NCBI RefSeq assembly: GCF_030285365.1
Contig: NZ_JASVDS010000011.1
Coordinates: 1-59,574, forward strand
Source of the DNA: Roseateles subflavus
GTDB lineage: Bacteria; Pseudomonadota; Gammaproteobacteria; Burkholderiales; Burkholderiaceae_C
Direction of reading: 5' to 3'
DNA length: 59,574 bases
A model generated the notes under the pieces. The model saw nothing but the letters and a program-made list of their open reading frames with translations. It was not told the DNA's origin and made no database searches. How positions within the stretch are numbered: position 1 is the first letter of the stretch; every line of letters begins with the position of its first letter. Shown one piece after another: positions 1 to 59,574 of the stretch. The translations under genes were made by a program, and so were the position numbers.

Positions 1-757
1 GCGCGGGGCCATCGGCGAGATCTGCATCGGCGGGCAGGGCCTGGCGCTGGACTATCTGAACCAGCCCGAGCTGACGGCGCAGGCCTTCATCGCGCATCCG
101 TTCAAGCCCGGCCAGCGGCTGTACCGCAGCGGCGACCTGGGTCGCTGGCGCGAGGACGGCACGCTGGAGTTCATGGGCCGGCGCGACCAGCAGGTCAAGC
201 TGCGGGGCTTCCGCGTGGAGCCCGGCGAGGTGCAGAGCCGGCTGCAAGAGCACCCGGCGGTGGCGCAGGCCGCCGTCGTGGTGGACCAGGCCGACAAAGG
301 GAACAAGCGCCTGGTGGCGTACTACGTCACGGCGGAGGGCGCGACGCCGGTGTCGGTGCAGGAACTGCGCGACCACTTGGCCGCAGAACTGCCCGATTAC
401 ATGGTGCCCAGCGCTTTCGTATGGCTGCCACAACTGCCGATCACACTCAACGGCAAGCTGGACCGCAAGGCCTTGCCGCCGCCAGATGACGACGCCTTCC
501 ATGCCGAACGCTATGCCGCCCCGGAGGGAGCCATTGAGGCCGAGCTTGCGGCCATCTGGTCAGAGCTCCTGGGACGGCCGCTGGTGGGGCGGCATGACAA
601 CTTCTTCGAACTGGGCGGGCATTCGCTCCTGACGCTTCGCATGCTTGAGCGCATGCGCCAGGCCTCGTTGAGCGCCGACGCCTCGACCTTGTTCCAGTCA
701 CCGACGCTGGCGCGCTTTGCGGCCGGCACCAAACGAATCAGGGAAATTGTTCTATGA
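1..757 (+). CDS. Nonribosomal peptide synthetase, C-terminal fragment (end of A domain plus T domain); starts before the window
   Basis: This is the 3' end of an NRPS gene, open in frame from base 2 with no start in the window. It adenylates and tethers one amino acid for the synthetase that continues in the next gene. Visible adenylation cores are A6 ([15 protein letters not shown]), A7 (YRSGDL), A8 ([13 protein letters not shown]), A9 ([10 protein letters not shown]) and A10 (NGKLDRKAL). A carrier domain follows with the phosphopantetheine serine in [12 protein letters not shown]. The protein stops soon after the T domain, so the next condensation domain lies on the following polypeptide. 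The stop overlaps the next ATG (ATGA), which implies translational coupling. The specificity-determining part of the A domain is outside the window. Confidence 0.95.
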
Positions 758-3700
758 CCACTGCCGAGCTTCTGCGCAGCTTGAATGCCCGGGGCGTTGC
801 CCTGTCTTTGAAGGGCGATGAACTGTCGGTCAAGGCGGAAGAGGGAGTCCTCGATGATCAGGCGCTGCTGACGCTGCTGCGCCAGAACAAGGCTGCGCTG
901 ATCGCCGCGCTGAAGGGCGGTGCGATCAGCATGCAGGGAGACGGCCAGGTGATGGCACCGCCGGCGGCCATCCCCGAAGGCGCCACGACGATCAGGCCAG
1001 AGATGCTGCCCTTGGTGCAGTTGACGCAGGCGCAGATCGATGGATTGATCGGGCAGATTCCTGGCGGCGCCGCCAACATTCAGGACATCTACCCGCTGGC
1101 CCCGCTCCAAGAGGGCATGCTCTTCCACCACCTGATGGAGGATCAGGGGGATGTCTACCTGCTGCGCAGTGTGATGCGTTTCAAGCGCCGCGATCAGCTG
1201 GATGCGTACTTGTCGGCGTTGCAGCGGGTCATTGATCGCCATGACGTTCTGCGCAGCTCGGTGCATTGGGAGTCATTGCCGGAGCCCATCCAGCTTGTGC
1301 AGCGCTCCGCGGCGCTTCCGGTCCTGGAGCTGCCGGCCATGAGCAGCGCGGAGATGGTGAGCCAATCCGACCCGCGTCGACTTCGCCTGGATGTGCGCCA
1401 GGCACCCATGCTGCAGGCGCGCATTGCCCGGGAAACCGGCGCCACCACCGACGGGGAACCCTGGCTGCTGGCCTTGCTGGTGCAGCACCTGGCCATCGAC
1501 CACACCGCCCTGGACACGGTGCAGCAGGAGATCGAGGCCATCATGATGGGCCGCGAAGACCTGCTGGCAACCCCACAGCCTTACCGCAACTACGTGGCCC
1601 AGACCAGGCACGCGATGCCCCGCGAGGCGCACGAAGGCTTCTTCCGGCAGATGCTGGCGGGCATTGATGAGCCCACGACGCCCTACGGTCTTGATGACGT
1701 GATGGGCAGCGGCCTGGGCATCGAGCAGGCGCAGCAGCAAGTCGACAGGTCCTTGGTCTCCAGCCTGCGGGGATTGGTCCGATCCCGTGGCCAGAGCATG
1801 GCCAGTGTGTGCCATCTGGCCTATGCGATGGTGCTGGGCGCGCTCTCAGGTCGAGAGGACGTGGTGTTCGGCACGGTGATGTTCGGGCGCATGCAGGCCG
1901 GGCCGGGTGCGGATCGTGCGCTGGGGCTCTACATCAACACCTTGCCTTTGCGGATTCGACTGACCGGAAGGGGCGCTGCCGATGCCCTGCTGCAGGCCCA
2001 GGCGGACCTCGCCCGGCTGCTGCAGCACGAGCATGCGCCCCTGTCCCTGGCCAAGCGTTGCAGCGAGCTCCCAGGCGACAAGGTGCTGTTCAGCGCACTC
2101 TTGAACTACCGACACAGCCAGGACATCGAGACACTGCCTCAACGGTGGTCACAGGAACTCGGCCTGCAGCTGGTGTACTCGGAGGAGAGCAGCAACTTCC
2201 CGTTCAATATGGACGTGGACGACAGCGGCGCCGGTCTCACACTGACCGCGCAGGTGGCCGGGCATGGTCGCGCGCAGGACGTCTGCGCGCTGATGGCCCA
2301 AGCGCTGGCAAGTCTGGAGCAGGCGCTGCGCGAAGGCGGGCAGGGCGCGCTGAGTGCGCTGCCGGTGCTGCCGCTGGCGCAGGAGGAGCGGCTGCAGGGC
2401 TTCGGCCAGCCGGCCCAGGCGCTGAGCGCCGAGCTGGCCCAGCGCTTTGACGAGCAAGGCAGCCTGCATGGGCTCATCCAGGCGCAGGCCCGGCGCAGCC
2501 CGCAGGCGCTGGCCCTGGTGGACGAGCAGGAGCAGCTGAGCTATGCCGAGCTGGACGCCCTGACGCAGCGACTGGCGGCCCACATCGCGCCGCATCTTGC
2601 GGGTGCGAAGGAAGCGAAGGACGGCCAGCCCCTGGTGCTGCTGTGCCTGCCCCGCGGGGCGGCGCTGGTGGCCGGCGTGATCGCCGTGCTCAAGGCTGGC
2701 GCGGCCTACGTGCCGGCGGACCCGGCCTACCCCAGCGAGCGTCTGGGCGCCATGCTGCGCGACAGCGGGGCCCGGGTGGTGCTCACGCATGGCGAGCTGG
2801 AGGCCTCGGCGCAGGCCCGCCTGGCGATGGCCGTGGCGGCGCAGGAACAGCCGCCGGTGGTGCTGGATGTGCATGAGCTGCGCCAACAACAGGCAACGGA
2901 GCAGTCCCTGCCGCAGGCGAGCGCATCGTCCCTGGCCTACGTGATCTACACCTCGGGCTCCACCGGGACGCCCAAGGGCGTGATGGTCGAGCACCGCCAG
3001 GCCCTGAGCCAGCTCGGCGCGGTGGTGCAGCGCACGGGGCTGAGCGCGCAGGACCGCGTGCTGCAGTTCGCCTCGGTGGCCTTTGACGTGTCGGTGGAGG
3101 AGATCTTCGCGACGCTGGGCGTGGGGGCCACGCTGGTGCTGCGCAGCGACGCCTGGCTGCAAGGGGCGCCGGCCTTCTGGCAGCGCTGCCAGGCCCACGG
3201 GATCACGGTGGCGGACCTGCCGCTGCAGTTCTGGGAGCAGCTCATCCAGCAGGACGAGCCGATCGCAGCCAGCCTGCGGCTGATCATCATCGGCGGCGAG
3301 GCGCTGAACCAGCGGGCGCTGGCGCGCTGGTGGCAGCGCGAAGGGCACCGCCCCACGCTGCTCAACGCCTACGGTCCGACCGAGACCACGGTGAACGCCA
3401 CCATCCACGAGCCCGGCGCGGGCCAGGAGGAGTGGCGGGCCATCGGCCAGGCCATGGCCAACACGCGGCTGTACGTGCTGGACGCCCACCGGCGTCTGGT
3501 GCCACCGGGCGTGGTGGGAGAGCTCTACATCGGCGGCGCCGGAGTGGCGCGAGGCTATCTGGGCCGTCCGGATCTGACGCAGGAGCGATTCCTGGCCGAT
3601 CCCTTCGTGCAGGGTGGATCGGGGCGGATGTACCGCACCGGCGACCTGGTGCGCTGGCGCGAGGACGGGGTGCTGGAGTATGTGGGTCGCAACGACGCAC

Positions 3701-6700
3701 AGGTGAAGCTGCGCGGCTACCGCATCGAGCTGGGTGAGATCGAGGCGAAGCTGCTGGCGCAGCCTGGGGTGCGCGAGGCGGTGGTGCTGGCCCGCGAGGA
3801 TGAGCCGGGACACAAGCGTCTGGTGGCGTATGTGGTGGCAGGCGAATCGGAGGACGTCTCGACCGAGGATTCGGAGGACGGCATGGCGGCCGAAGCACAG
3901 TGGACGCAGAGTCTGCGTCAAGCCCTCGAGCAAGCGCTGCCCGCCTACATGGTCCCCAGCGCCTTCGTGCTGCTTCCCTCGCTGCCGCTGACCCCCAATG
4001 GCAAGCTGGACCGCAAGGCCTTGCCGGCCCCGGACCTGCAGGCACTGGCGGCCCGAGGCTACGAAGCCCCGCAAGGCGAGCTGGAAGAGCAGCTGGCCGC
4101 GCTGTGGGCCGAAGTGCTGCAACTGCCGCGCGTGGGCCGGCACGACAACTTCTTCGAGCTCGGCGGTCACTCGCTGCTGGCGGTGACGCTGATCGAGCGC
4201 ATGCGCCAGGCCGGTCTGGCCAGCGACGTGCGAGCGCTGTTCAGCACGCCGAGCCTGGCGCAGTTGGCCCTGGGGATGCAAGGCAGCTCCGAACAGACTC
4301 GTGAAGTCGAGGTCCCACCTAACGCCATCCCCGAAGGCGCGACAGAGCTCACGCCGCAGATGCTGCCCCTGGTGTCCTTGAGCCAGGCACAGCTGGACGC
4401 CATCGTGGCCCGCGTGCCGGGCGGCGCCGCCAATGTGCAGGACATCTACCCCCTGGCACCGCTGCAGGAAGGCATGCTCTTCCACCACCTGATGGCGGCC
4501 CAGGGCGATGTGTACCTGCAGGACGTGCTCTTCAGCTTCCAGGAGCGTGACAAGCTGGACCGCTTCGTGCAGGCCCTGGGCCAGGTCGTGCAACGCCACG
4601 ACGTGCTGCGCACCGCGCTGCACTGGGAAGGCCTGGACGAGCCCGTGCAGGTCGTCTGGCGAGAAGCACCTTTGCTCGTGCAGGAAGATGCTCTCGATCC
4701 TGACAGCGTCCAGGACGCCGCGACACAACTGCGCGAACGCTGGGATCCACAGCACACCCGGATCGAGCTGACCCAGGCGCCGCTGATGCGGGCCCACGTG
4801 CTGCACGATGCCGCCCAGCAGCGCTGGCTGCTGCTGCTGTTGATGCACCACCTGGCGACCGACCACCAGGCGCTGGAGGTCATGCAGCAGGAGATCGCTC
4901 TGTTGCTGAGCGGCCGGGGTCAGGACTTGCCTCCCGCGCAGCCCTTCCGCAACTACGTGGCGCAGGCACGCCTGGGGCTCAGCCCCGCGCAGCACGAGGC
5001 CTACTTCCGCGAGCAGCTGGGCGACGTGGATGAACCGACGCTGCCTTACGGCCTGTCGGATGTGCAGGGCGACGGCAGCCAGGTCGGTGAAGCGCACTTG
5101 GCACTGCCAGATTCGCTGAGCCGCGGGCTGCGCGCCCAGGCCCGTCGCCTGGGCGTGAGCGTGGCCAGCCTGTGCCACCTGGCCTATGCCCAGTTGCTGG
5201 GCCGGGTCAGCGGGCGTGAGGACGTGGTGTTCGGCACCGTGCTGTTCGGCCGCATGCAGGCCGGGGCCGGGGCGGACCGCGCGCTGGGTCTGTACATCAA
5301 CACCTTGCCCTTGCGCGTCAAGCTGCAGGGCCCGGTGCTGGGCGCGGTCAAGCAGGTCCAGCAAGACCTGGCCGGCCTGCTGCGCCACGAGCATGCCCCG
5401 CTGGCGCTGGCTCAGCGTTGCAGCGGGCTGGAGAGCGGCGTGCCGGTTTTCGCCGCCTTGTTCAATTACCGCCACAGCCCGAAGGACACCACGCCTGACG
5501 CAGACGCCACGCTGACCGACTTCACCGCCGGGATCCAGAGCGAGGTCGGCGCTGAACGGAGCAACTATCCCTACACGCTCAGTGTGGATGACGACGGTGA
5601 GGCGCTCTTCGTGACCGCCCAGGTGCATGAGAGCATCTCTGCCGAGCAGACCTGCCGCTACATGGCACGACTGCTCCAGGCGCTCTCGGAAGCCCTGGAG
5701 GCGGACACCTCGCGGTCGCTGCTGTCGCTGGACATGCTGGAAGACGCGGAGAGGGAGGCCCTGATCCATGGCCGCCACGAACCCGTGCGCTACGAGCAGC
5801 GTCTGACGGTGCATGCCCTGTTCGAGGCCCAAGTCCATCGGACGCCAAAGGCCCTCGCGATGATCGACGGCGAGCGCAGCGTCAGCTACGCCGAGCTCAA
5901 TGCCAGCGCCAATCGCCTGGCCTGGCAGCTCCAGCAGGCGGGTGTGCGCCCCGGTCATCCGATCGCCTTGCTGATGAAGCGCTCCATCGAGCTCGTGACC
6001 TCGCAGCTGGCGGTCCTGAAATGCGGCGCCTTCTTCGTGCCCTTGGACGAGCAGGCGCCACCGCAGCGCTGGGCCGAGCTCGTCGAGGACAGCGGCGCCG
6101 CCCTGCTGCTGGTACTGCCCGGCCATGAAGAGCGGCCCTTGCCCGATGTGGAACGGCTGATCGTTGACCTGCGGCATCCGGACCTCACACAGGCGGGCAC
6201 GCCTGCCGAAGTCCCTGCACAGCTGAAGGACCTGGCCTATCTGATGTACACGTCCGGATCGACCGGCCGCCCCAAGGGCGTGCGGATTCCGCATCGAGCC
6301 ATCGGCCGCATCGCGATCCAGAACGGCTATGCCGACTTCGGGCCCACGGACCGCGTCGCGTTCATCTCCAACCCGGCCTTCGATGCCAGCACGATGGAAG
6401 TCTGGGCGGCGCTGCTCAACGGCGGCACGCTGGTGACGATGGACACCGACACGGTGCTGGACCCGCCCCGCATGGCCGAGGCTCTCGATCACCTGGGCAT
6501 CACTGTCATCTTCCTGACCACCGCGGTGTTCAACCAGCTGGCGGCGTCCATTCCTCAGGCGCTGTCTCGACTGCGTCACCTGATGACCGGCGGGGAACGT
6601 TGCGATCCGCAAGCCTTTGCCCGGGTCCTGGCAAAGCAGGGGCCCGTCCGCCTGATCCACTGCTATGGTCCGACCGAGACCACCACCTTCGCGCTGACGT

Positions 6701-8466
6701 CCCACATCACCTCGGTGAGCGAGGGGTCCTTGACGCTGCCCCTGGGGCGCCCGATCTGCAACACCCGGGTCTATCTGCTGGACGAATGGCGCAGGCTGGT
6801 GCCTTTCGGCGCCATCGGCGAAATCTACATTGGCGGCGAAGGTGTCGCACAGGGCTATCTGAATCGGCCGGAACTGACGCACGAGCGCTTTGTGGAAGAT
6901 CCGTTCGTGCCGGGCGCCACGCTGTACCGCAGCGGCGATCTGGCCTATCAACGCCCTGATGGCCAGTTCGTCTTCGTGGGACGCCGCGACTTCCAGGTCA
7001 AGATGCGGGGGTTCCGCATCGAGCTCGGGGAAATCGAGGCCCAGCTGCTGCTGCGGCCGGGCGTGCGCGAGTCGCTGGTGCTGGTTCAACACGGCCAGAC
7101 GCCCCAGCAACGATTGGTCGCCTACGTGGCCGGTGACCAGGAACAGCTCAACCCGGACGCCTTGCGCGCCCAGCTGGCCTCGACGCTGCCCGGCTACATG
7201 GTGCCTGCGGCCATCGTGGTGCTGGAGCGCATGCCGCTGAATCGCAACGGCAAGATCGACCGGGCCGCACTGCCGGCGCCGGATGGCGAGGGGCACGGCT
7301 CGGCGGCGGGCCAGGAGATCAGCGGTGACCTGGAGCAGACGATTGCCAGCGTCTGGCGTGAGGTGCTCGGCTTCGAACGCATCCAGCGCAACGATGACTT
7401 TTTCCAGCTGGGCGGCCATTCCCTGCTGCTGGCGTTGACGGTGAACCGATTCGAAGCCTGCGGCATCGACATCAGCGTGGCCGAGCTCTTCGGGCATCCG
7501 GTGCTGAGCGATCTGGCCGCCTACCTGCGCGAGCGCCCGGCGCCCATCGGCGACGCGGTCACGGTCATCCGGCCCATGGGCAGCAAGCCGCCGATCTTCC
7601 TGGTGCACGAGTACCTCGGCCTGGACATCTACTTCCACCGCCTGGGCCCCAAGATCGACACCGAGGTGCCGGTGTTCGGGCTTCCGGGATGCAAGCAGGG
7701 CACGAGCAGCGCGAACACGATGGCCGGGCTGGCCCACCGGCTCGTCAAGCTGATCCGCGCCGTGCAGCCGGAGGGACCGTACCGGCTGGCCGGCTGGTCG
7801 TTCGGCGGGATCCTCGCCTATGAAGTCGCCATGCAGCTGAAGGACGCAGGCGCGGAAGTCGGCTTCATCGGCTTGCTGGACAGCTTCGCCCCCGCCGTCT
7901 TGCGCCTGCTGCGGGCGCATGTCCGCCTGCGCCACGACCTGTCACTGCAGCGCAACCTGATGCTGCTCTGCGAAGAGCGCCCCGAACCGACGCTGAACTG
8001 GCTCCAGAACATCGTCAAGATGAAGCTCAAGGGCCGGGCCATCCGCAAGCTGACCCAGCGGGCGGACCAGCTGAGCTTCGACGCCTTGCTGGCCGAGTGC
8101 CGGAAGGCGCGCATCTTGCCGGACTATCTCGACCCGTTCGACGAAGCCGCCATGCGCGACTTCATTGCGCGCCTCCAGGCGCATGAGGACGCACTGGACG
8201 GCTACACGCCGCGTTCGGCCGACCTGCCCGTGCACCTGTTCTCCGCCGAGGACAAGAGCACCGTGTTCGACGAACTGGTGCCGATTGAAGTGCTGGAGCA
8301 GAACTCGGATCCGCGCGCAGGGTGGCTGCACTACATCCCCGAGGCGCTGCTGCGCGTCGTGCCGGTGCCGGGCGACCACGGAAGCATGATGAGCGACTAC
8401 GTGGCCGAGCTGGGAACCGCGATCTCCAAAGCACTCGATGAATCCCTGCAAGGAAAGGCAATATGA
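754..8466 (+). CDS. Two-module NRPS: TubC docking-C-A-T-C-A-T-TE
   Basis: 2570 aa termination synthetase that adds the last two residues and releases the peptide. Domains by approximate residue: TubC-type docking 1-52; C1 110-545 ([11 protein letters not shown], then QHLAIDH near 244); A1 570-1090 ([29 protein letters not shown]); T1 near 1131 ([11 protein letters not shown]); C2 1230-1660 (HHLATDH near 1364); A2 1686-2170 ([19 protein letters not shown]); T2 near 2214 ([11 protein letters not shown]); TE 2270-2570 with Ser2349 (GWSFGG), Asp2376 and His2542. There is no epimerase domain. Aligning by eye to GrsA, the A1 pocket reads DVEDIGAVN, whose acidic residues suggest a basic amino acid. 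A2 reads DAMFMGCTF, nearest to Val-like codes as I remember them. Both C domains have His where HHxxxDG usually ends in Gly. It overlaps both neighbours by ATGA. Confidence 0.96.
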
Positions 8467-9953
8467 GCAAGCCACACACCCACGAAGGCCCCGGCCAGCG
8501 ACATGCGACGCAAGGACCGGGCCACGAGCCCCTTCTATTCTGGTTCGACGGCGAGCCCGCCGACCTGGCAGCCCCTCCAGACTGGATCGAAGGGCCGGGC
8601 GACGCGGCGCCCTTGCGGTGCGTCGCCCTGGACTGGCGCGAGGCCGGCCGTCCTCGCACGACGGAAGGCGCGGCGGCCTGGCTCGCACAGAGCATCCGGT
8701 CCTGGCAGGGCGAGGGCCCCTACTGGTTGGCGACGGACTCAGGCAGCGCCGAGCTGATGCATGCCGTCGCCCTGCAGTTGCTCGGCCAGGACCAGGACAT
8801 CGCCTTCCTCGGTCTGCTCGGGACCCTGCCGGCGCCGGTGGCGACGGCGCCGTCCTCCCGCTCACGGGACCTGCCTGCATGGTCCATCGATCCGGACAAC
8901 GGCGTGGTGCAACGACTGGCGTTGATGGCGACGGGCGCCAAGGTGATGTCCTCGACCGTGGTTCGCGAGCCCGACGGTACCCGCGAAAGCCTGCAAGCCT
9001 TGTGGTCGGACGTGCTGGACCTGGCGGACAGCCAGGCGCCACAACGGGCGCCGGAGCTGGACTATCAACCCTTGATCAAGCTGCAGTCAGGGGCAGCGGG
9101 GCATGTCCCGCTGTTCTGTGTTCCGGGTGCCGGCGACAGTGTCATGGGCCTGCGGGACTTTGCGGCGGCCCTGGGGAGGGAATGGCCTGTCTATGGTCTT
9201 CAGCCACGCGGAACCGACGGCGTGCTGCTGCCCCACACCACGGTCGAGGCCGCAGCCCGTGCGGCGGTGCGGGCCATGGAATCCGTGACGGGCGGGGGGC
9301 CGGTGCACCTGGCCGGGCATTCCTTCGGCGGTTGGATCGCCTTCGAGATCGCGCTGCAATGGCAGGCCTTGGGGCGCGAGGTGCTGTCCTTGGCGCTGCT
9401 GGACAGCGAAGCACCGGACGCTGCGGGCGTACTGGACAAGGAACACAGCCATCTGGACATCTGCGAGCAACTGGCGGGCAGCCTGGAACTTGCCTTGGGG
9501 CGCCCCCTGGGCCTCTTCCGCCACCAGCTGGCGCCCCTGTCTCCGGCTCAGCGCCTGGCTGCGCTGCACGCAGCGATGACGCGCCACGGCCTGCTGCCGA
9601 CTCGCACGCGCCCTGATGTGATGGAAGGCCCCCTGCAGGCCTTTGGCGCAGCGTTGCGTGCCAGCTACCGGCCGAACGGCCAGTGGATCCGGCCCGTCTG
9701 CCTGGTGCAGGCCGACGATCCGCGTCGCTCCGCTGAGCGCAATGCGCAAGACCAGCAGCGGGACGCTGAAGGGTGGCGACTTTGGGCGCCGCAGCTCCAG
9801 CACTGGAAGGGGCCTGGCAATCACATGAGCATGCTCAAGCCGCCGCATGTGCAGGACTGCGTCGATTGGTGGCTGGCCCAGCAACAGGGCGTCAACAGGC
9901 CGGCAACGCCGACCTCGCCTCAACAGAAAACGAAGGACATGGGAGTCAATTGA
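8463..9953 (+). CDS. Tandem thioesterase protein: degenerate N-terminal TE plus intact C-terminal TE
   Basis: 496 aa alpha/beta-hydrolase protein coupled to the NRPS by an ATGA overlap. The C-terminal half (about 220-496) is a complete thioesterase with FCVPGAG, Ser287 in GHSFGG, Asp314 in LLDSEAPD and His454 in GNHMSML. It could edit misprimed carrier domains or take part in release. The N-terminal half (about 20-130) looks like a decayed copy of the same fold. Its [14 protein letters not shown] aligns with [14 protein letters not shown] of the NRPS TE, keeping a Ser at 93, and FLGLLGTLP has Gly120 where the catalytic Asp should be. The Ser-to-acid spacing is 27 residues in all three TE units. 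A stretch near 170-182 ([11 protein letters not shown]) resembles the start of a carrier domain. The role of the dead half is unknown; a docking or gating role is a guess. Confidence 0.85.
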
Positions 9954-11257
9954 TGAAAGCATTTTCCCGACTGGCCGCACTGGGCCGACCGTTCTGGATG
10001 CTGTGGACCGGCCAGACGGTCTCGATGGTGGGGACGCAGATGGTCCAGTTCGCCATGAGCGTCTGGATCTACGAGCGCACCAACTCCACGCTGAGCTTCG
10101 CCGGCGCCATCGTGGCCAGCCTGCTGCCGGCCGTACTGGTCTCGCCGATCGCCGTCAGCGTCGTGGATCGGGTGAAGCGGCGCAACGTCATGATCGCCGC
10201 GGACTCGGTAGCGGCCCTGATGACCTTGATGCTGCTGATCCTGCTCTGGACGGACCGTCTTGAAGTGGCCCATCTGTACGCGTTCACCGCGGTGGCGTCG
10301 ATGGTCAGCGCCTTCCAGGGGCCTGCCTTCGAGGCGTCGGTGGCGAACATCGTCAACAAGGGCTTGCTGACGCGGGCCGCCGGCGCGTTCGGCGTGAGTG
10401 CGACCACCTTGGGCGTCATCGCCCCCTCCATGGCGGGCATGCTGATGGCGCTCATCGGCCTGCCCGGCATCGTCACCATCGACCTGATCACGTTCGTGAT
10501 CGGCACCTTGTTCGTCTGGTATGCCTTCAGCATCGCCAAGTCCAACAGCGAAGCACTGAAACCGGGCACGCTCAAGGAGGCGCTGCTCGACTCGCGGAAG
10601 AACTTCGTGTCGGCCTTGGGGTTCTTCAAGCGGGACGCCATCATGCTGGCGCTGCTGCTCTATTCCATGATGCAGGCCGGCCTGATCGCCGTGTCCGTCA
10701 GCCTGGTCGTGCCTCTGATCCTGGAGCGGCACGATGAGCAGACGCTGGGCATCGTGTTGAGCTTCGAGTCCCTGGGCGCGCTGTTCGGCAGCATGGCCAT
10801 GGTGTGGTTCGACATGCCGGAGCGTCGCATGCGCATCGTCCTGGCCTGCGACGCGATCGTGGCCCTGTGCGTGCTGCTGGTCGGGATGGTGGAGGGCGTC
10901 CCCGCCTTGTGCGCGACCGAGTTCCTGGCTGGTCTCAGTGCGGCCATCGCTTCGAGCTGCGTCTTCGCGCTCTGGATGACGCGTGTCCCCGATTCACAGC
11001 AAGGGGGCATCCTGGTGCTGACGAGTACCAGCACCATGCTGGCGACGGCCTCCACCGTCGTCTTTGGTGGTCTGCTGGTGGAAGAGGTCTTCAAGCCGGC
11101 CTTCAAGCATGGGCACTGGGTGGCCGAGATGATGGGCCGCGCCGTGGGAAGCGGTGAAGGCCAGGCGGTCGCCGCCATGTTCGTGCTTTGCGGGCTGCTG
11201 GGGCTGATGGCCTCCATCGGAGGCATTGCCCTGCGCCCGCTGCGCGAGCTGCGTTGA
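9953..11257 (+). CDS. Major facilitator superfamily exporter
   Basis: 434 aa multi-pass inner-membrane protein starting at the ATG that overlaps the preceding stop (TGATG). The N-terminus (FWMLWTGQTVSMVGTQMVQFA) is typical of the MFS_3/EntS-like group that exports siderophores and small metabolites. About a dozen hydrophobic segments are visible and a DRVKRRN loop follows the second or third helix. Co-transcription with the NRPS suggests export of the peptide or self-resistance. The substrate cannot be read from the sequence. Confidence 0.9.
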   Translation: MKAFSRLAALGRPFWMLWTGQTVSMVGTQMVQFAMSVWIYERTNSTLSFAGAIVASLLPAVLVSPIAVSVVDRVKRRNVMIAADSVAALMTLMLLILLWTDRLEVAHLYAFTAVASMVSAFQGPAFEASVANIVNKGLLTRAAGAFGVSATTLGVIAPSMAGMLMALIGLPGIVTIDLITFVIGTLFVWYAFSIAKSNSEALKPGTLKEALLDSRKNFVSALGFFKRDAIMLALLLYSMMQAGLIAVSVSLVVPLILERHDEQTLGIVLSFESLGALFGSMAMVWFDMPERRMRIVLACDAIVALCVLLVGMVEGVPALCATEFLAGLSAAIASSCVFALWMTRVPDSQQGGILVLTSTSTMLATASTVVFGGLLVEEVFKPAFKHGHWVAEMMGRAVGSGEGQAVAAMFVLCGLLGLMASIGGIALRPLRELR

Positions 11258-11338
11258 AGCCGGCGCGGCTGCACGCCCCTGTAAGCGCTTGAACGAGCAA
11301 TCGAATTGACGAACGAAACTTTATTGGGAGCATCCTTG

Positions 11339-12013
11339 ATGAACACACCTCAACTCACACGATCCATGCTGCTGCAGCCCGAGCTGGCCTTCACCTCGCT
11401 GCGCGCGCAGCCCCGCTTTGCCTTCCCGCTGCTGCTGCTGGTCGGCTTGACGCTGGCATCCATCGGCGCCTACTTCAGCCAGGTGGATCCGGCCTGGCTG
11501 CAGACGCAGCTGCTGGCACCTGTGGGCGACAAGGCCCAGGATGGCGTGCCGGTCCTCTCCCTCCAGGCACTGGCCATCACCTCCGTGGTCGGCGCCTTGA
11601 TCGCCCTGGTGGGTGGAAGGCTGCTGGAGGGCGGGTACTACTTTCTCGCAGGCCGCGCGACCCGCATCGACTTCCCCTTCCATCAGTGGCTGGCACTGGC
11701 TTGCTGGGCCAGCCTGCCGCTGCTGCTGCTGCCCATGCTGTCGGTGGGCATGCTGGTGGTCTATCCGAGCGGACAGATCCTGCAGGAGCAGCTCAACGCC
11801 CTCGCGCTCAACGAGCTGTTCTTCCATGCCTCGCCGGACAGCCCTTGGTATGTGCTCCTGAACTCGCTGAGCGTCCTGCATCCCTGGAGTTGGTGGTTGA
11901 GTGCCGTGGGCGTGAAGACCTGGAGCGGGCGTGGCTGGGCATTCAGCCTGGCATTTGCGCTGATCCCGTGGTTGCTGGTGTACGGCGTGTGGGCTTTGGT
12001 GGTGGGACTCTGA
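11339..12013 (+). CDS. YIP1-family membrane protein
   Basis: 224 aa integral membrane protein with about five hydrophobic segments, for example FPLLLLVGLTLASIGAYF and LACWASLPLLLLPMLSVGML. The overall pattern fits the bacterial Yip1 domain family. I chose ATG 11339 because the downstream sequence starts MNTPQLTRSMLLQPELAF and a GGGAG lies just upstream. It sits between the MFS exporter and the MacA-like adaptor with only 1 base before the next ATG, so it is part of the export section of the operon. YIP1 genes often lie beside MacAB-type exporters; its biochemical role is unknown. Confidence 0.8.
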   Translation: MNTPQLTRSMLLQPELAFTSLRAQPRFAFPLLLLVGLTLASIGAYFSQVDPAWLQTQLLAPVGDKAQDGVPVLSLQALAITSVVGALIALVGGRLLEGGYYFLAGRATRIDFPFHQWLALACWASLPLLLLPMLSVGMLVVYPSGQILQEQLNALALNELFFHASPDSPWYVLLNSLSVLHPWSWWLSAVGVKTWSGRGWAFSLAFALIPWLLVYGVWALVVGL

Positions 12014-12014
12014 G

Positions 12015-13223
12015 ATGCGTCGTCAACTGCTATTGGGCGGCGCGCTAGCGCTGCTGGTGGTCCTGCCCTTGTCCATCAAGGCGCTGCGGGTGTCAGAACA
12101 AAAGGCCGTCGAGGTCGTGACGGTGGAGAAACGTGCGATCACGCCCTCCATCCTGGCCTCCGGCATCCTCGCCTTCGGAAGCCAGGTCACCCTGGTGTCG
12201 GAGGTCCTTGCCCGGGTGGACGAGGTGCTGGTGACCGAAGGCAGCAGCGTCAGGCGCGGCCAAGTGCTGCTCCGCCTGGAAAGCGAGTCGCTGCACGCCG
12301 AGATTGCCCAGCTCACGGCTGCCAGGCGCCAGGCGGAGCTGGCGGTCGACCGCCAGCGCATTCGCCTCGAGGCCGCCGTGAGCAAGCTCAAGCGCAATGA
12401 AGAGCTGCACAGGCACGGCATGGTGGACTCCCTGCGCTTTGATGATCTGGCCTCGGAAGTGCATCTGGCCGAGGTCGAGCTTCGCAACAGCCAGGAGGCG
12501 GTCCGGCAGTCCTCGGCCTTGCTGGCGCAGGCGCAGCTGCGCCTGACCAAGACCGAGGTGCGGGCGCCGATAGACGGGATCGTGACCGCCGTTTCCATCA
12601 AGCGCGGCGAGACGGCCGTGCCCAGCGCGATGAGCATCGCGGGCGGCAGCCTGATGGTCGTCGCCGACACCCGGCAGCTGTATGCGGAGATCCAGGTCGA
12701 CGAGTCGGACATCGCACGCGTGACGGCCGACCATGCGGCGACCATCGTCCCGGTGGCCTTCCCGGACCGGCTGCTGAAGGGCAGGGTGGAGTCCATCGCC
12801 CTGACACCCCGGCAGACGCCGGGTCAAAGCCGCACCTATCCCGTGCGGATCCGGCTGGATCCGGTGCTCGATCTCAAGTTCCATCCGGGCATGAGCGCGC
12901 GCGCCGACATCGCCACCGCGGCCACCGCGCAGCGGCTGTCGGTGCCGCTGCAGGCCATCCAGTACGAGGGCCCGTCCGGCGCCAGCAAGGCCAACGTCTT
13001 CGTCGTTGAGAACAGCACCGTGCGCAAGCGCGCGATCGAGGCCGGGATCTCCGATGACAGCTACCAGGAAGTGGTCAAGGGCCTCAACGCAGACGACGTG
13101 GTGGTGGTCGGCCCCGCCAAGACACTTCGATTCCTTCGGGAAGGCGAGCGGGTCCAGACCCGGCCTGGCGCCCTGAAGACGGCGGCCCTGGGCCAACCGC
13201 CTGCCGCGGAGGCGAGCCGATGA
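12015..13223 (+). CDS. MacA/HlyD-type periplasmic adaptor subunit
   Basis: 402 aa adaptor with one N-terminal membrane anchor (LLLGGALALLVVLPLSIKAL). A biotinyl-lipoyl half (RVDEVLVTEGSSVRRGQVLL) comes before a long helical hairpin of about residues 90-180. The second lipoyl half (KTEVRAPIDGIVTAVSIKRG) and beta-barrel segments follow. It would link the inner-membrane ABC transporter encoded next to an outer-membrane channel. No TolC-like channel gene is present in the window, so that partner must be encoded elsewhere. It overlaps the ATPase gene by 4 bases (ATGA). Confidence 0.92.
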   Translation: MRRQLLLGGALALLVVLPLSIKALRVSEQKAVEVVTVEKRAITPSILASGILAFGSQVTLVSEVLARVDEVLVTEGSSVRRGQVLLRLESESLHAEIAQLTAARRQAELAVDRQRIRLEAAVSKLKRNEELHRHGMVDSLRFDDLASEVHLAEVELRNSQEAVRQSSALLAQAQLRLTKTEVRAPIDGIVTAVSIKRGETAVPSAMSIAGGSLMVVADTRQLYAEIQVDESDIARVTADHAATIVPVAFPDRLLKGRVESIALTPRQTPGQSRTYPVRIRLDPVLDLKFHPGMSARADIATAATAQRLSVPLQAIQYEGPSGASKANVFVVENSTVRKRAIEAGISDDSYQEVVKGLNADDVVVVGPAKTLRFLREGERVQTRPGALKTAALGQPPAAEASR

Positions 13224-13927
13224 TCGAGCTGCATGACATCCACAAGTCCTACCACCTGGACGGACAGGAATGCCCGGTGCTGCATGGCATCTCGCTGCAG
13301 GTGGCGGCCGGCGAGTTCGTGGCGCTGACCGGCAGCTCCGGGTCAGGCAAGTCCACGCTGATGAACATCCTGGGCTGCCTGGACACCCCAAGCAGCGGCC
13401 AGTACCTGCTGGATGGACGCGATGTGTCCTCCCTCAGCGAAGCCGCGCTGGCCAGGGAGCGCAATCTGCGGATCGGCTTCGTCTTCCAGAGCTTCTACCT
13501 GCTGCCCCGGATGCCCGCCTGGGTGACGGTGGCTCAGCCCTTGATCTACCGCGGCTGGTCTCCGGCCATGCGCCGGGAAGCGGCCCTGCTCGCGCTCAAG
13601 CGCGTGGGGCTGGAGCACCGCGCGGAACACCGCCCCAACGAGCTCTCAGGCGGACAAAGACAGCGCGTGGCGATCGCCCGGGCCCTGGTCGGCGAGCCCA
13701 AGCTGCTTCTCGCCGACGAGCCGACCGGCAACCTGGACAGCCGCACTGCGCAGGAAATCATGACCTTGTTCCATGAACTGCATGCCCACGGGCTGACCGT
13801 GCTGCTGGTCACCCATGAACCCGGCATTGCCTCGCAGTGCCGCCGCATCGTGCGCCTGCATGATGGTCTGGTCGCCGAAGACGCCGTGACCACACCCGTA
13901 CGGATGAGGGAGCCCGCCTTCTCATGA
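13220..13927 (+). CDS. MacB/LolD-type ABC transporter ATP-binding protein
   Basis: 235 aa nucleotide-binding subunit. It has Walker A GSSGSGKST (near 40), Q-loop FVFQSFYLLPRM, signature LSGGQRQRVAIARAL and Walker B LLLADEPTGNLD, followed by the switch histidine in LVTHEP. The length and the PTGNLD sequence place it in the MacB/LolD/FtsE group that works with FtsX-fold permeases. It is separate from the permease, whereas classical MacB is a fusion. ATGA overlaps occur at both ends. Confidence 0.94.
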   Translation: MIELHDIHKSYHLDGQECPVLHGISLQVAAGEFVALTGSSGSGKSTLMNILGCLDTPSSGQYLLDGRDVSSLSEAALARERNLRIGFVFQSFYLLPRMPAWVTVAQPLIYRGWSPAMRREAALLALKRVGLEHRAEHRPNELSGGQRQRVAIARALVGEPKLLLADEPTGNLDSRTAQEIMTLFHELHAHGLTVLLVTHEPGIASQCRRIVRLHDGLVAEDAVTTPVRMREPAFS

Positions 13928-15255
13928 ACCCGACCCTTTCTTCGACGCACGCGTCCACTCCATTGATCGAGGCACCCGGCACCGATCCGCATGGCCCAGG
14001 CCCGCACGCTCTCTGGGGCGCGCGCTTCTACCTGCTGCAGGAATGCCTGCGCTCGGCGCTGGCCAGCATACGGGCGCATGGCATGCGGAGCTTTCTGACC
14101 ATGCTGGGCATCATCATCGGCGTGGCATCGGTCGTCACCGTGATCTCGCTGGTGCAGGGCCTGTCGAAATCCATCAGCCAGCAGTTCCAGGGCCTCGGCG
14201 GCAATGTGCTCACCCTGCGGGCCGACACCCCGATCGAGGATGCGCTGCGCGGCAAGGTGAATCGGCTCAAGCTGAGCGATCTGGAACAGCTTCGCCATCG
14301 GATCGACGGCATCCAGGACATCACGCCGACCGTCGTGGCGGGCGGCCGCACCGGCGCCGATATTCGCAACGGATCGCATGTGGCCTACGGCACCATGTAC
14401 GGCACGACGGCGCTGTACCAGGACGTGCAGGCGCTGTATCCGCTGCACGGCAGGTTCCTGACCGAGAGCGACAACCTGACACGTCGCCGGGTGGTGGTGC
14501 TGGGCGAGAAGCTGCGCCGGGATCTGAAATTGCCGCCCAACCCGGTGGGCATGCACATCCAGATCGCGGGCGAGTGGTTCAAGGTCGTGGGGGTGATGGA
14601 GCCCCGCGGCGAGATGTTTGGCATCAGCCAGGATGCCTATCTGCTGATGCCATTTCAGACGGCATTGGCTGTGAACGGCGTGGTGGAGGAGCCCGACCTG
14701 TCCATCAGCTTCACCGTCAGCGACCCGGACCAGGCCGCGGCCATACAGGCAAGGGTCGTGGAGCTGATGCGGCTGGCGCACGGGCTGAAGCCGGGCCAAG
14801 CCAACGACTTCGCTCTGGAGTCGGCCGATTCGCTGCGCAAGTCCTTCAGCGAGATCAGCACCACCATCACCATCGTGGTGGGTGCCGTGGTCGGGATCTC
14901 GCTGATCGTCGGGGGCGTCGGCATCATGAACATCATGCTGGTGTCCGTGACGGAGCGCACCCGCGAAATCGGCATCGCCAAGGCCCTGGGCGCGCCTCGG
15001 GCCTTCATCCTGCTTCAGTTCCTGATCGAGGCCATGCTGCTGGCCGTGATCGGTGGGCTCATCGGGCTATTGATCGGCACGGGACTGGCGCATGTGATCG
15101 CCGCGCTGATTCCGAATTTCCCGCCACCGACGGTGCCCTGGTGGGCTTCGCTGGGGGCCTGCGGCTTTTCGGGGCTGATCGGCGTGGTGTTCGGCATCCT
15201 GCCCGCCAGCAATGCTGCCAATCTGACGCCCATTGACGCACTTCGCCACGAGTGA
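13924..15255 (+). CDS. MacB-type ABC transporter permease (FtsX fold)
   Basis: 443 aa permease. A first transmembrane helix follows RSALASIRAHGMRSFLTML. A large periplasmic MacB_PCD domain spans about 80-290, and three C-terminal helices follow (TIVVGAVVGISLIVGGVGIM, FLIEAMLLAVIGGLIGLLIG, GFSGLIGVVFGILPA). The motif ERTREIGIAKALGAP before the last helices is diagnostic of the family. With the adaptor and ATPase it forms a mechanotransmission-type exporter, probably for the NRPS product, as MacAB/PvdRT systems do for peptides. It is the last gene of the operon. Confidence 0.94.
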   Translation: MNPTLSSTHASTPLIEAPGTDPHGPGPHALWGARFYLLQECLRSALASIRAHGMRSFLTMLGIIIGVASVVTVISLVQGLSKSISQQFQGLGGNVLTLRADTPIEDALRGKVNRLKLSDLEQLRHRIDGIQDITPTVVAGGRTGADIRNGSHVAYGTMYGTTALYQDVQALYPLHGRFLTESDNLTRRRVVVLGEKLRRDLKLPPNPVGMHIQIAGEWFKVVGVMEPRGEMFGISQDAYLLMPFQTALAVNGVVEEPDLSISFTVSDPDQAAAIQARVVELMRLAHGLKPGQANDFALESADSLRKSFSEISTTITIVVGAVVGISLIVGGVGIMNIMLVSVTERTREIGIAKALGAPRAFILLQFLIEAMLLAVIGGLIGLLIGTGLAHVIAALIPNFPPPTVPWWASLGACGFSGLIGVVFGILPASNAANLTPIDALRHE

Positions 15256-15268
15256 CGCGCTCGTGCGG

Positions 15269-15308
15269 CACCGCCGCCTCTGGGCAGGGCGAGGGCAAGA
15301 GGGCGGTG
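15269..15308. terminator. GC-rich hairpin between convergent genes
   Basis: CACCGCCGCCTC pairs with GAGGGCGGTG around an 18-base loop, between the permease stop and the stop of the opposing hydrolase. There is no clear T-run on either side, so it is only a probable bidirectional transcription barrier. Confidence 0.35.
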
Positions 15309-16295
15309 TCAGGGGCCAGCCAGGGCCGGGGCTGGCGCCCCGCCTGGCGCGGGTCCATCGGAAGCCTCCCGCGCGAACCACTGCTGCAGATGGGCCAGCA
15401 GGGCAGGCGAGAGCGGCAGCGGGTCGATGTCCCTCAGGTCAAACAGCGCCGGCGGCCCTTCGCACGCCGACAGGTGGTGAATCATGTCGGGCACCACGTG
15501 ATGCTCCGTCGGGACGTCCACCAGGTCGGCGAGCTTCCCTGCGCTGTCGGGCGTGCATTGGAGGTCCTTCTCACCCGACAGCAGCAGCATGGGGCAGGGG
15601 ACATCGCGGTAGAGGCGGTTGACGTCCAGCTCGATCAGCTCGCGCAACCAGCGTGCACTCACGCGAGCGCTGCCGAGGCGGACCGTGCCCCCTTCCAGCG
15701 TCCGGACCCGTTCCAGCATCTTGCGCAGACTCTGGCCATACGGCCCTGTCAAGCGGTTCATCAGCCGCAGGATGAGGCCCAACAGGCCAGGCACATCGGG
15801 CAACTCACGTTCGATCTGGTCGGCCTGATGAATCAGCATGCCCTCCGCGCCCTCGACGAAGGGGCAGAGCTGGACAAGCGCTCGAGGACGGTGCGCGACT
15901 CTGGCCGCCAACTGGGCCGCCATGGCCGTTCCTTCGCTGTGTCCGATCATGTACATGCGCTGTGGATCACAGAAGGGTGCCGTCACCAGCGACTCCCAAC
16001 AGGCTTGGGCGTCGTCGACCAGGTCGTGATACCCGGTCTCAAGAAATTTGCCGCCACTCGCACCGGCACCGCGCTTGTCATAGCGGTAGCTGGCCACGCC
16101 GAACTCGGCGAGAGCCCTGGCCAACTTGGCGTAGATGGAGGGGCCGCGACCGCGGACGTTGCCATCCCGGTCCACCTGGCCACTGCCTTGCAGAATCAGC
16201 GCCAGCGGAAAACGGCCCTCGGCGGGGAGGCAAAGGCTGCCTTGGATGACAAGGCCAGGGCGCTGCACATTCCAGGCTTTCTCAGTGATAGACAT
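15309..16295 (-). CDS. Alpha/beta hydrolase, prolyl-oligopeptidase-like
   Basis: 328 aa soluble hydrolase. The fold begins at PLALILQGSGQVDRDG. The nucleophile elbow is MIGHSEGTAMA, LLLSGEKDLQCTP carries the probable catalytic Asp, and VPDMIHHLS carries the His. I placed the start at MSITEKAWNVQRPG because the open frame upstream of it consists of insertion-sequence debris. The substrate is unknown; carboxylester or peptide-ester hydrolysis is typical of the family. It faces the NRPS operon and is probably an independent gene. Confidence 0.8.
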   Translation of the reverse strand: MSITEKAWNVQRPGLVIQGSLCLPAEGRFPLALILQGSGQVDRDGNVRGRGPSIYAKLARALAEFGVASYRYDKRGAGASGGKFLETGYHDLVDDAQACWESLVTAPFCDPQRMYMIGHSEGTAMAAQLAARVAHRPRALVQLCPFVEGAEGMLIHQADQIERELPDVPGLLGLILRLMNRLTGPYGQSLRKMLERVRTLEGGTVRLGSARVSARWLRELIELDVNRLYRDVPCPMLLLSGEKDLQCTPDSAGKLADLVDVPTEHHVVPDMIHHLSACEGPPALFDLRDIDPLPLSPALLAHLQQWFAREASDGPAPGGAPAPALAGP

Positions 16296-16439
16296 GAACT
16301 GCTGACTGATTGAGTAGATGGCACAGTCTAGCGACCCTTCATGACGGAGAGGCATCGAGCGCGGATAGCCCCACACTGCGCAGCCCGACTGAGCTGCCGC
16401 GTCCCAGCCGTTCCAACACAAAGGTAGTGAAGTCCGACA

Positions 16440-16732
16440 ACTTGGAGAATGACGGACATGAAGAAGTGCGGATTCACCGAGGAGCAGATTTGCTTCCTCA
16501 GGCAGGCCCAATCTTCGACGGGTTCTGCCCAGGACGGATTGCGGCGGCCAACAGACACGCATGAATGGCCAGACCGCAGCCAGTTTTCGATAGTGTGGCC
16601 AGAGCGTAGCCACAGCGCCATTTCGAAGTTCGACTGGCCGTGATCCCGGTCACTTTCCTGGTCATTCACGCATTCGGCAGCCACTGGCCACGCTCCCGGA
16701 AGCTTTCCTGGTCATACACGCATTCGGCAGCC
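16440..16732. mobile_element. Insertion-sequence debris: IS3-type orfA stub plus other IS-end-like sequence
   Basis: At 16458-16511 the plus strand encodes MKKCGFTEEQICFLRQAQ, which matches the first residues of IS3-family OrfA proteins. The frame then runs into unrelated sequence, so only the first 18 or so codons remain. Bases 16560-16732 contain repeated TGGCCA-rich motifs and a 50-bp tandem duplication resembling the multiple terminal repeats of some insertion sequences. I cannot assign that part to a family. The debris ends exactly where the prophage-derived repeat begins (16733). Confidence 0.55.
16633..16732 (+). repeat. Two tandem 50-bp units
   Basis: Unit 1 (16633-16682) and unit 2 (16683-16732) both start ACTGGCC and share a 3' block that reads CTTTCCTGGTCATNCACGCA then TTCGGCAGCC, with one difference in that block. 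The differences cluster in the first 20 bases of each unit. The second unit abuts the prophage repeat. Confidence 0.75.
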
Positions 16733-16822
16733 ACCAATGTCGTTTGCGAGCTCCCTGAAGCTCGGTAGATCGCTCGGAAGGCGATTTAGCATGGCTGGCT
16801 TATCGGCCTGGCCAGGCCAAAA
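16733..16822 (+). repeat. Left copy of 90-bp direct repeat
   Basis: It starts ACCAATGTCGTTTGCGAGCT and ends GCCAGGCCAAAA. It matches 23261-23350 at 88 of 90 positions (differences at 16766 and 16810). In the right copy this sequence is the 5' end of the leftward regulator gene plus its upstream bases; here the gene is cut after about 20 codons. Confidence 0.95.
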
Positions 16823-17211
16823 GCTCTCGTCGACGCCGGCGGATTGATTCGACAATGTGCATTCCCCTGGGATAAGGGTTCGAATCCACTTTGACCCGAT
16901 GAACACTGAGCAAAAGCGGGGTCAGGTGTTGCCAAGGCCACTGCAAAAACTGCAGTCAGGAGGGCCCAAGATCCCCGTTCTTGGACTTTGCGAAACATGT
17001 CCAGCTGGGCCGGATTTGCCTCCTGTTCTGCCAGCCAGGTCACCAGCGGTTTAGGGTCGGTGTTTGCCACCATCGCAAGCACCAAAATTTGCGCGAGCGT
17101 GGGCTTTCTTTTGCCCGATTTCCATTCGCTAATGCGGCTGTGCGGGATACCAAGGTCCGCGAGAGCGTGTTTTTGATCTCTCGTCAAGCCCGCCAAAAGT
17201 TGGGTAAGCAT
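16786..17211 (-). CDS. Inovirus HTH repressor with C-terminal hydrophobic tail
   Basis: 141 aa. The N-terminal half is a helix-turn-helix (KHALADLGIPHSRISEWKSG, then KRKPTLAQILVLAMV) like the DUF3693/XRE regulators of Xanthomonas and Ralstonia filamentous phages. A hydrophobic stretch (SWALLTAVFAVALATPDPAFA) may anchor it in the membrane. The start is secure: AAGGAGGA lies 6 bases upstream of ATG 17211. The last 25 or so codons run through the left dif-like site into the 90-bp repeat, so the stop codon is supplied by the phage-phage junction. It is divergent from the replication operon across a 64-base region with operator-like repeats. Confidence 0.8.
   Translation of the reverse strand: MLTQLLAGLTRDQKHALADLGIPHSRISEWKSGKRKPTLAQILVLAMVANTDPKPLVTWLAEQEANPAQLDMFRKVQERGSWALLTAVFAVALATPDPAFAQCSSGQSGFEPLSQGNAHCRINPPASTRAFGLARPISQPC
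16845..16872 (+). other. Left dif-like XerCD recombination site (XerD arm degenerate)
   Basis: GATTCGACAA (XerC-like arm) and TGTGCA (central region) match the right site, but the other arm reads TTCCCCTGGGA rather than a XerD-type arm. This is what a phage-phage junction would look like if only the outermost site carries the chromosomal XerD arm. Confidence 0.45.
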
Positions 17212-17224
17212 CTAAGTCCTCCTT

Positions 17225-17257
17225 GTACCAAGACGGTACGAGAATTCGCGCCGTACC
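17225..17257. promoter_or_regulatory. Operator-like inverted repeats between repressor and replication operon
   Basis: Three half-sites occur in 33 bases: GTACC (17225-17229), GGTACG (17235-17240) and CGTACC (17252-17257). They form one inverted repeat with a 5-base spacer and another with an 11-base spacer. They lie between the divergent repressor start (17211) and the first rightward gene, where an inovirus repressor would bind. Confidence 0.55.
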
Positions 17258-17275
17258 TAAATGGGACGCGGCGCG

Positions 17276-17569
17276 ATGATAAACGGACAGATCCAGGATG
17301 CACTGACGGGGGAGGGGCCACTGACGCACAGGGCCTACACGTCCGCCGTCTGTCAGCGCTACCTGGCCGGCCAGGCTGACCCGCTCAGGGTCCAGATCCG
17401 GAAGCAGGGCGTCACCTCCTGCGGGTGCGTCGCCAAGATGCACGAGACCTTCACGAGCTCGGGAGAGTTTTACCAGGTCGAAACCGAAGTGTTCGGCCTG
17501 GTCTGGGTCGAGTCGCGCAATGTCCGTCTGTGCTCTGGCCTGGGCTGCACCTGCGAGGGCGCTCAATGA
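17276..17569 (+). CDS. Small phage protein of unknown function, upstream of Rep
   Basis: 97 aa soluble protein starting MINGQIQDALTGEGPLTHRA; an in-frame ATG at 17261 is possible. Its stop overlaps the Rep start as ATGA, which argues that it is translated. The C-terminal half is rich in Val, Glu and Cys (SCGCVAKMHETF, RLCSGLGCTCEG) with paired CxC motifs. I do not recognise a family. First position in the replication operon, and synthesis coupled to Rep, are compatible with a replication accessory or host-takeover role. Confidence 0.6.
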   Translation: MINGQIQDALTGEGPLTHRAYTSAVCQRYLAGQADPLRVQIRKQGVTSCGCVAKMHETFTSSGEFYQVETEVFGLVWVESRNVRLCSGLGCTCEGAQ

Positions 17570-18768
17570 CTTTGGAGCTTGTCACTCCGTCACGCCTGGC
17601 GCATTTGTTGCCGGGGAAGGGGATCGCCGGGGGAGGCGCGCAGCGCACCCCCGGGGAAACCCTGCCCCGGGGTCGGGACGGTCTAGTAACACGTCCCGAA
17701 ATTCTCACCGGTGAGAAAAAACCGGCCTTCTGCTCGGTGGATGCATGGCCTTTGGACCGGGAAACACCCTTTTTCGTGGACTGGCTGACTATCAGCCAGG
17801 AGCACCCGGAAAAGGGCCTGCCTGTGGTCGACAGTGGTTGTGTCATGGCCTGCGACGACGCGGGCGAGTTGGTCTGGAAAACGGTACGGGCGGTTCAGCA
17901 TCAGGGCTCGTTCGAAACCTCCATCTCCGTGAAGTGCGATGGGGTTCGGGTCACGCTGTCAGGCAACCTTTCCCGCTTCGGTCGGGCTGAGAACCTGTTC
18001 GGGTTTGGCTTCTCGGATTGCATCCGCCGTGCTAACGACGTGTTGTCTCACTACGGTTTGCCTCCCTTCACTGCTGGCCGGCGTATCGAGTACGCCGCGA
18101 AGCAGGGCAAGGACGTCCGCTACGCGTGGACGGGTGCTCGTGTCAGTCGAATTGACCTGACGGCGAATTTTGAGGCCGGTTCCGCCGATGACGCTCACGC
18201 AGTCATGCAGTACTTGGGAACCCAGCACGCAGGACGGCAGGAAGGTCGCGTTCTGGGTCAGGGCGAGACGGTTGCTTGGGGTGGTGGCCGTCGCCAGTAC
18301 TGGAAGGCCTATCTAAAGCATTTGGAACTGCGGCGCCATGAATGCGCGGATGAACGCGTAGCCGCTCACTGTGAGGCTGTGGGCCTCGTTCGATTTGAAG
18401 GCACGGTCCGCTCGAATGCCCTAACGGACATGGGTGCCGCTTACCTGGGCGACTACGAAAGGGGGTTTGCCATGCAACAGCTGGTCCACCTGTTCAACGA
18501 GAAAAGCGCCGTCCTCACCAGGGCGGAGAAGGCCACCGATGACCTGGACGAACTGCCTCGGCATCTGCGCGCTACTGCCCGGGACTACCTCGCGGGAATG
18601 GACACGCGCAAGACGCTCAGCCAGGCCACCTGGTATCGGCACCGCAACGAACTTTTGAAGTACGGCCTGGACCTTGCTGTTCGCAATGTCAGGCCGTTCG
18701 CACCTCGGGTCCGCGTCGTTGAGCTGCGCCGCGCTGAAAGACCCTCTTGGTACCAGCTCGCAGCATGA
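17566..18768 (+). CDS. Inovirus replication initiation protein (Rep)
   Basis: 400 aa. It would nick the double-stranded replicative form to start rolling-circle replication. Typical motifs of the phage II/X (CRI-like) family are present: FFVDWLTISQEHP near the start, VSRIDLTANFEAG in the middle, then YWKAYLKHLELRRHE and LVRFEGTVRSNAL. The start is the ATG that overlaps the previous stop, giving MTLELVTPSRLAHLLPG; upstream in-frame codons belong to the preceding gene in another frame. Length is normal for the family. Confidence 0.88.
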   Translation: MTLELVTPSRLAHLLPGKGIAGGGAQRTPGETLPRGRDGLVTRPEILTGEKKPAFCSVDAWPLDRETPFFVDWLTISQEHPEKGLPVVDSGCVMACDDAGELVWKTVRAVQHQGSFETSISVKCDGVRVTLSGNLSRFGRAENLFGFGFSDCIRRANDVLSHYGLPPFTAGRRIEYAAKQGKDVRYAWTGARVSRIDLTANFEAGSADDAHAVMQYLGTQHAGRQEGRVLGQGETVAWGGGRRQYWKAYLKHLELRRHECADERVAAHCEAVGLVRFEGTVRSNALTDMGAAYLGDYERGFAMQQLVHLFNEKSAVLTRAEKATDDLDELPRHLRATARDYLAGMDTRKTLSQATWYRHRNELLKYGLDLAVRNVRPFAPRVRVVELRRAERPSWYQLAA

Positions 18769-18779
18769 AGGATTTTCAA

Positions 18780-19115
18780 ATGGACTACAGCAAGCGCACC
18801 GTGAAGGTTGTGGGCATCAAGCTCGCCGCGTGGGAGATGGAAGGCAAGAAGGGCGTGACCTCTGAGATTTACCGAGAGGTCGCTCTGGACGATCGACGCA
18901 ATAACGGCACGGATCGCATCATCAAGGGCCTGTGCACTGCGGCCATTCGTGTTCCCGAGGAAGTGCTGCGCAAGGTTGCCCATCTTCCCGTGCCCTTTAC
19001 CGCAGAGCTGACCGAGGAAGAGGTCAGCAATGGCAAGACCGTGCAGAACGTGGTGGTGGATCTGCGCCCCGTGGATCTCGTAAAGCCTGCTCAGCCGGCT
19101 AAGGCTGCTCCCTAA
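18780..19115 (+). CDS. Probable phage ssDNA-binding protein (gene V analogue)
   Basis: 111 aa, starting MDYSKRTVKVVGIKLAAWEM with GAAGGA 7-8 bases upstream. It lies directly after Rep and before the small coat genes, the usual place of the single-stranded DNA-binding protein that coats progeny strands. Its strand-rich, charged composition is compatible with an OB-like fold, but I see no decisive motif, so the assignment rests on position. Its TAA stop overlaps the next ATG. Confidence 0.6.
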   Translation: MDYSKRTVKVVGIKLAAWEMEGKKGVTSEIYREVALDDRRNNGTDRIIKGLCTAAIRVPEEVLRKVAHLPVPFTAELTEEEVSNGKTVQNVVVDLRPVDLVKPAQPAKAAP

Positions 19116-19198
19116 TGCTGGCCGCTAGCTCCCTCCTGGCTGCCTCGCTGGCGCTGCTGGCCGTTGGCCTGCACCTGTGCCGGAGGTGGCTGCCGTGA
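19115..19198 (+). CDS. 27-residue phage membrane peptide
   Basis: Reads MLAASSLLAASLALLAVGLH then LCRRWLP: one hydrophobic helix with a basic end, like the tiny gVII/gIX tip proteins of filamentous phages. It overlaps the previous stop (TAATG), and the next gene's GTG overlaps its own stop (GTGA). These overlaps are the main support. Confidence 0.5.
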   Translation: MLAASSLLAASLALLAVGLHLCRRWLP

Positions 19199-19392
19199 CC
19201 GTCGATCAAGCCTGGTCGCTCGTGCTCGCCTGTCTTGGTGTTGCCGCGAGCTTCTTCGTTCTCGGCTACCTGCTCGGCTGGGTGTCTGACGCCGGCAAGG
19301 AAGCCTTTGCGAGGCGCTGGGCTGTCACTGGCATTCGCCGGGACCGAGTCGTTCGAGCGCGGCTGCGTGCGCTTCGGAGGTCGCGCCCGTGA
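19195..19392 (+). CDS. Small phage membrane protein
   Basis: 65 aa with one transmembrane helix (SLVLACLGVAASFFVLGYLL) and a strongly basic C-terminus (RRDRVVRARLRALRRSRP). I chose GTG 19195 because it overlaps the previous stop and GGAGG lies 8 bases upstream. It is probably a minor virion or assembly protein. The basic tail could contact the packaged DNA, but that is a guess. Confidence 0.6.
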   Translation: MTVDQAWSLVLACLGVAASFFVLGYLLGWVSDAGKEAFARRWAVTGIRRDRVVRARLRALRRSRP

Positions 19393-19484
19393 TGCTTGAT
19401 CTAGACGCTATCGCGCGGGTCTTCTGGGTGCTGCTGCTGTGCTGGCTTCTGCGTCTGGTCTTCCGCTATTTCAGGGGCCTCTGA
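19392..19484 (+). CDS. 30-residue phage membrane peptide
   Basis: Reads MLDLDAIARVFWVLLLCWLL then RLVFRYFRGL: acidic start, hydrophobic core, basic end. It overlaps both neighbours by TGATG. The charge pattern is that of a filamentous phage minor coat protein. Confidence 0.5.
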   Translation: MLDLDAIARVFWVLLLCWLLRLVFRYFRGL

Positions 19485-19711
19485 TGCAGTGCGCCGTCAA
19501 CACGGGGTCAGGTCTTGACCTGCAGCCGATGCAGCCTGGCGGGGCGTGCGCTGGTGTCGTTCTCGTCGAGGCCTCAGACGTCCCACCTAACCCGTTCTAT
19601 CTGACCAATGAACAAGGCGTGCTCGTGTCTACCGCGGTTGGCACGGTCTGGCTCATCGGCTGGGGTATCCGTCGCGTGATCCAGGCGCTCAACGTCGACG
19701 GCTCCGATTGA
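19484..19711 (+). CDS. Inovirus minor coat-like protein
   Basis: 75 aa starting MQCAVNTGSGLDLQPMQPGG. The N-terminal half has two spaced cysteines (positions 3 and 17). A single C-terminal helix follows (STAVGTVWLIGWGIRRVIQA). The layout (cysteine near the start, then LVEASDV, then a C-terminal helix) resembles proteins encoded just upstream of the major coat gene in Xanthomonas/Ralstonia inoviruses. Exact role unknown. Confidence 0.6.
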   Translation: MQCAVNTGSGLDLQPMQPGGACAGVVLVEASDVPPNPFYLTNEQGVLVSTAVGTVWLIGWGIRRVIQALNVDGSD

Positions 19712-19775
19712 TTCCTGTCCTGGCTCCCGACGCCGATACGGGCCAGGCTTCATGTCTTCGGCAGGAGTGTTTGAA

Positions 19776-19970
19776 ATGAAGAAGCAAATCTCGCGCGGCC
19801 TGGTTGCCGCTTCCGCTCTGGTCGCTGCCGGCGCTGCACGTGCTGACGGCTTCACGCCCGATACCTCGGTGATCGTCGCGGCCGGCGTGTCGGTGGCTGC
19901 TGTCGGTACCGCCGTCTTCGCCGTCATGGTCGGCATCAAGGTGATCAAGTGGGTGCGCCGCGCCCTGTGA
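19776..19970 (+). CDS. Major coat protein (gVIII analogue)
   Basis: 64 aa. A signal peptide ends GAARA before DGFTPD, giving a mature coat protein of about 41 residues. It has an acidic N-terminus, one long helix (SVIVAAGVSVAAVGTAVFAV) and a basic C-terminus (KVIKWVRRAL) that would face the DNA. AGGAG lies 8 bases upstream of ATG 19776. A hairpin follows directly and would separate its high expression from the genes downstream. Confidence 0.88.
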   Translation: MKKQISRGLVAASALVAAGAARADGFTPDTSVIVAAGVSVAAVGTAVFAVMVGIKVIKWVRRAL

Positions 19971-19994
19971 TCCCGGCTTAGGGACGCGCTTTCT

Positions 19995-20014
19995 AGAGGC
20001 CCTGCGGGGCCTCT
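19995..20014 (+). terminator. Hairpin after the major coat gene
   Basis: AGAGGCCCTGCGGGGCCTCT forms a stem of 8 pairs, followed by ATTTCC. The T-run is short, so it may act as a partial terminator. Filamentous phages commonly place one here. Confidence 0.65.
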
Positions 20015-20028
20015 ATTTCCATCAGGGG

Positions 20029-20094
20029 GTGACTGTGGGGGTCTACGTGGTGATTGCTTTTCTGGGGGCGCTATGGCTCATCTTGCGCGATTGA
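20029..20094 (+). CDS. 21-residue candidate phage membrane peptide
   Basis: Begins at GTG 20029 and reads MTVGVYVVIAFLGALWLILR then D. It is one hydrophobic helix and overlaps the first 22 bases of the adsorption gene. Plausible as a tip protein, but the only support is position, composition and overlap. Confidence 0.35.
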   Translation: MTVGVYVVIAFLGALWLILRD

Positions 20095-21464
20095 TTCTGT
20101 TGTTCTGGTGCGTGCTGCTCTCGCCGTCCGCCTGGTCATATGGCCAGGTGGGACCGACCGCCATTCAGGTCTACAAATGCGCCGACAAGTACACGGGCTC
20201 AAGTCCCGCCGATGCTTGCAATGCGTGGATTGCAGCGCAGCCTGCCAAGACCATGGAGGGCAGCGTTAACGTTACTTGGACTCGCAAGCTGTCCGGCTGT
20301 ACCGCTAGCCTCTGCACTGTTGTCGTGGTGGGCATGTTCTGGGATAGCTACTTCCAGCGCGACTGGCAGTACTCGTACTCTGAGCCTCAGCTCACGGTGA
20401 CCAGCTCGGGTGGGCAGGGTTGTCCGCCCAATTCCCGCCAGGTGCCGGGCTCGTCATCTAAGTGCGAGTGCAACAACGGCACCAGCCCCCAGGCCGGGCA
20501 GTGCGTTCCCTACGCGTGTCCAGCTGCTGGCAACTACACGGCGACGACACAGCCTGACCAGGCCGTGACCAATGCGGGGGACGGTATCTGTCAGGGTGGA
20601 TGCGGCTACACGCCGTCGAGCTGGAAGGCTGGGCAGGATGGCACCATCTGGGCGGCTTGGCCGTTCAAGAGCACCGGCAAGGCCTGTGCTGGTCTGGCTG
20701 GTACTGATGGGGTCAAGACCGGCGAAGAGAACACAGGCAAGCCGGCGCCGGTACCTTGCGGGCAGAACCAGTGCCCCGGCATGGCCGGCATCAACGGTGT
20801 CATGACCCAGATGTGTGTGGCCTGCAAGGGCACCAGCGCGGCCCCGACGACTGAGGCCGCAAGCGCCCCGGCTGGAGCTGCAAGCGGCAGTACCACGGTC
20901 GGGGATCAGACCAAGACCACGCAGACCGAGTGCGACGGCACCACGTGCACGACCACGACGGTTACGCGGGACTCTGGCGGCTCCGTCACTGGCAGTACCT
21001 CTAAGCAGGAGCCGCAAGAGAACTTCTGCCAGGCCAACCCGAACTCGCCCATGTGCAAGAAGTCGTCGTTCGGTGGCTCCTGTGCCGCTACGGCTTGCGA
21101 TGGCGATGCGGTGCAGTGCGCGCTGACCCAAGAGGTCATCAAGCGCAATTGCCTGTTGTTCGATGACGCCGGGGTCACGAAGCCTTTGCAGGCGGCCGGC
21201 GATGCTGCCGTTGGTGCTGGCCTGAAGCCTTCGGATCACCCCGGCGCGGAGGGCAACGTCACCAAGGTGGATGCCTCGGCCGCTGGACGGATTTCTCAGG
21301 AGGACGCGCTGCCAGGTTCATGCCCTGGTGATCAGGCCTTCTCGGTGGCCTCCTACAACCTCGTCATTCCATTTTCTCGAGTATGCGAGCCCGCTGCGAT
21401 TCTGGGTAAAGCCATGGTTGCACTGTCAATGCTCGTCGCTGCTCTGATTATCTTCAAGGGGTAA
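20073..21464 (+). CDS. Phage adsorption protein (pIII analogue)
   Basis: 463 aa. A signal peptide (LARLILLFWCVLLSPSAWS) leads into a cysteine-rich N-terminal half. A low-complexity Thr/Ser/Ala/Gly linker occupies about residues 245-310, and one C-terminal membrane helix (LGKAMVALSMLVAALIIF) ends the protein. This is the architecture of pIII-type proteins that bind the host pilus and receptor and anchor in the membrane during assembly. The sequence itself is poorly conserved, as usual for host-range proteins. Three bases separate it from the next gene. Confidence 0.8.
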   Translation: MAHLARLILLFWCVLLSPSAWSYGQVGPTAIQVYKCADKYTGSSPADACNAWIAAQPAKTMEGSVNVTWTRKLSGCTASLCTVVVVGMFWDSYFQRDWQYSYSEPQLTVTSSGGQGCPPNSRQVPGSSSKCECNNGTSPQAGQCVPYACPAAGNYTATTQPDQAVTNAGDGICQGGCGYTPSSWKAGQDGTIWAAWPFKSTGKACAGLAGTDGVKTGEENTGKPAPVPCGQNQCPGMAGINGVMTQMCVACKGTSAAPTTEAASAPAGAASGSTTVGDQTKTTQTECDGTTCTTTTVTRDSGGSVTGSTSKQEPQENFCQANPNSPMCKKSSFGGSCAATACDGDAVQCALTQEVIKRNCLLFDDAGVTKPLQAAGDAAVGAGLKPSDHPGAEGNVTKVDASAAGRISQEDALPGSCPGDQAFSVASYNLVIPFSRVCEPAAILGKAMVALSMLVAALIIFKG

Positions 21465-21466
21465 AC

Positions 21467-21769
21467 ATGCCTGCTTTTGCCATCTCTGCGATTCTGGGCG
21501 GCCTGGTGCAAATTGCCGGCACCCTCGTCGGTCGAATTCTTCTCAGCCTCGGAATTGGCTACACCATGTATAGCGGGCTGGATACCTCGCTGAATTGGGT
21601 TCGCGATCAGGCCATTGCCAATTTCCAAGGTTTGCCCGCCATGGCAATTCAGGTTGCCGGCCTGGCTAAAGTCGGTACCTGTATCAGCATCATTACCAGC
21701 GCCTTGTCGGCCCGCATGGCGCTTAATGGCATGGTCAACGGCGCCATTAAGAAAATGGCGGTGAAGTAA
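21467..21769 (+). CDS. DUF2523 phage protein (pVI analogue)
   Basis: 100 aa with hydrophobic segments ISAILGGLVQIAGTLVGRIL and VGTCISIITSALSARMAL. It fits the DUF2523 family found between pIII and Zot in many inoviruses and is probably a structural partner of pIII at the virion end. Its stop overlaps the next ATG (TAATG). Confidence 0.78.
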   Translation: MPAFAISAILGGLVQIAGTLVGRILLSLGIGYTMYSGLDTSLNWVRDQAIANFQGLPAMAIQVAGLAKVGTCISIITSALSARMALNGMVNGAIKKMAVK

Positions 21770-22929
21770 TGCCAATCACCTTAGTAACTGGCCTGCCTGG
21801 CCATGGCAAGACGCTGTACACGCTCGCCAGGTGGAAAGAGGAGGCCGAGAAGGCCCAGCCTGTGCCGCGCCGTGTCTACTACCACGGCATCAAGGGTCTC
21901 AAGGTGCCTGGCTGGCAGGAGTGGGACGTTGAGGACTGGCAGAACCTGCCAGGCGGTGCGCTGATGATCGTGGACGAAGCGCAGTTTGCATTCCCCGTGA
22001 CGGGGAGGGGGCAGACGCCTGAATGGGTCCAGAAGCTGGCGACGCACCGGCACCTCGGCCTGGACTTCGTGTTGATCACGCAGGATCCGATGCTGCTTGA
22101 TTCGTTCGCTCGCCGCCTGGTCGATCGACACTTTCACGTGGTTCGCAAATTCGGCACCCATTGGGCAACGATTCACGAGTTTGTGAATGGTGTTCGGGAT
22201 AACGTCGCCAAGAATCGAAAGGATTCGATTCGCCATGAATGGCGGTATCCGAAGAAGGTGTTTGATTGGTATGAGTCTGCCGAGGTTCACACCGTCAAAG
22301 CCAGGTTGCCGGCAAAGCTCTGGCTTGGCCTGGCTGCTTTCGTTATTGCCATTGCTTTGATTTACGTGGTTGTCCAGCGCCTAAATCCGAAGAATGCGAT
22401 TGGCACAAAAGCTGCGCAGTCTGACCAGGTCGAACCAGGTGCACCAGGCGCGCAAGGTGCCCGCGCAGCTGGTGAACGTGGGTCGGGTCGTGATCGTGAG
22501 CCTCTGACGCCTGAGCAGTACGCCGAGGCCTACCGGGCCCGGGTCGCTGGTCTGCCGCACACAGCGCCGATCTATGACGACGCCACGAAGCCGGTGAACG
22601 TTCCTTATCCGGCCGCGTGCCTGGCTTCGAAGGCCAGGTGCCAGTGCTACACGCAGCAGGCCACCAAGATCGACACGCCGGACCAGCTGTGCCGCGCCAT
22701 TGCTGATGGGGGCTTCTTCATCGGGTGGAATCAGCCGGTGGCCCAGGCGGTTCCTGTGGAGCGCCAGGCGCAGCCCGCAGCCCCTCAGGGGCCGTCTTTC
22801 ACGTCGCTCAACCTGCGGCCGCAGGTTGTCCCGTCTGAGCCGGTGTCGAACTCAGGGGTAGAGGCTTCGCCGCCTCGGCCAGTGGTCAAGCCAGGTCGGA
22901 CGCCCGCTGTGCCTCCAGGGTTCGGCTGA
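21769..22929 (+). CDS. Zot-like assembly ATPase (pI analogue)
   Basis: 386 aa. Walker A is GLPGHGKT at residues 8-15 and Walker B is ALMIVDEAQ near 65-73. One transmembrane helix lies near 184-205 (LWLGLAAFVIAIALIYVVV), followed by a Pro/Ala/Gln-rich periplasmic tail. The protein powers extrusion of the phage through the envelope. The zonula-occludens-toxin name comes from the Vibrio CTX homologue; nothing here shows toxin activity. Confidence 0.9.
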   Translation: MPITLVTGLPGHGKTLYTLARWKEEAEKAQPVPRRVYYHGIKGLKVPGWQEWDVEDWQNLPGGALMIVDEAQFAFPVTGRGQTPEWVQKLATHRHLGLDFVLITQDPMLLDSFARRLVDRHFHVVRKFGTHWATIHEFVNGVRDNVAKNRKDSIRHEWRYPKKVFDWYESAEVHTVKARLPAKLWLGLAAFVIAIALIYVVVQRLNPKNAIGTKAAQSDQVEPGAPGAQGARAAGERGSGRDREPLTPEQYAEAYRARVAGLPHTAPIYDDATKPVNVPYPAACLASKARCQCYTQQATKIDTPDQLCRAIADGGFFIGWNQPVAQAVPVERQAQPAAPQGPSFTSLNLRPQVVPSEPVSNSGVEASPPRPVVKPGRTPAVPPGFG

Positions 22930-22936
22930 AGCCTGG

Positions 22937-23320
22937 TCAAGCCTTCATGCCATCAAGACCGCAGAGCGGCCCGCAGCTAGGTTCGTTCGCTGGTGGGCGG
23001 CCGTAGGTCGCCCGGAGGTCCTTGCCGGCGCGCTCGTGCCGTGCGAGCTCTTTGAAGGAAGCCCACAGGATTCGATTGGTCGCAACGGCCAGTTGAGTCC
23101 TGTTTGCCATCTCGACGTCCCACATGTTGTGGCCCCAGCGCGACAGCCACCAGAGGGCTAGACGTGCTGGTCTAGGCGAATCTGAGGCCCACCAGGTCCA
23201 AATCGTGCGCTCCGAGACACCCAGCGCCCGAGCTATCGCGCGTGTGTCGGAGGTCTTGAGACCAATGTCGTTTGCGAGCTCCCTGAAGCTCGGCAGATCG
23301 CTCGGAAGGCGATTTAGCAT
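22937..23320 (-). CDS. Phage HTH regulator, leftward, at the right end of the prophage
   Basis: 127 aa starting MLNRLPSDLPSFRELANDIG. A helix-turn-helix follows (TRAIARALGVSERTIWTWWA), then LALWWLSRWG. I chose ATG 23320 because a rho-independent-type terminator for this strand lies 27 bases further upstream, so the longer open frame cannot be translated as one unit. Related small HTH proteins with a WxxW motif occur at the ends of other inoviruses. The first 20 codons are duplicated at 16733-16822. It converges on the Zot gene with a 7-base gap. Confidence 0.7.
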   Translation of the reverse strand: MLNRLPSDLPSFRELANDIGLKTSDTRAIARALGVSERTIWTWWASDSPRPARLALWWLSRWGHNMWDVEMANRTQLAVATNRILWASFKELARHERAGKDLRATYGRPPANEPSCGPLCGLDGMKA

Positions 23321-23350
23321 GGCTGGCTTATCGGCCTCGCCAGGCCAAAA
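23261..23350 (+). repeat. Right copy of 90-bp direct repeat
   Basis: 88 of 90 identical to 16733-16822. It contains the start and first 20 codons of the leftward regulator and 30 upstream bases. Confidence 0.95.
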
Positions 23351-23370
23351 AAAAGACCGCCGAAGCGGTC
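23347..23370 (-). terminator. Rho-independent terminator, leftward
   Basis: Read on the minus strand: GACCGC TTCG GCGGTC followed by eight T. The 6-bp stem with a UUCG tetraloop is textbook. It would stop transcription entering the prophage from the right and insulate the regulator gene. It sits between two copies of GCCAGGCCAAAA (23339-23350 and 23376-23387). Confidence 0.85.
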
Positions 23371-23408
23371 GTTGAGCCAGGCCAAAAGCACCAGGTGCTT
23401 GCGTCGGC

Positions 23409-23436
23409 GATTTCGACAATGTGCATTATGTAAACC
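23409..23436 (+). other. Right dif-like XerCD site (prophage/chromosome junction)
   Basis: GATTTCGACAA, then TGTGCA, then TTATGTAAACC. It has the 11-6-11 layout of dif, and the third part matches the TTATGTTAAAT XerD arm at 8 of 11 positions. Integrative filamentous phages without an integrase use host XerCD at such sites. Confidence 0.55.
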
Positions 23437-23582
23437 AAAGTGCATGAGGCGTTGAGCCCTCGCTGACCGACAGGAATCCCGCAGCCCCAAGTGCCTGCTG
23501 GCAGTCAACGATCGTGAGCGGGCTGAACCCATCTTTCCGCCTTGGCATCCGTGTCTCGGGGACACCGGGCGGCTCACGAAGC

Positions 23583-23948
23583 TCATCGCACACCATCCCC
23601 GGGCGGCTGCGCCGTCAGCTGAGCCCAGAGTCGCTCACTCACGTCGTGGGCACCGCCCAAGCCGATGCGGACCGCATTGGCCAGCAAGATGGCTTTCGCC
23701 AACTCCTCGTCCTCTGGCGGCAAGCACATCTGGTAGCGACGATTCGATGAGGTCGTCACTGTGCGCAGGCCGGGATCGACGGCAGCAACGGCCGAGGTGT
23801 TCCGCACGACACCGCCCTCCCGCAGCATCACCAGGTGAACGCTGCCAGAGCGCGTCTCCAGCGCGCGCCAGGCATAGACGTCCACACAGGGCGGTTCAGC
23901 GACCTCCGGCGCGGCGACTGGATGGGCATGCAGAAGCTTTGGGTTCAT
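23583..23948 (-). CDS. Hypothetical protein
   Basis: 121 aa starting MNPKLLHAHPVAAPEVAEPP. It has a strand-like central part (SGSVHLVMLREGGVVRNTSA) and a helical end (ELAKAILLANAVRIGLGG). I do not recognise a family and the ribosome-binding site is weak. It lies outside the prophage, with about 150 bases without a recognisable gene on its right-junction side. It could be chromosomal or a chance frame. Confidence 0.4.
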   Translation of the reverse strand: MNPKLLHAHPVAAPEVAEPPCVDVYAWRALETRSGSVHLVMLREGGVVRNTSAVAAVDPGLRTVTTSSNRRYQMCLPPEDEELAKAILLANAVRIGLGGAHDVSERLWAQLTAQPPGDGVR

Positions 23949-24013
23949 CGTTGATACCAGTCTTCAGACCCGCGCCAAGCCAGGTACCTGCACGCGAGCG
24001 CGAGACGCACAGA

Positions 24014-24643
24014 TCACGCCACGGTCCGCCGTCTCAACAGCCCAAGGACCGTGGGGATCAGCGAGACCACAATGATCAACAGGATGGTCCGGCTCAAGTT
24101 CTGCCTCACCCAGGGGTGGTCTCCGATCACCCAGCCCAGCGACATCAGGCTGAGCACCCACAACGCACCACCAAGCACGTTGTAGGTCAGAAATCTTTGC
24201 GACGACATGGTGGCAAAGCCCGCTGCAAAGGGCGCAAAGCCGCGAAGCACAGGGACGAACCGGGCGATCACGATGGTCTTGCTGCCATGCCGGGCAAAGT
24301 GGGCATTGGCCATCGCATGCCCGCTGCAAATCCAGGGCCAGCGCCGGACCAGCCGTGTGCCGCAGTAGCGGCCCACGCTGTAGTTGAGAAGATCACCCGC
24401 AACGGCCGCAGCCACCAGCACCACGGCCGTCAGCGTGAACGGAAGATGACCTGCCGCGCAGAAGATGCCGACGACAAAGAGCATGGAATCACCCGGCAGG
24501 AACGGGAAGATGAGCGTCCCCGTTTCGGCGAAGATGATCAACGCCAGGAGCGCGATGGCCCATGTGCCATAGGCGGCACACCACCCGTGGAGATGGCTGT
24601 CGAAGTGGGACAGCAAATCGACAAAGTAGCTCACGACATCCAT
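24014..24643 (-). CDS. DedA-family membrane protein
   Basis: 209 aa. DedA hallmarks are ETGTLIFPFLPGDSMLF, GDLLNYSVGRYCG and the amphipathic segment FARFV-like IVIARFVPVLRGFAPFAAG. Family members act in phospholipid or undecaprenyl-phosphate flipping. I chose ATG 24643, 7 bases after the previous stop with GAGGT upstream. It is last in the leftward operon behind an outer-membrane protein, an RND exporter and an acyl-CoA ligase, which fits membrane-lipid handling. Confidence 0.85.
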   Translation of the reverse strand: MDVVSYFVDLLSHFDSHLHGWCAAYGTWAIALLALIIFAETGTLIFPFLPGDSMLFVVGIFCAAGHLPFTLTAVVLVAAAVAGDLLNYSVGRYCGTRLVRRWPWICSGHAMANAHFARHGSKTIVIARFVPVLRGFAPFAAGFATMSSQRFLTYNVLGGALWVLSLMSLGWVIGDHPWVRQNLSRTILLIIVVSLIPTVLGLLRRRTVA

Positions 24644-24650
24644 CGGGACC

Positions 24651-25949
24651 TCACCAGGCCGTGCTGAGCTCGGCAAAGGCCAGGGTGTTCCGGCGCAGAT
24701 TGCCCAGGAAGGAGTCGGGCGGTCCTCGCAGCAGATCGACCCCGATGGTGATCCTCATCGCGTCCGTGTAGGCATAGTTGAGGCGAGAACGCAGGAACCA
24801 GTCGTTCCGAGGGCGCGACCAGACCAGCAGCAGATCGGCATCGGCCCTCGACTCAGCAAAGGGCGTCGCATAGCGAACGCTGAACCCATGCTGATGGCGA
24901 TCCAGTTCGTTGCTCAGCAGCTCCTGGAAGGATTGCAGCATCTGAGACGCCGGCGACACAGCGCCCTGCCCTGCCCGCATACGGCGACCATAGATCTGGA
25001 ATGTCACTGCTTCCCGATCCCCCAGCCCCAGCTCCGCCCCAAGCACTCCCATGGCATAGGGCCTGCGTTCCGCCGTCAGCATGGCGCCTGGCGCTGTCGA
25101 GCGGTCCGGGTAGTCCACCACCGCAAGCTCTCCTCGGAAAACCCAGGCCCCCACGCTTGTGGCGGCATCCACCCCGAGCATGCGCATCGCACTCGGACGC
25201 AGTCCGAGCACCATGCCTGCCGGTCCGGCGTTGCGCAGGCTGATCGTGGGCAGCACGTCGTGCCCCCGGATGGCCGAGACCGACCAGTCGAGCCCCTCCC
25301 CTGACACCTCGTAGCGCAGCGCCTGGGTTGCGCTCACGGACGGCCGCTCACGCTGGATCGTGACACCAGGCACATTCGGCAAGGGCACGTGGCTCGACTT
25401 GAATCGATCCAGCAGGTGCCACGCCAGCCTCCCCGGCCCCGCGACACAGCTGCCATGAAGCCCGACAACGCCATCGCGCTGATCGGTCTCCCTGGCCACG
25501 AGCCGGGTCAGATCATGGGGCGACAGCAGATCGGTCGGGGTGAAGACGTCCGTCTTGCCCCATGAAACGAAGCGCTTGCCCACACTGGGCTGACACGGCA
25601 GCTGACGCCACTGCGCATAGGCCTCCTTGAGCCCCCAGGCCGAGCCCTCCTGTCGCGCGGCGCCATTCATGGCCCATCCCTCGATGCGCAGATGTGCACC
25701 GCCCGGGACCTTGGCCTCCAGTTCCAGTCTGGCCCGTCCAATGCCGACACCGGATTGCTGATCCAGCTGTCGGTTTGAAGACCACACGGAAGCGCCGAGC
25801 TCCCCTGACCAGCTGAGCGGCTCGGCAAGGGCGCCGCCACACAACGACGTCGCGACCAGTGCCCAGGTCATCGGCCGGACGAGACCGGTGATGCGAGCGC
25901 GAGCCGACCACTGGCCAGAAGGACGTGCGAAGGAACTCCCCTTGGGCAT
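24651..25949 (-). CDS. Outer-membrane beta-barrel protein (DUF1302-like)
   Basis: 432 aa. The signal peptide ends in SLCGGALA. The mature protein alternates short strands with aromatic girdles (for example LSWSGELGASVWSS, RARLELEAKV, FSVRYATPF, LRSRLNYAYTDAMRITIGVD). It contains VGKRFVSWGKTDVFTPTDLL, typical of DUF1302-type porins that accompany MMPL exporters. The start MPKGSSFARPSGQW is 11 bases after the RND stop. It is probably the outer-membrane partner of the fused exporter upstream. Confidence 0.75.
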   Translation of the reverse strand: MPKGSSFARPSGQWSARARITGLVRPMTWALVATSLCGGALAEPLSWSGELGASVWSSNRQLDQQSGVGIGRARLELEAKVPGGAHLRIEGWAMNGAARQEGSAWGLKEAYAQWRQLPCQPSVGKRFVSWGKTDVFTPTDLLSPHDLTRLVARETDQRDGVVGLHGSCVAGPGRLAWHLLDRFKSSHVPLPNVPGVTIQRERPSVSATQALRYEVSGEGLDWSVSAIRGHDVLPTISLRNAGPAGMVLGLRPSAMRMLGVDAATSVGAWVFRGELAVVDYPDRSTAPGAMLTAERRPYAMGVLGAELGLGDREAVTFQIYGRRMRAGQGAVSPASQMLQSFQELLSNELDRHQHGFSVRYATPFAESRADADLLLVWSRPRNDWFLRSRLNYAYTDAMRITIGVDLLRGPPDSFLGNLRRNTLAFAELSTAW

Positions 25950-25960
25950 GGTGAGGGGCC

Positions 25961-28900
25961 TCACTGCGCAGACAGACTGTTCGGCGAGAACTTGTCGTCG
26001 GCGACTGTCCCTCCGACGCGGAAGTCGGTGAAGGTGATGGTGGTGCTGTGTCCCGTCTGCAGATTGGCGCCCACCGCCCGCATGGGCTGCCACTTGCCGT
26101 TGGCAGCGTCGACCAGTTTGGTGTCGCTGAACGTGAACCGTTTGTAGGGCTGGCCTCCGAGATCGAAGGTCTCGACATAGCTCGTAGAAAAGTTGTCCTT
26201 GCGGATCCAGGTCACCCGCTTGCTGTACGCGCTCTCGCTCTTGATGGCGTCGGAGGCCGGCAGCGACTCCACGACATAGTGTGGAACACCGTCGCGCATC
26301 TGATCCGCCTGCAAGGAGTGCTTCCAGTCCTGCACCCGATGCCCCATCACGTCGCCATAGCTGAAGTCGGTGCCGATGAAGCTGTCACGCTTGTTGGAGG
26401 CCACCAGGCGCCGCACCTTCTTCATGGCAGGCAGGTAGACCCACATGTCATCGTCCTTGCCCGAACGCTCGATGAGCAGCGTCGAGGTGCCCTTGATGTC
26501 CGCCGGGGCGTCGAAGCGAACCAGCCGCATGGTGTCGACCTGGTTCGGCTGCAGCTTGGTCGCCATCGCCGCTTGCCGCGTCCGCCGCGCTCCCTCCTTG
26601 TTCTCCAATACAAACTCGGCCATGGCCTCCGAGGTGCTGAAGCGCGTAACGGCGGTGTTCCTTTCCATCACCTGCGTCGCGTCCACCGTGGCCGACCACG
26701 CCACACGTGAGTAGGTCAGAAAGCCTGCCGAGGCCACGACGACGAGCAGGACTGCGGCCAGGTCGCTGGAGCGACGCTTGAAGATGAAGGAAGGACGGGC
26801 CATGAGAACGACACTCGGAATGATCAGGAGGGCAGAGAAGACGCTGACGAGCATCGCCAGCACGATGAAGGACGACAGCCAGGTATGCACCTTGTAGTCG
26901 TAGGAGCACAGCAGCACGGCATAGCCCCCCGCCACCGCCGTGGCGACAAACAGGCAGGCCTTGCCGGCGGTCAGCAGCGCCTTGCGAACGCTGTCCTCCA
27001 AGGTGAGCCCCGAGGCGACGTACTCGCGCATGCGGTAGAGCAAGTAGATGGCGTAGTCAGCGCCGATGCCGACGGCCATGGCAGAGATCAGCGAATTGGG
27101 GATGTTCAGCGGAACGCCGAAGAAGCCCATGGCGCCGAACAGGAGCGACAGCACCACCAGCAGCGGCGCCAGCACAAGTGCGCCCGCGAGGACCGAACGA
27201 AACGCGATGACGGCCACCGCGAAAATGACACCCAGGATCTGGGCGATGTTGAGCAGCTTGCTGCGGACCATCACCTCGGTCACTGCAAGCGTCTGGGCGA
27301 CCTCCCCGCCGAACGACACCGCCACATGGGTCGGGAACAGCTGGCGGGTTTGCTTCTGCAGGTCCTTCACGAGCGCGTCGATTTCAGCATTGCTGTTCGT
27401 GCGCAGCATGATGGAGATCTTGGCGCGTCGATAGCCGTAATCCACGTGCGCGTTGAAGTCCTCCGGATCACCGGACATCGAATAGAGGAAGAGGTACTGC
27501 GCGATGAGGTCGCGGTCGGCCGGCATCTCGGCATCGCGCTTCTCGCCATTCGCCGCCTGGTGCATGCGAATGAGGAAGTCGTCGATCGACAGCGTCTTGC
27601 CGACGATCGGCTGCCCATTGGCGAACTGCTGCAGGCGGTGAATGGCAGTCAGCACCTCAGGCTGCTTGATTCCATCGGACGCCTGGGTGTCGACCATCAC
27701 GTACAGCACATTGGTGCCACCGGTCTGCGCATTCAGCAGGGTGTCATCGCGCTGGAGCGGCAGCGACTCCGCGAAGAAGCTCTTGCTGGCGTTGTCCACA
27801 TGCACCCGCTGCCCCCCCACGAGTGCGATGCCGACGATGACCATCAGTGACAGCAAGGCGAGACCGCGCTGCTTGTGGTTCAGTGCCAGCGACGCGAATC
27901 GACCGGCCAAACGATCCCAGAAGCGGACCTTGGTTTCCGTATCGATCTGCGCCAGGGACGGGGGCTTCAGGCTGGCACGCACCGCCGGCGTGAAGGTGAA
28001 TTCCAGGATGACGGCCGTCAGGATGCCGATGCCGGTGAACACACCGAAGGCCCGGACCGTTTCCACCTCGAAGACCACCAACGAGAAGAAGCCCAGCGCG
28101 GCCACCCCGCCGGCAATCACCAGCACAGGACCCACGGCACTGAGGGACTGCACGGTCGCGCGCCGGTTCGCCTGCGCTGGCTCCATGCCGTGGACCTTGA
28201 CGAGATCGATGTAGTGCTCGTAGTAGCGCTTGAGCAGCTGCACCGCATGCCCAGCCGCCACCGCCAGGATGAGAATGGGCGTGGGGGAATTGAAGATGTC
28301 CAGCGGAATCTTCATCAGGCCCATCACACCGACACCCCAGACCACCGACAGCAGTGCCGTCACCAACGGCAGGATCAAGCCCTGGCGTGTGCGAAACGCC
28401 TCGTAGTGAAGGAGGCCGATCACCAGCACGGCGATCGGGAACAGCCAGTTGATGCGATCGGCAAATACCTCCGCCTGATGGAGGAACACCGGGTTGCCAC
28501 TGAGGGAGATGTCGAAGTCCTTGGCGCTCTCTTCGCCAAGAATCTTGCGCAGGTCGGCCAGCATGGCACCGAAGCCGTTGGGGTTCTCCTTGAGCTCCAC
28601 CATGATGGTGGCGGTGCGCCAATCCTTGGAGACCACCGTTTCCCGGTAGATCGGGTTCTGCTCGATCCTCTGCTTCAGGGCCGCCACGGCTTCGGCGGTC
28701 GCCGGCAGCTGGCCTGCCGTCAGCAAGGGGCGAGCCTCGAAGCCATCGGCGGTGCCGGAGATGCCCTTGGCTTGGCGGGAGGCCAGGCTGAGCAAGGTGT
28801 TCTTCGAGACGCTGCTGGAGGCATAGAGCTTGTCCGTCATCCGCTGAACCGCTGCAAGCACCGGCGCCTGCAGCGCATCGCCCTGCTTCGGGGTGACGCC

Positions 28901-29173
28901 GATGACAACCAGATACTTGGAACCAAACACCTGCTCGATGGTGTTCGTGGCCTTGATGAAGGGATGGCTCTGCGGCACGACAGACGCCGGGTTGATGATG
29001 ACCTGCTGCTTGGCGGCAAACAGCCCGAAGAACACCGTCAACAGCAGGATGACCGCAATGACGGCCTTGCGCCATTCAACGATCCACTCGACATACTTTT
29101 CAAGCTTGAGGCTGCTGGAGACGCCCCCGACCCCATGCGGGGTGTCCACAATGACTTGAGTCGCTTGGTTCAT
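25961..29173 (-). CDS. RND (MMPL-type) lipid exporter fused to a LolA-like domain
   Basis: 1070 aa. Residues 1-800 are an MMPL/RND transporter: N-terminal helix KAVIAVILLLTVFFGLFAAK, a periplasmic loop, five clustered helices including ILILAVAAGHAVQLLKRYYE, then a second repeat ending near 810 with AMAVGIGADYAIYLLYRMRE. Residues of about 828-1070 form an outer-membrane lipoprotein-sorting (LolA-like, PF17131-type) domain with TMRLVRFDAPADIKGTSTLL, DDDMWVYLPAMKKVRRL and GTDFSYGDVMGH. These are usually two proteins. The fusion suggests that lipid handed over by the pump is carried straight across the periplasm to the beta-barrel encoded next. It lies 18 bases after the acyl-CoA ligase gene. Confidence 0.88.
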   Translation of the reverse strand: MNQATQVIVDTPHGVGGVSSSLKLEKYVEWIVEWRKAVIAVILLLTVFFGLFAAKQQVIINPASVVPQSHPFIKATNTIEQVFGSKYLVVIGVTPKQGDALQAPVLAAVQRMTDKLYASSSVSKNTLLSLASRQAKGISGTADGFEARPLLTAGQLPATAEAVAALKQRIEQNPIYRETVVSKDWRTATIMVELKENPNGFGAMLADLRKILGEESAKDFDISLSGNPVFLHQAEVFADRINWLFPIAVLVIGLLHYEAFRTRQGLILPLVTALLSVVWGVGVMGLMKIPLDIFNSPTPILILAVAAGHAVQLLKRYYEHYIDLVKVHGMEPAQANRRATVQSLSAVGPVLVIAGGVAALGFFSLVVFEVETVRAFGVFTGIGILTAVILEFTFTPAVRASLKPPSLAQIDTETKVRFWDRLAGRFASLALNHKQRGLALLSLMVIVGIALVGGQRVHVDNASKSFFAESLPLQRDDTLLNAQTGGTNVLYVMVDTQASDGIKQPEVLTAIHRLQQFANGQPIVGKTLSIDDFLIRMHQAANGEKRDAEMPADRDLIAQYLFLYSMSGDPEDFNAHVDYGYRRAKISIMLRTNSNAEIDALVKDLQKQTRQLFPTHVAVSFGGEVAQTLAVTEVMVRSKLLNIAQILGVIFAVAVIAFRSVLAGALVLAPLLVVLSLLFGAMGFFGVPLNIPNSLISAMAVGIGADYAIYLLYRMREYVASGLTLEDSVRKALLTAGKACLFVATAVAGGYAVLLCSYDYKVHTWLSSFIVLAMLVSVFSALLIIPSVVLMARPSFIFKRRSSDLAAVLLVVVASAGFLTYSRVAWSATVDATQVMERNTAVTRFSTSEAMAEFVLENKEGARRTRQAAMATKLQPNQVDTMRLVRFDAPADIKGTSTLLIERSGKDDDMWVYLPAMKKVRRLVASNKRDSFIGTDFSYGDVMGHRVQDWKHSLQADQMRDGVPHYVVESLPASDAIKSESAYSKRVTWIRKDNFSTSYVETFDLGGQPYKRFTFSDTKLVDAANGKWQPMRAVGANLQTGHSTTITFTDFRVGGTVADDKFSPNSLSAQ

Positions 29174-29191
29174 GGTGTGTCTCTTTGCTTG

Positions 29192-30715
29192 TTATGCCGC
29201 CGGACGCCCAGCGGAGATCTCGCGCGCCAGCAGGTCGGCCAGTTGCTGCTTCTTGACCTTGGCAGAGGCGGTGTAGGGAAACTCACGGACCTGGACGAAG
29301 TGGCGCGGCCGCCAGCCCTGGTACGCGCCGGCTAGCCGACGCTCCAAGGCCTCGATGCACGCGGCCGGGTCGGCCCCTTCCGCCAGGATCAAGGCGATGG
29401 CGGGCGCTTCATCCGCCAGCTTCACGAGGGCGACGTCCCGGACACCCGGGATGCGACACAGGTGTTCGACCTCCGAGGCACTGACCACCACTCCACCGGT
29501 CTGGGCCGGACGCAGGCTCTCGACCATCCTGTCGACCACCTGCAGACGGCCGTCGCCATTCCACAAGGCCCGGTCGCCACTGCACAGCCAGCCGCCGGGC
29601 TCCTCCGCCCGTTGAGCGATCCAATGTCCACGCACCTTGAGTTCCCCACTGCCCAGCGGGCAGTCCGCCTCGGTGCTGACATCACACTCGACACCAAACA
29701 CCGGGCGCCCATGCAGCAAGGGGCGCGCAGGCTGGTGGACTTCGATGGTGGCCAGTGGCGATGTCTCCGTCATGCCCCAGGCATGGCGGACTTCCACCCC
29801 CAGTCCATGGCTGATGAAGTCAGCCACCGCGCTCGGCAGACGGGTGCCGCCGACGATCGTCTTGCGCAAGGTCGTGAACTTCAGCCCCTGGGCTTGCATA
29901 TAGGCCGCCAAGGCCAACCAGTGCGCTGACACCGCACCCAGGATGGTCGCGCCCTGCCCTTCAATCCACTGGTACCACTGCGCGGGGTCCCGGCTGGGGG
30001 GCACCAAGAGCAGGTCCGCACCCACCAGTGGGCAGACGAAGGGGGCACCCCAGGCGCTGGCGTGGAAGGTCTGCATCAGCGGCATGACCCGGTCTGCACG
30101 GCTCACACCGAGCGCATCGGGCAGTGCGCAAGCCCAGGCATGCAACACCGTCGAGCGATGGGTGTACAGGGCCGACTTGGGCACCCCGGTCGTGCCAGAG
30201 GTGTAGCAGACGAACGAGGGCCAGGTCTCCTCGACCCGCTGTGCGCCGAGCAGCGCTCCCGAAGCCGGCGTCACCATCGGCCAGCGAGGCGCGTCGCAGG
30301 GCAGCACGCGAGCCAGGTCCTGGGTGGCTGCGTCATAGAGCACGGCCTTGAACCGGTTCGATTGCACGATGGCTGCCAGGTGGGCCGCCTCGTGCAGCGG
30401 ATTCAGCAAATGCGTCACCAGACCCAGTCGCAGCGCGCCGTAGAGCCAGGCCAGTTGCTCCGCTGAGCTGAACCCCAGGTTGACGATGGCATCGCCCGCT
30501 GCGAGGCCGTGACTACGAAGCTCGTACGAGATCCGGTCCGCCTGCTGAGCAAGATCGGCGTAGCTGGTCTCACGCACCGTCCCGGTGGCGTCAAGACTGG
30601 TCACCCGCTTGTCGGCATGAACACGTGCGGCGTGCTCCAGGAGGGCGTGCACTTGAAGTGCTTGGAACTCCACCTTGGCAGAGACCGCCGCAGAAAGGGC
30701 ATGTGAGGTAGTCAT
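29192..30715 (-). CDS. Acyl-CoA synthetase (AMP-forming fatty-acid ligase)
   Basis: 507 aa ANL-superfamily ligase that activates a carboxylic acid via acyl-AMP to acyl-CoA. It has the P-loop YTSGTTGVPKS, ATP/substrate motif WGMTETSPLATIE, hinge GDRALWNGDGRLQVVDR and the C-terminal catalytic lysine in PYTASAKVKKQQL. Length and motifs match medium/long-chain acyl-CoA synthetases. It is first in the leftward run with the RND-LolA exporter. Its promoter shares a box with pstS, and the predicted -10 ends six bases before the ATG, so the message may be leaderless. There is no convincing Shine-Dalgarno sequence. Confidence 0.9.
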   Translation of the reverse strand: MTTSHALSAAVSAKVEFQALQVHALLEHAARVHADKRVTSLDATGTVRETSYADLAQQADRISYELRSHGLAAGDAIVNLGFSSAEQLAWLYGALRLGLVTHLLNPLHEAAHLAAIVQSNRFKAVLYDAATQDLARVLPCDAPRWPMVTPASGALLGAQRVEETWPSFVCYTSGTTGVPKSALYTHRSTVLHAWACALPDALGVSRADRVMPLMQTFHASAWGAPFVCPLVGADLLLVPPSRDPAQWYQWIEGQGATILGAVSAHWLALAAYMQAQGLKFTTLRKTIVGGTRLPSAVADFISHGLGVEVRHAWGMTETSPLATIEVHQPARPLLHGRPVFGVECDVSTEADCPLGSGELKVRGHWIAQRAEEPGGWLCSGDRALWNGDGRLQVVDRMVESLRPAQTGGVVVSASEVEHLCRIPGVRDVALVKLADEAPAIALILAEGADPAACIEALERRLAGAYQGWRPRHFVQVREFPYTASAKVKKQQLADLLAREISAGRPAA

Positions 30716-30720
30716 GGCGG

Positions 30721-30766
30721 CATGCTAGGGAGACCCGACGCCGCCCTCAATGGAAGCGATGTACTA
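30721..30766 (-). promoter_or_regulatory. Predicted activator box and -10 for the acyl-CoA ligase
   Basis: Minus strand: TAGTACATCGCTTCCATT (30766-30749), then 17 bases, then TCCCTAGCAT (30731-30722). The box and downstream element recur upstream of pstS with the same spacing. If TAGCAT is the -10, the box centres near -43, the usual place for a class II activator. Confidence 0.55.
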
Positions 30767-30806
30767 CGCGCCCCACGCGGTCCGGACCATCCCTAGGGTC
30801 AGGTGT

Positions 30807-31652
30807 TCAAGCGAACTTGAGATAGGCGCTCGTGAGGTCTTCCGCCGGGTCCTCGAAGATCGCGTCGGCGTCACCGAACTCGATCATTCGACCGACACCG
30901 TCGACCTTCCACATCACCCCCAGCTTGCTGGCCAGACGGCGCGCCTGGGCAAGGCTATGGGTGACCATGAGGACGGTGTGTGTGGTGGAGAGCTTCTGGA
31001 TCAGTTCCTCGATGCGCTGCGTGGCGATGGGATCCAGCGCGCTGCAGGGTTCGTCCATCAGCATGACCGTCGGATTCAGCACCAGGGCGCGCGCCAGACA
31101 CAAGCGTTGCTGCTGGCCGCCGGACAAGGCCATGGCGCTGTCTTGCAGGCGTCCCCGGACCTCCTCCCACAAGCCCACTTCCTCCAGCGCCCGCTTGATT
31201 CTGTCGTCGCGCTCCTCCCGGTCCTTCACCCCATGCTGCTTCAGTGCGAACTCCAGGTTCCGCCAGATGGAGAACGGGAAGGGATTCGGCCGTTGGAACA
31301 GCATGCCCACCTGCCGGCGCAAGTGCACGACATCGCGCTCGATCCATGTGTCCCGAAGCCAGCTGATGCCCACGGAACCATCGACACAGCAGCCGGGCAC
31401 CATGTCCGTCAACCGGTTGATGCAACTCAGCACTGTCGACTTCCCGCAGCCGGAGGGCCCGATGAGCGCCGTGATGGCATTGCGCGGCGCATCGAAGCTC
31501 ACGTCTTCGACAACCGCCTGTCTACCGTAGCGAACCGAGATGTTCCGGACTTCCAGGGCCCCTGCTGAAGCGGCGCGCCGCCTGCCGGTGGCTTCATGCA
31601 AGTAGGTCACGGACGCTCGCTCCAATGAGCTTTGTGCAGGTGTGTTCGTCAT
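30807..31652 (-). CDS. pstB: Phosphate-type ABC transporter ATP-binding protein
   Basis: 281 aa. Walker A is IGPSGCGKST, then the family-specific FQRPNPFPFSIWRNL, signature ALSGGQQQRLCLARAL and Walker B VMLMDEPCSALDP. It energises uptake of phosphate or its analogue arsenate. The start overlaps the permease stop by ATGA. In arsenite-oxidase islands a dedicated pst copy is common and is usually taken to secure phosphate in the presence of arsenate. It is followed by the ligase promoter, with no clear terminator. Confidence 0.92.
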   Translation of the reverse strand: MTNTPAQSSLERASVTYLHEATGRRRAASAGALEVRNISVRYGRQAVVEDVSFDAPRNAITALIGPSGCGKSTVLSCINRLTDMVPGCCVDGSVGISWLRDTWIERDVVHLRRQVGMLFQRPNPFPFSIWRNLEFALKQHGVKDREERDDRIKRALEEVGLWEEVRGRLQDSAMALSGGQQQRLCLARALVLNPTVMLMDEPCSALDPIATQRIEELIQKLSTTHTVLMVTHSLAQARRLASKLGVMWKVDGVGRMIEFGDADAIFEDPAEDLTSAYLKFA

Positions 31653-32539
31653 GTAGTTTTCCCTGTTTGGCATCCCGCGCCACAACCCGACAGGCGCGAT
31701 TGCAGCCAGTGCATCGACAGCTGCGTCACCGCAGAGATCAGCATCAGCAACGCCACCAGCACCAGGGCCGCCCCGTAGGCGTTTCGCATGCCGCCAGGCA
31801 CGTTCGTCGCGAGTTCGTAGACATGGACTGAGACACTGCGGCCCGAATCGAACAGCGCTTGAGGCATGCGATCGGAGTAGCCGCTGGTGAACAGCAACAC
31901 CGCCGTCTCGGCGACGGCGCGTGTCAGCGCAAGAAGGACGGCCCCCGTGAGCGCGGGCAAGGCCACAGGAATCGAGATGCGGTGCAGGACCGTCAAGCGG
32001 TCCAGCCCCAGGGCAGCCCCCGCCATGCGGTAGGTCGGCCCCAGGGATTCGAGCGCCAGCGCAAAGCCTCTGGCCAGCGTGGGCAGGATCATGCAAGCCA
32101 GCGCAGCCCCGCCTGCCATCAACGAGTAGCCCCAACCCAGTTGCCTGCAAAAGAGCGTGAGTCCGAACAGGCCAAACACGATGGACGGCACGCCGGCCAG
32201 GACATCGAGACTGCCGCGAACGAACAGGCTGGCCAGGCCGTTCTGGGGCAGCACCTCGACTTGCAGGATCGCCAGCGCCCAAGCCACGGGTATGGCGAAG
32301 AGCATGCTGATGCCGACAATCCACAGGGTCGACACCAGCATGGGGGCGATGCCGCCGGCGCGGCCGGCATCAGCCGGCGCACGGGTGAGGAACTCCCACG
32401 ACACCGACGGCAGACCTTGAACCACCACGGACACCAGCGGCCATGCCAACACCGCCAGCCCGAGCAGGCAAAGGAGCCAGCGTGCCGCCGTCCAGAAAAG
32501 CACGGAGCCCCGCTGGCGTCGAGGCAGCGCCGCGCTCAT
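31649..32539 (-). CDS. pstA: Phosphate-type ABC transporter permease
   Basis: 296 aa inner-membrane subunit with about six helices and the EAA-type loop (LESLGPTYRMAGAALGLDRL). It also carries GVPSIVFGLFGLTLF, characteristic of PstA. It overlaps both pstC and pstB by four bases. Confidence 0.9.
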   Translation of the reverse strand: MSAALPRRQRGSVLFWTAARWLLCLLGLAVLAWPLVSVVVQGLPSVSWEFLTRAPADAGRAGGIAPMLVSTLWIVGISMLFAIPVAWALAILQVEVLPQNGLASLFVRGSLDVLAGVPSIVFGLFGLTLFCRQLGWGYSLMAGGAALACMILPTLARGFALALESLGPTYRMAGAALGLDRLTVLHRISIPVALPALTGAVLLALTRAVAETAVLLFTSGYSDRMPQALFDSGRSVSVHVYELATNVPGGMRNAYGAALVLVALLMLISAVTQLSMHWLQSRLSGCGAGCQTGKTT

Positions 32540-33423
32540 GGGCGCCTCCGTGCCATCAGCGGCAGCGCATCACGCAGCAGGACCAGCACACCAACCAGAA
32601 GCAGGATCAGCAGACCGGCCACGAACAGCGCACTTCGATGCGCCCCCATGGCGTAGGGCATCTCCAGGGCGATGTTGGCCGTCAGCGTTCGAACGGGGTC
32701 CGTCACGCTGGAAGGAACCTGAGGGATGTTGCCGCACACCATGAGCACCACCATGGTCTCCCCGATGGCCCGCGCGGCGCCAAGGATCAGGGCTGCCAGC
32801 AGGCCCGACCGGGCGGCAGGCGTGACCAGGTGGACGACTGCATGGGTTCTGGACACGCCGAGCGATTCCGCCGCCTGAAGCATCGAGTGTGAGGTGGCCT
32901 GGAACGCTTCCATCATCATGAGGGTGACGGTCGGCAGGATCATCACGGCAACGACCAACATGCCTGCCAGAAGGCTCGCCCCCGGCGGCCGCCACTGCCC
33001 GACCATGGGCACGATGGACCCCACCCCCCAGAGCCCGAAGACCACCGTGGGGATGGAAGCACTGCCCTCCACCAGCTTGCCAACCAGCAGCCGGCCGCGA
33101 GCGCCAAGAAAGAAGGTGTGCTGAACCGCCAGAGCCCAGCCGACGGGGGCCGCGAACAGCACGGCGCCGACCGTCAGCAGCAGGCTGGCCAGCACCATCG
33201 TGCCCATGCCGTAGCTGCCGTCCCGCGGCCACCATTCGGTGTCGAGCAGGAACGTTCCCATGCCCACCTGCTGAATCAGCGGCGCGGCCTCCGCAGCGAG
33301 AAAGGCGGCGATGAGCAGCACAATGACCGAGCCCAGGCCCGCCAGCCCGATCAACACCGTCCAGGCCGCGCGTGTGCGGATGCGCACGCCCGGCACGGCA
33401 TGGGTCGCAGCAGGGGAAAGCAT
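32536..33423 (-). CDS. pstC: Phosphate-type ABC transporter permease
   Basis: 295 aa inner-membrane subunit. It has GSASIPTVVFGLWGVGSIVP and the coupling loop AAESLGVSRTHAVVHLVTP, both typical of PstC, then RAIGETMVVLMVCGN. It forms the channel with PstA. The start overlaps nothing, but pstS ends 15 bases upstream, so the four genes form one operon. Confidence 0.9.
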   Translation of the reverse strand: MLSPAATHAVPGVRIRTRAAWTVLIGLAGLGSVIVLLIAAFLAAEAAPLIQQVGMGTFLLDTEWWPRDGSYGMGTMVLASLLLTVGAVLFAAPVGWALAVQHTFFLGARGRLLVGKLVEGSASIPTVVFGLWGVGSIVPMVGQWRPPGASLLAGMLVVAVMILPTVTLMMMEAFQATSHSMLQAAESLGVSRTHAVVHLVTPAARSGLLAALILGAARAIGETMVVLMVCGNIPQVPSSVTDPVRTLTANIALEMPYAMGAHRSALFVAGLLILLLVGVLVLLRDALPLMARRRP

Positions 33424-33438
33424 CGGGGCCCCGCCTGT

Positions 33439-34287
33439 TCAGCGGCTGGTGGGCACGAAGAACTGACCCGTGATGATGGCCCGCGCCTTGTCGCTGCTGG
33501 CTGCAGCCAGGAGGTCCTTCAGCTCGGCCGCATGTTCGGGCTTGAACACCAGGTTGAGCTCGCGGGTGATGGGGTAGCTGCCTTGAGCCACGGCCTGCGT
33601 GCTTGGAACATGCCCGTCCAGGCTGATCAGGCGAATGCTGGCACCATGCGCTGCCTCGTACTCGGCGGTGCCGATCGACACGTAGCCGATGCCCGCAGGG
33701 GTGACCGAGACCGTCTGGATGCCTTGCTGGTTGTCGCCGATGACCACCTGTGCCTTGATGTCCTTGTACTTGACACCGAAGTAGTGGCTGAAGATCTCCA
33801 AGGTCGATCGGCCCTCGGCCTTGCTGACCACCGAGATGGGCTGGTCCTGCCCGCCGACTTGCTTCCAGTTCGTGATGGACCCGGTGTAGATGCCAACCAC
33901 CTGTTCCTTGGACAGCGCACTGACCGGATTGGACTTGTGGACGATCAGCGCGAGGCCGTCCTTGGCGATCAGCAGCTTGCCCAGATCCGACTCGTCCGGC
34001 TTCAACTCGCGGGACACCATCCCGAGCCGGGCGGTCCCCTGGCGGACATCCGTGACCCCGCGCGAACTGCCGCCCGACTGGACGTCGATGCGCGCCCCCG
34101 GATGATCGGCCTCGTAGACCTTGGCCAGCTCGCTCATCAAGGGAGCGATGGTGCTGGACCCGACCACGGTCAGCTTCAGCGCTTCCGCGCCCTTTGCCTG
34201 CTCGGAACGACCACAAGCCGCCAGTGTGACGACGGCGGCGGCCACGGCCGCACGAATGGCTTGGCGCCTCGGATGTCCAGTACCCAT
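33439..34287 (-). CDS. pstS: Phosphate/arsenate-type periplasmic binding protein, predicted lipoprotein
   Basis: 282 aa. The signal sequence ends in a lipobox (LAAC, Cys25), so it should be membrane-tethered. Oxyanion-loop motifs include TVVGSSTIAPLMSELAKVYE and GGSSRGVTDVRQGTARLGMV, with SRELKPDE. It starts at ATG 34287 with GGGAGAAGAG 7 bases upstream. Its promoter carries the box shared with the acyl-CoA ligase. Whether it prefers phosphate over arsenate cannot be judged by eye. Confidence 0.88.
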   Translation of the reverse strand: MGTGHPRRQAIRAAVAAAVVTLAACGRSEQAKGAEALKLTVVGSSTIAPLMSELAKVYEADHPGARIDVQSGGSSRGVTDVRQGTARLGMVSRELKPDESDLGKLLIAKDGLALIVHKSNPVSALSKEQVVGIYTGSITNWKQVGGQDQPISVVSKAEGRSTLEIFSHYFGVKYKDIKAQVVIGDNQQGIQTVSVTPAGIGYVSIGTAEYEAAHGASIRLISLDGHVPSTQAVAQGSYPITRELNLVFKPEHAAELKDLLAAASSDKARAIITGQFFVPTSR

Positions 34288-34316
34288 GGATGACTCTTCT
34301 CCCTTGAAGGCCGCAG

Positions 34317-34361
34317 ATGCTAGGGAAGAGTCGCCTGCCAGTGAATGGAATCTATGTACTA
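34317..34361 (-). promoter_or_regulatory. Predicted activator box and -10 for pstSCAB
   Basis: Minus strand: TAGTACATAGATTCCATT (34361-34344), 17 bases, then TCCCTAGCAT (34326-34317). The box is 16 of 18 identical to the one before the acyl-CoA ligase, and the second element is 10 of 10. It lies in the 175-base divergent region between pstS and the ADO homologue. Confidence 0.55.
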
Positions 34362-34462
34362 TTTCACGAATCAAGGGGGTGCCAAACAATCCTGCGCAAC
34401 AACTCAGGCTGCGGACTTCACACGTCCACTGCCTTTCCCAACTCATGAATGGAGATTGCGCA

Positions 34463-35302
34463 ATGAACGATATCGCCGACGTCGAAGGCGTCCAAAGCCC
34501 CGTGGACCTGCGTGGGGGCAGCCGCCGCGAAGAGTTGAGCGGTGCGCACGGCACGGGCTATTTCAATCTGCTCTCCTACATCACGTCCAACGCCATCTCC
34601 GGCGAGATCATGGCCGTCGAGAACTACTCGGAGATGGTGCCGCTGATGGCCGACACCGAGTCGAAGATCGAGACGGTGAAGCAGGCCCATGAAGAGTCCA
34701 AGCACATCCTGATGCTGGCGAGCCTGGGCAAGCGCCATGACTACCACGTGATGCGCGAGATCGTTGAACCCCAGTGGTACAACATCCGCCGCCACTTCAG
34801 CACCGCGGTGGCCAACAAGGACCTCGCCGCCTGCCTGGTGATCCAGGACCTGATGACGGAAACGATGGCCATCGTGCTGTACAAGACGCTCGTCCGCCAA
34901 GGCGACCCTGACACCTCTGCCCTCGCCGCGAAGATCCTGGAAGACGAGCTGGAGCACCTGGACATCGGCATGCAGCGCATCAAAGGCATGCTGGCGCGCG
35001 ATTCGGAGGGCGTCCACGAAAGCCTGAAGTGGGCCCACCACCGCGTGATGCCCGAGCTCTTCAGCATGGTCAGCACCAGCTGCCATTTCCTGTGCGACCG
35101 CCTGAACATCGACTGTGGCGCGCTGTCCCTCGGCGAGCTCAAGACCGACATTGACGCCATCCGGGTCGAAGCCCTGGACGCCTACATCGAGACGTTGGAC
35201 AAGGCCGGCTTCGACCCGCGCATCACGGCGGATCTCATCGAGTCCATGCAAGCCTACGGCGGCACCCCGGCCGGCGCTCCGGCAGCAACCGCCACCCACT
35301 GA
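34463..35302 (+). CDS. Ferritin-like diiron protein, homologue of aldehyde-deformylating oxygenase (ADO)
   Basis: 279 aa. All six diiron ligands of cyanobacterial ADO are present: Glu48 (SGE), Glu78 and His81 (EESKH), Glu133 (MTETMA), Glu162 and His165 (EDELEHLD). Spacings are 30, 3, 52, 29 and 3; in the Synechococcus enzyme they are 28, 3, 52, 29 and 3, from memory. CLVIQDLMTETMAIVLY and ALDAYIETLDKAGFDPR also align with ADO. ADO turns a Cn fatty aldehyde into a Cn-1 alkane plus formate. GGAG lies 8-9 bases before ATG 34463. The reductase two genes downstream and the divergent acyl-CoA ligase could supply the aldehyde. The family is rare outside cyanobacteria, so a changed substrate is quite possible. 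Confidence 0.82.
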   Translation: MNDIADVEGVQSPVDLRGGSRREELSGAHGTGYFNLLSYITSNAISGEIMAVENYSEMVPLMADTESKIETVKQAHEESKHILMLASLGKRHDYHVMREIVEPQWYNIRRHFSTAVANKDLAACLVIQDLMTETMAIVLYKTLVRQGDPDTSALAAKILEDELEHLDIGMQRIKGMLARDSEGVHESLKWAHHRVMPELFSMVSTSCHFLCDRLNIDCGALSLGELKTDIDAIRVEALDAYIETLDKAGFDPRITADLIESMQAYGGTPAGAPAATATH

Positions 35303-35368
35303 CTGTTGACGCAGCCACATGCGCACCCCTGAGCGATCGGGGGTGTGCATGGACTTTGGAGCAAGCCC

Positions 35369-36280
35369 ATGGGTGACTGGTTCATTGAGTTCCTGAAATT
35401 TCTGATCATGGATGGGACCCTTCTGGTGGGGCTCTTCCTGCTCATCACCTGGGCCGTGGTGCTGCTTCAGCAGCGACTTCCCTTCCAGCAGACGCAAAGC
35501 CGTCTCGTGGGCTCGTCGGGCTGGGGGGCTTCGTTTGCGGCGAGCGTGGGGGGCGTGATCACGCCGTTCTGCTCATGCTCGACCATCCCCGTTCTCAACG
35601 GGATGCTGCGGGCGGGTGTCGGATTCGCTCCGAGCTTCGCCTTCCTGGTCTCGTCCCCGGTGGTGAACGAGGGGGTTCTGATCTTGCTGTTCTCCACGGG
35701 ACGCTTTGTCGCAGGGGTGACCTTCCTCGTGGTGGGGCTCATCCTGACCACGACCGCGGGCGTGGTCGCTCAGAAGCTGGGACTGGATCGTCACATCGTG
35801 AACAAGCCGAGCACCTTGGCGGCGGGCACCTTCGTGGGCAGTGCCACGCCGTCGTGGCCCGGCTGGAAGGCCGCAGGCAAGTTCGCCTGGCTTTCGGCGG
35901 TCCAGGAGCTGCGTGGCGTCGGCACCTACCTCGCCGTCGGTCTTCTCGTCGGCGGCGTGATCTATGGCGCCGTCCCCAAGGAGATGCTTGGCTCGGCGGT
36001 CGGCACGGTGCCGGACTGGGCGCTCTACCTGATCTGCTCGCTGATCGGCCTGCCGCTCTATGTCTCGCCGATCGCTGCCATTCCCATCGGCTTTGCACTC
36101 ATCGAGAAGGGCTTCCCCGTTGGCCCTCTCGTCACGTTCCTCGTGGCGGCCATCGGCACAAGTCCCCCGGAGATCGTCCTGCTCATGCGGATGTTCCGGC
36201 TTCCCCTGGTGCTTGCGCACACCGTCACCGTTGTCCTTTGCGCCCTGCTGCTCGGCATTGCCGTTGCCCTTGCTCTTTGA
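35369..36280 (+). CDS. DUF318/ArsP-type permease
   Basis: 303 aa with about eight membrane helices. The family signature is TPFCSCSTIPVLNGML, with the conserved CSCS, and SSPVVNEGVLILLFSTGRF. The superfamily includes ArsP, which exports trivalent organoarsenicals, and YraQ-like permeases often paired with a thioredoxin-fold protein in arsenic operons. Here the next gene encodes such a protein. GGAG lies upstream of ATG 35369. Its neighbours (ArsM-like protein, arsenite oxidase) favour an arsenic-containing substrate, but the signature alone does not prove it. Confidence 0.8.
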   Translation: MGDWFIEFLKFLIMDGTLLVGLFLLITWAVVLLQQRLPFQQTQSRLVGSSGWGASFAASVGGVITPFCSCSTIPVLNGMLRAGVGFAPSFAFLVSSPVVNEGVLILLFSTGRFVAGVTFLVVGLILTTTAGVVAQKLGLDRHIVNKPSTLAAGTFVGSATPSWPGWKAAGKFAWLSAVQELRGVGTYLAVGLLVGGVIYGAVPKEMLGSAVGTVPDWALYLICSLIGLPLYVSPIAAIPIGFALIEKGFPVGPLVTFLVAAIGTSPPEIVLLMRMFRLPLVLAHTVTVVLCALLLGIAVALAL

Positions 36281-36309
36281 TTGACCGTCACACCAACCAG
36301 GAGACCCCC

Positions 36310-36738
36310 ATGTTCGGACTGTTCAGCTCCAAGAAGACCGAAGAATCCATGCAACTCGTGCAGCAGGCGCTGGACCCCCATGTGGTGGCCATCGTTTCCG
36401 CCAGCTGCTGCATGTCAGGAGTGGGCGCGCTCGACGAGCAGCTGAAGTCGGTAGCGGCACAAGCCCTGAAGGAAGCCCATCTCGACTGGCCGGTGCTCTT
36501 CGTCACCGTCACCGAGGCACAAGGCGCCCTGGGCAAGCTGTCCGGCAAGCTCAGCGATGCCGCGGCAGCCACCGCGGCCCAGGTCAGCGAGCTCTTCGTC
36601 TCGTCCGGACTCGGCGCATTTCCCGTCCTGATCGTGAATCAACGCGTCGTGTCCTATGGCGGCGTCCCCGATCTCGCCCTCGTTCTCAAGAATCTGCCCA
36701 CGGCTCCGAAGGCGGTCGCGCATGAAGACGCTGCTTGA
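36310..36738 (+). CDS. Thioredoxin-fold protein with ArsD-like vicinal cysteines
   Basis: 142 aa. The motif SASCCMSG (Cys38-Cys39) lies near the N-terminus, where ArsD has its CC pair (PAMCCSTG). A cis-proline-type segment occurs later (GLGAFPVLIVNQRVVSYGG). The protein probably binds As(III) or a soft metal and hands it to the permease encoded upstream, or it reduces a disulphide. AGGAG lies 7 bases before the ATG. It overlaps the reductase gene by 17 bases. Confidence 0.65.
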   Translation: MFGLFSSKKTEESMQLVQQALDPHVVAIVSASCCMSGVGALDEQLKSVAAQALKEAHLDWPVLFVTVTEAQGALGKLSGKLSDAAAATAAQVSELFVSSGLGAFPVLIVNQRVVSYGGVPDLALVLKNLPTAPKAVAHEDAA

Positions 36739-37924
36739 TCGTCCCCGCCATGGCGGGCATGTCTTTCTCACGGGTGGGACCGGCTATCTGGGTGCCTTGC
36801 TGGCCGCCGAAATGCTGCGCCTCGGCTGGGCCACACGCATCGTCATCCCCACCCGGCGCGCCGGTGATCCGGGTCTCTCGCCCGAGCTGGCGGCTGAACT
36901 CTCGGCGGCGGGTCTGGACCTTGAGGCCGCCCGATCCCTCATCACGCTCGTCCCCTGGGGAGGCGCGGAGACCTGCACCCGGCAAGAGCTGCAGCAGTTG
37001 ATGACGTCCTTCGGCATTGACACGGTCGTTCATAGCGCAGGCTGCCTGGACTACTTCAACGAGGGTGCCCTGGAGATGGTCAACGTGAACTTCACGCGGA
37101 CCCTGGCTCAAGCGGCGTCGGCGGCGGGCGTTTCGTTCTTCGCGTTCGTCTCCACCGCCTATGCCGCCGGCTACTCGGGTGCGACGGTGCCCGAATCCCT
37201 GCTGCGCGAGCCCGATCGCGACCCGACGGCCTACACCTCGACGAAGCGCCAGGCCGAGCACATCGTCGCCCAGTCCGGCATTCCCTTCCTCATCCTGCGT
37301 CCGTCCATCGTCATCGGCAACGCCTGTGATGGCCGCTACAGCGGCAAACGCTACGGGCTCTACCAGCAATGGATGGGCGTCGAGCGTCTGCTGACGGATC
37401 GTTATCACGAGACGCTGCATACCGTCGCGACGGACCAGCCGTTGAACTTGCTGCACCAGGATGCGTTCCAGCGGGCGGCAGGAGCGGCTTTGAGCTGGAT
37501 GCCTGACAACGCCGTCATGAACGTCGTCACTGACAGCGCGCTGGCACCGTCCATGAAGGACTTGTGGATCCAGCTGTGCGAGGTCACGCGCCCCAAGCAG
37601 ATCGTGTTCTATCCCAGCATGGATGACGTCGACCTCAAGGCCATCAACCTTCGCCAGCGGGCCTACCTGAGCTTCGCCCAGACCAACCTGGAAATCGGGG
37701 CCTATGGGTGGTCCTTCGACCGGGGCTGGCTGCAAGTGCTGCGCGCCGAGCGCGGCCTGTCGTTCACGGAGACGACGGCAGCCACCATCCGCACATGCCA
37801 GGACCGCTTCGTCGAGAACTCGGCGCTCTTCCGTCAGTACCGGACCCGGTTCTCGCCACATCTGAGCGCCGACATCGCCGTGCTCGAGCCTTCCGACTTC
37901 ATTCCAACCAACGCAGCCGCTTGA
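36722..37924 (+). CDS. NAD-dependent fatty acyl (thioester) reductase, SDR type
   Basis: 400 aa. The N-terminal Rossmann motif is VFLTGGTGYLG (Gly18-Gly24). The catalytic pair is Tyr171 and Lys175 (AYTSTKRQAEHIV), and the middle part (DTVVHSAGCLDYF, FVSTAYAAGYSG) is that of NAD_binding_4 / male-sterility-type acyl reductases. Such enzymes reduce acyl-CoA or acyl-ACP to aldehyde or alcohol. Beside an ADO homologue, the natural reading is aldehyde supply. It is not the cyanobacterial acyl-ACP reductase by sequence. The start overlaps the preceding gene by 17 bases. Confidence 0.8.
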   Translation: MKTLLDRPRHGGHVFLTGGTGYLGALLAAEMLRLGWATRIVIPTRRAGDPGLSPELAAELSAAGLDLEAARSLITLVPWGGAETCTRQELQQLMTSFGIDTVVHSAGCLDYFNEGALEMVNVNFTRTLAQAASAAGVSFFAFVSTAYAAGYSGATVPESLLREPDRDPTAYTSTKRQAEHIVAQSGIPFLILRPSIVIGNACDGRYSGKRYGLYQQWMGVERLLTDRYHETLHTVATDQPLNLLHQDAFQRAAGAALSWMPDNAVMNVVTDSALAPSMKDLWIQLCEVTRPKQIVFYPSMDDVDLKAINLRQRAYLSFAQTNLEIGAYGWSFDRGWLQVLRAERGLSFTETTAATIRTCQDRFVENSALFRQYRTRFSPHLSADIAVLEPSDFIPTNAAA

Positions 37925-37926
37925 TC

Positions 37927-38973
37927 GTGAGAGAACAACCTTGGCAGCAGAGTCTGCAATCCACCTGCCAGCAGATGGCAGCCTCGCTCGGCAACGAGCG
38001 CCACGACGCTGGGAATCACTGCGTCTGGTGGGGCGCCAGCCACCCCGAGATCCTGCAGGCATGCAGGCCCGCCCTGCCCGGCGCCGTCGTTGTCGCTGAT
38101 GCGGATGCACGCGCGCTTCGTCGCGCGATGGCGGCGGCAGGCCAGCAGGCGACGGCCTTGCGTCTGGTGGACCTCCACGATCTGCGCCTGGATACCGCGG
38201 GGGTGGAAAGTGCACTGTGCGGCCTCGCCCTCAAGAGCATCGATGCCTATCAGGCGATGCGTGACCGGCTCGCGCAACAGGCGGCGGCCGCTCCGGCCGT
38301 CGGCGATGCATCGGCCAGCGTGGTGGTGATGGACATGCTGCTGAACCGCGTTCCTGCAGACGGCATGGATGAACTCTTGGCGGAGGCGTTCAGAGTTCTG
38401 CCCAGACATGGGCAGTTGATGGCGGTCGTGCTGCTCGCTGACGAGCCCGTCGCTGGCATGCACAACGTTCGATTCGGCACCGATGGCATCAAGGCATTCC
38501 TTCCCTCAGAAGGTGCCGTGCTGGGGGCCTTTGAGCGTGCCGGGTTCCACGGCCTTCAATGGGCCTTCTGCGCTGATGAGAACCCCGTCATCATTGACCG
38601 CATCGAAGGTGCCGACGTGCGACTGGTCCTCGTGAAGGCCACGAAGGGCAAGCAGGGGCCTTGCTATGAGCTGGGGCAGGCGGTCGTCTACAAGGGGCCC
38701 TGGAGCCAAGTGGCCGACGATGACGGGCATGTCTATCCCCGCGGTGCCCGCGTGGCCGTTTGCGCCAAGACGTATGACCTGCTCATGAAGCCGCCCTACG
38801 CAGGGCAGTTCGTGGGATTGCGCAGCGTCAATGAACCCGCGCTCGCCAGCGCCGAACTCTTCGATTGCCATACCCCGGCGTTGCGCCCTCCGGCCGTCAC
38901 GAAGGGCCTCGCTGAGTTTGCCGGTGCGACGGCCCCCTCCTCCGCCTGCGCCCCCGGCAGCGGCTGCTGCTGA
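37927..38973 (+). CDS. ArsM-like methyltransferase-fold protein with degenerate SAM site
   Basis: 348 aa from GTG 37927; ATG 37975 is an alternative, and neither has a good ribosome-binding site. The C-terminal domain (VVYKGPWSQVADDDGHVYPR, VAVCAKTYDLL) matches the ArsM C-terminal domain of arsenite methyltransferases, and the protein ends ACAPGSGCC. The core keeps LLAEAFRVLPRHGQLMAVVL. The glycine-rich SAM loop (usually DLGCGxG) is replaced by VWWGASHPEIL, and the arsenic-binding Cys of SNCVLNL is Met in VVMDMLLNRVP. It may have lost methyl transfer and kept arsenic binding, or use another cofactor. It lies 2 bases after the reductase stop. Confidence 0.7.
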   Translation: MREQPWQQSLQSTCQQMAASLGNERHDAGNHCVWWGASHPEILQACRPALPGAVVVADADARALRRAMAAAGQQATALRLVDLHDLRLDTAGVESALCGLALKSIDAYQAMRDRLAQQAAAAPAVGDASASVVVMDMLLNRVPADGMDELLAEAFRVLPRHGQLMAVVLLADEPVAGMHNVRFGTDGIKAFLPSEGAVLGAFERAGFHGLQWAFCADENPVIIDRIEGADVRLVLVKATKGKQGPCYELGQAVVYKGPWSQVADDDGHVYPRGARVAVCAKTYDLLMKPPYAGQFVGLRSVNEPALASAELFDCHTPALRPPAVTKGLAEFAGATAPSSACAPGSGCC

Positions 38974-38993
38974 CGCTGCGCAGGGAGACCACC

Positions 38994-39515
38994 ATGGGCA
39001 AGAGCCTTGATCTGCAGCGACGCGTTTTCCTCAAGAGCTCCGGTGCCGCGGGTGCTGTCGCCGGCTTGGCAGGGACCTTCGCCGCCCCGGGTGAAGCGGC
39101 CGCCGCGACTCCCGTGCATTGCCCGGCGGGTGATGCGACGCCCCCCGCACTCTCATTGGGCCGGCTGGGCACGCTCCGCGTCGGCGAGCCCCGCAGCTTC
39201 CACTACCCGGACGCACGATCACCGTGCCTGTTGATCCGCATGGGTATGCCGACCGAGGGCGGCGTGGGTCCGAACCAGGACGTCGTGGCGTTCAGCCAGC
39301 TGTGCACCCACATGGGCTGCCCGGTCAGCTATGAATCTGGCCTGCGCTTGCTGCAGTGCCCGTGCCACTACACGACCTTCGACCCGGAACGCGGAGGGGC
39401 GATGGTCTGCGGGCAAGCCAGCACCGACCTGCCGCGCATTGACCTCCGCCACGACAGCAAGACCGACATCATCACTGCCACCGGCGTCAACGGTCGCATC
39501 TTCGGCCGCCTGTGA
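38994..39515 (+). CDS. aioB: Arsenite oxidase small subunit (Rieske protein)
   Basis: 173 aa. The twin-arginine signal [18 protein letters not shown] exports the folded Rieske protein together with AioA. The [2Fe-2S] ligands are in CTHMGC and CPCHYTTFD. Both extra cysteines of the classical disulphide are present. It takes electrons from the molybdenum subunit and passes them to a cytochrome or cupredoxin. GGGAG lies 6 bases upstream. The stop is followed closely by aioA. Confidence 0.93.
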
Positions 39516-39523
39516 ACCTACGC

Positions 39524-41995
39524 ATGAAGCACTTGACCACGACGCTCCCACCTGTCGGTGCCCAGCGCACGCAGATGACCTGCCACTTCTGCATCGTCGG
39601 TTGCGGCTACCACGTCTACAAATGGGATGAAGGCCGGAAGGGGGGCCCGGCGCCTCAGGAAAATGCACTCGGCCTGGACTTCCGCCAAGGACTGCCGGCC
39701 CTGAGCGCCTCCATCTCCGACACGATGGCGCAAGTCATCGTGGACCCTCGAGGCAAGCGATCCCACGTCCTGATCGTTCCCGACCGCGGATGCGTCGTGA
39801 ATGCCGGTCTGTCTTCGCACCGCGGGGCAAAGATGGGGCAGTACACCTACAGCCCCGAGGGCCTCACGCGCGACCGGCTGAAGCACCCTCGCCTGCAACG
39901 CCACGGACGCTGGATGGACCTCGACTGGGAGCAGGCGCTCGAGCTGTATGCGCGATTCACCCAGCGCGTTCTCGACGAAGTCGGCCCGGATGGCTTGTTC
40001 TTCGACTGTTTCGATCACGGCGGCGCCGGGGGCGGCTTCGAGAACACATGGGGGACAGGCAAGCTGATGTTCTCGGCGCTTCGGACCCCCATGGTCCGCA
40101 TCCACAACCGGCCGGCCTACAACTCCGAATGCCACGCGACGCGCGACATGGGCATCGCAGAGCTGAACAACAGCTACGAAGACGCCCAGTTGGCGGACTG
40201 CCTGTTCGCGATCGGCTGCAATCCTTACGAAACGCAGACGAACTATTTCCTCAATCACTGGATCCCGAATCTGAACGGCAGCACCGCAGGCAAGCGCGCC
40301 GCGCGCTTCCCGGGCGAATCCTGTCCGCCGACCCGGGTCATCATCGTCGACCCTCGCCGGACAAAGACGGTGGCCGTTGCCGAGCAGGTGGCGGGCAAGG
40401 ATCGTGTCCTCCACCTGGATATCAGGCCGGGCACGGACACCGCCCTTTTCAACACCCTTCTCACCTACGTGGTGGACCAGGGCTGGCATGACACGGCCTT
40501 CATTGCGAGAGCCACCAAGGGCTTCGACCAGGCCATGGTCGCGGCTCGCATGCCCCTGGCGGAGGGGGCCCGCATCACGGGCATTCCCGAAGCGAAGCTG
40601 GTCCAGGCCGCCGAATGGGCCTATCGCCCCAAGGCCGGCCTGGCCCGCCCCCGTACCTTCCATGCCTACGAGAAGGGCATCATCTGGGGCAACGACAACT
40701 ACAGGATCCAGAGTGCGCTGGTCAACCTGGCGCTGGCCACCCACAACGTGGGACGGCGTGGCACGGGGGTATGCCGGATGGGCGGCCATCAGGAGGGCTA
40801 CACCCGCCCGCCCTACCCCGGTGATCGGCAGATCTACGTTGACCAGGAGCTGCTCCACGGAAAGGGCTTGATCTACACGGTCTGGGGAACCAATCCCTTC
40901 CAGTCCACCCTGAACGCACAAGCGCATCGCGCAGCGTTGGTCCGTCGTTCACGCATCGTCTCCGAGGCCCTTGATGCAGCGCGAGGGGCCTCGATCAAGG
41001 AGCTGGCCGACATCGCCTTTGATGCGTGCAGGACGCGAGGCGGCTTGTTCCTGGTCAGCATCAACCTGTATGCCGACCCGCTCTCGGAGGCTGCACACCT
41101 CATGTTGCCCGCCGCACAGCCTGGAGAGATGAATCTCACCAGCATGAATGGCGAGCGCCGGCTCCGCTTGACCGAGCGCTTCATGGATCCCCCGGGCGAG
41201 GCACTTCCGGACTGCCTGATCGCCGCGCGGATCGCCCGGACGCTGCAGGCGCTCTACCGCGAGTCGGGTCGGCACGAACTGGCCGCCCGGTTTGCCGGCT
41301 TCGACTGGGTGACGGAAGAGGATGCCTTCAATGATGGGTTCCGTCGCGCCGGCACACCGGGAGCCCCTCCCATCGACTCGCAGGGTGGCGAGACGGGCCA
41401 TCTCGCGACATATCACCGCTTGCGGCTCGCCGGCAACAACGGCGTCCAGCTGCCGATCCAGCGCGCCGAAGGCGACAAGCTCATCGGCACGGAGATGCTC
41501 TACGAGGACGAACGGTTCAGCACCGCCGACGGCAGGGCGACGTTCCTGACGGCTGCATGGAACGGATGGCCTGACATGGTCACGGCTCAGCAGTCCAAGC
41601 ATCGCTTCTGGATCAACAACGGCCGAACCAACGAGGTGTGGCAGACCGGCTATCACGATCAGCATCAGCCGTCCTGGGATGAGCGCATGCCAGCGGCCCT
41701 GCTGGAGATGAGTCCTGCGGATGCAAGCTCGCTGGGCCTCCAGGGAGGCGACATCGCCGAAGTGTTCAATGACCACGGCAGCACGTTTGCGCTCGTGCGC
41801 CTCGAGCCGACTGCCAAACCCGGTCAGACCTTCATGACCTTTGGCCAGAAGCGCGGTACGGCGGGGGATGTCGTCACGCCCTGGGTCGACCGACATGTCG
41901 TCCCCTACTACAAGGGCACGTGGGCCAGCATCCGGCGCGCGGCAGGCATCCGGGCATGGCGGGAACTGAGCTCACCCAAGTCCCGCATCGCCTGA
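39524..41995 (+). CDS. aioA: Arsenite oxidase large subunit (molybdopterin)
   Basis: 823 aa periplasmic enzyme oxidising arsenite to arsenate. With ATG 39524 ([11 protein letters not shown]) the numbering runs one behind Alcaligenes faecalis AioA. Cys20, Cys23 and Cys27 (CHFCIVGC) and Ser98 hold the 3Fe-4S cluster. His194, Glu202, Arg418 and His422 (CRMGGHQEG) correspond to the arsenite-pocket residues His195, Glu203, Arg419 and His423. GTG 39512 is an alternative start overlapping aioB. No aioXSR, cytochrome c or moeA genes follow, so regulation and electron acceptor differ from the classical island or lie elsewhere. Confidence 0.95.
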
Positions 41996-42147
41996 ACCGG
42001 CGCCAACAACTGAAAACATTGACATTAGGGGGGGCACACCCCGGTGCCGGCCCAGTTCCGCCGTTGTCTCGTATAGTTTCTACCTAGATTTTGCAGTGGC
42101 CCTGTATCAAGGCCGCACATCCATAAGAGGCAGGTACGAGGCGGATC

Positions 42148-42891
42148 ATGGGAGACGAGCAGGACAAGGCGTGGGCTGCGCTGGCGCAGCAACTGGTCAG
42201 CACCGAGCTGGCCCCGCTGGACATCGACTGCTTCGCCGCAGGCCTCTCGAACAAGAGTCAGGACGCCGTACGGATCGAGGAGATCCTGTTCTTGAGTGGC
42301 GAGATTCACGAGGAGCCGAAGACGCTCCAGAGCCACTGTGCGTCCCTGATCGCCATCTGGAGCGCCATGCAGACGCCGACGCTGATCGATCTGGGCCATT
42401 GCGGATGCGTTGGCCGAAAAATGCTTCTCATGGAGCCCCGCCACGGACGGCGGTTCGCCATTCATGCCAGCCCCATCGACCACGATCGCCTGCTCTTCGT
42501 CGTCTTCAGTGCCACGAAGCCGTGGGCCGACGCTGAATTCGTGAAGCGCCTGGCCAAGGAATTCGTGGCCACCGCCCAATCGATCTGGGACGACCTTCCC
42601 GCTGCGAAGCCCCCGGCCGCATCGGTGGATGCTGCGACCCAGGACCTGGACTGGTACCAGTTCACCTCACGCGAGCTGGAGATTCTCAAGCTCGTGGCTG
42701 ACGGCTTGAGCAACAAGCAGATTGCCAAGCAGCTGGGCTCCAGTCCCAACACGGTCCGCAACCAGATTCACGCGGTCTTTCGCAAGACGGGTGTTTCGAA
42801 TCGCACCGAATTGGCAATGAAGACCCTCACGACAAGCGCGGAGGCCCCGAGTCGCAGCTCAGATCGCGTGCCGGCGGTGAAAGCGGGCTGA
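42148..42891 (+). CDS. LuxR-family transcriptional regulator
   Basis: 247 aa. The C-terminal GerE/LuxR helix-turn-helix is FTSRELEILKLVADGLSNKQ followed by IAKQLGSSPNTVRNQI. The N-terminal 160 residues are an unassigned sensor region, neither a receiver nor a recognisable autoinducer domain. It contains several cysteines, including a Cys-Gly-Cys in DLGHCGCVGRK. It lies 152 bases after aioA with GAGG before the ATG. As the only regulator in the locus, it is the best candidate to bind the boxes before pstS and the acyl-CoA ligase. Arsenic sensing by its cysteines is speculation. Confidence 0.85.
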   Translation: MGDEQDKAWAALAQQLVSTELAPLDIDCFAAGLSNKSQDAVRIEEILFLSGEIHEEPKTLQSHCASLIAIWSAMQTPTLIDLGHCGCVGRKMLLMEPRHGRRFAIHASPIDHDRLLFVVFSATKPWADAEFVKRLAKEFVATAQSIWDDLPAAKPPAASVDAATQDLDWYQFTSRELEILKLVADGLSNKQIAKQLGSSPNTVRNQIHAVFRKTGVSNRTELAMKTLTTSAEAPSRSSDRVPAVKAG

Positions 42892-43259
42892 GCCCGTGCC
42901 TCGCTGGCATTCGCGCAATTGCTGAGCGTCCCGGATCGCCGGATGTCGTTCAGACCAGCGCAGGTGTCGTGCCTCAACGCGGCAGCCCGGTGCAGGCCGG
43001 TTTCCGGGGACGGTCACTCGAGCGGAGGGACCGCTGCGCCCCGCTTCACCGACCAGCCTGCGGGTGAGCCCGCGCCCGCGCACGAGCTCGGCGCCGCGAT
43101 GTTCGAGCGGCTCGGCGGATGGCGGGTCCGCCGCCACCGGCCGCGTGCTCACGCGAGGGAGCCAGGCTCCGCACCGTGGAGCGCCAGCGCGCTGGCGGCA
43201 CTGCCGGGCTGACCGGGGCCGCGACGATGCGACAACCGGTCCGCCTGGCACCCGCCGCT
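42892..43259. other. 368 bases without a recognised gene
   Basis: Between the LuxR gene and the copper genes. Open frames exist on both strands, but their translations are Arg/Pro/Ala-rich with no recognisable family and no ribosome-binding site. It may mark the edge of the arsenic/lipid island. Confidence 0.6.
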
Positions 43260-43616
43260 TCAGCCCCCTGCCGGCTGCAGATCGGTCACGACAAGGCCCG
43301 TCGGGCCCCGCTCGACCCTGAAGCGGACCTTGTCACCCACCTTCACCTGCTCGAGCATCGCCGGATCCCGGACCTGGAACACCATGGTCATGCCCGGCAT
43401 CTGCAGGTGCTTGATCTCGCCGTGGCGCAGGGTGAGCTTGCGCTGGTCCTTGTCGATCTTGCGGATCTCGCCCTCCGTCAGCTCCACGGCGGGCACCGGC
43501 GACGAGGCCCCGGCGCCCGGCGTCTGAGCGGGCATCTTCGCTTGGCCCTGGGCCGCGCCCGCGAGGGCACCAAGGGTGAGCGCGGCCAGGGATGCCGCGG
43601 TCTTGAATGTTTGCAT
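43260..43616 (-). CDS. CusF-like periplasmic copper-binding protein
   Basis: 118 aa with a signal peptide (AASLAALTLGALAGAAQG). The CusF fold is seen in VELTEGEIRKIDKDQRKLTL followed by KHLQMPGMTMVFQV. This contains the His and two Met copper ligands, but the usual Trp beside them is replaced by Met. AAGGAGGA lies upstream of ATG 43616. It probably shuttles Cu(I) in the periplasm. Downstream of the DUF411 gene by 11 bases. Confidence 0.85.
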   Translation of the reverse strand: MQTFKTAASLAALTLGALAGAAQGQAKMPAQTPGAGASSPVPAVELTEGEIRKIDKDQRKLTLRHGEIKHLQMPGMTMVFQVRDPAMLEQVKVGDKVRFRVERGPTGLVVTDLQPAGG

Positions 43617-43627
43617 GCGTTCCTCCT

Positions 43628-44146
43628 TCAACGGTAGCTTTGATAGACGCGGGCACTGCCATCGGGGGCGATCAGCAGCACGTCGTACGGGTCCTTGCGT
43701 GGGTACTCGGGGCCGTCCATCCCCGGCGATCCCAGCGGCATGGCCGGCACGGCAAGGCCAATGGCCTTCGGCCGTTCGCGCAACAGGCGCAGGATCTCCC
43801 GCGCGGGCACATGGCCTTCGATGGCATAGCCGCCGACCCACGCCGTGTGGCAGGAGCCGTAGCGCAGATCGATGCCCAGGCGCTGGCGGGCCTCGGTGTT
43901 GCCGCTGTCGTGGACGGCCGCCACCCGGAAGCCCTGGGTCTCCAGGTGGCGGATCCAGTCCTTGCAGCAGCCGCAGGCCGGGCCCTTCCAGATCTGGATC
44001 TGCGGACCTGGGGCGGCCGGCGTGGCCGGCGCACTGCGGGCGATGCGTGGAAGGCCCAGCGTGGCGGCCAGCGCCCATGCGGCACCACCGGACAGGATCT
44101 GCCGCCGGGACCGTCCGGCGCGGGGCTCAATGCGAGTGATCGGCAT
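43628..44146 (-). CDS. DUF411 metal-binding protein
   Basis: 172 aa. A Tat-like signal (RSRRQILSGGAAWALAA) precedes the DUF411 core: WKGPACGCCKDWIRHLE, YGSCHTAWVGGYAIEGHVPA and GLAVPAMPLGSPGMDGP. The cysteines, histidines and methionines suggest copper binding. I chose ATG 44146 because AAAGGA sits properly before it; ATG 44152 is also possible. It overlaps the cupredoxin gene by 20 bases. Confidence 0.88.
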   Translation of the reverse strand: MPITRIEPRAGRSRRQILSGGAAWALAATLGLPRIARSAPATPAAPGPQIQIWKGPACGCCKDWIRHLETQGFRVAAVHDSGNTEARQRLGIDLRYGSCHTAWVGGYAIEGHVPAREILRLLRERPKAIGLAVPAMPLGSPGMDGPEYPRKDPYDVLLIAPDGSARVYQSYR

Positions 44147-44630
44147 GGTCATCCTTTGCGGCCTTCGCCGGCTTGCCGGCTACATGGAAGGCGCCTTTCA
44201 TCCCGGCATCGAAGTGGCCCGGTTGCAGGCAGGCGAACTCGATCCTGCCGGCCCGGGTGAACTGCCACACCAGTTCGCCGGTCTGGCCAGGCGCCACACT
44301 GACCAGGTTCTCGTCGGCGTGCACCATGCCCGGGTGCTGCTTCATCTGCATCTCGTGGGCCTTGAGGTCCTGGGCCGAGCCGATCACCAGCTCGTGCGGC
44401 AGCCGGCCGGAATTCGTCACGACGAGGCGGACGGTCTCGCCCTGCTTCACGTCGATGCTCGACGGCGTGAAGCGCATGGCGTCGCTCATGTCGACCTGCA
44501 CGCGGCGGGTGGCCTGGGCCGCGACACCGGGCTTGCCGACGTCGGCCGCGTGATTGCCGCTGGCGTGCGCGGCGCTGGCGAGCGTCGCCAACACCAGCGC
44601 GGGGAGGAAGGGAAGGGATCTGGATTTCAT
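44127..44630 (-). CDS. Periplasmic cupredoxin
   Basis: 167 aa. The signal peptide is MKSRSLPFLPALVLATLASA. The blue-copper-type fold has ligands in SGRLPHELVIG (His) and FACLQPGHFDAGM (Cys, His, Met). It ends in a His-rich tail (KDDHADHSH). GAAGGA lies upstream of ATG 44630. First of three overlapping or closely spaced copper genes, it may also serve as an electron carrier. Confidence 0.88.
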   Translation of the reverse strand: MKSRSLPFLPALVLATLASAAHASGNHAADVGKPGVAAQATRRVQVDMSDAMRFTPSSIDVKQGETVRLVVTNSGRLPHELVIGSAQDLKAHEMQMKQHPGMVHADENLVSVAPGQTGELVWQFTRAGRIEFACLQPGHFDAGMKGAFHVAGKPAKAAKDDHADHSH

Positions 44631-44804
44631 GGGGCGTTCCTTCGGGGGTCCGAGTGGAAGTCGCGGCGCCCGCGGGCGGGAGCGTCGTCTCACGACGCAT
44701 GCAGGCGCGGCGCGTGGCATCAGTCAGGCGTCTCAGGCGACGGGTGCCGGCTTCCCGCAGGAAGCCCTGGCGGCCGGCGCAGGCGTGCGCCAAGGCCGGA
44801 CCCG

Positions 44805-45221
44805 TCAGCGCGTGGCGCTTCGAGGCGGCCGTTCCAGCCCGCTCACCATGACGCGATCGCGGATGACAGGCACGGTCGGGACCTCCAGCCGGCCGGGCGG
44901 CACGAGCGGGATGCTCACCAGGCCGCCCATGATCGCCAGAGCCCCGCAGCAGGAGGCGCCAGCACTGCAGTGGCAGGCCTGCGAGCCATGATCCTGGGCG
45001 GCGGAGTCACCCAGGGGGCAGCGCGCGCTGATGCCGGCCGCGCCGTGGCAGTCCGCCTCGGCGGTGGCAGCCGCGGCCTGAGCGGCCCGCTCCAGCTGAG
45101 CCGCGATGGCGCTGCCGACAGGGATCGCCGGCACGCAGGGCATGGCCTGCGCGGCGTAGCCCTGGAGGGGCAGCGCCATGGCCAGGCACCAGGCCCACAC
45201 GATCCGCAGGAACTTGCTCAT
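44805..45221 (-). CDS. Secreted Cys/His-containing hypothetical protein (DUF2946-like)
   Basis: 138 aa. The N-terminal signal MSKFLRIVWAWCLAMALPLQ, then GYAAQA, resembles DUF2946-type proteins found near copper genes. It has clustered potential metal ligands (ADCHGAAGISARCPLGD, QACHCSAGASCCG). Start ATG 45221 has a weak ribosome-binding site. Its role in copper handling is inferred from location and cysteine content. Confidence 0.6.
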   Translation of the reverse strand: MSKFLRIVWAWCLAMALPLQGYAAQAMPCVPAIPVGSAIAAQLERAAQAAAATAEADCHGAAGISARCPLGDSAAQDHGSQACHCSAGASCCGALAIMGGLVSIPLVPPGRLEVPTVPVIRDRVMVSGLERPPRSATR

Positions 45222-45322
45222 GGTCGGGAGTGTAGAGGAGGACGCCCGACTCGCCGGGCCGCCCGCCTGCCTCGAAGGAGGACCGCCAACCGGAGCCAAG
45301 GCTTCACGGCGGCTCGCTTACA

Positions 45323-45547
45323 TCAGCCCAGCCGGCGGAAGGCCAGATGCGTGATCAAGGGCTCCCCCTGGACCTGCTGCACCTGCCGCGCCAGCACCTC
45401 GACCTTGCCGGACTTCGCCAGGGCGCAGATGTCCTCGGCGACGTCGTCATAGACCCAGGGCAGCTCCAGGGCGGTGCCGCAACGGGGCAGCTCGACTCGC
45501 TCGCCGATCATCGATGCCAGAAAGAGTTGCTGGGAAATGGTGCCCAT
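45323..45547 (-). CDS. Small conserved-looking hypothetical protein
   Basis: 74 aa: starts MGTISQQLFLASMIGERVEL, continues PRCGTALELPWVYDDVAEDI and ends AFRRLG. It is acidic in the middle and probably soluble. GGAGG lies 8 bases before ATG 45547, which supports translation. I do not recognise a domain. It stands alone between the copper genes and the histidine kinase. Confidence 0.6.
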   Translation of the reverse strand: MGTISQQLFLASMIGERVELPRCGTALELPWVYDDVAEDICALAKSGKVEVLARQVQQVQGEPLITHLAFRRLG

Positions 45548-45710
45548 GCCGATGACCTCCACACGCGTCCTCACGTGACGCCATGGTGAGGCGGCGGTGC
45601 GGCGCCGGCAAGCGGCGACTCGCGCTCTGCTGATGCAGGGCAAAGGAAGTGCGCAAGGGCCGGGTCGCGGGCGCGCTTCGCCCGCCCGGGGGCCGGCGAC
45701 CGCATGACGT

Positions 45711-47120
45711 TCAGGCCGCCGGCAGCACCAGCGTGGCCTGCAGCCCGCCCAGCGCGCTGCTGCCCAGCGCCAACGAGCCGCCGTACAGCGCGGCCAGCTC
45801 CTGCACGATGGCCAGGCCCAGGCCGCTGCCCGGCGTGGATTCATCGAGTCGTGCGCCGCGCCGCAGCGCCTCGGCCTGACGGTCCGCGGGGATGCCCGGC
45901 CCGTCGTCATCCACCGTCACCCGCAGCTGCCGCCCCGCCCGGACCGCGTGAACGACGACCCGCTGCCGAGCAGCCTTGCAGGCGTTGTCCAGGAGGTTGC
46001 CCAGCATCTCCTGCAGATCCTGGGCCTCGCCGGCGAAGACGAGGTCAGCGTCGGCCTCAACCGTCATGGAGACGCCGCGGGCGGCATGCACGCGCTGCAT
46101 GACCCGGACCAGCCCCTCCACCCCGGAGCGCAGCGGCGCCTGCAGCCCCACGATGCCGACCGCCGCCGCCGCACGGGACCGCGCCAGATGCCAGTCGATG
46201 TGCCGCCGCGCCAGCTGCACCTGCTCGCTCACCAGCGGCGCCAGAGTCTGCACGGCCTGGTTTGCGGACGGCGACGAGGCCTGCGCCGCCGCAGCGCCCT
46301 GGGCCATGACCGTGAGCGGCGTCTTGAGCGCATGAGCCAGGTTGCCGGCCTGGGCCCGCGCGCGCTCCAGCATCGCGGCCTGGCGGTCCAGCACGCCGTT
46401 GAGGTCGTCGACCAGGGGCTGGACCTCCTCCGGCCAGCGGCCGTCGAGGTGTCGGGTCCGACCGTCGCGCAGCGCGGCCAGCGCCTCGCGCAGCCGTCCC
46501 AGAGGCGCCAGCCCGACAGCGACCTGCAGGAGCGCGCCGGTCACGAGCAGCAGAAGCAGGCCCAGCAAGGCCGCGCCGAGTGCCCGGTTGAAGCGCTCGG
46601 CCGCCTGCACGAGCGGGGCCGTCTCGGCCGCCACCATCACGCGCCAGGGCACCGGCGCGCTGTCCAGGCGCAGGCGTCTCTCGATGAGCAACAGCGGCAC
46701 CTCGCCCGGCCCGCTCACCTCATGCACATGCAGTTCGCCATCGCCCGGCAGGTCCTGCGGCGCCGTCAGCTGCTCATCCCACAAGGAGCGGGAGCGCAGC
46801 AGGCCCGCCTGCCCGCCGAGGCCGCCGGCATCGACCTGCCAGTAGAGCCCGGACCGCGGACGCGTCCAGCGCGGATCCGACAGCGAGCCAGCGTCGAGCA
46901 CCGGGCGGCCCTGCGCGTCCACCTCCAGATGCGCCAGGATCTGGTCCAGCTCGGCACTCTGGCGCTCGATGAACTGCTGCCGCACGTGGTCACGGAAGAT
47001 CGCCGAGAGCATGACGCCCGCCGCCACCAGCGTCAGCCCCGCCGTCACGAGCGTGAGCAGCAGCAGCCGCTGCTTCAGCGAGCGCAGCGATGTCAGCACG
47101 GGAGCGACGGGGCGGCTCAT
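45711..47120 (-). CDS. Sensor histidine kinase (QseC/PhoQ-like)
   Basis: 469 aa inner-membrane kinase. Two membrane helices (about 20-42 and 180-205) flank a periplasmic sensor. The H-box is NLAHALKTPLTVMAQ, the N-box MLGNLLDNACKAA, then DDGPGIP and GSGLGLAIVQELAALYGG. It overlaps the response-regulator gene by ATGA. It works with that regulator on the flanking PepSY and cytochrome genes, judging by the paired boxes at 48196-48232. Confidence 0.93.
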   Translation of the reverse strand: MSRPVAPVLTSLRSLKQRLLLLTLVTAGLTLVAAGVMLSAIFRDHVRQQFIERQSAELDQILAHLEVDAQGRPVLDAGSLSDPRWTRPRSGLYWQVDAGGLGGQAGLLRSRSLWDEQLTAPQDLPGDGELHVHEVSGPGEVPLLLIERRLRLDSAPVPWRVMVAAETAPLVQAAERFNRALGAALLGLLLLLVTGALLQVAVGLAPLGRLREALAALRDGRTRHLDGRWPEEVQPLVDDLNGVLDRQAAMLERARAQAGNLAHALKTPLTVMAQGAAAAQASSPSANQAVQTLAPLVSEQVQLARRHIDWHLARSRAAAAVGIVGLQAPLRSGVEGLVRVMQRVHAARGVSMTVEADADLVFAGEAQDLQEMLGNLLDNACKAARQRVVVHAVRAGRQLRVTVDDDGPGIPADRQAEALRRGARLDESTPGSGLGLAIVQELAALYGGSLALGSSALGGLQATLVLPAA

Positions 47121-47779
47121 GGCGCGGCGACCAGGCGATAGCCCAGGCCGCGGACGGTCTCGATCAGGTCCGCGCCCAGCTTGCGGCGCAGGCGCGCCAC
47201 GAAGACCTCGACGGTGTTGGAGTCGCGGTCGAAGTCCTGGGCGTACAGGTGCTCGATCAACGCCGTGCGGGACACCACCTCGCCGGCCCGGTGCATCAGG
47301 TAGGCCAGCAGGCGGTACTCATGGGCGGTGAGGCTCACCGTCACGCCGCCCTGCGTGACGGTGCCGCTGCGCGTGTCCAGCGTGAGCGCCCCATGCTGCA
47401 GCAGCGGCGAGGCCAGCCCGTGGGCGCGGCGCACGAGCGCGCGCAGACGCGCCAGCAGCTCCTCGGTATGGAAGGGTTTGGCCAGGTAGTCGTCCGCCCC
47501 GGCGTCAATGCCGGCGACCTTGTCGTGCCAGCTGTCGCGCGCCGTGAGGATGAGCACCGGCATGACCTGCCCCCCGCTGCGCCAGCGCTGCAGCACGGTG
47601 AGCCCGTCCATCACCGGCAGCCCCAGGTCCAGCACGACGGCGTCGTAGGGCTCCGTGACGCCCAGGTGCAGCGCGGTCTGCCCATCGGCAGCCTGGTCCA
47701 CCGCATAGCCGGCCTGGTCCAGCACCCGCGCCAGCTGGGTGCGCAGCAGGGGGTCATCCTCGACGAGCAGCACTCTCAT
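47117..47779 (-). CDS. OmpR/PhoB-family response regulator
   Basis: 220 aa. The receiver has VEDDPLLRTQLARVL and the phospho-acceptor Asp51 in VLDLGLPVMDG, with the lysine in YLAKPF. The C-terminal winged helix is LTAHEYRLLAYLMHRAGEVV with DRDSNTVEVFVARLRRKLG. ATGA overlaps on both sides join PepSY, regulator and kinase in one unit. Confidence 0.95.
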   Translation of the reverse strand: MRVLLVEDDPLLRTQLARVLDQAGYAVDQAADGQTALHLGVTEPYDAVVLDLGLPVMDGLTVLQRWRSGGQVMPVLILTARDSWHDKVAGIDAGADDYLAKPFHTEELLARLRALVRRAHGLASPLLQHGALTLDTRSGTVTQGGVTVSLTAHEYRLLAYLMHRAGEVVSRTALIEHLYAQDFDRDSNTVEVFVARLRRKLGADLIETVRGLGYRLVAAP

Positions 47780-48171
47780 GGCTGCTGCCCCGGGGTGGAG
47801 GCCGGCAGCCGACCCGCCGGGCCCGTGCGGGCGCGGCTGCGCAGGACCTCCGCCGTCTTGGCGTCCACATCCAGACGCAGCAGGCGCCCGCCGGTCTGCA
47901 GCAACTTGAGCTCATAGATCCAGCGTCCGTCCTCGCGTTCGAGTTCCACGGCCAGGACCTCGCCCGGATAGCGCGGCTGGACGCGGGCCAGCACCTGCTG
48001 CAGAGACAGGATCTCGCCGGCCTGCAGCGCCGCCCGAGCGCGGTCGTGATCCCGACCGTGGTCCCGATGCTCGTCCGCCCGCGCCAGCGGCACGGCGCCC
48101 GCCAGCAAGGCGGTCGACAGGGCCAGGGCAGCCACGGCGCCATGGGGGGAGGTGAACACAGGCGAGTTCAT
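47776..48171 (-). CDS. Periplasmic PepSY-domain protein
   Basis: 131 aa with a signal peptide (GAVAALALSTALLAGAVPLA) and a charged DEHRDHGRDHDRAR segment. One PepSY domain follows (LSLQQVLARVQPRYPGEVLA, WIYELKLLQTGGRLLRLDVD). Such proteins often modulate a neighbouring histidine kinase. First gene of the leftward operon; a possible -10 (GATACT) sits 6 bases before the ATG, 12 bases from a regulator box. Confidence 0.85.
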   Translation of the reverse strand: MNSPVFTSPHGAVAALALSTALLAGAVPLARADEHRDHGRDHDRARAALQAGEILSLQQVLARVQPRYPGEVLAVELEREDGRWIYELKLLQTGGRLLRLDVDAKTAEVLRSRARTGPAGRLPASTPGQQP

Positions 48172-48195
48172 GAGGTGAGTATCCCGCGCCGAGTC

Positions 48196-48232
48196 TGAAC
48201 GCCAGATGAACGGCAGGTTCAGGCGCGGTTCA
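48196..48232. promoter_or_regulatory. Mirror-image response-regulator boxes between divergent operons
   Basis: TGAAC-N6-TGAAC (48196-48211), 5 bases, GTTCA-N6-GTTCA (48217-48232). Read towards each operon, both are GTTCA direct repeats with an 11-base period, the OmpR/PhoB-family binding pattern. On each side a -10-like hexamer starts 12 bases beyond the box (GATACT leftward, GATCAT rightward). Confidence 0.65.
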
Positions 48233-48278
48233 AGGGCGCTTCTCGATCATGAGCCCATTCCTTCACGAGGTGCCTCCC

Positions 48279-48692
48279 ATGCGATCGTTGCTCCCCGCCC
48301 TGCCCCTGCGCCTTCGGCTGGCTCCCCTCTTCCTGGCGGCCACCCTGTGGACCCCGGCGCAAGCCACCACGCCCGCTGACTTGCAGCGCGGCTACGAGGC
48401 CAGGGCCGACGCGCCCGGGCAGGCCGAACGGGGCCAGGCCTTCTTCACCCGGTCGCACGGCGGCGAGTGGTCCTGCGCGTCCTGCCATGGCGAGAGGCCC
48501 ACCGGCGCGGGACGCCATGCGGTCACCGGCAAGGCCCTGGATCCCTTGGCCCCCGCCTTCAACCCCCGCGCCTTCACAGACGAGCGCCGCGTCGAGAAGT
48601 GGCTCCGCCGGAACTGCCAGGACGTGGCACGGCGCGAGTGCACCCCCGCCGAGAAGGCCGACGTCCTGGCCTGGCTGCAAACGCTGCGCTGA
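48279..48692 (+). CDS. DUF1924 monohaem cytochrome c
   Basis: 137 aa secreted cytochrome. The signal peptide ends TPAQA. One haem site, CASCHGERPTGAGRHAVTGK, sits in the DUF1924 context, with RGQAFFTRSHGGEWSC before it and RRVEKWLRRNCQDV after it. GAGGTG lies before ATG 48279. First gene of the rightward cytochrome operon. Confidence 0.9.
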   Translation: MRSLLPALPLRLRLAPLFLAATLWTPAQATTPADLQRGYEARADAPGQAERGQAFFTRSHGGEWSCASCHGERPTGAGRHAVTGKALDPLAPAFNPRAFTDERRVEKWLRRNCQDVARRECTPAEKADVLAWLQTLR

Positions 48693-48706
48693 ACCCAGGA
48701 GCCCCC

Positions 48707-49237
48707 ATGCCCCCCTCGATCATGCCCTTCCCCATCCGCCTGCGCCGACTGGTCTGTGCCCTCCTCGCCAGCGTGGCGAGCGTGGCAGGACCTGCCCGGG
48801 CCGACGAACAGGGCCCTCGGCAACGCCTGCCGCTGCCCGCCGTCTATGTGCGTGAATGCGCTGCCTGCCATCTGGCCTACCCCCCTGGCCTGCTGCCGGC
48901 GGCGTCCTGGCAACGCCTCATGGGCGGCCTCGACCGGCACTTCGGCACGGACGCCACGCTCGATGCGCAAGACCTGACCCTCATCAGCCGCTGGCTGCAG
49001 GACCACGCGGACACGCGCCGCGGCGCGCTCCCTCCGGAGGACCGCATCACCCGCAGCCCCTGGTTCGAGCGCAAGCACCGCCACATCGAGGCAGCCACCT
49101 GGCGCCTGCCGAGCGTCCGCACCGCCGCGAACTGCGCCGCCTGCCATGCAGGCGCCGCGCAGGGGCGCTACGACGAACACGACCTGCGCATGCCGGCCGG
49201 GCTGAGCCCGCGTCAGCGTGCGGCCTGGGACGACTGA
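48707..49237 (+). CDS. Dihaem cytochrome c
   Basis: 176 aa secreted protein. A signal peptide ends PARA. Two CAACH haem motifs occur: one near residue 50 (VRECAACHLAYPPGLLP) and one near 145 (TAANCAACHAGAAQGRY). AGGAG precedes ATG 48707. It probably passes electrons between the DUF1924 cytochrome and the membrane cytochrome b encoded next. Confidence 0.9.
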   Translation: MPPSIMPFPIRLRRLVCALLASVASVAGPARADEQGPRQRLPLPAVYVRECAACHLAYPPGLLPAASWQRLMGGLDRHFGTDATLDAQDLTLISRWLQDHADTRRGALPPEDRITRSPWFERKHRHIEAATWRLPSVRTAANCAACHAGAAQGRYDEHDLRMPAGLSPRQRAAWDD

Positions 49238-49259
49238 CATCCACGACATGGAGCAAGCC

Positions 49260-50072
49260 ATGAACCACTCTGCCAGCCCTTCGACCCCCCATTCACCGCA
49301 GACGGCCCATTCGCCCCGCGCGGCCGGCCGCCGCGGGCGTCTGATGATCGATGCCCCGACCCGCGCCTTCCACTGGCTTTTCGCGCTGAGCTTTGCCGGA
49401 GCCTGGCTCACGGCCGAGTCCGAGCGCTGGCGCGATGTGCACGTGACCCTGGGCTATGCCTTCGGCGGCCTGCTGCTGTTCCGCGTCGTCTACGGGCTGT
49501 TCGGGCCGCGTCAGGCCCGCCTGTCGATGCTGTGGCACCGGGTGTCCGGGCTCGGCGACTGGCTGCGCGGCGCACTCGCCGGGCGCACCGATCTCTCCCG
49601 GCTCACCACGCTCGGCATGGGGCTGGCCATGCTGCTGCTGATCGTCTTGGCCGCGCCGCTGGTGCTCTCGGGCTACGCCGGACACATCGACTGGCTGGGC
49701 CAGGAAGACGCGCTCGAGGAGGTCCACGAGTTCTTCGCGAACACCGCCCTCGCCCTCGTGATGGCGCACCTCGCGCTGATGGCGCTGCTCTCGGTGATGC
49801 GACGTCGCAACCTGGCCCAGCCGATGGTGACGGGACGCGCCGAGGGGCCGGGCCCGGACCTCGTCAAGGCCAACCGGGCCTGGCTCGCGGCCGCGCTCGT
49901 GACGGCCTGGATCGGTTTCATGGCGTGGCAGACCCAGCCGGGCCCCACCCCCTCGCCGTCGACCGGCATCGGCTGGCAGAGCGACGGCCTGCGGGAAGGC
50001 AGCCGGCATGGCGGGCCTCATGGCGGCCCTGCCCATGGCCGCCCGCATCGCGCTCACGACGATGACGACTGA
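49260..50072 (+). CDS. Cytochrome b561-type membrane protein
   Basis: 270 aa with four main helices. Haem-ligand histidines are in DAPTRAFHWLFALSF and LEEVHEFFANTALALVMAHL. The tail is His/Gly-rich (SRHGGPHGGPAHGRPHRAHD) and might bind metal. GGAG lies 8 bases before ATG 49260; ATG 49248 is possible. It ends the cytochrome operon. Its last 19 bases overlap the convergent ATPase gene. Confidence 0.88.
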   Translation: MNHSASPSTPHSPQTAHSPRAAGRRGRLMIDAPTRAFHWLFALSFAGAWLTAESERWRDVHVTLGYAFGGLLLFRVVYGLFGPRQARLSMLWHRVSGLGDWLRGALAGRTDLSRLTTLGMGLAMLLLIVLAAPLVLSGYAGHIDWLGQEDALEEVHEFFANTALALVMAHLALMALLSVMRRRNLAQPMVTGRAEGPGPDLVKANRAWLAAALVTAWIGFMAWQTQPGPTPSPSTGIGWQSDGLREGSRHGGPHGGPAHGRPHRAHDDDD

Positions 50073-52615
50073 GCCGGCACAGCCCGCGGTGCAGGCGCGT
50101 GGCGCGACACCCGCCACGCGCACCAGGCCCAGGCGCCCAGGGCCAGCGCAGCACACAGGGCCAGCGATGCGCCGGGCAGCGGCACGAGCTTGAAGAGCGT
50201 CGCCACGGGGGGCACCGTCAGCACCAGCGCCAGCAAGGCCAGCGTGCCGCCCGCGATCCAACGAAAGGCGACGTTGCGCGGGCGCGCGGCGCCAGGCCCC
50301 GATGTCCACGACAGATTCGCCTGGATCAGGGCCAGATTGCCCAGCACCAGCACCACGAAGGCGCCGGTCCGACCCACCTCGGGCGCGTCGGGCGTCGCGC
50401 TCCACGCGGGCACCAGCAGGTAGGCGGCCAGCACGGCCAGCAGCAGGCCGACACCCTGGGCCAGCCCCAGCCGGACGAGCGCCCCGTCGAACAGGCGCGC
50501 ATCCGGCCGGCGCGGCGGCTGCCGCATGGCGTCGGGCTCCAGCGCTTCGGCCTCGAAGACGATGGAACAGGCCGGATCGATGACCAGCTGCAGAAACAGG
50601 ACATGCGCCGGCATCAGCACCAGCGGCCAGCCCGTCAGCAGCGGCAGCAGCGCGAGCCCGATGATGGGCAGGTGCACCGCGAGCACGAAGGTGATCGCCT
50701 TGCGCAGATTGGCGAACACGCGGCGGCCATAGCGGATGGTCGTGACGAGCGCACCGAAGTCGTCGTCGAGCAGCACGAGGTCCGCCGCCTCGCGGGCCAC
50801 GTCGGTGCCCCGCCCGCCCATGGCGATCCCGATGTGCGCGGCCTTCAGCGCCGGGGCGTCGTTGACGCCGTCGCCGGTCATGGCCACCACCTCGCCCCGC
50901 GCCTTGAAGGCCTGCACCAGGCGCAGCTTCTGCTCCGGCCGGACCCGGCAGAACACCTGCGTGTGGCTCAGCCGCTGAGCCAGGGCCGCATCGTCCAGGG
51001 CGTCCAGCTCCGGGCCCGTCAGGATGCCCCCCGCCAGGTCGAGGCCGGCCTGGCGGGCGATGGCCAGCGCCGTGGCGGGATGGTCGCCCGTGATCATGGC
51101 CACACGGATGCCGGCGCCCAGGCACTCCGCGATGGCGGCGGGCACGTCCGCACGGACCGGGTCCTCCAGCGCGAGGAGGCCGACGAACTCGAAGTCGAAG
51201 TCGTGTTGCAGCGGCGGCAGCGGCTCGGACGCGAACACCGCGCGCGCCACACCCAGGACGCGCAGACCGTCCGCGGCCAGCGCGCCGACCTGCGCCTGGA
51301 TCACGTCGCGACGGTCGACGGGCAGATGGCACAGGTCGATGACCGCCTCCGGCGCGCCCTTGGCCGCCACCAGCAGCGCACGGCTGTCCGGTGAGCGCCA
51401 GACCCGGGACATCGCCAGCAGCTCGCGCGACAGGGGATAGTCGGACACCAGCGTCCAGTCCGCATGCAGGTGCTCCGAGCCTTGCAGCCAGTGCTGGCCG
51501 GCCGCGCCGATGGCCGATTCCATTGGGTCAAACGCCCGCCGGTGGCTGGACAGCACGGCGTATTCCAGCACGGGATGGAAGGCATGCGCCATGGCCTTGG
51601 GGTCCTCGCCGGCCAGCGTGAAGCCGCACCCGTCCGCCCAGAGCTGGCGCACCGCCATCTGGTTGCGCGTCAGCGTGCCCGTCTTGTCCACGCACAGCAG
51701 CGTGGTCGCGCCGAGCAGTTCGACCGCCGGGATGCGCCGCGTCAGCACCCGCTCGCGGGACAGCCGCCAGGCCCCGAGGCCCAGGAAGAGGGTCAGCACC
51801 ACCGGCAGCTCCTCCGGCAGGATGGCCATGGCCAGCGTCAGGCCGGCCAGCAGCCCGGTAAGCCAGTCGCCGCGGCTGAGGGCCCAGCCGACGGCCAGGA
51901 CCAGCGCCAGCGCCGCGCCCATCAGCGCGACCCGGCGCACCACCTGCGCCGTCTCCCGCTGGATGGGCGTCTCGTCCATGGCGATGCCGCCCAGCGAAGC
52001 GCCGATGCGGCCGAGCGCGCTGCGCGGGCCCGTCGCCACCACCCGACCCCGCCCGGTGCCCTGCGTCACCAGGGAACCCGAGAAGCACCGGCTGGAGGCG
52101 TCCTCCGCCACCTCCCCCCTCCCTGGATCGCAGGCCTCCTTGAGCACAGGCAGCGATTCGCCCGTCAGCAGCGATTCGTCCACGGTCAGGTAGCTGGCCT
52201 CCTCCAGCACGAGGTCCGCCGGCACGCGGTCGCCTTCGGCCAGGAGCACGCAGTCCCCCACGACCAGCGTCTTGCCCGGCACGCGGACCGCCAGGCCATC
52301 GCGCAGGACGAGCGCACGCGGGCTCGAGAGGTCCCGCAGCGCGTCCAGTGCCGCCTGGCTGCGCCGCTTCTGCACGAAGGTCATCATGATGACCATGAGC
52401 ACGAAGCCCAGCAGCATCGACGCCTCCTGGCGGTCGCCGAGCGCCAGGTAGATGCCTCCGCAGGCCACGAGCAGCAGGAACATGGGTTCCGCCACGACAT
52501 CAAGGAGCAGGCGCAGCGCCCCTTCGCGGCCGGCAGCCGGCAGCTCGTTGGGGCCGTCGCGCACAAGACGCGCCGCGGCCTCCTGGGCGCTCAGCCCGGC
52601 ATGCGGCGGCGTCAT
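50054..52615 (-). CDS. P-type cation-transporting ATPase (P2-like)
   Basis: 853 aa. It has the actuator motif DESLLTGESLPV, ion-binding helix AILPEELPVVLTL, phosphorylation site CVDKTGTLTRNQM, MITGDHPATA and MTGDGVNDAPALKAAHIGIA. It lacks N-terminal CxxC heavy-metal domains, so it belongs to the P2 calcium/cation group rather than the copper P1B group, despite the copper genes nearby. The start MTPPHAGLSAQEAAARLV is at 52615; the open frame further upstream is not protein-like. Confidence 0.9.
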   Translation of the reverse strand: MTPPHAGLSAQEAAARLVRDGPNELPAAGREGALRLLLDVVAEPMFLLLVACGGIYLALGDRQEASMLLGFVLMVIMMTFVQKRRSQAALDALRDLSSPRALVLRDGLAVRVPGKTLVVGDCVLLAEGDRVPADLVLEEASYLTVDESLLTGESLPVLKEACDPGRGEVAEDASSRCFSGSLVTQGTGRGRVVATGPRSALGRIGASLGGIAMDETPIQRETAQVVRRVALMGAALALVLAVGWALSRGDWLTGLLAGLTLAMAILPEELPVVLTLFLGLGAWRLSRERVLTRRIPAVELLGATTLLCVDKTGTLTRNQMAVRQLWADGCGFTLAGEDPKAMAHAFHPVLEYAVLSSHRRAFDPMESAIGAAGQHWLQGSEHLHADWTLVSDYPLSRELLAMSRVWRSPDSRALLVAAKGAPEAVIDLCHLPVDRRDVIQAQVGALAADGLRVLGVARAVFASEPLPPLQHDFDFEFVGLLALEDPVRADVPAAIAECLGAGIRVAMITGDHPATALAIARQAGLDLAGGILTGPELDALDDAALAQRLSHTQVFCRVRPEQKLRLVQAFKARGEVVAMTGDGVNDAPALKAAHIGIAMGGRGTDVAREAADLVLLDDDFGALVTTIRYGRRVFANLRKAITFVLAVHLPIIGLALLPLLTGWPLVLMPAHVLFLQLVIDPACSIVFEAEALEPDAMRQPPRRPDARLFDGALVRLGLAQGVGLLLAVLAAYLLVPAWSATPDAPEVGRTGAFVVLVLGNLALIQANLSWTSGPGAARPRNVAFRWIAGGTLALLALVLTVPPVATLFKLVPLPGASLALCAALALGAWAWCAWRVSRHAPAPRAVPAQSSSS

Positions 52616-53038
52616 GAGGGGCAATCCTGGGAAGGGAGCGTCATCCGGGGCATGGCGGCGAGTCGTACGACGGGCGGTGCACCGCGTCGTGCAGGAGGCG
52701 TGGCTGGCGGCGAGGCAGCGGGAATGGCAGGCCTGCCGCAAGCGTACCGCAGCCTCACGGCACTTCGTCTTGATGCCGTCGCTTGACGGATTCATTCAGC
52801 AACGCCCATCAACGTCCGGCATCCGCACGCCCGCAATCAAGTTAATGCGAATCATCCGCATTTGTGGCATGATGAGACCCTCTGATGGGAGCAAGACCGC
52901 TGTCCTGAACGGCCGCGCCGCTCGGGCGCCAGGTCCCGGGGCGTCAGCCGCCCGTTTCCTGTCTCCCGCTACCTCCATTCAATCGCACAAGCCAGCTTGC
53001 CGCGCCAGCCCGTGCCGCCTTTTCAGAAGGACCCGCAC
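52616..53038. other. 423-base divergent intergenic region
   Basis: It holds the leaders of the ATPase gene and the TonB-dependent receptor gene and a Fur-type palindrome. I see no small gene or RNA in it. Confidence 0.6.
52846..52860 (+). promoter_or_regulatory. Fur-box-like palindrome
   Basis: TGCGAATCATCCGCA fits the 7-1-7 Fur pattern in its GC-rich form, inside the larger inverted repeat AATGCG/CGCATT. It lies 179 bases before the receptor start, so iron repression of the receptor operon is likely. Confidence 0.6.
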
Positions 53039-55237
53039 ATGCTGCTGCGCAAGACTCCGGTCGCGCTGGCGCTCGCCGCCATTTTCTCGTCCACGGCCCT
53101 TGCCGACCCGGGACCTGCGCCCTCCGCGCCCGCCTCCGCCGACACCCAGCCGCTGGGCGAACTCACCATCAGCGCGACGCGGACGGCACGCAGCACGGAC
53201 GCCGTGCCCAACACCGTCACCGTCCACGACCGCAAGCGCCTCCAGCAGCGCGACGCCCGGGACCTCAAGGACCTGCTCGAGCAGGACGTCGACATCGCCG
53301 TCCGGGCCAGCACCCCGCGCTTCACGGCCGCCGGGGCATCGACAGGCCGCGCTGGCAACGAGGGCATCAACATCCGCGGGCTCGAAGGCAACCAGGTGCT
53401 GATGAGCCTGGACGGCATCCGCCTGCCCCAGAGCTTCAGCTTCGGCGCCTTCGCCAGTGGTCGCGTCGACTACCTCGACACCGAGTTGCTGGCGGGTGCA
53501 GAGGTGCTGCGCGGCCCGGCCTCCACGCAGTTCGGCAGCGACGGCCTGGGCGGCGCACTCCTGCTGCGCACGCTGAGCGCGGAGGACCTCCTCTCGGGCA
53601 GTCGGCGTCAGGCGGGCTTCGTCTCGGCCAGTGCGGCCACCGCCGATCGGTCGACCAAGCTCAGCGCGGGCGGCGCGACCGCCTTCGGCCCCTGGACGGT
53701 CCTGCTGGCCGGCGTCGCGCGCGAAGGTCACGGCCTCAAGACGCGGGGCAGCGACGAGTCCCCCAATGCCTCTCGCACGGCCGTCAACCCGAGCGACGTG
53801 AAGTCCCGCAGCGTGCTGGGAAAGCTGGGGTTCCAGCTCAGCGCCCGCCATGCGCTGCTGGCCACCCTGGAGACCCGGCGCCGCAGCACCGACACGAACG
53901 TGCTCAGCGCTGTCGTCCCCATCATCGACGCCAGGACGCCCGCCACCGCCGTGATCGGCCTGCAGGCGCAGGACCGGCTGGACCGCCAGCGGCTGTCCTT
54001 CGAGCACCGCTACGAGGACCTGGAGGCGCCCTGGGTGCAGGTGGTCCGCACCCAGGTCTACACGCAGGACAGCAAGACCCGGCAGTTCTCCGCCGAGGAC
54101 CGCTACCAGGCCGCCGACCGCACCCGAGACGGCCTCTACCGCGAGCAGCTCGTGGGCCTGAGCACCCAGGCGCAGACGCAGCTGCCCGGTCAGCGTCTGA
54201 GCTATGGCCTGGAGTTGAGCCGCAACCGAATCACCGCGCTGCGCGACGGCACGGTGCCGCCGGCCGGCGAGACCTTCCCCAACAAGCCCTTCCCGGACAC
54301 CCGCTACACGCTCGCGGGCGCCTTCGTGCAGGACGAGATCGAGGCGGGCGAGCTCAGCGTCATCCCCGGCCTTCGCCTGGAGCACTACGCGCTGAAGCCG
54401 TCCACCGAGGGCTACACCGGCGGTGCCGTGGTGTCGCTGTCCGACCAGGCCGTGACGCCGCGCCTGGGCGTCCTGTGGCGTCTGCAGCCGGCGCTGCAGC
54501 CCTATCTTCAATGGTCCCAGGGCTTCCGCGCCCCGACGCCCGACCAGGTGAACAACGGCTTTGCGAATCCGGCCCAGGGCTACCGCAGCATCGGCAATCC
54601 GGACCTGCGCCCCGAGCACGCCAACAGCCTGGAGCTGGGCCTGCGCGGCACGCTCGGCCGGGACGTGCGCTGGCAGCTCAGCGCCTACCGCAACCGCTAC
54701 CGCGACTTCATCAGCCAGGAGATCGTGCAGGGCCAGGGCACGCCGGCGGACCCGCTGGTCTTCCAGTACGTCAACCTGGCGCAGGCCCGCATCCAGGGGC
54801 TGGATGCCCGCCTGGCGTGGCAGGCGGCCGAGGGCCTCGCCCTCAGCATCGCGCTGGCCGACACGCGGGGTGACACCACCCGTGCCGGCGTCGAGGCCCC
54901 GCTGGACACCGTGCAGCCCGCCCGCTTCACCGCGGCGGCGCGCTGGGAGCGAGGAGCCTGGGACCTGCAAGCGGCGTGGCAGCACGTCGCCGCCAAGAAG
55001 GCCTCCCGCACCAGCAACGCGAGCTATTTCCTGCCGCCGGCCCACGACGTCCTCGATCTGGGCGTGAGCTACCGCCTGCGACCGGACCTGCGGCTCGCCG
55101 CCTTCGTCAACAACATCGGCCATCGCAAGTACTGGCGCTGGAGCGATGTGCGCGGCATCGCCGCCAACAGCCCCCTCCTCGATGCCTACACGGCACCGGG
55201 CCGCCAGTTGCAGGTCTCCCTGCGCGCCGAGATCTGA
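53039..55237 (+). CDS. TonB-dependent receptor, haem/haemoglobin type
   Basis: 732 aa. Signal peptide VALALAAIFSSTALA, TonB box region LGELTISATRT, then a plug domain (VPNTVTVHDRKRLQQRDARD, GNEGINIRGLEGNQVLMSLD). The barrel contains GFRAPTPDQVNNGF and IGNPDLRPEHANSLELG, the FRAP and NPDL boxes of haem and haemoglobin receptors. AAGGA lies 8 bases before ATG 53039. The Fur-like box upstream agrees with iron acquisition. Confidence 0.9.
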   Translation: MLLRKTPVALALAAIFSSTALADPGPAPSAPASADTQPLGELTISATRTARSTDAVPNTVTVHDRKRLQQRDARDLKDLLEQDVDIAVRASTPRFTAAGASTGRAGNEGINIRGLEGNQVLMSLDGIRLPQSFSFGAFASGRVDYLDTELLAGAEVLRGPASTQFGSDGLGGALLLRTLSAEDLLSGSRRQAGFVSASAATADRSTKLSAGGATAFGPWTVLLAGVAREGHGLKTRGSDESPNASRTAVNPSDVKSRSVLGKLGFQLSARHALLATLETRRRSTDTNVLSAVVPIIDARTPATAVIGLQAQDRLDRQRLSFEHRYEDLEAPWVQVVRTQVYTQDSKTRQFSAEDRYQAADRTRDGLYREQLVGLSTQAQTQLPGQRLSYGLELSRNRITALRDGTVPPAGETFPNKPFPDTRYTLAGAFVQDEIEAGELSVIPGLRLEHYALKPSTEGYTGGAVVSLSDQAVTPRLGVLWRLQPALQPYLQWSQGFRAPTPDQVNNGFANPAQGYRSIGNPDLRPEHANSLELGLRGTLGRDVRWQLSAYRNRYRDFISQEIVQGQGTPADPLVFQYVNLAQARIQGLDARLAWQAAEGLALSIALADTRGDTTRAGVEAPLDTVQPARFTAAARWERGAWDLQAAWQHVAAKKASRTSNASYFLPPAHDVLDLGVSYRLRPDLRLAAFVNNIGHRKYWRWSDVRGIAANSPLLDAYTAPGRQLQVSLRAEI

Positions 55238-55317
55238 GCCATGGGCCGCACCCCTCGGACCTCCGCCGTGCGGCGCGCACCACGGTCAGTACCACGGTCG
55301 GCCTGGAGGGCGCGCCC

Positions 55318-56001
55318 GTGAACCGCCCGGGCCTCCTCGCCACCGCCCTGCTGCACGGTCTGGCGCTCTGGGCCTGGCGCGGCCTGGTCGATCCCCACGG
55401 CCCGCGGGCGGCGCCACCAGGCCACCCATCCGTGGCGGTCCGCCTGCTGCCGGCCGCCGCATCTCCCCATCGCCAGCACGCGACGATGCCGCCACTGCCC
55501 AGGCCGCTGACGCCGCTGCGGATCGAACCGATCGAGGTCGTATCGGATCCGGTGGTGCGTGAGAGAGCCAGCGCCACGAGCGCTCGTCTGCCGCAGGCGG
55601 ACCACCGCCCGCAGGAGCCGTCCGAGGCGCAGCTGCCCCTGCGGGAGGACCTGGCCCGGTCGGTGCCCGCCCCGTCGCTGTCACCGTCGCCGTCGCCAAG
55701 GACAGCCTGGGTCCCGGCCACCCTGCCTCCGGACCACCAGGCCTGCAGGGCGCAGCAAGCCGAGCGCCACTACCCGGCCCTGCTGCGAGACCGCGGCATC
55801 GAGGGCCGGGTGGTCGTACGCGTCATGGTCGACGAGGCGGGCCGCGCGGCGGAGGTGCAGGTCCAGTCCGCCAGCGGCTGGCGCCTGCTGGACGAGGCCG
55901 CACGGCGGGTCGCGGCGGCCTGCCCTTACCAACCTGCGCGGCAGGGCGAGCAGCGCCTCGCCGTCTGGATCGAGTACCCGATCCGCTTCAGCCTGCACTG
56001 A
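55318..56001 (+). CDS. TonB-family energy-transducer-like protein
   Basis: 227 aa from GTG 55318 (GGAGG 9 bases upstream). An N-terminal hydrophobic anchor (GLLATALLHGLALWAWRGLV) is followed by a Pro-rich spacer. The C-terminal TonB domain is HYPALLRDRGIEGRVVVRVM with AAEVQVQSASGWRLLDEAA. It probably energises the receptor encoded just upstream. ExbB and ExbD are not seen in the window. Confidence 0.82.
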   Translation: MNRPGLLATALLHGLALWAWRGLVDPHGPRAAPPGHPSVAVRLLPAAASPHRQHATMPPLPRPLTPLRIEPIEVVSDPVVRERASATSARLPQADHRPQEPSEAQLPLREDLARSVPAPSLSPSPSPRTAWVPATLPPDHQACRAQQAERHYPALLRDRGIEGRVVVRVMVDEAGRAAEVQVQSASGWRLLDEAARRVAAACPYQPARQGEQRLAVWIEYPIRFSLH

Positions 56002-56085
56002 CCGAGGCCCTGCCGGAGCCCCGTCGTGATCGTGCGGCCGGCGTCGCCGGGCCGCTTCCTTCCCCACTCACCCACGCCATCTCCC

Positions 56086-56880
56086 ATGAGACTTCCCCGC
56101 CTCCACCCCGCCGCCTGGCCCGCGTGGCTCCTGCTGAGCGCTGCCGCCCAGGCGCATTCGCCCTATCTCAAACCCAACACCTTCAGCGCCGAGCCCGAGC
56201 GCAAGCACGTCACCGTGGAGGCCTCGTTTGCCGAAGGCGGACTGCGGCCTGACGTGGCGATGAAGTCCGAGTCCTTCCACCTGATCGGTCCCGACGGACG
56301 CCGGCAGCCGCTCACGCCCGCCGCCGTGCTGAAGGACGCCAGCTATCTGGAGGTCCCGCTGCTGGCGGAAGGCACCTACCTCGTGTCCTCCGGCGTGCGC
56401 AAGGGACGCGTGGCCAAGGCCGTGCTGCGTCAAGGCCAGGTGCACTTCACCGAAGGCCGCGACGAAACGCAGCCCGGGGACCTGCCCATCGAAGTCCAGA
56501 GCCTGACGCGCGCCGACGTCTACCTCAGCCGGGGCCGCCCGAGCGCCGTGGACTACAGCACCGAGGGGCTCGAGATCTATCCCGTCACCCCGCCGCAGGA
56601 CATCTATGCCGGCGAGACCGTCACCGTCCGCGTCCGGGAGAACCGCCAGCCCCTGGCGGGACAGACCCTCACCGTCATCCCGGATGGTCAGCAGTACGCC
56701 GCGCACAAGCCGGCCGAGCAGCACTACAGCAGCGATGCCGCCGGCCAGGTGCGCTTCACGCCGGCGTCGGCCGGCCTCTACCTGCTGCAGGTGCGCGTGC
56801 GCCAGCCCGCCCCCGGGAATCCGTCCCTCTGGCTGAGCCACACCGCCACGCTCACGCTCGAAGTCCTGCCCCAACCCTGA
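56086..56880 (+). CDS. DUF4198 periplasmic protein
   Basis: 264 aa. Signal peptide ends AAAQA before HSPYLKPNTFSAEPERKHVT, the typical DUF4198 start with an N-terminal His. Beta-rich body with two Ig-like halves (GETVTVRVRENRQPLAGQTL near 185). The family occurs with TonB receptors and metal uptake and may bind a metal. No clear ribosome-binding site; 85 bases after the TonB gene. Confidence 0.8.
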   Translation: MRLPRLHPAAWPAWLLLSAAAQAHSPYLKPNTFSAEPERKHVTVEASFAEGGLRPDVAMKSESFHLIGPDGRRQPLTPAAVLKDASYLEVPLLAEGTYLVSSGVRKGRVAKAVLRQGQVHFTEGRDETQPGDLPIEVQSLTRADVYLSRGRPSAVDYSTEGLEIYPVTPPQDIYAGETVTVRVRENRQPLAGQTLTVIPDGQQYAAHKPAEQHYSSDAAGQVRFTPASAGLYLLQVRVRQPAPGNPSLWLSHTATLTLEVLPQP

Positions 56881-56884
56881 GCCC

Positions 56885-57376
56885 ATGACCATGAAACATC
56901 CCTTGACCCTGACGCTCCTCGGCCTCGCCCTGCTCCCGGCCTGGGCCGCCTCCCATTCGACGGCCCTCTTCATCAGCGAGCAGGACCTCAACGGCGACGG
57001 CCAGGTCACGCAGGCAGAACTGAAGCTGGGCCGCGAGGTCGAGTTCACGCGCATCGACTTCAACGCCGACGGCCTGCTGAGCGAAACCGAATACCTCGGC
57101 GAGTTCGAAGGCCGCCTGATGCAGCGCGTCGGCAAGATCGTCGATCCGGAGAAGCGGCACGAGGAGTTGCAGCGCCAGATGCGCCAGGCCAAGGTCCGGT
57201 TCGGTGTGCTCGACACCGACCGCAGCGGCAGCATCACCCGCGAGGAGTTCCAGGCCGCGGGCCTGCGCATGTTCCAGCTGCACGACCGCAACCACGACGA
57301 CGTGGTGGACGAGGCCGATGTGCGGTTGGCCGAAGAAGAGCGCAAGGCGGGCAAGGAGAGCTTCGTGGCGCCTTGA
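56885..57376 (+). CDS. Secreted four-EF-hand protein
   Basis: 163 aa with a signal peptide ending LLPAWAASHS. Four EF-hand loops: DLNGDGQVTQAEL, DFNADGLLSETEY, DTDRSGSITREEF and DRNHDDVVDEADV; the last lacks the central Gly. It would bind calcium in the periplasm. It follows the DUF4198 gene by 4 bases, so the two are co-expressed with the haem receptor. ATG 56891 is an alternative start. Confidence 0.85.
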   Translation: MTMKHPLTLTLLGLALLPAWAASHSTALFISEQDLNGDGQVTQAELKLGREVEFTRIDFNADGLLSETEYLGEFEGRLMQRVGKIVDPEKRHEELQRQMRQAKVRFGVLDTDRSGSITREEFQAAGLRMFQLHDRNHDDVVDEADVRLAEEERKAGKESFVAP

Positions 57377-57379
57377 TCG

Positions 57380-57414
57380 GCCCCCGGGCGACACCCGGGC
57401 GACTCCCGGGGGGC
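57380..57414. terminator. GC hairpin after the EF-hand gene
   Basis: GCCCCCGGG pairs with CCCGGGGGGC across a CCCGGG-containing loop. It has no T-run. Possible end of the receptor operon. Confidence 0.3.
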
Positions 57415-57533
57415 GTGGGCCGGTGAACCGTGCCGCACGCGGCAAGCCTGCGATCACCAGATCGGAAGGATGGGTTGGCGGGCGGACGCCACAGACGGAG
57501 CGATCCAGCCCCCGGCGGCGCTAGCATGCCGCC

Positions 57534-58475
57534 ATGAGCCGCACCCCCGCCCCGCCCCGCCCCGACTTCGACGCCGCGCTGCAGGAGATTGCCGCCCGGG
57601 TCCAGCCGCTGCTTGGCCAGGGCCAGGTCGCGAGCTACATCCCGGAGCTGGCCGGCGTGCCGCGCGAGCGCTTCGGCATGGCCATCGTGGGCATCGGCGG
57701 CGAGGTCTGGGAAGTCGGTCACGCGCGGGAGCGTTTTTCCATCCAGAGCATCTCCAAGCTGTTCGCGCTGCTCAAGGCCCTGCAGCATGAGGGAGACGCC
57801 CTGTGGGAGCGCGTGGGCCGGGAGCCATCCGGCACGCCCTTCAACTCGCTGGTGCAACTGGAGCACGAGGGCGGCAAGCCGCGCAATCCCTTCATCAACG
57901 CCGGCGCGCTGGCCGTGACCGACGTGCTGTGCACGCGGCACGTGCAGCCCGAGACCGCGCTGGTGGAGTTGCTGCGCAAGCTGGCCGACAACCCGGGCAT
58001 CGACTACAGCCTGCGGGTGGCGCAGTCGGAGCGCCGGCACAGCGACCGCAATGCCGCGATGGCCCATTTCATGCGCAGCTTCGGCCGGCTGCACAACCCG
58101 GTGGACCGCATCCTCGATGCCTACTGCAGCCATTGCGCCATCGAGATGAGCTGCGTCGATCTCGCCCGTTCGATGCTGCTGCTGGCCAATCACGGGGAGT
58201 TGCCCTGGAGCGGCGAACGCCTGCTGACGCCCAGCCTGTCGAAGCGGCTCAATGCGCTGATGCTGACCTGCGGCACCTATGACGCGGCCGGCGACTTCGC
58301 CTTCCGCGTGGGGCTGCCGGCCAAGAGCGGTGTCGGGGGCGGAATTGTCGCGCTGATCCCCAACCTGTGCGGCATCTGCGTGTGGTCGCCCGGGCTCGAC
58401 GCCAACGGCAACTCGCTGGCCGGCGTGGCCGCGCTCGAGTGGCTGACGACACTCACGGGGCGCTCGATCTTCTGA
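57534..58475 (+). CDS. glsA: Glutaminase (serine-dependent, beta-lactamase fold)
   Basis: 313 aa enzyme hydrolysing glutamine to glutamate and ammonia. It has the SxxK catalytic motif in FSIQSISKLFALL, NPFINAGALAVTD, and the later YDAAGDFAFRVGLPAKSGVG with the conserved SGVGGGI. Length is normal. The ATG at 57534 is preceded by GC-rich sequence without a strong ribosome-binding site. It stands alone. Confidence 0.93.
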   Translation: MSRTPAPPRPDFDAALQEIAARVQPLLGQGQVASYIPELAGVPRERFGMAIVGIGGEVWEVGHARERFSIQSISKLFALLKALQHEGDALWERVGREPSGTPFNSLVQLEHEGGKPRNPFINAGALAVTDVLCTRHVQPETALVELLRKLADNPGIDYSLRVAQSERRHSDRNAAMAHFMRSFGRLHNPVDRILDAYCSHCAIEMSCVDLARSMLLLANHGELPWSGERLLTPSLSKRLNALMLTCGTYDAAGDFAFRVGLPAKSGVGGGIVALIPNLCGICVWSPGLDANGNSLAGVAALEWLTTLTGRSIF

Positions 58476-58548
58476 ACGGCCCACCCCGGCGACAATGGAC
58501 GCCGTTCCTGCCCGCGAGGGCCATCGCCAGCCGTCCCGTCCCCTGCCC

Positions 58549-59337
58549 ATGCCCCACCACGATTCCTTCTTCCCCCTGGAAGATGCCGACGGCACCCAGC
58601 ACGTCAAGCCCTACGTCCGCGAGACCCTAGACAGCAAGTCCCTGCACTTCTGCATGGACGAGATCCAGAGCACGATGAACCTCCTGGCACCGCACGCGCT
58701 GGCCCTGGCCTACACGCGCACCATGATGGGCGTGCTGCTCTTCAAGCCGCAGCCGGCGACGCTGGCGATGATCGGTCTCGGCGGGGGCTCGCTGGCCAAG
58801 TTCTGCCACCGGCAGCTGCCGCGCACCCGCCTCAAGGTCGTGGAAATCAACCCGCATGTGCTGGCGCTGCGGCACGAATTCCAGGTGCCCGAGGACGACG
58901 CGCGCTTCCGGGTGGTGCTCGGCGACGGCGCCGAGTTCGTGCGCTTCGCGCCCTATCCGCTGGACGTGCTGATGGTCGATGGCTTCGACTACGACGGCCA
59001 GCCACCGGCCCTGTGCTCGCAGCAGTTCTACGACGACTGCCGGGACGCGCTCCAGCCCGGCGGCCTGCTGGTGGTGAACCTGCACACCGGCCACACGGAC
59101 TTCAGCCTGTACCTGTCCCGCATCGAGCGCAGCTTTGATGGCGAGGTGCTGGCCCTGGGCGACGAGGACTGCAGCAACACCATCGTCTTTGCGAGCAAGG
59201 GACCGCTGCCGCAGATCACGGCCGCCGCCCTGCGCTGCCCGCCGGGCTTCGATCCCGCCGCCTGGAAGGACCTGCTGCCGGCGCTGGCGGCCGTCGCCGC
59301 GGCGCGCCGGCAGGCTCAGGCATCCCGCCTCGGCTGA
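58549..59337 (+). CDS. Spermidine-synthase-like methyltransferase-fold protein
   Basis: 262 aa. SAM-type Rossmann motif MIGLGGGSLAKFCHRQLP, then VVEINPHVLALRHEF and VLGDGAEFVRFAPYPLDVLM VDGFDYDG in series, as in polyamine-synthase-like proteins. These lack the N-terminal domain of true spermidine synthases, so the substrate is uncertain. Start at ATG 58549 (MPHHDSFFPLEDADGTQHVK). Confidence 0.82.
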   Translation: MPHHDSFFPLEDADGTQHVKPYVRETLDSKSLHFCMDEIQSTMNLLAPHALALAYTRTMMGVLLFKPQPATLAMIGLGGGSLAKFCHRQLPRTRLKVVEINPHVLALRHEFQVPEDDARFRVVLGDGAEFVRFAPYPLDVLMVDGFDYDGQPPALCSQQFYDDCRDALQPGGLLVVNLHTGHTDFSLYLSRIERSFDGEVLALGDEDCSNTIVFASKGPLPQITAAALRCPPGFDPAAWKDLLPALAAVAAARRQAQASRLG

Positions 59338-59451
59338 CCCGGCGCCCCAATGGACACCGCCGCCGCGGCATCAGGCAAGACCTGACCCCAACGGCGGCGG
59401 CTCCAACATTTCCGCGTGAGATTGCCGGGTCACTCCCCCGGCGGGGAGACG

Positions 59452-59574
59452 TCAGCGCACGACCGCGATCTGCTCGCGGGCACCGCCCTTGTAGGTGTAC
59501 AGCGTCAGGGCGCCGTTCTTGATGTCGCCCTTGCCGTCGAAGCTGATCGTGCCCGTCACGCCCTTGTAGCCTTC
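59452..59574 (-). CDS. Branched-chain amino-acid ABC transporter binding protein, C-terminal fragment
   Basis: The last 40 residues read from the window edge: EGYKGVTGTISFDGKGDIKN, then GALTLYTYKGGAREQIAVVR. This is the usual end of LivK-type periplasmic binding proteins. The rest is outside the window. Confidence 0.85.
   Translation of the reverse strand, partial: EGYKGVTGTISFDGKGDIKNGALTLYTYKGGAREQIAVVR

Follow-up and report, generated by a model that had tools for sequence, protein, structure and literature searches.

The divergent locus at positions 24014-42891 of the window, the whole 59,574-nucleotide stretch of Roseateles subflavus DNA that was analysed, is, as judged from sequence, a rare yet conserved gene set pairing fatty-chain enzymes with arsenic-handling proteins, and may therefore be a candidate route for attaching arsenic to fatty chains. 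All genes named in an earlier reading of the DNA made without database searches (the sequence-only reading) were present, intact and oriented as it had stated, based on profile scans and a reading of the window. The rightward arm carried, in order, genes for an ADO homologue, an ArsP_1 permease, a protein with a Cys-Cys (CC) pair, an acyl reductase, an ArsM-like protein, AioB, AioA and a LuxR-type regulator. The leftward arm ran from pstS, pstC, pstA and pstB through an AMP-forming ligase, an MMPL RND-LolA-like transporter and an outer-membrane-type protein to dedA/VTT. The aioBA genes, and probably dedA, lie outside the conserved unit, though inside or beside the locus in the window. Copper-type genes were noted by eye in the window flank and in Azohydromonas.

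Comparison covered 20 loci, the window and 19 others (labelled L018, L019, etc.), with 11 variant-1 loci and nine left-armed loci (the window and eight others). The divergent locus recurred in Pseudomonas, Lysobacter and other genomes, with ADO-like, ArsP, ArsD-like, acyl reductase, ArsM-like and LuxR genes on one arm and pstSCAB, RND-LolA, the outer-membrane protein and usually the ligase on the other, and the gene set was kept across phyla. The ADO-like family itself was rare. Only two strong matches were found in 399 genomes of the window's order; in a wider search of 398 genomes of its phylum the window was the only strong match (seven genomes had weak ones), and among 376 genomes of the phylum of an actinobacterial carrier only an already known fusion scored strongly, with 11 further weak genomes. 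No relative was detected in a plasmid collection at E 1e-5. Although the family is rare, in 19 of the 20 loci the run holding the ADO-like gene also had an SDR acyl reductase gene farther downstream, the contig of the twentieth ending after the ADO gene, so that the ADO homologue and the reductase do co-occur above chance.

The ADO-like gene (34463-35302, + strand) encoded a ferritin-fold diiron protein (PF11266, 64.8 bits; cut-off 28). Canonical ADO converts a fatty aldehyde to the Cn-1 alkane and formate. The name ADO homologue was borne out by the fold and the diiron ligands, but the protein scored far below the canonical-ADO equivalog TIGR04059 (64.1 against 222.65 bits). The predicted structure (pLDDT 86.7) retrieved ADO at all of Foldseek ranks 1–26, with identities to solved ADOs of 18–24%. 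Residues E48, E78, H81, E133, E162 and H165, which in an alignment to 4pgk correspond to the diiron ligands of ADO structures, were the same in all 17 family members, and C207 and C211 were likewise invariant; a third cysteine, C218, was conserved in at least 90%. The reductase (36722-37924, + strand) was of the SDR/thioester-reductase type (NAD_binding_4; PF07993, 70.1 bits), with a TIGR01746 score of 60.7 bits, under the 213.35 cut-off, and a YTxxK motif in 17/17 sequences. Relatives of this type usually reduce acyl thioesters. On the opposite arm, a member of the AMP-forming acyl-CoA ligase family (29192-30715, − strand; PF00501, 176.6 bits) was found in eight of the nine left-armed loci, with no match in L029.

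Two further genes follow that for the ADO-like protein. The ArsP_1-family permease (35345-36280, + strand; PF03773, 122.5 bits, cut-off 32.3) is a putative exporter that may act on small trivalent organoarsenicals; its only NCBIfam matches, both under cut-off, were to SaoE (78.4 against 325 bits) and to the SO_0444 Cu/Zn efflux family (67 against 300 bits). The CC protein (36310-36738, + strand; model pLDDT 89.7) was an ArsD-like thioredoxin-fold protein with an invariant Cys33-Cys34 pair. Foldseek searches against the PDB placed ArsD at ranks 1–5, 7 and 8 with weak E-values (0.027–0.12), and no significant match was obtained with the family profile against PDB sequences. At E ≤ 1, eight of the 13 family members matched Pfam ArsD (best 2.7e-4) and 11 matched Thioredoxin_3 (best 6.9e-5); the window protein itself remained under the ArsD cut-off (E 0.054; 14.2 against 27 bits), and its hhalign alignment to ArsD spanned just the last 40 columns. 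It had no third cysteine, presumably a trait of ArsD. True ArsD was found in two of 18 carrier genomes, in neither case within the ADO locus.

The ArsM-like protein (37921-38973, + strand) consisted of a degenerate methyltransferase half and the cysteine-bearing C-terminal domain of a two-domain ArsM, a type that we take to be the arsenosugar ArsM, and ended in a CC pair. The label given to it in the sequence-only reading suits the C-terminal domain, but the protein as a whole fell far under the ArsM cut-offs (NF040538, 57.6 against 500 bits; NF038099, 34.8 against 400 bits). It had no match in a Pfam scan, and its family profile had no significant match among PDB sequences; hhalign to ArsM gave a probability of 94.9 (E 4.2e-8, 165 columns). 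In six of six variant-1 sequences aligned with two-domain ArsM, the GxGxG motif and the SNC and GEC cysteines of the catalytic half were replaced, and methylation by this protein may therefore be absent. In contrast to this half, C248, C281, C349 and C350 were invariant with three two-domain ArsM sequences, and an ArsM-like protein with the conserved C-terminal cysteines occurred in 11 loci.

Arsenic was linked to the ADO-like family in four further loci. In two actinobacterial MAGs (L024 and L027) the ADO-like domain was fused in frame to ArsM (NF008823, 267.3 and 277 bits; cut-off 263), the two fusions being 65% identical over 546 aligned positions. In L023, a betaproteobacterial MAG, an arsM-type gene lay between the ADO and reductase genes; at 247.6 bits it was just under the same cut-off, with NF008823 by far its best-scoring family. 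Both fusions and the L023 gene come from MAGs. In Pelomonas (L019), a run of arsR, arsI/CadI, two arsC-type genes, a MIP channel gene and arsH was followed by a divergent arsR adjoining the ADO operon. ArsI/CadI (135.2 against 116 bits) and ArsH (408.2 against 292.25) exceeded their cut-offs, the one ArsC scanned (73.1 against 174.3) and the MIP channel (56.1 against 171.25) did not, and ArsR was matched by a generic metalloregulator model. Together with conservation across phyla, the fusions, the arsM-type gene and the adjoining ars operon lend support to the idea of a system joining arsenic to fatty chains, although not the proposed tie to aioBA. Canonical ArsM was also considered as a general partner and rejected, since it exceeded 160 bits in seven of 18 carriers and the curated cut-off in three. 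Among nine variant-1 genomes searched, it passed 160 bits in one and was missing in eight. The window genome was among the latter (best NF008823 match 53.7 bits), and a dimethylated arsenic product or hydrocarbon is therefore not assured there.

The leftward arm began with genes for a PstS-type oxyanion-binding protein (33439-34287, − strand; PF12849, 148.1 bits), which was the genome's best TIGR02136 match (176.1 bits, under the 206.6 cut-off), PstC-type (32536-33423, − strand) and PstA-type (31649-32539, − strand) permeases, and a PstB-type ABC ATPase (30807-31652, − strand). The last three were named by eye; both permeases were conserved neighbors in eight other loci, and PstB was 56–65% identical in eight. 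They were followed by an MMPL/RND transporter fused to a LolA-like periplasmic lipid carrier (25961-29173, − strand; PF03176, 111.8 bits; PF17131, 167.2 bits), 64–72% identical in the eight other left-armed loci, in each of which it adjoined a homologue (41–44% identical) of the putative outer-membrane-type protein (24651-25949, − strand; no Pfam match). Among all loci the importers differed (Pst, PhnD-type and amino-acid-type), and a LolA-like carrier accompanied both exporter types, RND-LolA and MacB-LolA. The DedA/VTT-domain membrane protein (24014-24643, − strand; PF09335, 60.4 bits), assigned to the divergent run in the sequence-only reading, was present in the window, but no dedA match was found in three loci extended beyond the outer-membrane protein gene. 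It was rejected as a core part, the other loci ending near or before that point. Between the arms, a conserved 20-bp element (34343-34362, + strand), a candidate shared operator, aligned in 7/7 intergenic regions compared. A pattern built from these regions had an exact match in 10 of 11 variant-1 loci, L016 being the exception, and at up to three mismatches it was found twice in the window against 0.03 expected. A LuxR-type (GerE) regulator gene (42148-42891, + strand; PF00196, 59.9 bits) formed the conserved end of the rightward arm.

The genes aioB (38994-39515, + strand; TIGR02694, 160.3 bits, cut-off 95.65), for the Rieske subunit, and aioA (39512-41995, + strand; TIGR02693, 1172.7 bits, cut-off 359.05), for the large subunit of arsenite oxidase, were an addition in the window genome. 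The Fe-S motifs checked were intact, as had been claimed (CHFCIVGC in AioA and the Rieske pair CTHMGC/CPCH in AioB). It had also been proposed that the pathway includes arsenite oxidation as an integral step, and the position of aioBA within the rightward run, directly after the ArsM-like gene, favors this, as does the known adjacency of pst and aioBA in the part of the literature consulted (PMC7533571). Against it, aioBA were not found in the stretches read from the 19 other loci, aioA passed its cut-off in three of 18 carriers including the window (one at just 432.7 bits), and among the 399 order genomes, with aioA over cut-off in 16 and strong ADO in two, both were found in one, numbers too few to test. 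Arsenite oxidation was rejected as a core part, and the proposed link was not borne out by the comparison; we give hardly any credence to it as an integral step. The ArsM-like and luxR genes were separated by 69–125 bp in 8/8 loci measured, and in the window aioBA sit in between. The best reading, of even standing when taken jointly with the module described next, is that the aioBA genes were inserted into the module in the window genome.

What the loci show is conserved gene content, gene fusion and adjacency, retained metal ligands and cysteines, the predicted folds and a common upstream element. The locus has about an even chance of being a module, spread horizontally, for making a long-chain organoarsenical (arsenolipid) and delivering it to the outer membrane; we infer the substrate identities, the carbon–arsenic bond, the direction of the pathway and export. 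In such a pathway the Pst-type importer would take up arsenate and/or phosphate, and As(III) would be bound by thiols that the ArsD-like CC protein and the C-terminal cysteine domain of the ArsM-like protein provide; in the fused versions a true ArsM would methylate it. The ligase and the SDR reductase would convert a fatty acid to a fatty aldehyde, the ADO-like diiron enzyme would deformylate it with the alkyl group ending on arsenic, and the lipid would leave through RND-LolA and the outer-membrane protein, with ArsP perhaps expelling small trivalent organoarsenicals. Several results weigh against this reading: canonical ArsM is missing from most of the variant-1 genomes searched, the ArsM-like protein has a degenerate catalytic half, five loci have no clear arsenic gene, the permease and the CC protein also match non-arsenic families, two products of the Pelomonas ars run score under their cut-offs, and both fusions and the L023 gene are from MAGs. 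We infer that the carbon–arsenic bond could form on the ADO-like enzyme, including by trapping of an alkyl radical on As(III). More specifically, and tentatively, an ADO-family ferritin-like diiron enzyme might deformylate a fatty aldehyde and pass the Cn-1 alkyl group to thiol-held or ArsM-methylated As(III) to yield odd-chain arsenic hydrocarbons. This would be a third natural C–As route, and the cluster would be the first set of genes assigned to making arsenic hydrocarbons.

Synthesis and breakdown are not told apart by gene content. In a rival reading the same genes would serve to break down or detoxify long-chain organoarsenicals, with the ADO-like oxygenase oxidatively stripping the alkyl chain from arsenic, the SDR enzyme and ligase feeding the aldehyde to beta-oxidation, and ArsP and the ArsD-like protein handling the freed arsenic. 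The ligase, the SDR enzyme and the diiron oxygenase also make a consistent sequence of steps when run that way, and ArsP, with ArsI and ArsH in Pelomonas, belongs to families with known roles with organoarsenicals. The methyltransferase fusion suits building above cleaving, however, the reductase resembles enzymes that usually work on acyl thioesters, as noted above, and carriers of the RND-LolA and MacB-LolA types are indicative of export; degradation is unlikely.

It is distinctly unlikely that the locus is an alkane- or aldehyde-making lipid module that arsenic turns on as part of a membrane stress response, with arsenic a signal or toxic load outside the product. An ArsR gene adjoining the operon would serve such regulation, and cyanobacterial ADO and acyl-ACP reductase make alkanes, as the consulted part of PMC4094844 describes, but the ArsM-ADO fusion and the arsM-type gene in the operon tie arsenic to the enzyme itself, and the added conserved cysteines and CC tails also argue against this view. 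A conserved system that handles a different thiophilic element or some unrelated lipid, its arsenic families present by descent only, would account for the varied importers, the copper-type genes seen by eye, a permease and a CC protein with equally good non-arsenic relatives, and five of the 20 loci (L018, L020, L021, L022 and L028) in which the DNA read held no arsenic gene besides the ArsP and ArsD-like genes. For 11 of the remaining 15 the arsenic gene was that for the ArsM-like protein, itself under the ArsM cut-offs. Arsenic links of three sorts (by fusion, within an operon and through an ars neighbor) and the aioBA insertion in the window speak against this explanation, which is very unlikely.

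For an arsenolipid module, the genes for the reaction joining arsenic to fatty chains seem to be without prior description. The sequence-only reading had known of no pathway with this gene set, and none was found in the open-licence PMC papers searched. According to the parts of PMC7533571 consulted, arsenic is present in lipids of phosphate-limited bacteria, arsenate is carried by Pst1, strains without arsM imply another arsenolipid biosynthetic strategy, and arsenic incorporation into lipids by arsM-less bacteria is a stated knowledge gap. An algal arsenolipid study likewise regards several arsenic-cycling pathways as yet unknown in a passage on arsenic hydrocarbon occurrence (PMC11009773). 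The locus supplies specific genes, identified carrier strains such as Pseudomonas farris SWRI79 and Azohydromonas aeria, and an enzyme fusion for a direct test of this gap.

The locus resembles the cyanobacterial alkane pathway (acyl-ACP reductase and ADO) in the ADO fold, the six diiron ligands and a fatty-acyl reductase partner, but differs in an ADO-like protein only 18–24% identical and under TIGR04059, an SDR/thioester-type reductase, extra cysteines and CC tails, and arsenic partners. Like the aio-pst arsenic islands, in the part of their description consulted (PMC7533571), it has pst genes beside aioBA; unlike them, its pst genes belong to a unit existing without aioBA, which are flanked by the ArsM-like and luxR genes and not by aioXSR. 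The arsinothricin cluster arsQML of Burkholderia gladioli, which lies in an ars operon, is similarly small and likewise combines an ArsM-type protein and a transporter with an enzyme dedicated to the C–As bond (here proposed), but in that cluster the bond is formed by the radical-SAM enzyme ArsL and lipid genes do not figure in arsQML in the sections of PMC8552651 consulted. The arsenosugar route, given as ArsM plus ArsS in excerpts of PMC8552651 and PMC12159101, has in common with the ArsM-like protein the cysteine-bearing domain at the C-terminus of two-domain ArsM; in the window locus the catalytic half is degenerate and, unlike that route, no radical-SAM match occurred among the locus proteins scanned. 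Known bacterial C–As bonds are ascribed to SAM-dependent enzymes, with bisenarsan as a proposed exception, in the part of PMC12159101 consulted. The bisenarsan bsn cluster of Streptomyces is likewise bacterial, combines arsenic with an acyl chain and has a C–As bond proposed to form without SAM enzymes, but, as far as the consulted text of PMC12159101 and PMC6939163 goes, it employs EPSP-synthase and mutase homologues and a PKS instead of ADO.

All genes named in the sequence-only reading are real and lie in two divergent arms, as it had stated. The rightward arm carries, in order, the genes for the aldehyde-deformylating oxygenase (ADO) homologue (34463-35302, + strand), ArsP_1, a thioredoxin-fold Cys-Cys protein (CC protein; 36310-36738, +), an SDR acyl reductase (36722-37924, +), an ArsM-like protein, AioB, AioA and a LuxR regulator, while the other arm holds pstS-C-A-B, an AMP-ligase, an RND-LolA fusion, an outer-membrane-type protein and dedA. 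The 16–44 kb stretch of the window looks acquired, because its GC content (0.60–0.67) is lower than that to the right (0.70–0.73) and left (0.65–0.71), and because the ADO gene was present in one of three genomes of the genus. Left of the locus, filamentous-phage-like genes for a replication-type protein and a Zot-like ATPase were recognized by eye (17425-22929), as were copper-resistance-type genes to the right (43260-52795; CusF-like, cupredoxin-like, two-component system and P-type ATPase); copper-type genes likewise lie upstream of the ADO operon in Azohydromonas (L020). Near the left end of the window is one open reading frame of 2570 aa (754-8466).

Twenty loci with an ADO-like gene were compared (the window, L013–L029, L111 and L112). 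Eleven (the window, L013–L017, L025, L026, L029, L111 and L112) had the order ADO-ArsP-CC protein-SDR-ArsM-like-LuxR (variant 1). The pst and RND-LolA arm was found in 9 of the 10 judgeable variant-1 loci (L026 was left out, as its contig ends) and was absent from L016, and eight of the nine loci with this arm had the ligase. Variant 2 (L018–L022) consisted of ADO-ArsP-CC protein-SDR. Reading further downstream covered L020–L023, and L018 and L019 in part; an amino-acid-type ABC importer, an OsmC-like protein and a MacB/FtsX exporter followed in L020–L023, with a LolA-like protein beyond the exporter in L020, L021 and L023, the L022 stretch being too short to reach that point. An arsM-type gene replaced ArsP and the CC protein in L023, and an ArsM-ADO fusion preceded the SDR in L024 and L027, followed in L024 by a PhnD-type binding protein (TIGR01098, 175.8 bits; cut-off 112.05) with ABC genes. 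Since both variants, L023, L024 and L027 all have the SDR, and the L028 contig stops 270 bp past ADO, every one of the 19 loci of sufficient length carries the SDR downstream of ADO, and in 16 of them ArsP and the CC protein come in between. L111 and L112 are probably not independent of each other, because the two ADO genes resemble that of the window to the same degree. Beside the ADO homologue of L028, at the contig end (513-2030), are a PHO4-family phosphate transporter (201.8 bits) and, by eye, a small SelW/Rdx-like protein.

All seven pstS–ADO intergenic regions compared share a 20-bp element (34343-34362 in the window). The pattern built from these regions had an exact match in every variant-1 locus but L016 (10 of 11), including three loci that had not been used to build it (L026, L111 and L112). 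With up to three mismatches, 0.03 matches were expected by chance in the window, where a second match (three mismatches) occurs at 30748. The element is a candidate shared operator, perhaps serving the LuxR protein.

The ADO homologue has the fold of ADO and, at the diiron ligand positions of that enzyme, its metal ligands. C207 and C211 occur in 17 of 17 family members and C218 in at least 90%; judged from the alignment, this triad seems to be missing from canonical ADO. A C-terminal cysteine tail ending in CC is found on the ADO homologue in L018–L024, L027 and L028, and on the ArsM-like protein instead in variant 1. In the ArsM-like protein, neither the SAM glycine motif nor the cysteines of ArsM survive in the first half. 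The second half, by contrast, resembles the C-terminal domain that two-domain ArsM proteins from three carrier genomes have, and shares four invariant cysteines with it, terminal CC included. By eye, a two-domain ArsM of Denitromonas (L035) adjoins PstS-like stretches in an overlapping frame, which suggests another arsM-pst neighbourhood.

Further links to arsenic, like that of the ArsM-like protein, do not depend on aioBA. In L024 and L027 an arsenite methyltransferase over its curated cut-off shares a single reading frame with the ADO domain, and the arsM-type gene between ADO and SDR in L023 scored 247.6 bits, below the 263 cut-off. In Pelomonas aquatica (L019), arsR, arsI/CadI and arsH (all over their cut-offs), two arsC-type genes and a MIP channel (below cut-off) are followed by a further arsR, divergent from the ADO operon. 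Of the two arsC-type genes, the one scanned scores below its cut-off; the product of the other shares 84% identity with the arsC-type protein that the window genome encodes next to arsD. The CC protein model (AlphaFold, pLDDT 89.7) retrieved ArsD structures at Foldseek ranks 1–5, 7 and 8, with weak E-values of 0.027–0.12, and 11 and 8 of 13 members matched Thioredoxin_3 and ArsD, respectively. Apart from ArsP and the CC protein, 15 of 20 loci, window included, have one or more arsenic-family genes: 11 through the ArsM-like protein, which is below ArsM cut-offs, and four through the fusion, the L023 arsM or the L019 ars genes. Within the DNA read, L018, L020–L022 and L028 had none.

The ADO-like gene is rare. 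Strong relatives occurred in 2 of 399 genomes of the order (leaving out a third match, in G205, 24% identical, E 8.5e-4), 1 of 398 of the phylum (leaving out seven genomes with weak matches), 5 of 358 of the genus of the Pseudomonas carrier (three already in the first scan) and 1 of 376 of the actinobacterial carrier's phylum (leaving out 11 with weak matches). When 84,980 species genomes were scanned once for exact peptide patterns, 16 loci came up, which is a minimum. Other genomes (L061–L068, L092–L105) carry weak ADO-like ferritin relatives (E 5e-11 to 7e-4), some of them in two copies.

Arsenite oxidation, which the sequence-only reading had made part of the pathway, is an add-on. The ArsM-like gene and luxR are 69–125 bp apart in all eight other variant-1 loci measured, and L111 and L112 keep the same order; in the window the two genes are separated by aioBA, which, judged from this gene order, is an addition to the conserved unit. 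Among 399 genomes of the order, 16 had an aioA gene over cut-off (17 at E ≤ 1e-100), and the window genome alone combined it with a strong ADO match; about 0.08 joint genomes are expected from 2 and 16 of 399, so the numbers are too small to judge co-occurrence. The aioA gene exceeded the cut-off in three of 18 ADO carriers, window counted. In the two besides the window it lay on a different contig from ADO, and in one of these it reached only 432.7 bits and may be an iodate-reductase relative.

The sequence-only interpretation is therefore half right, since its idea of an arsenic lipid has more support than could be known from the sequence. By way of background, and as that reading pointed out, the loss of one carbon from C16 and C18 aldehydes (Cn-1) would give the C15 and C17 chains of arsenic hydrocarbons. 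Several points count against the arsenic-lipid reading. A degradation pathway would need the same enzyme classes as synthesis, and the only NCBIfam matches of the permease, to SaoE and a Cu/Zn exporter, are sub-cut-off. Ordinary arsenic resistance is, by gene content, present apart from the ADO locus, because elsewhere in the window genome a true arsD (L070, contig C17; PF06953, 150.5 bits; protein ending CC..CC) has arsR- and arsC-type genes as neighbours. Eight of nine variant-1 genomes searched, the window genome included (best 53.7 bits), gave no ArsM over 160 bits, and dimethylarsinoyl products therefore cannot be taken for granted in the window genome; the product may be unmethylated alkyl-arsenicals, or the ArsM-like protein may methylate. 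In our judgement some arsenic-linked lipid chemistry probably takes place; that the locus makes an arsenolipid is an even chance, and that the ADO-like enzyme itself forms the C–As bond is rather doubtful.

Parts of this setting are familiar. Passages of PMC7533571 describe pst adjoining aioBA and arsenate uptake by Pst1, and name arsenic in lipids of arsM-less bacteria as a knowledge gap; an algal arsenolipid study likewise mentions several pathways yet unknown (passages of PMC11009773). According to passages of PMC12159101, C–As bonds in bacteria have so far come from SAM-dependent enzymes, with an EPSP-synthase route proposed for bisenarsan, and arsinothricin is made via the radical-SAM enzyme ArsL and ArsM (passages of PMC8552651).
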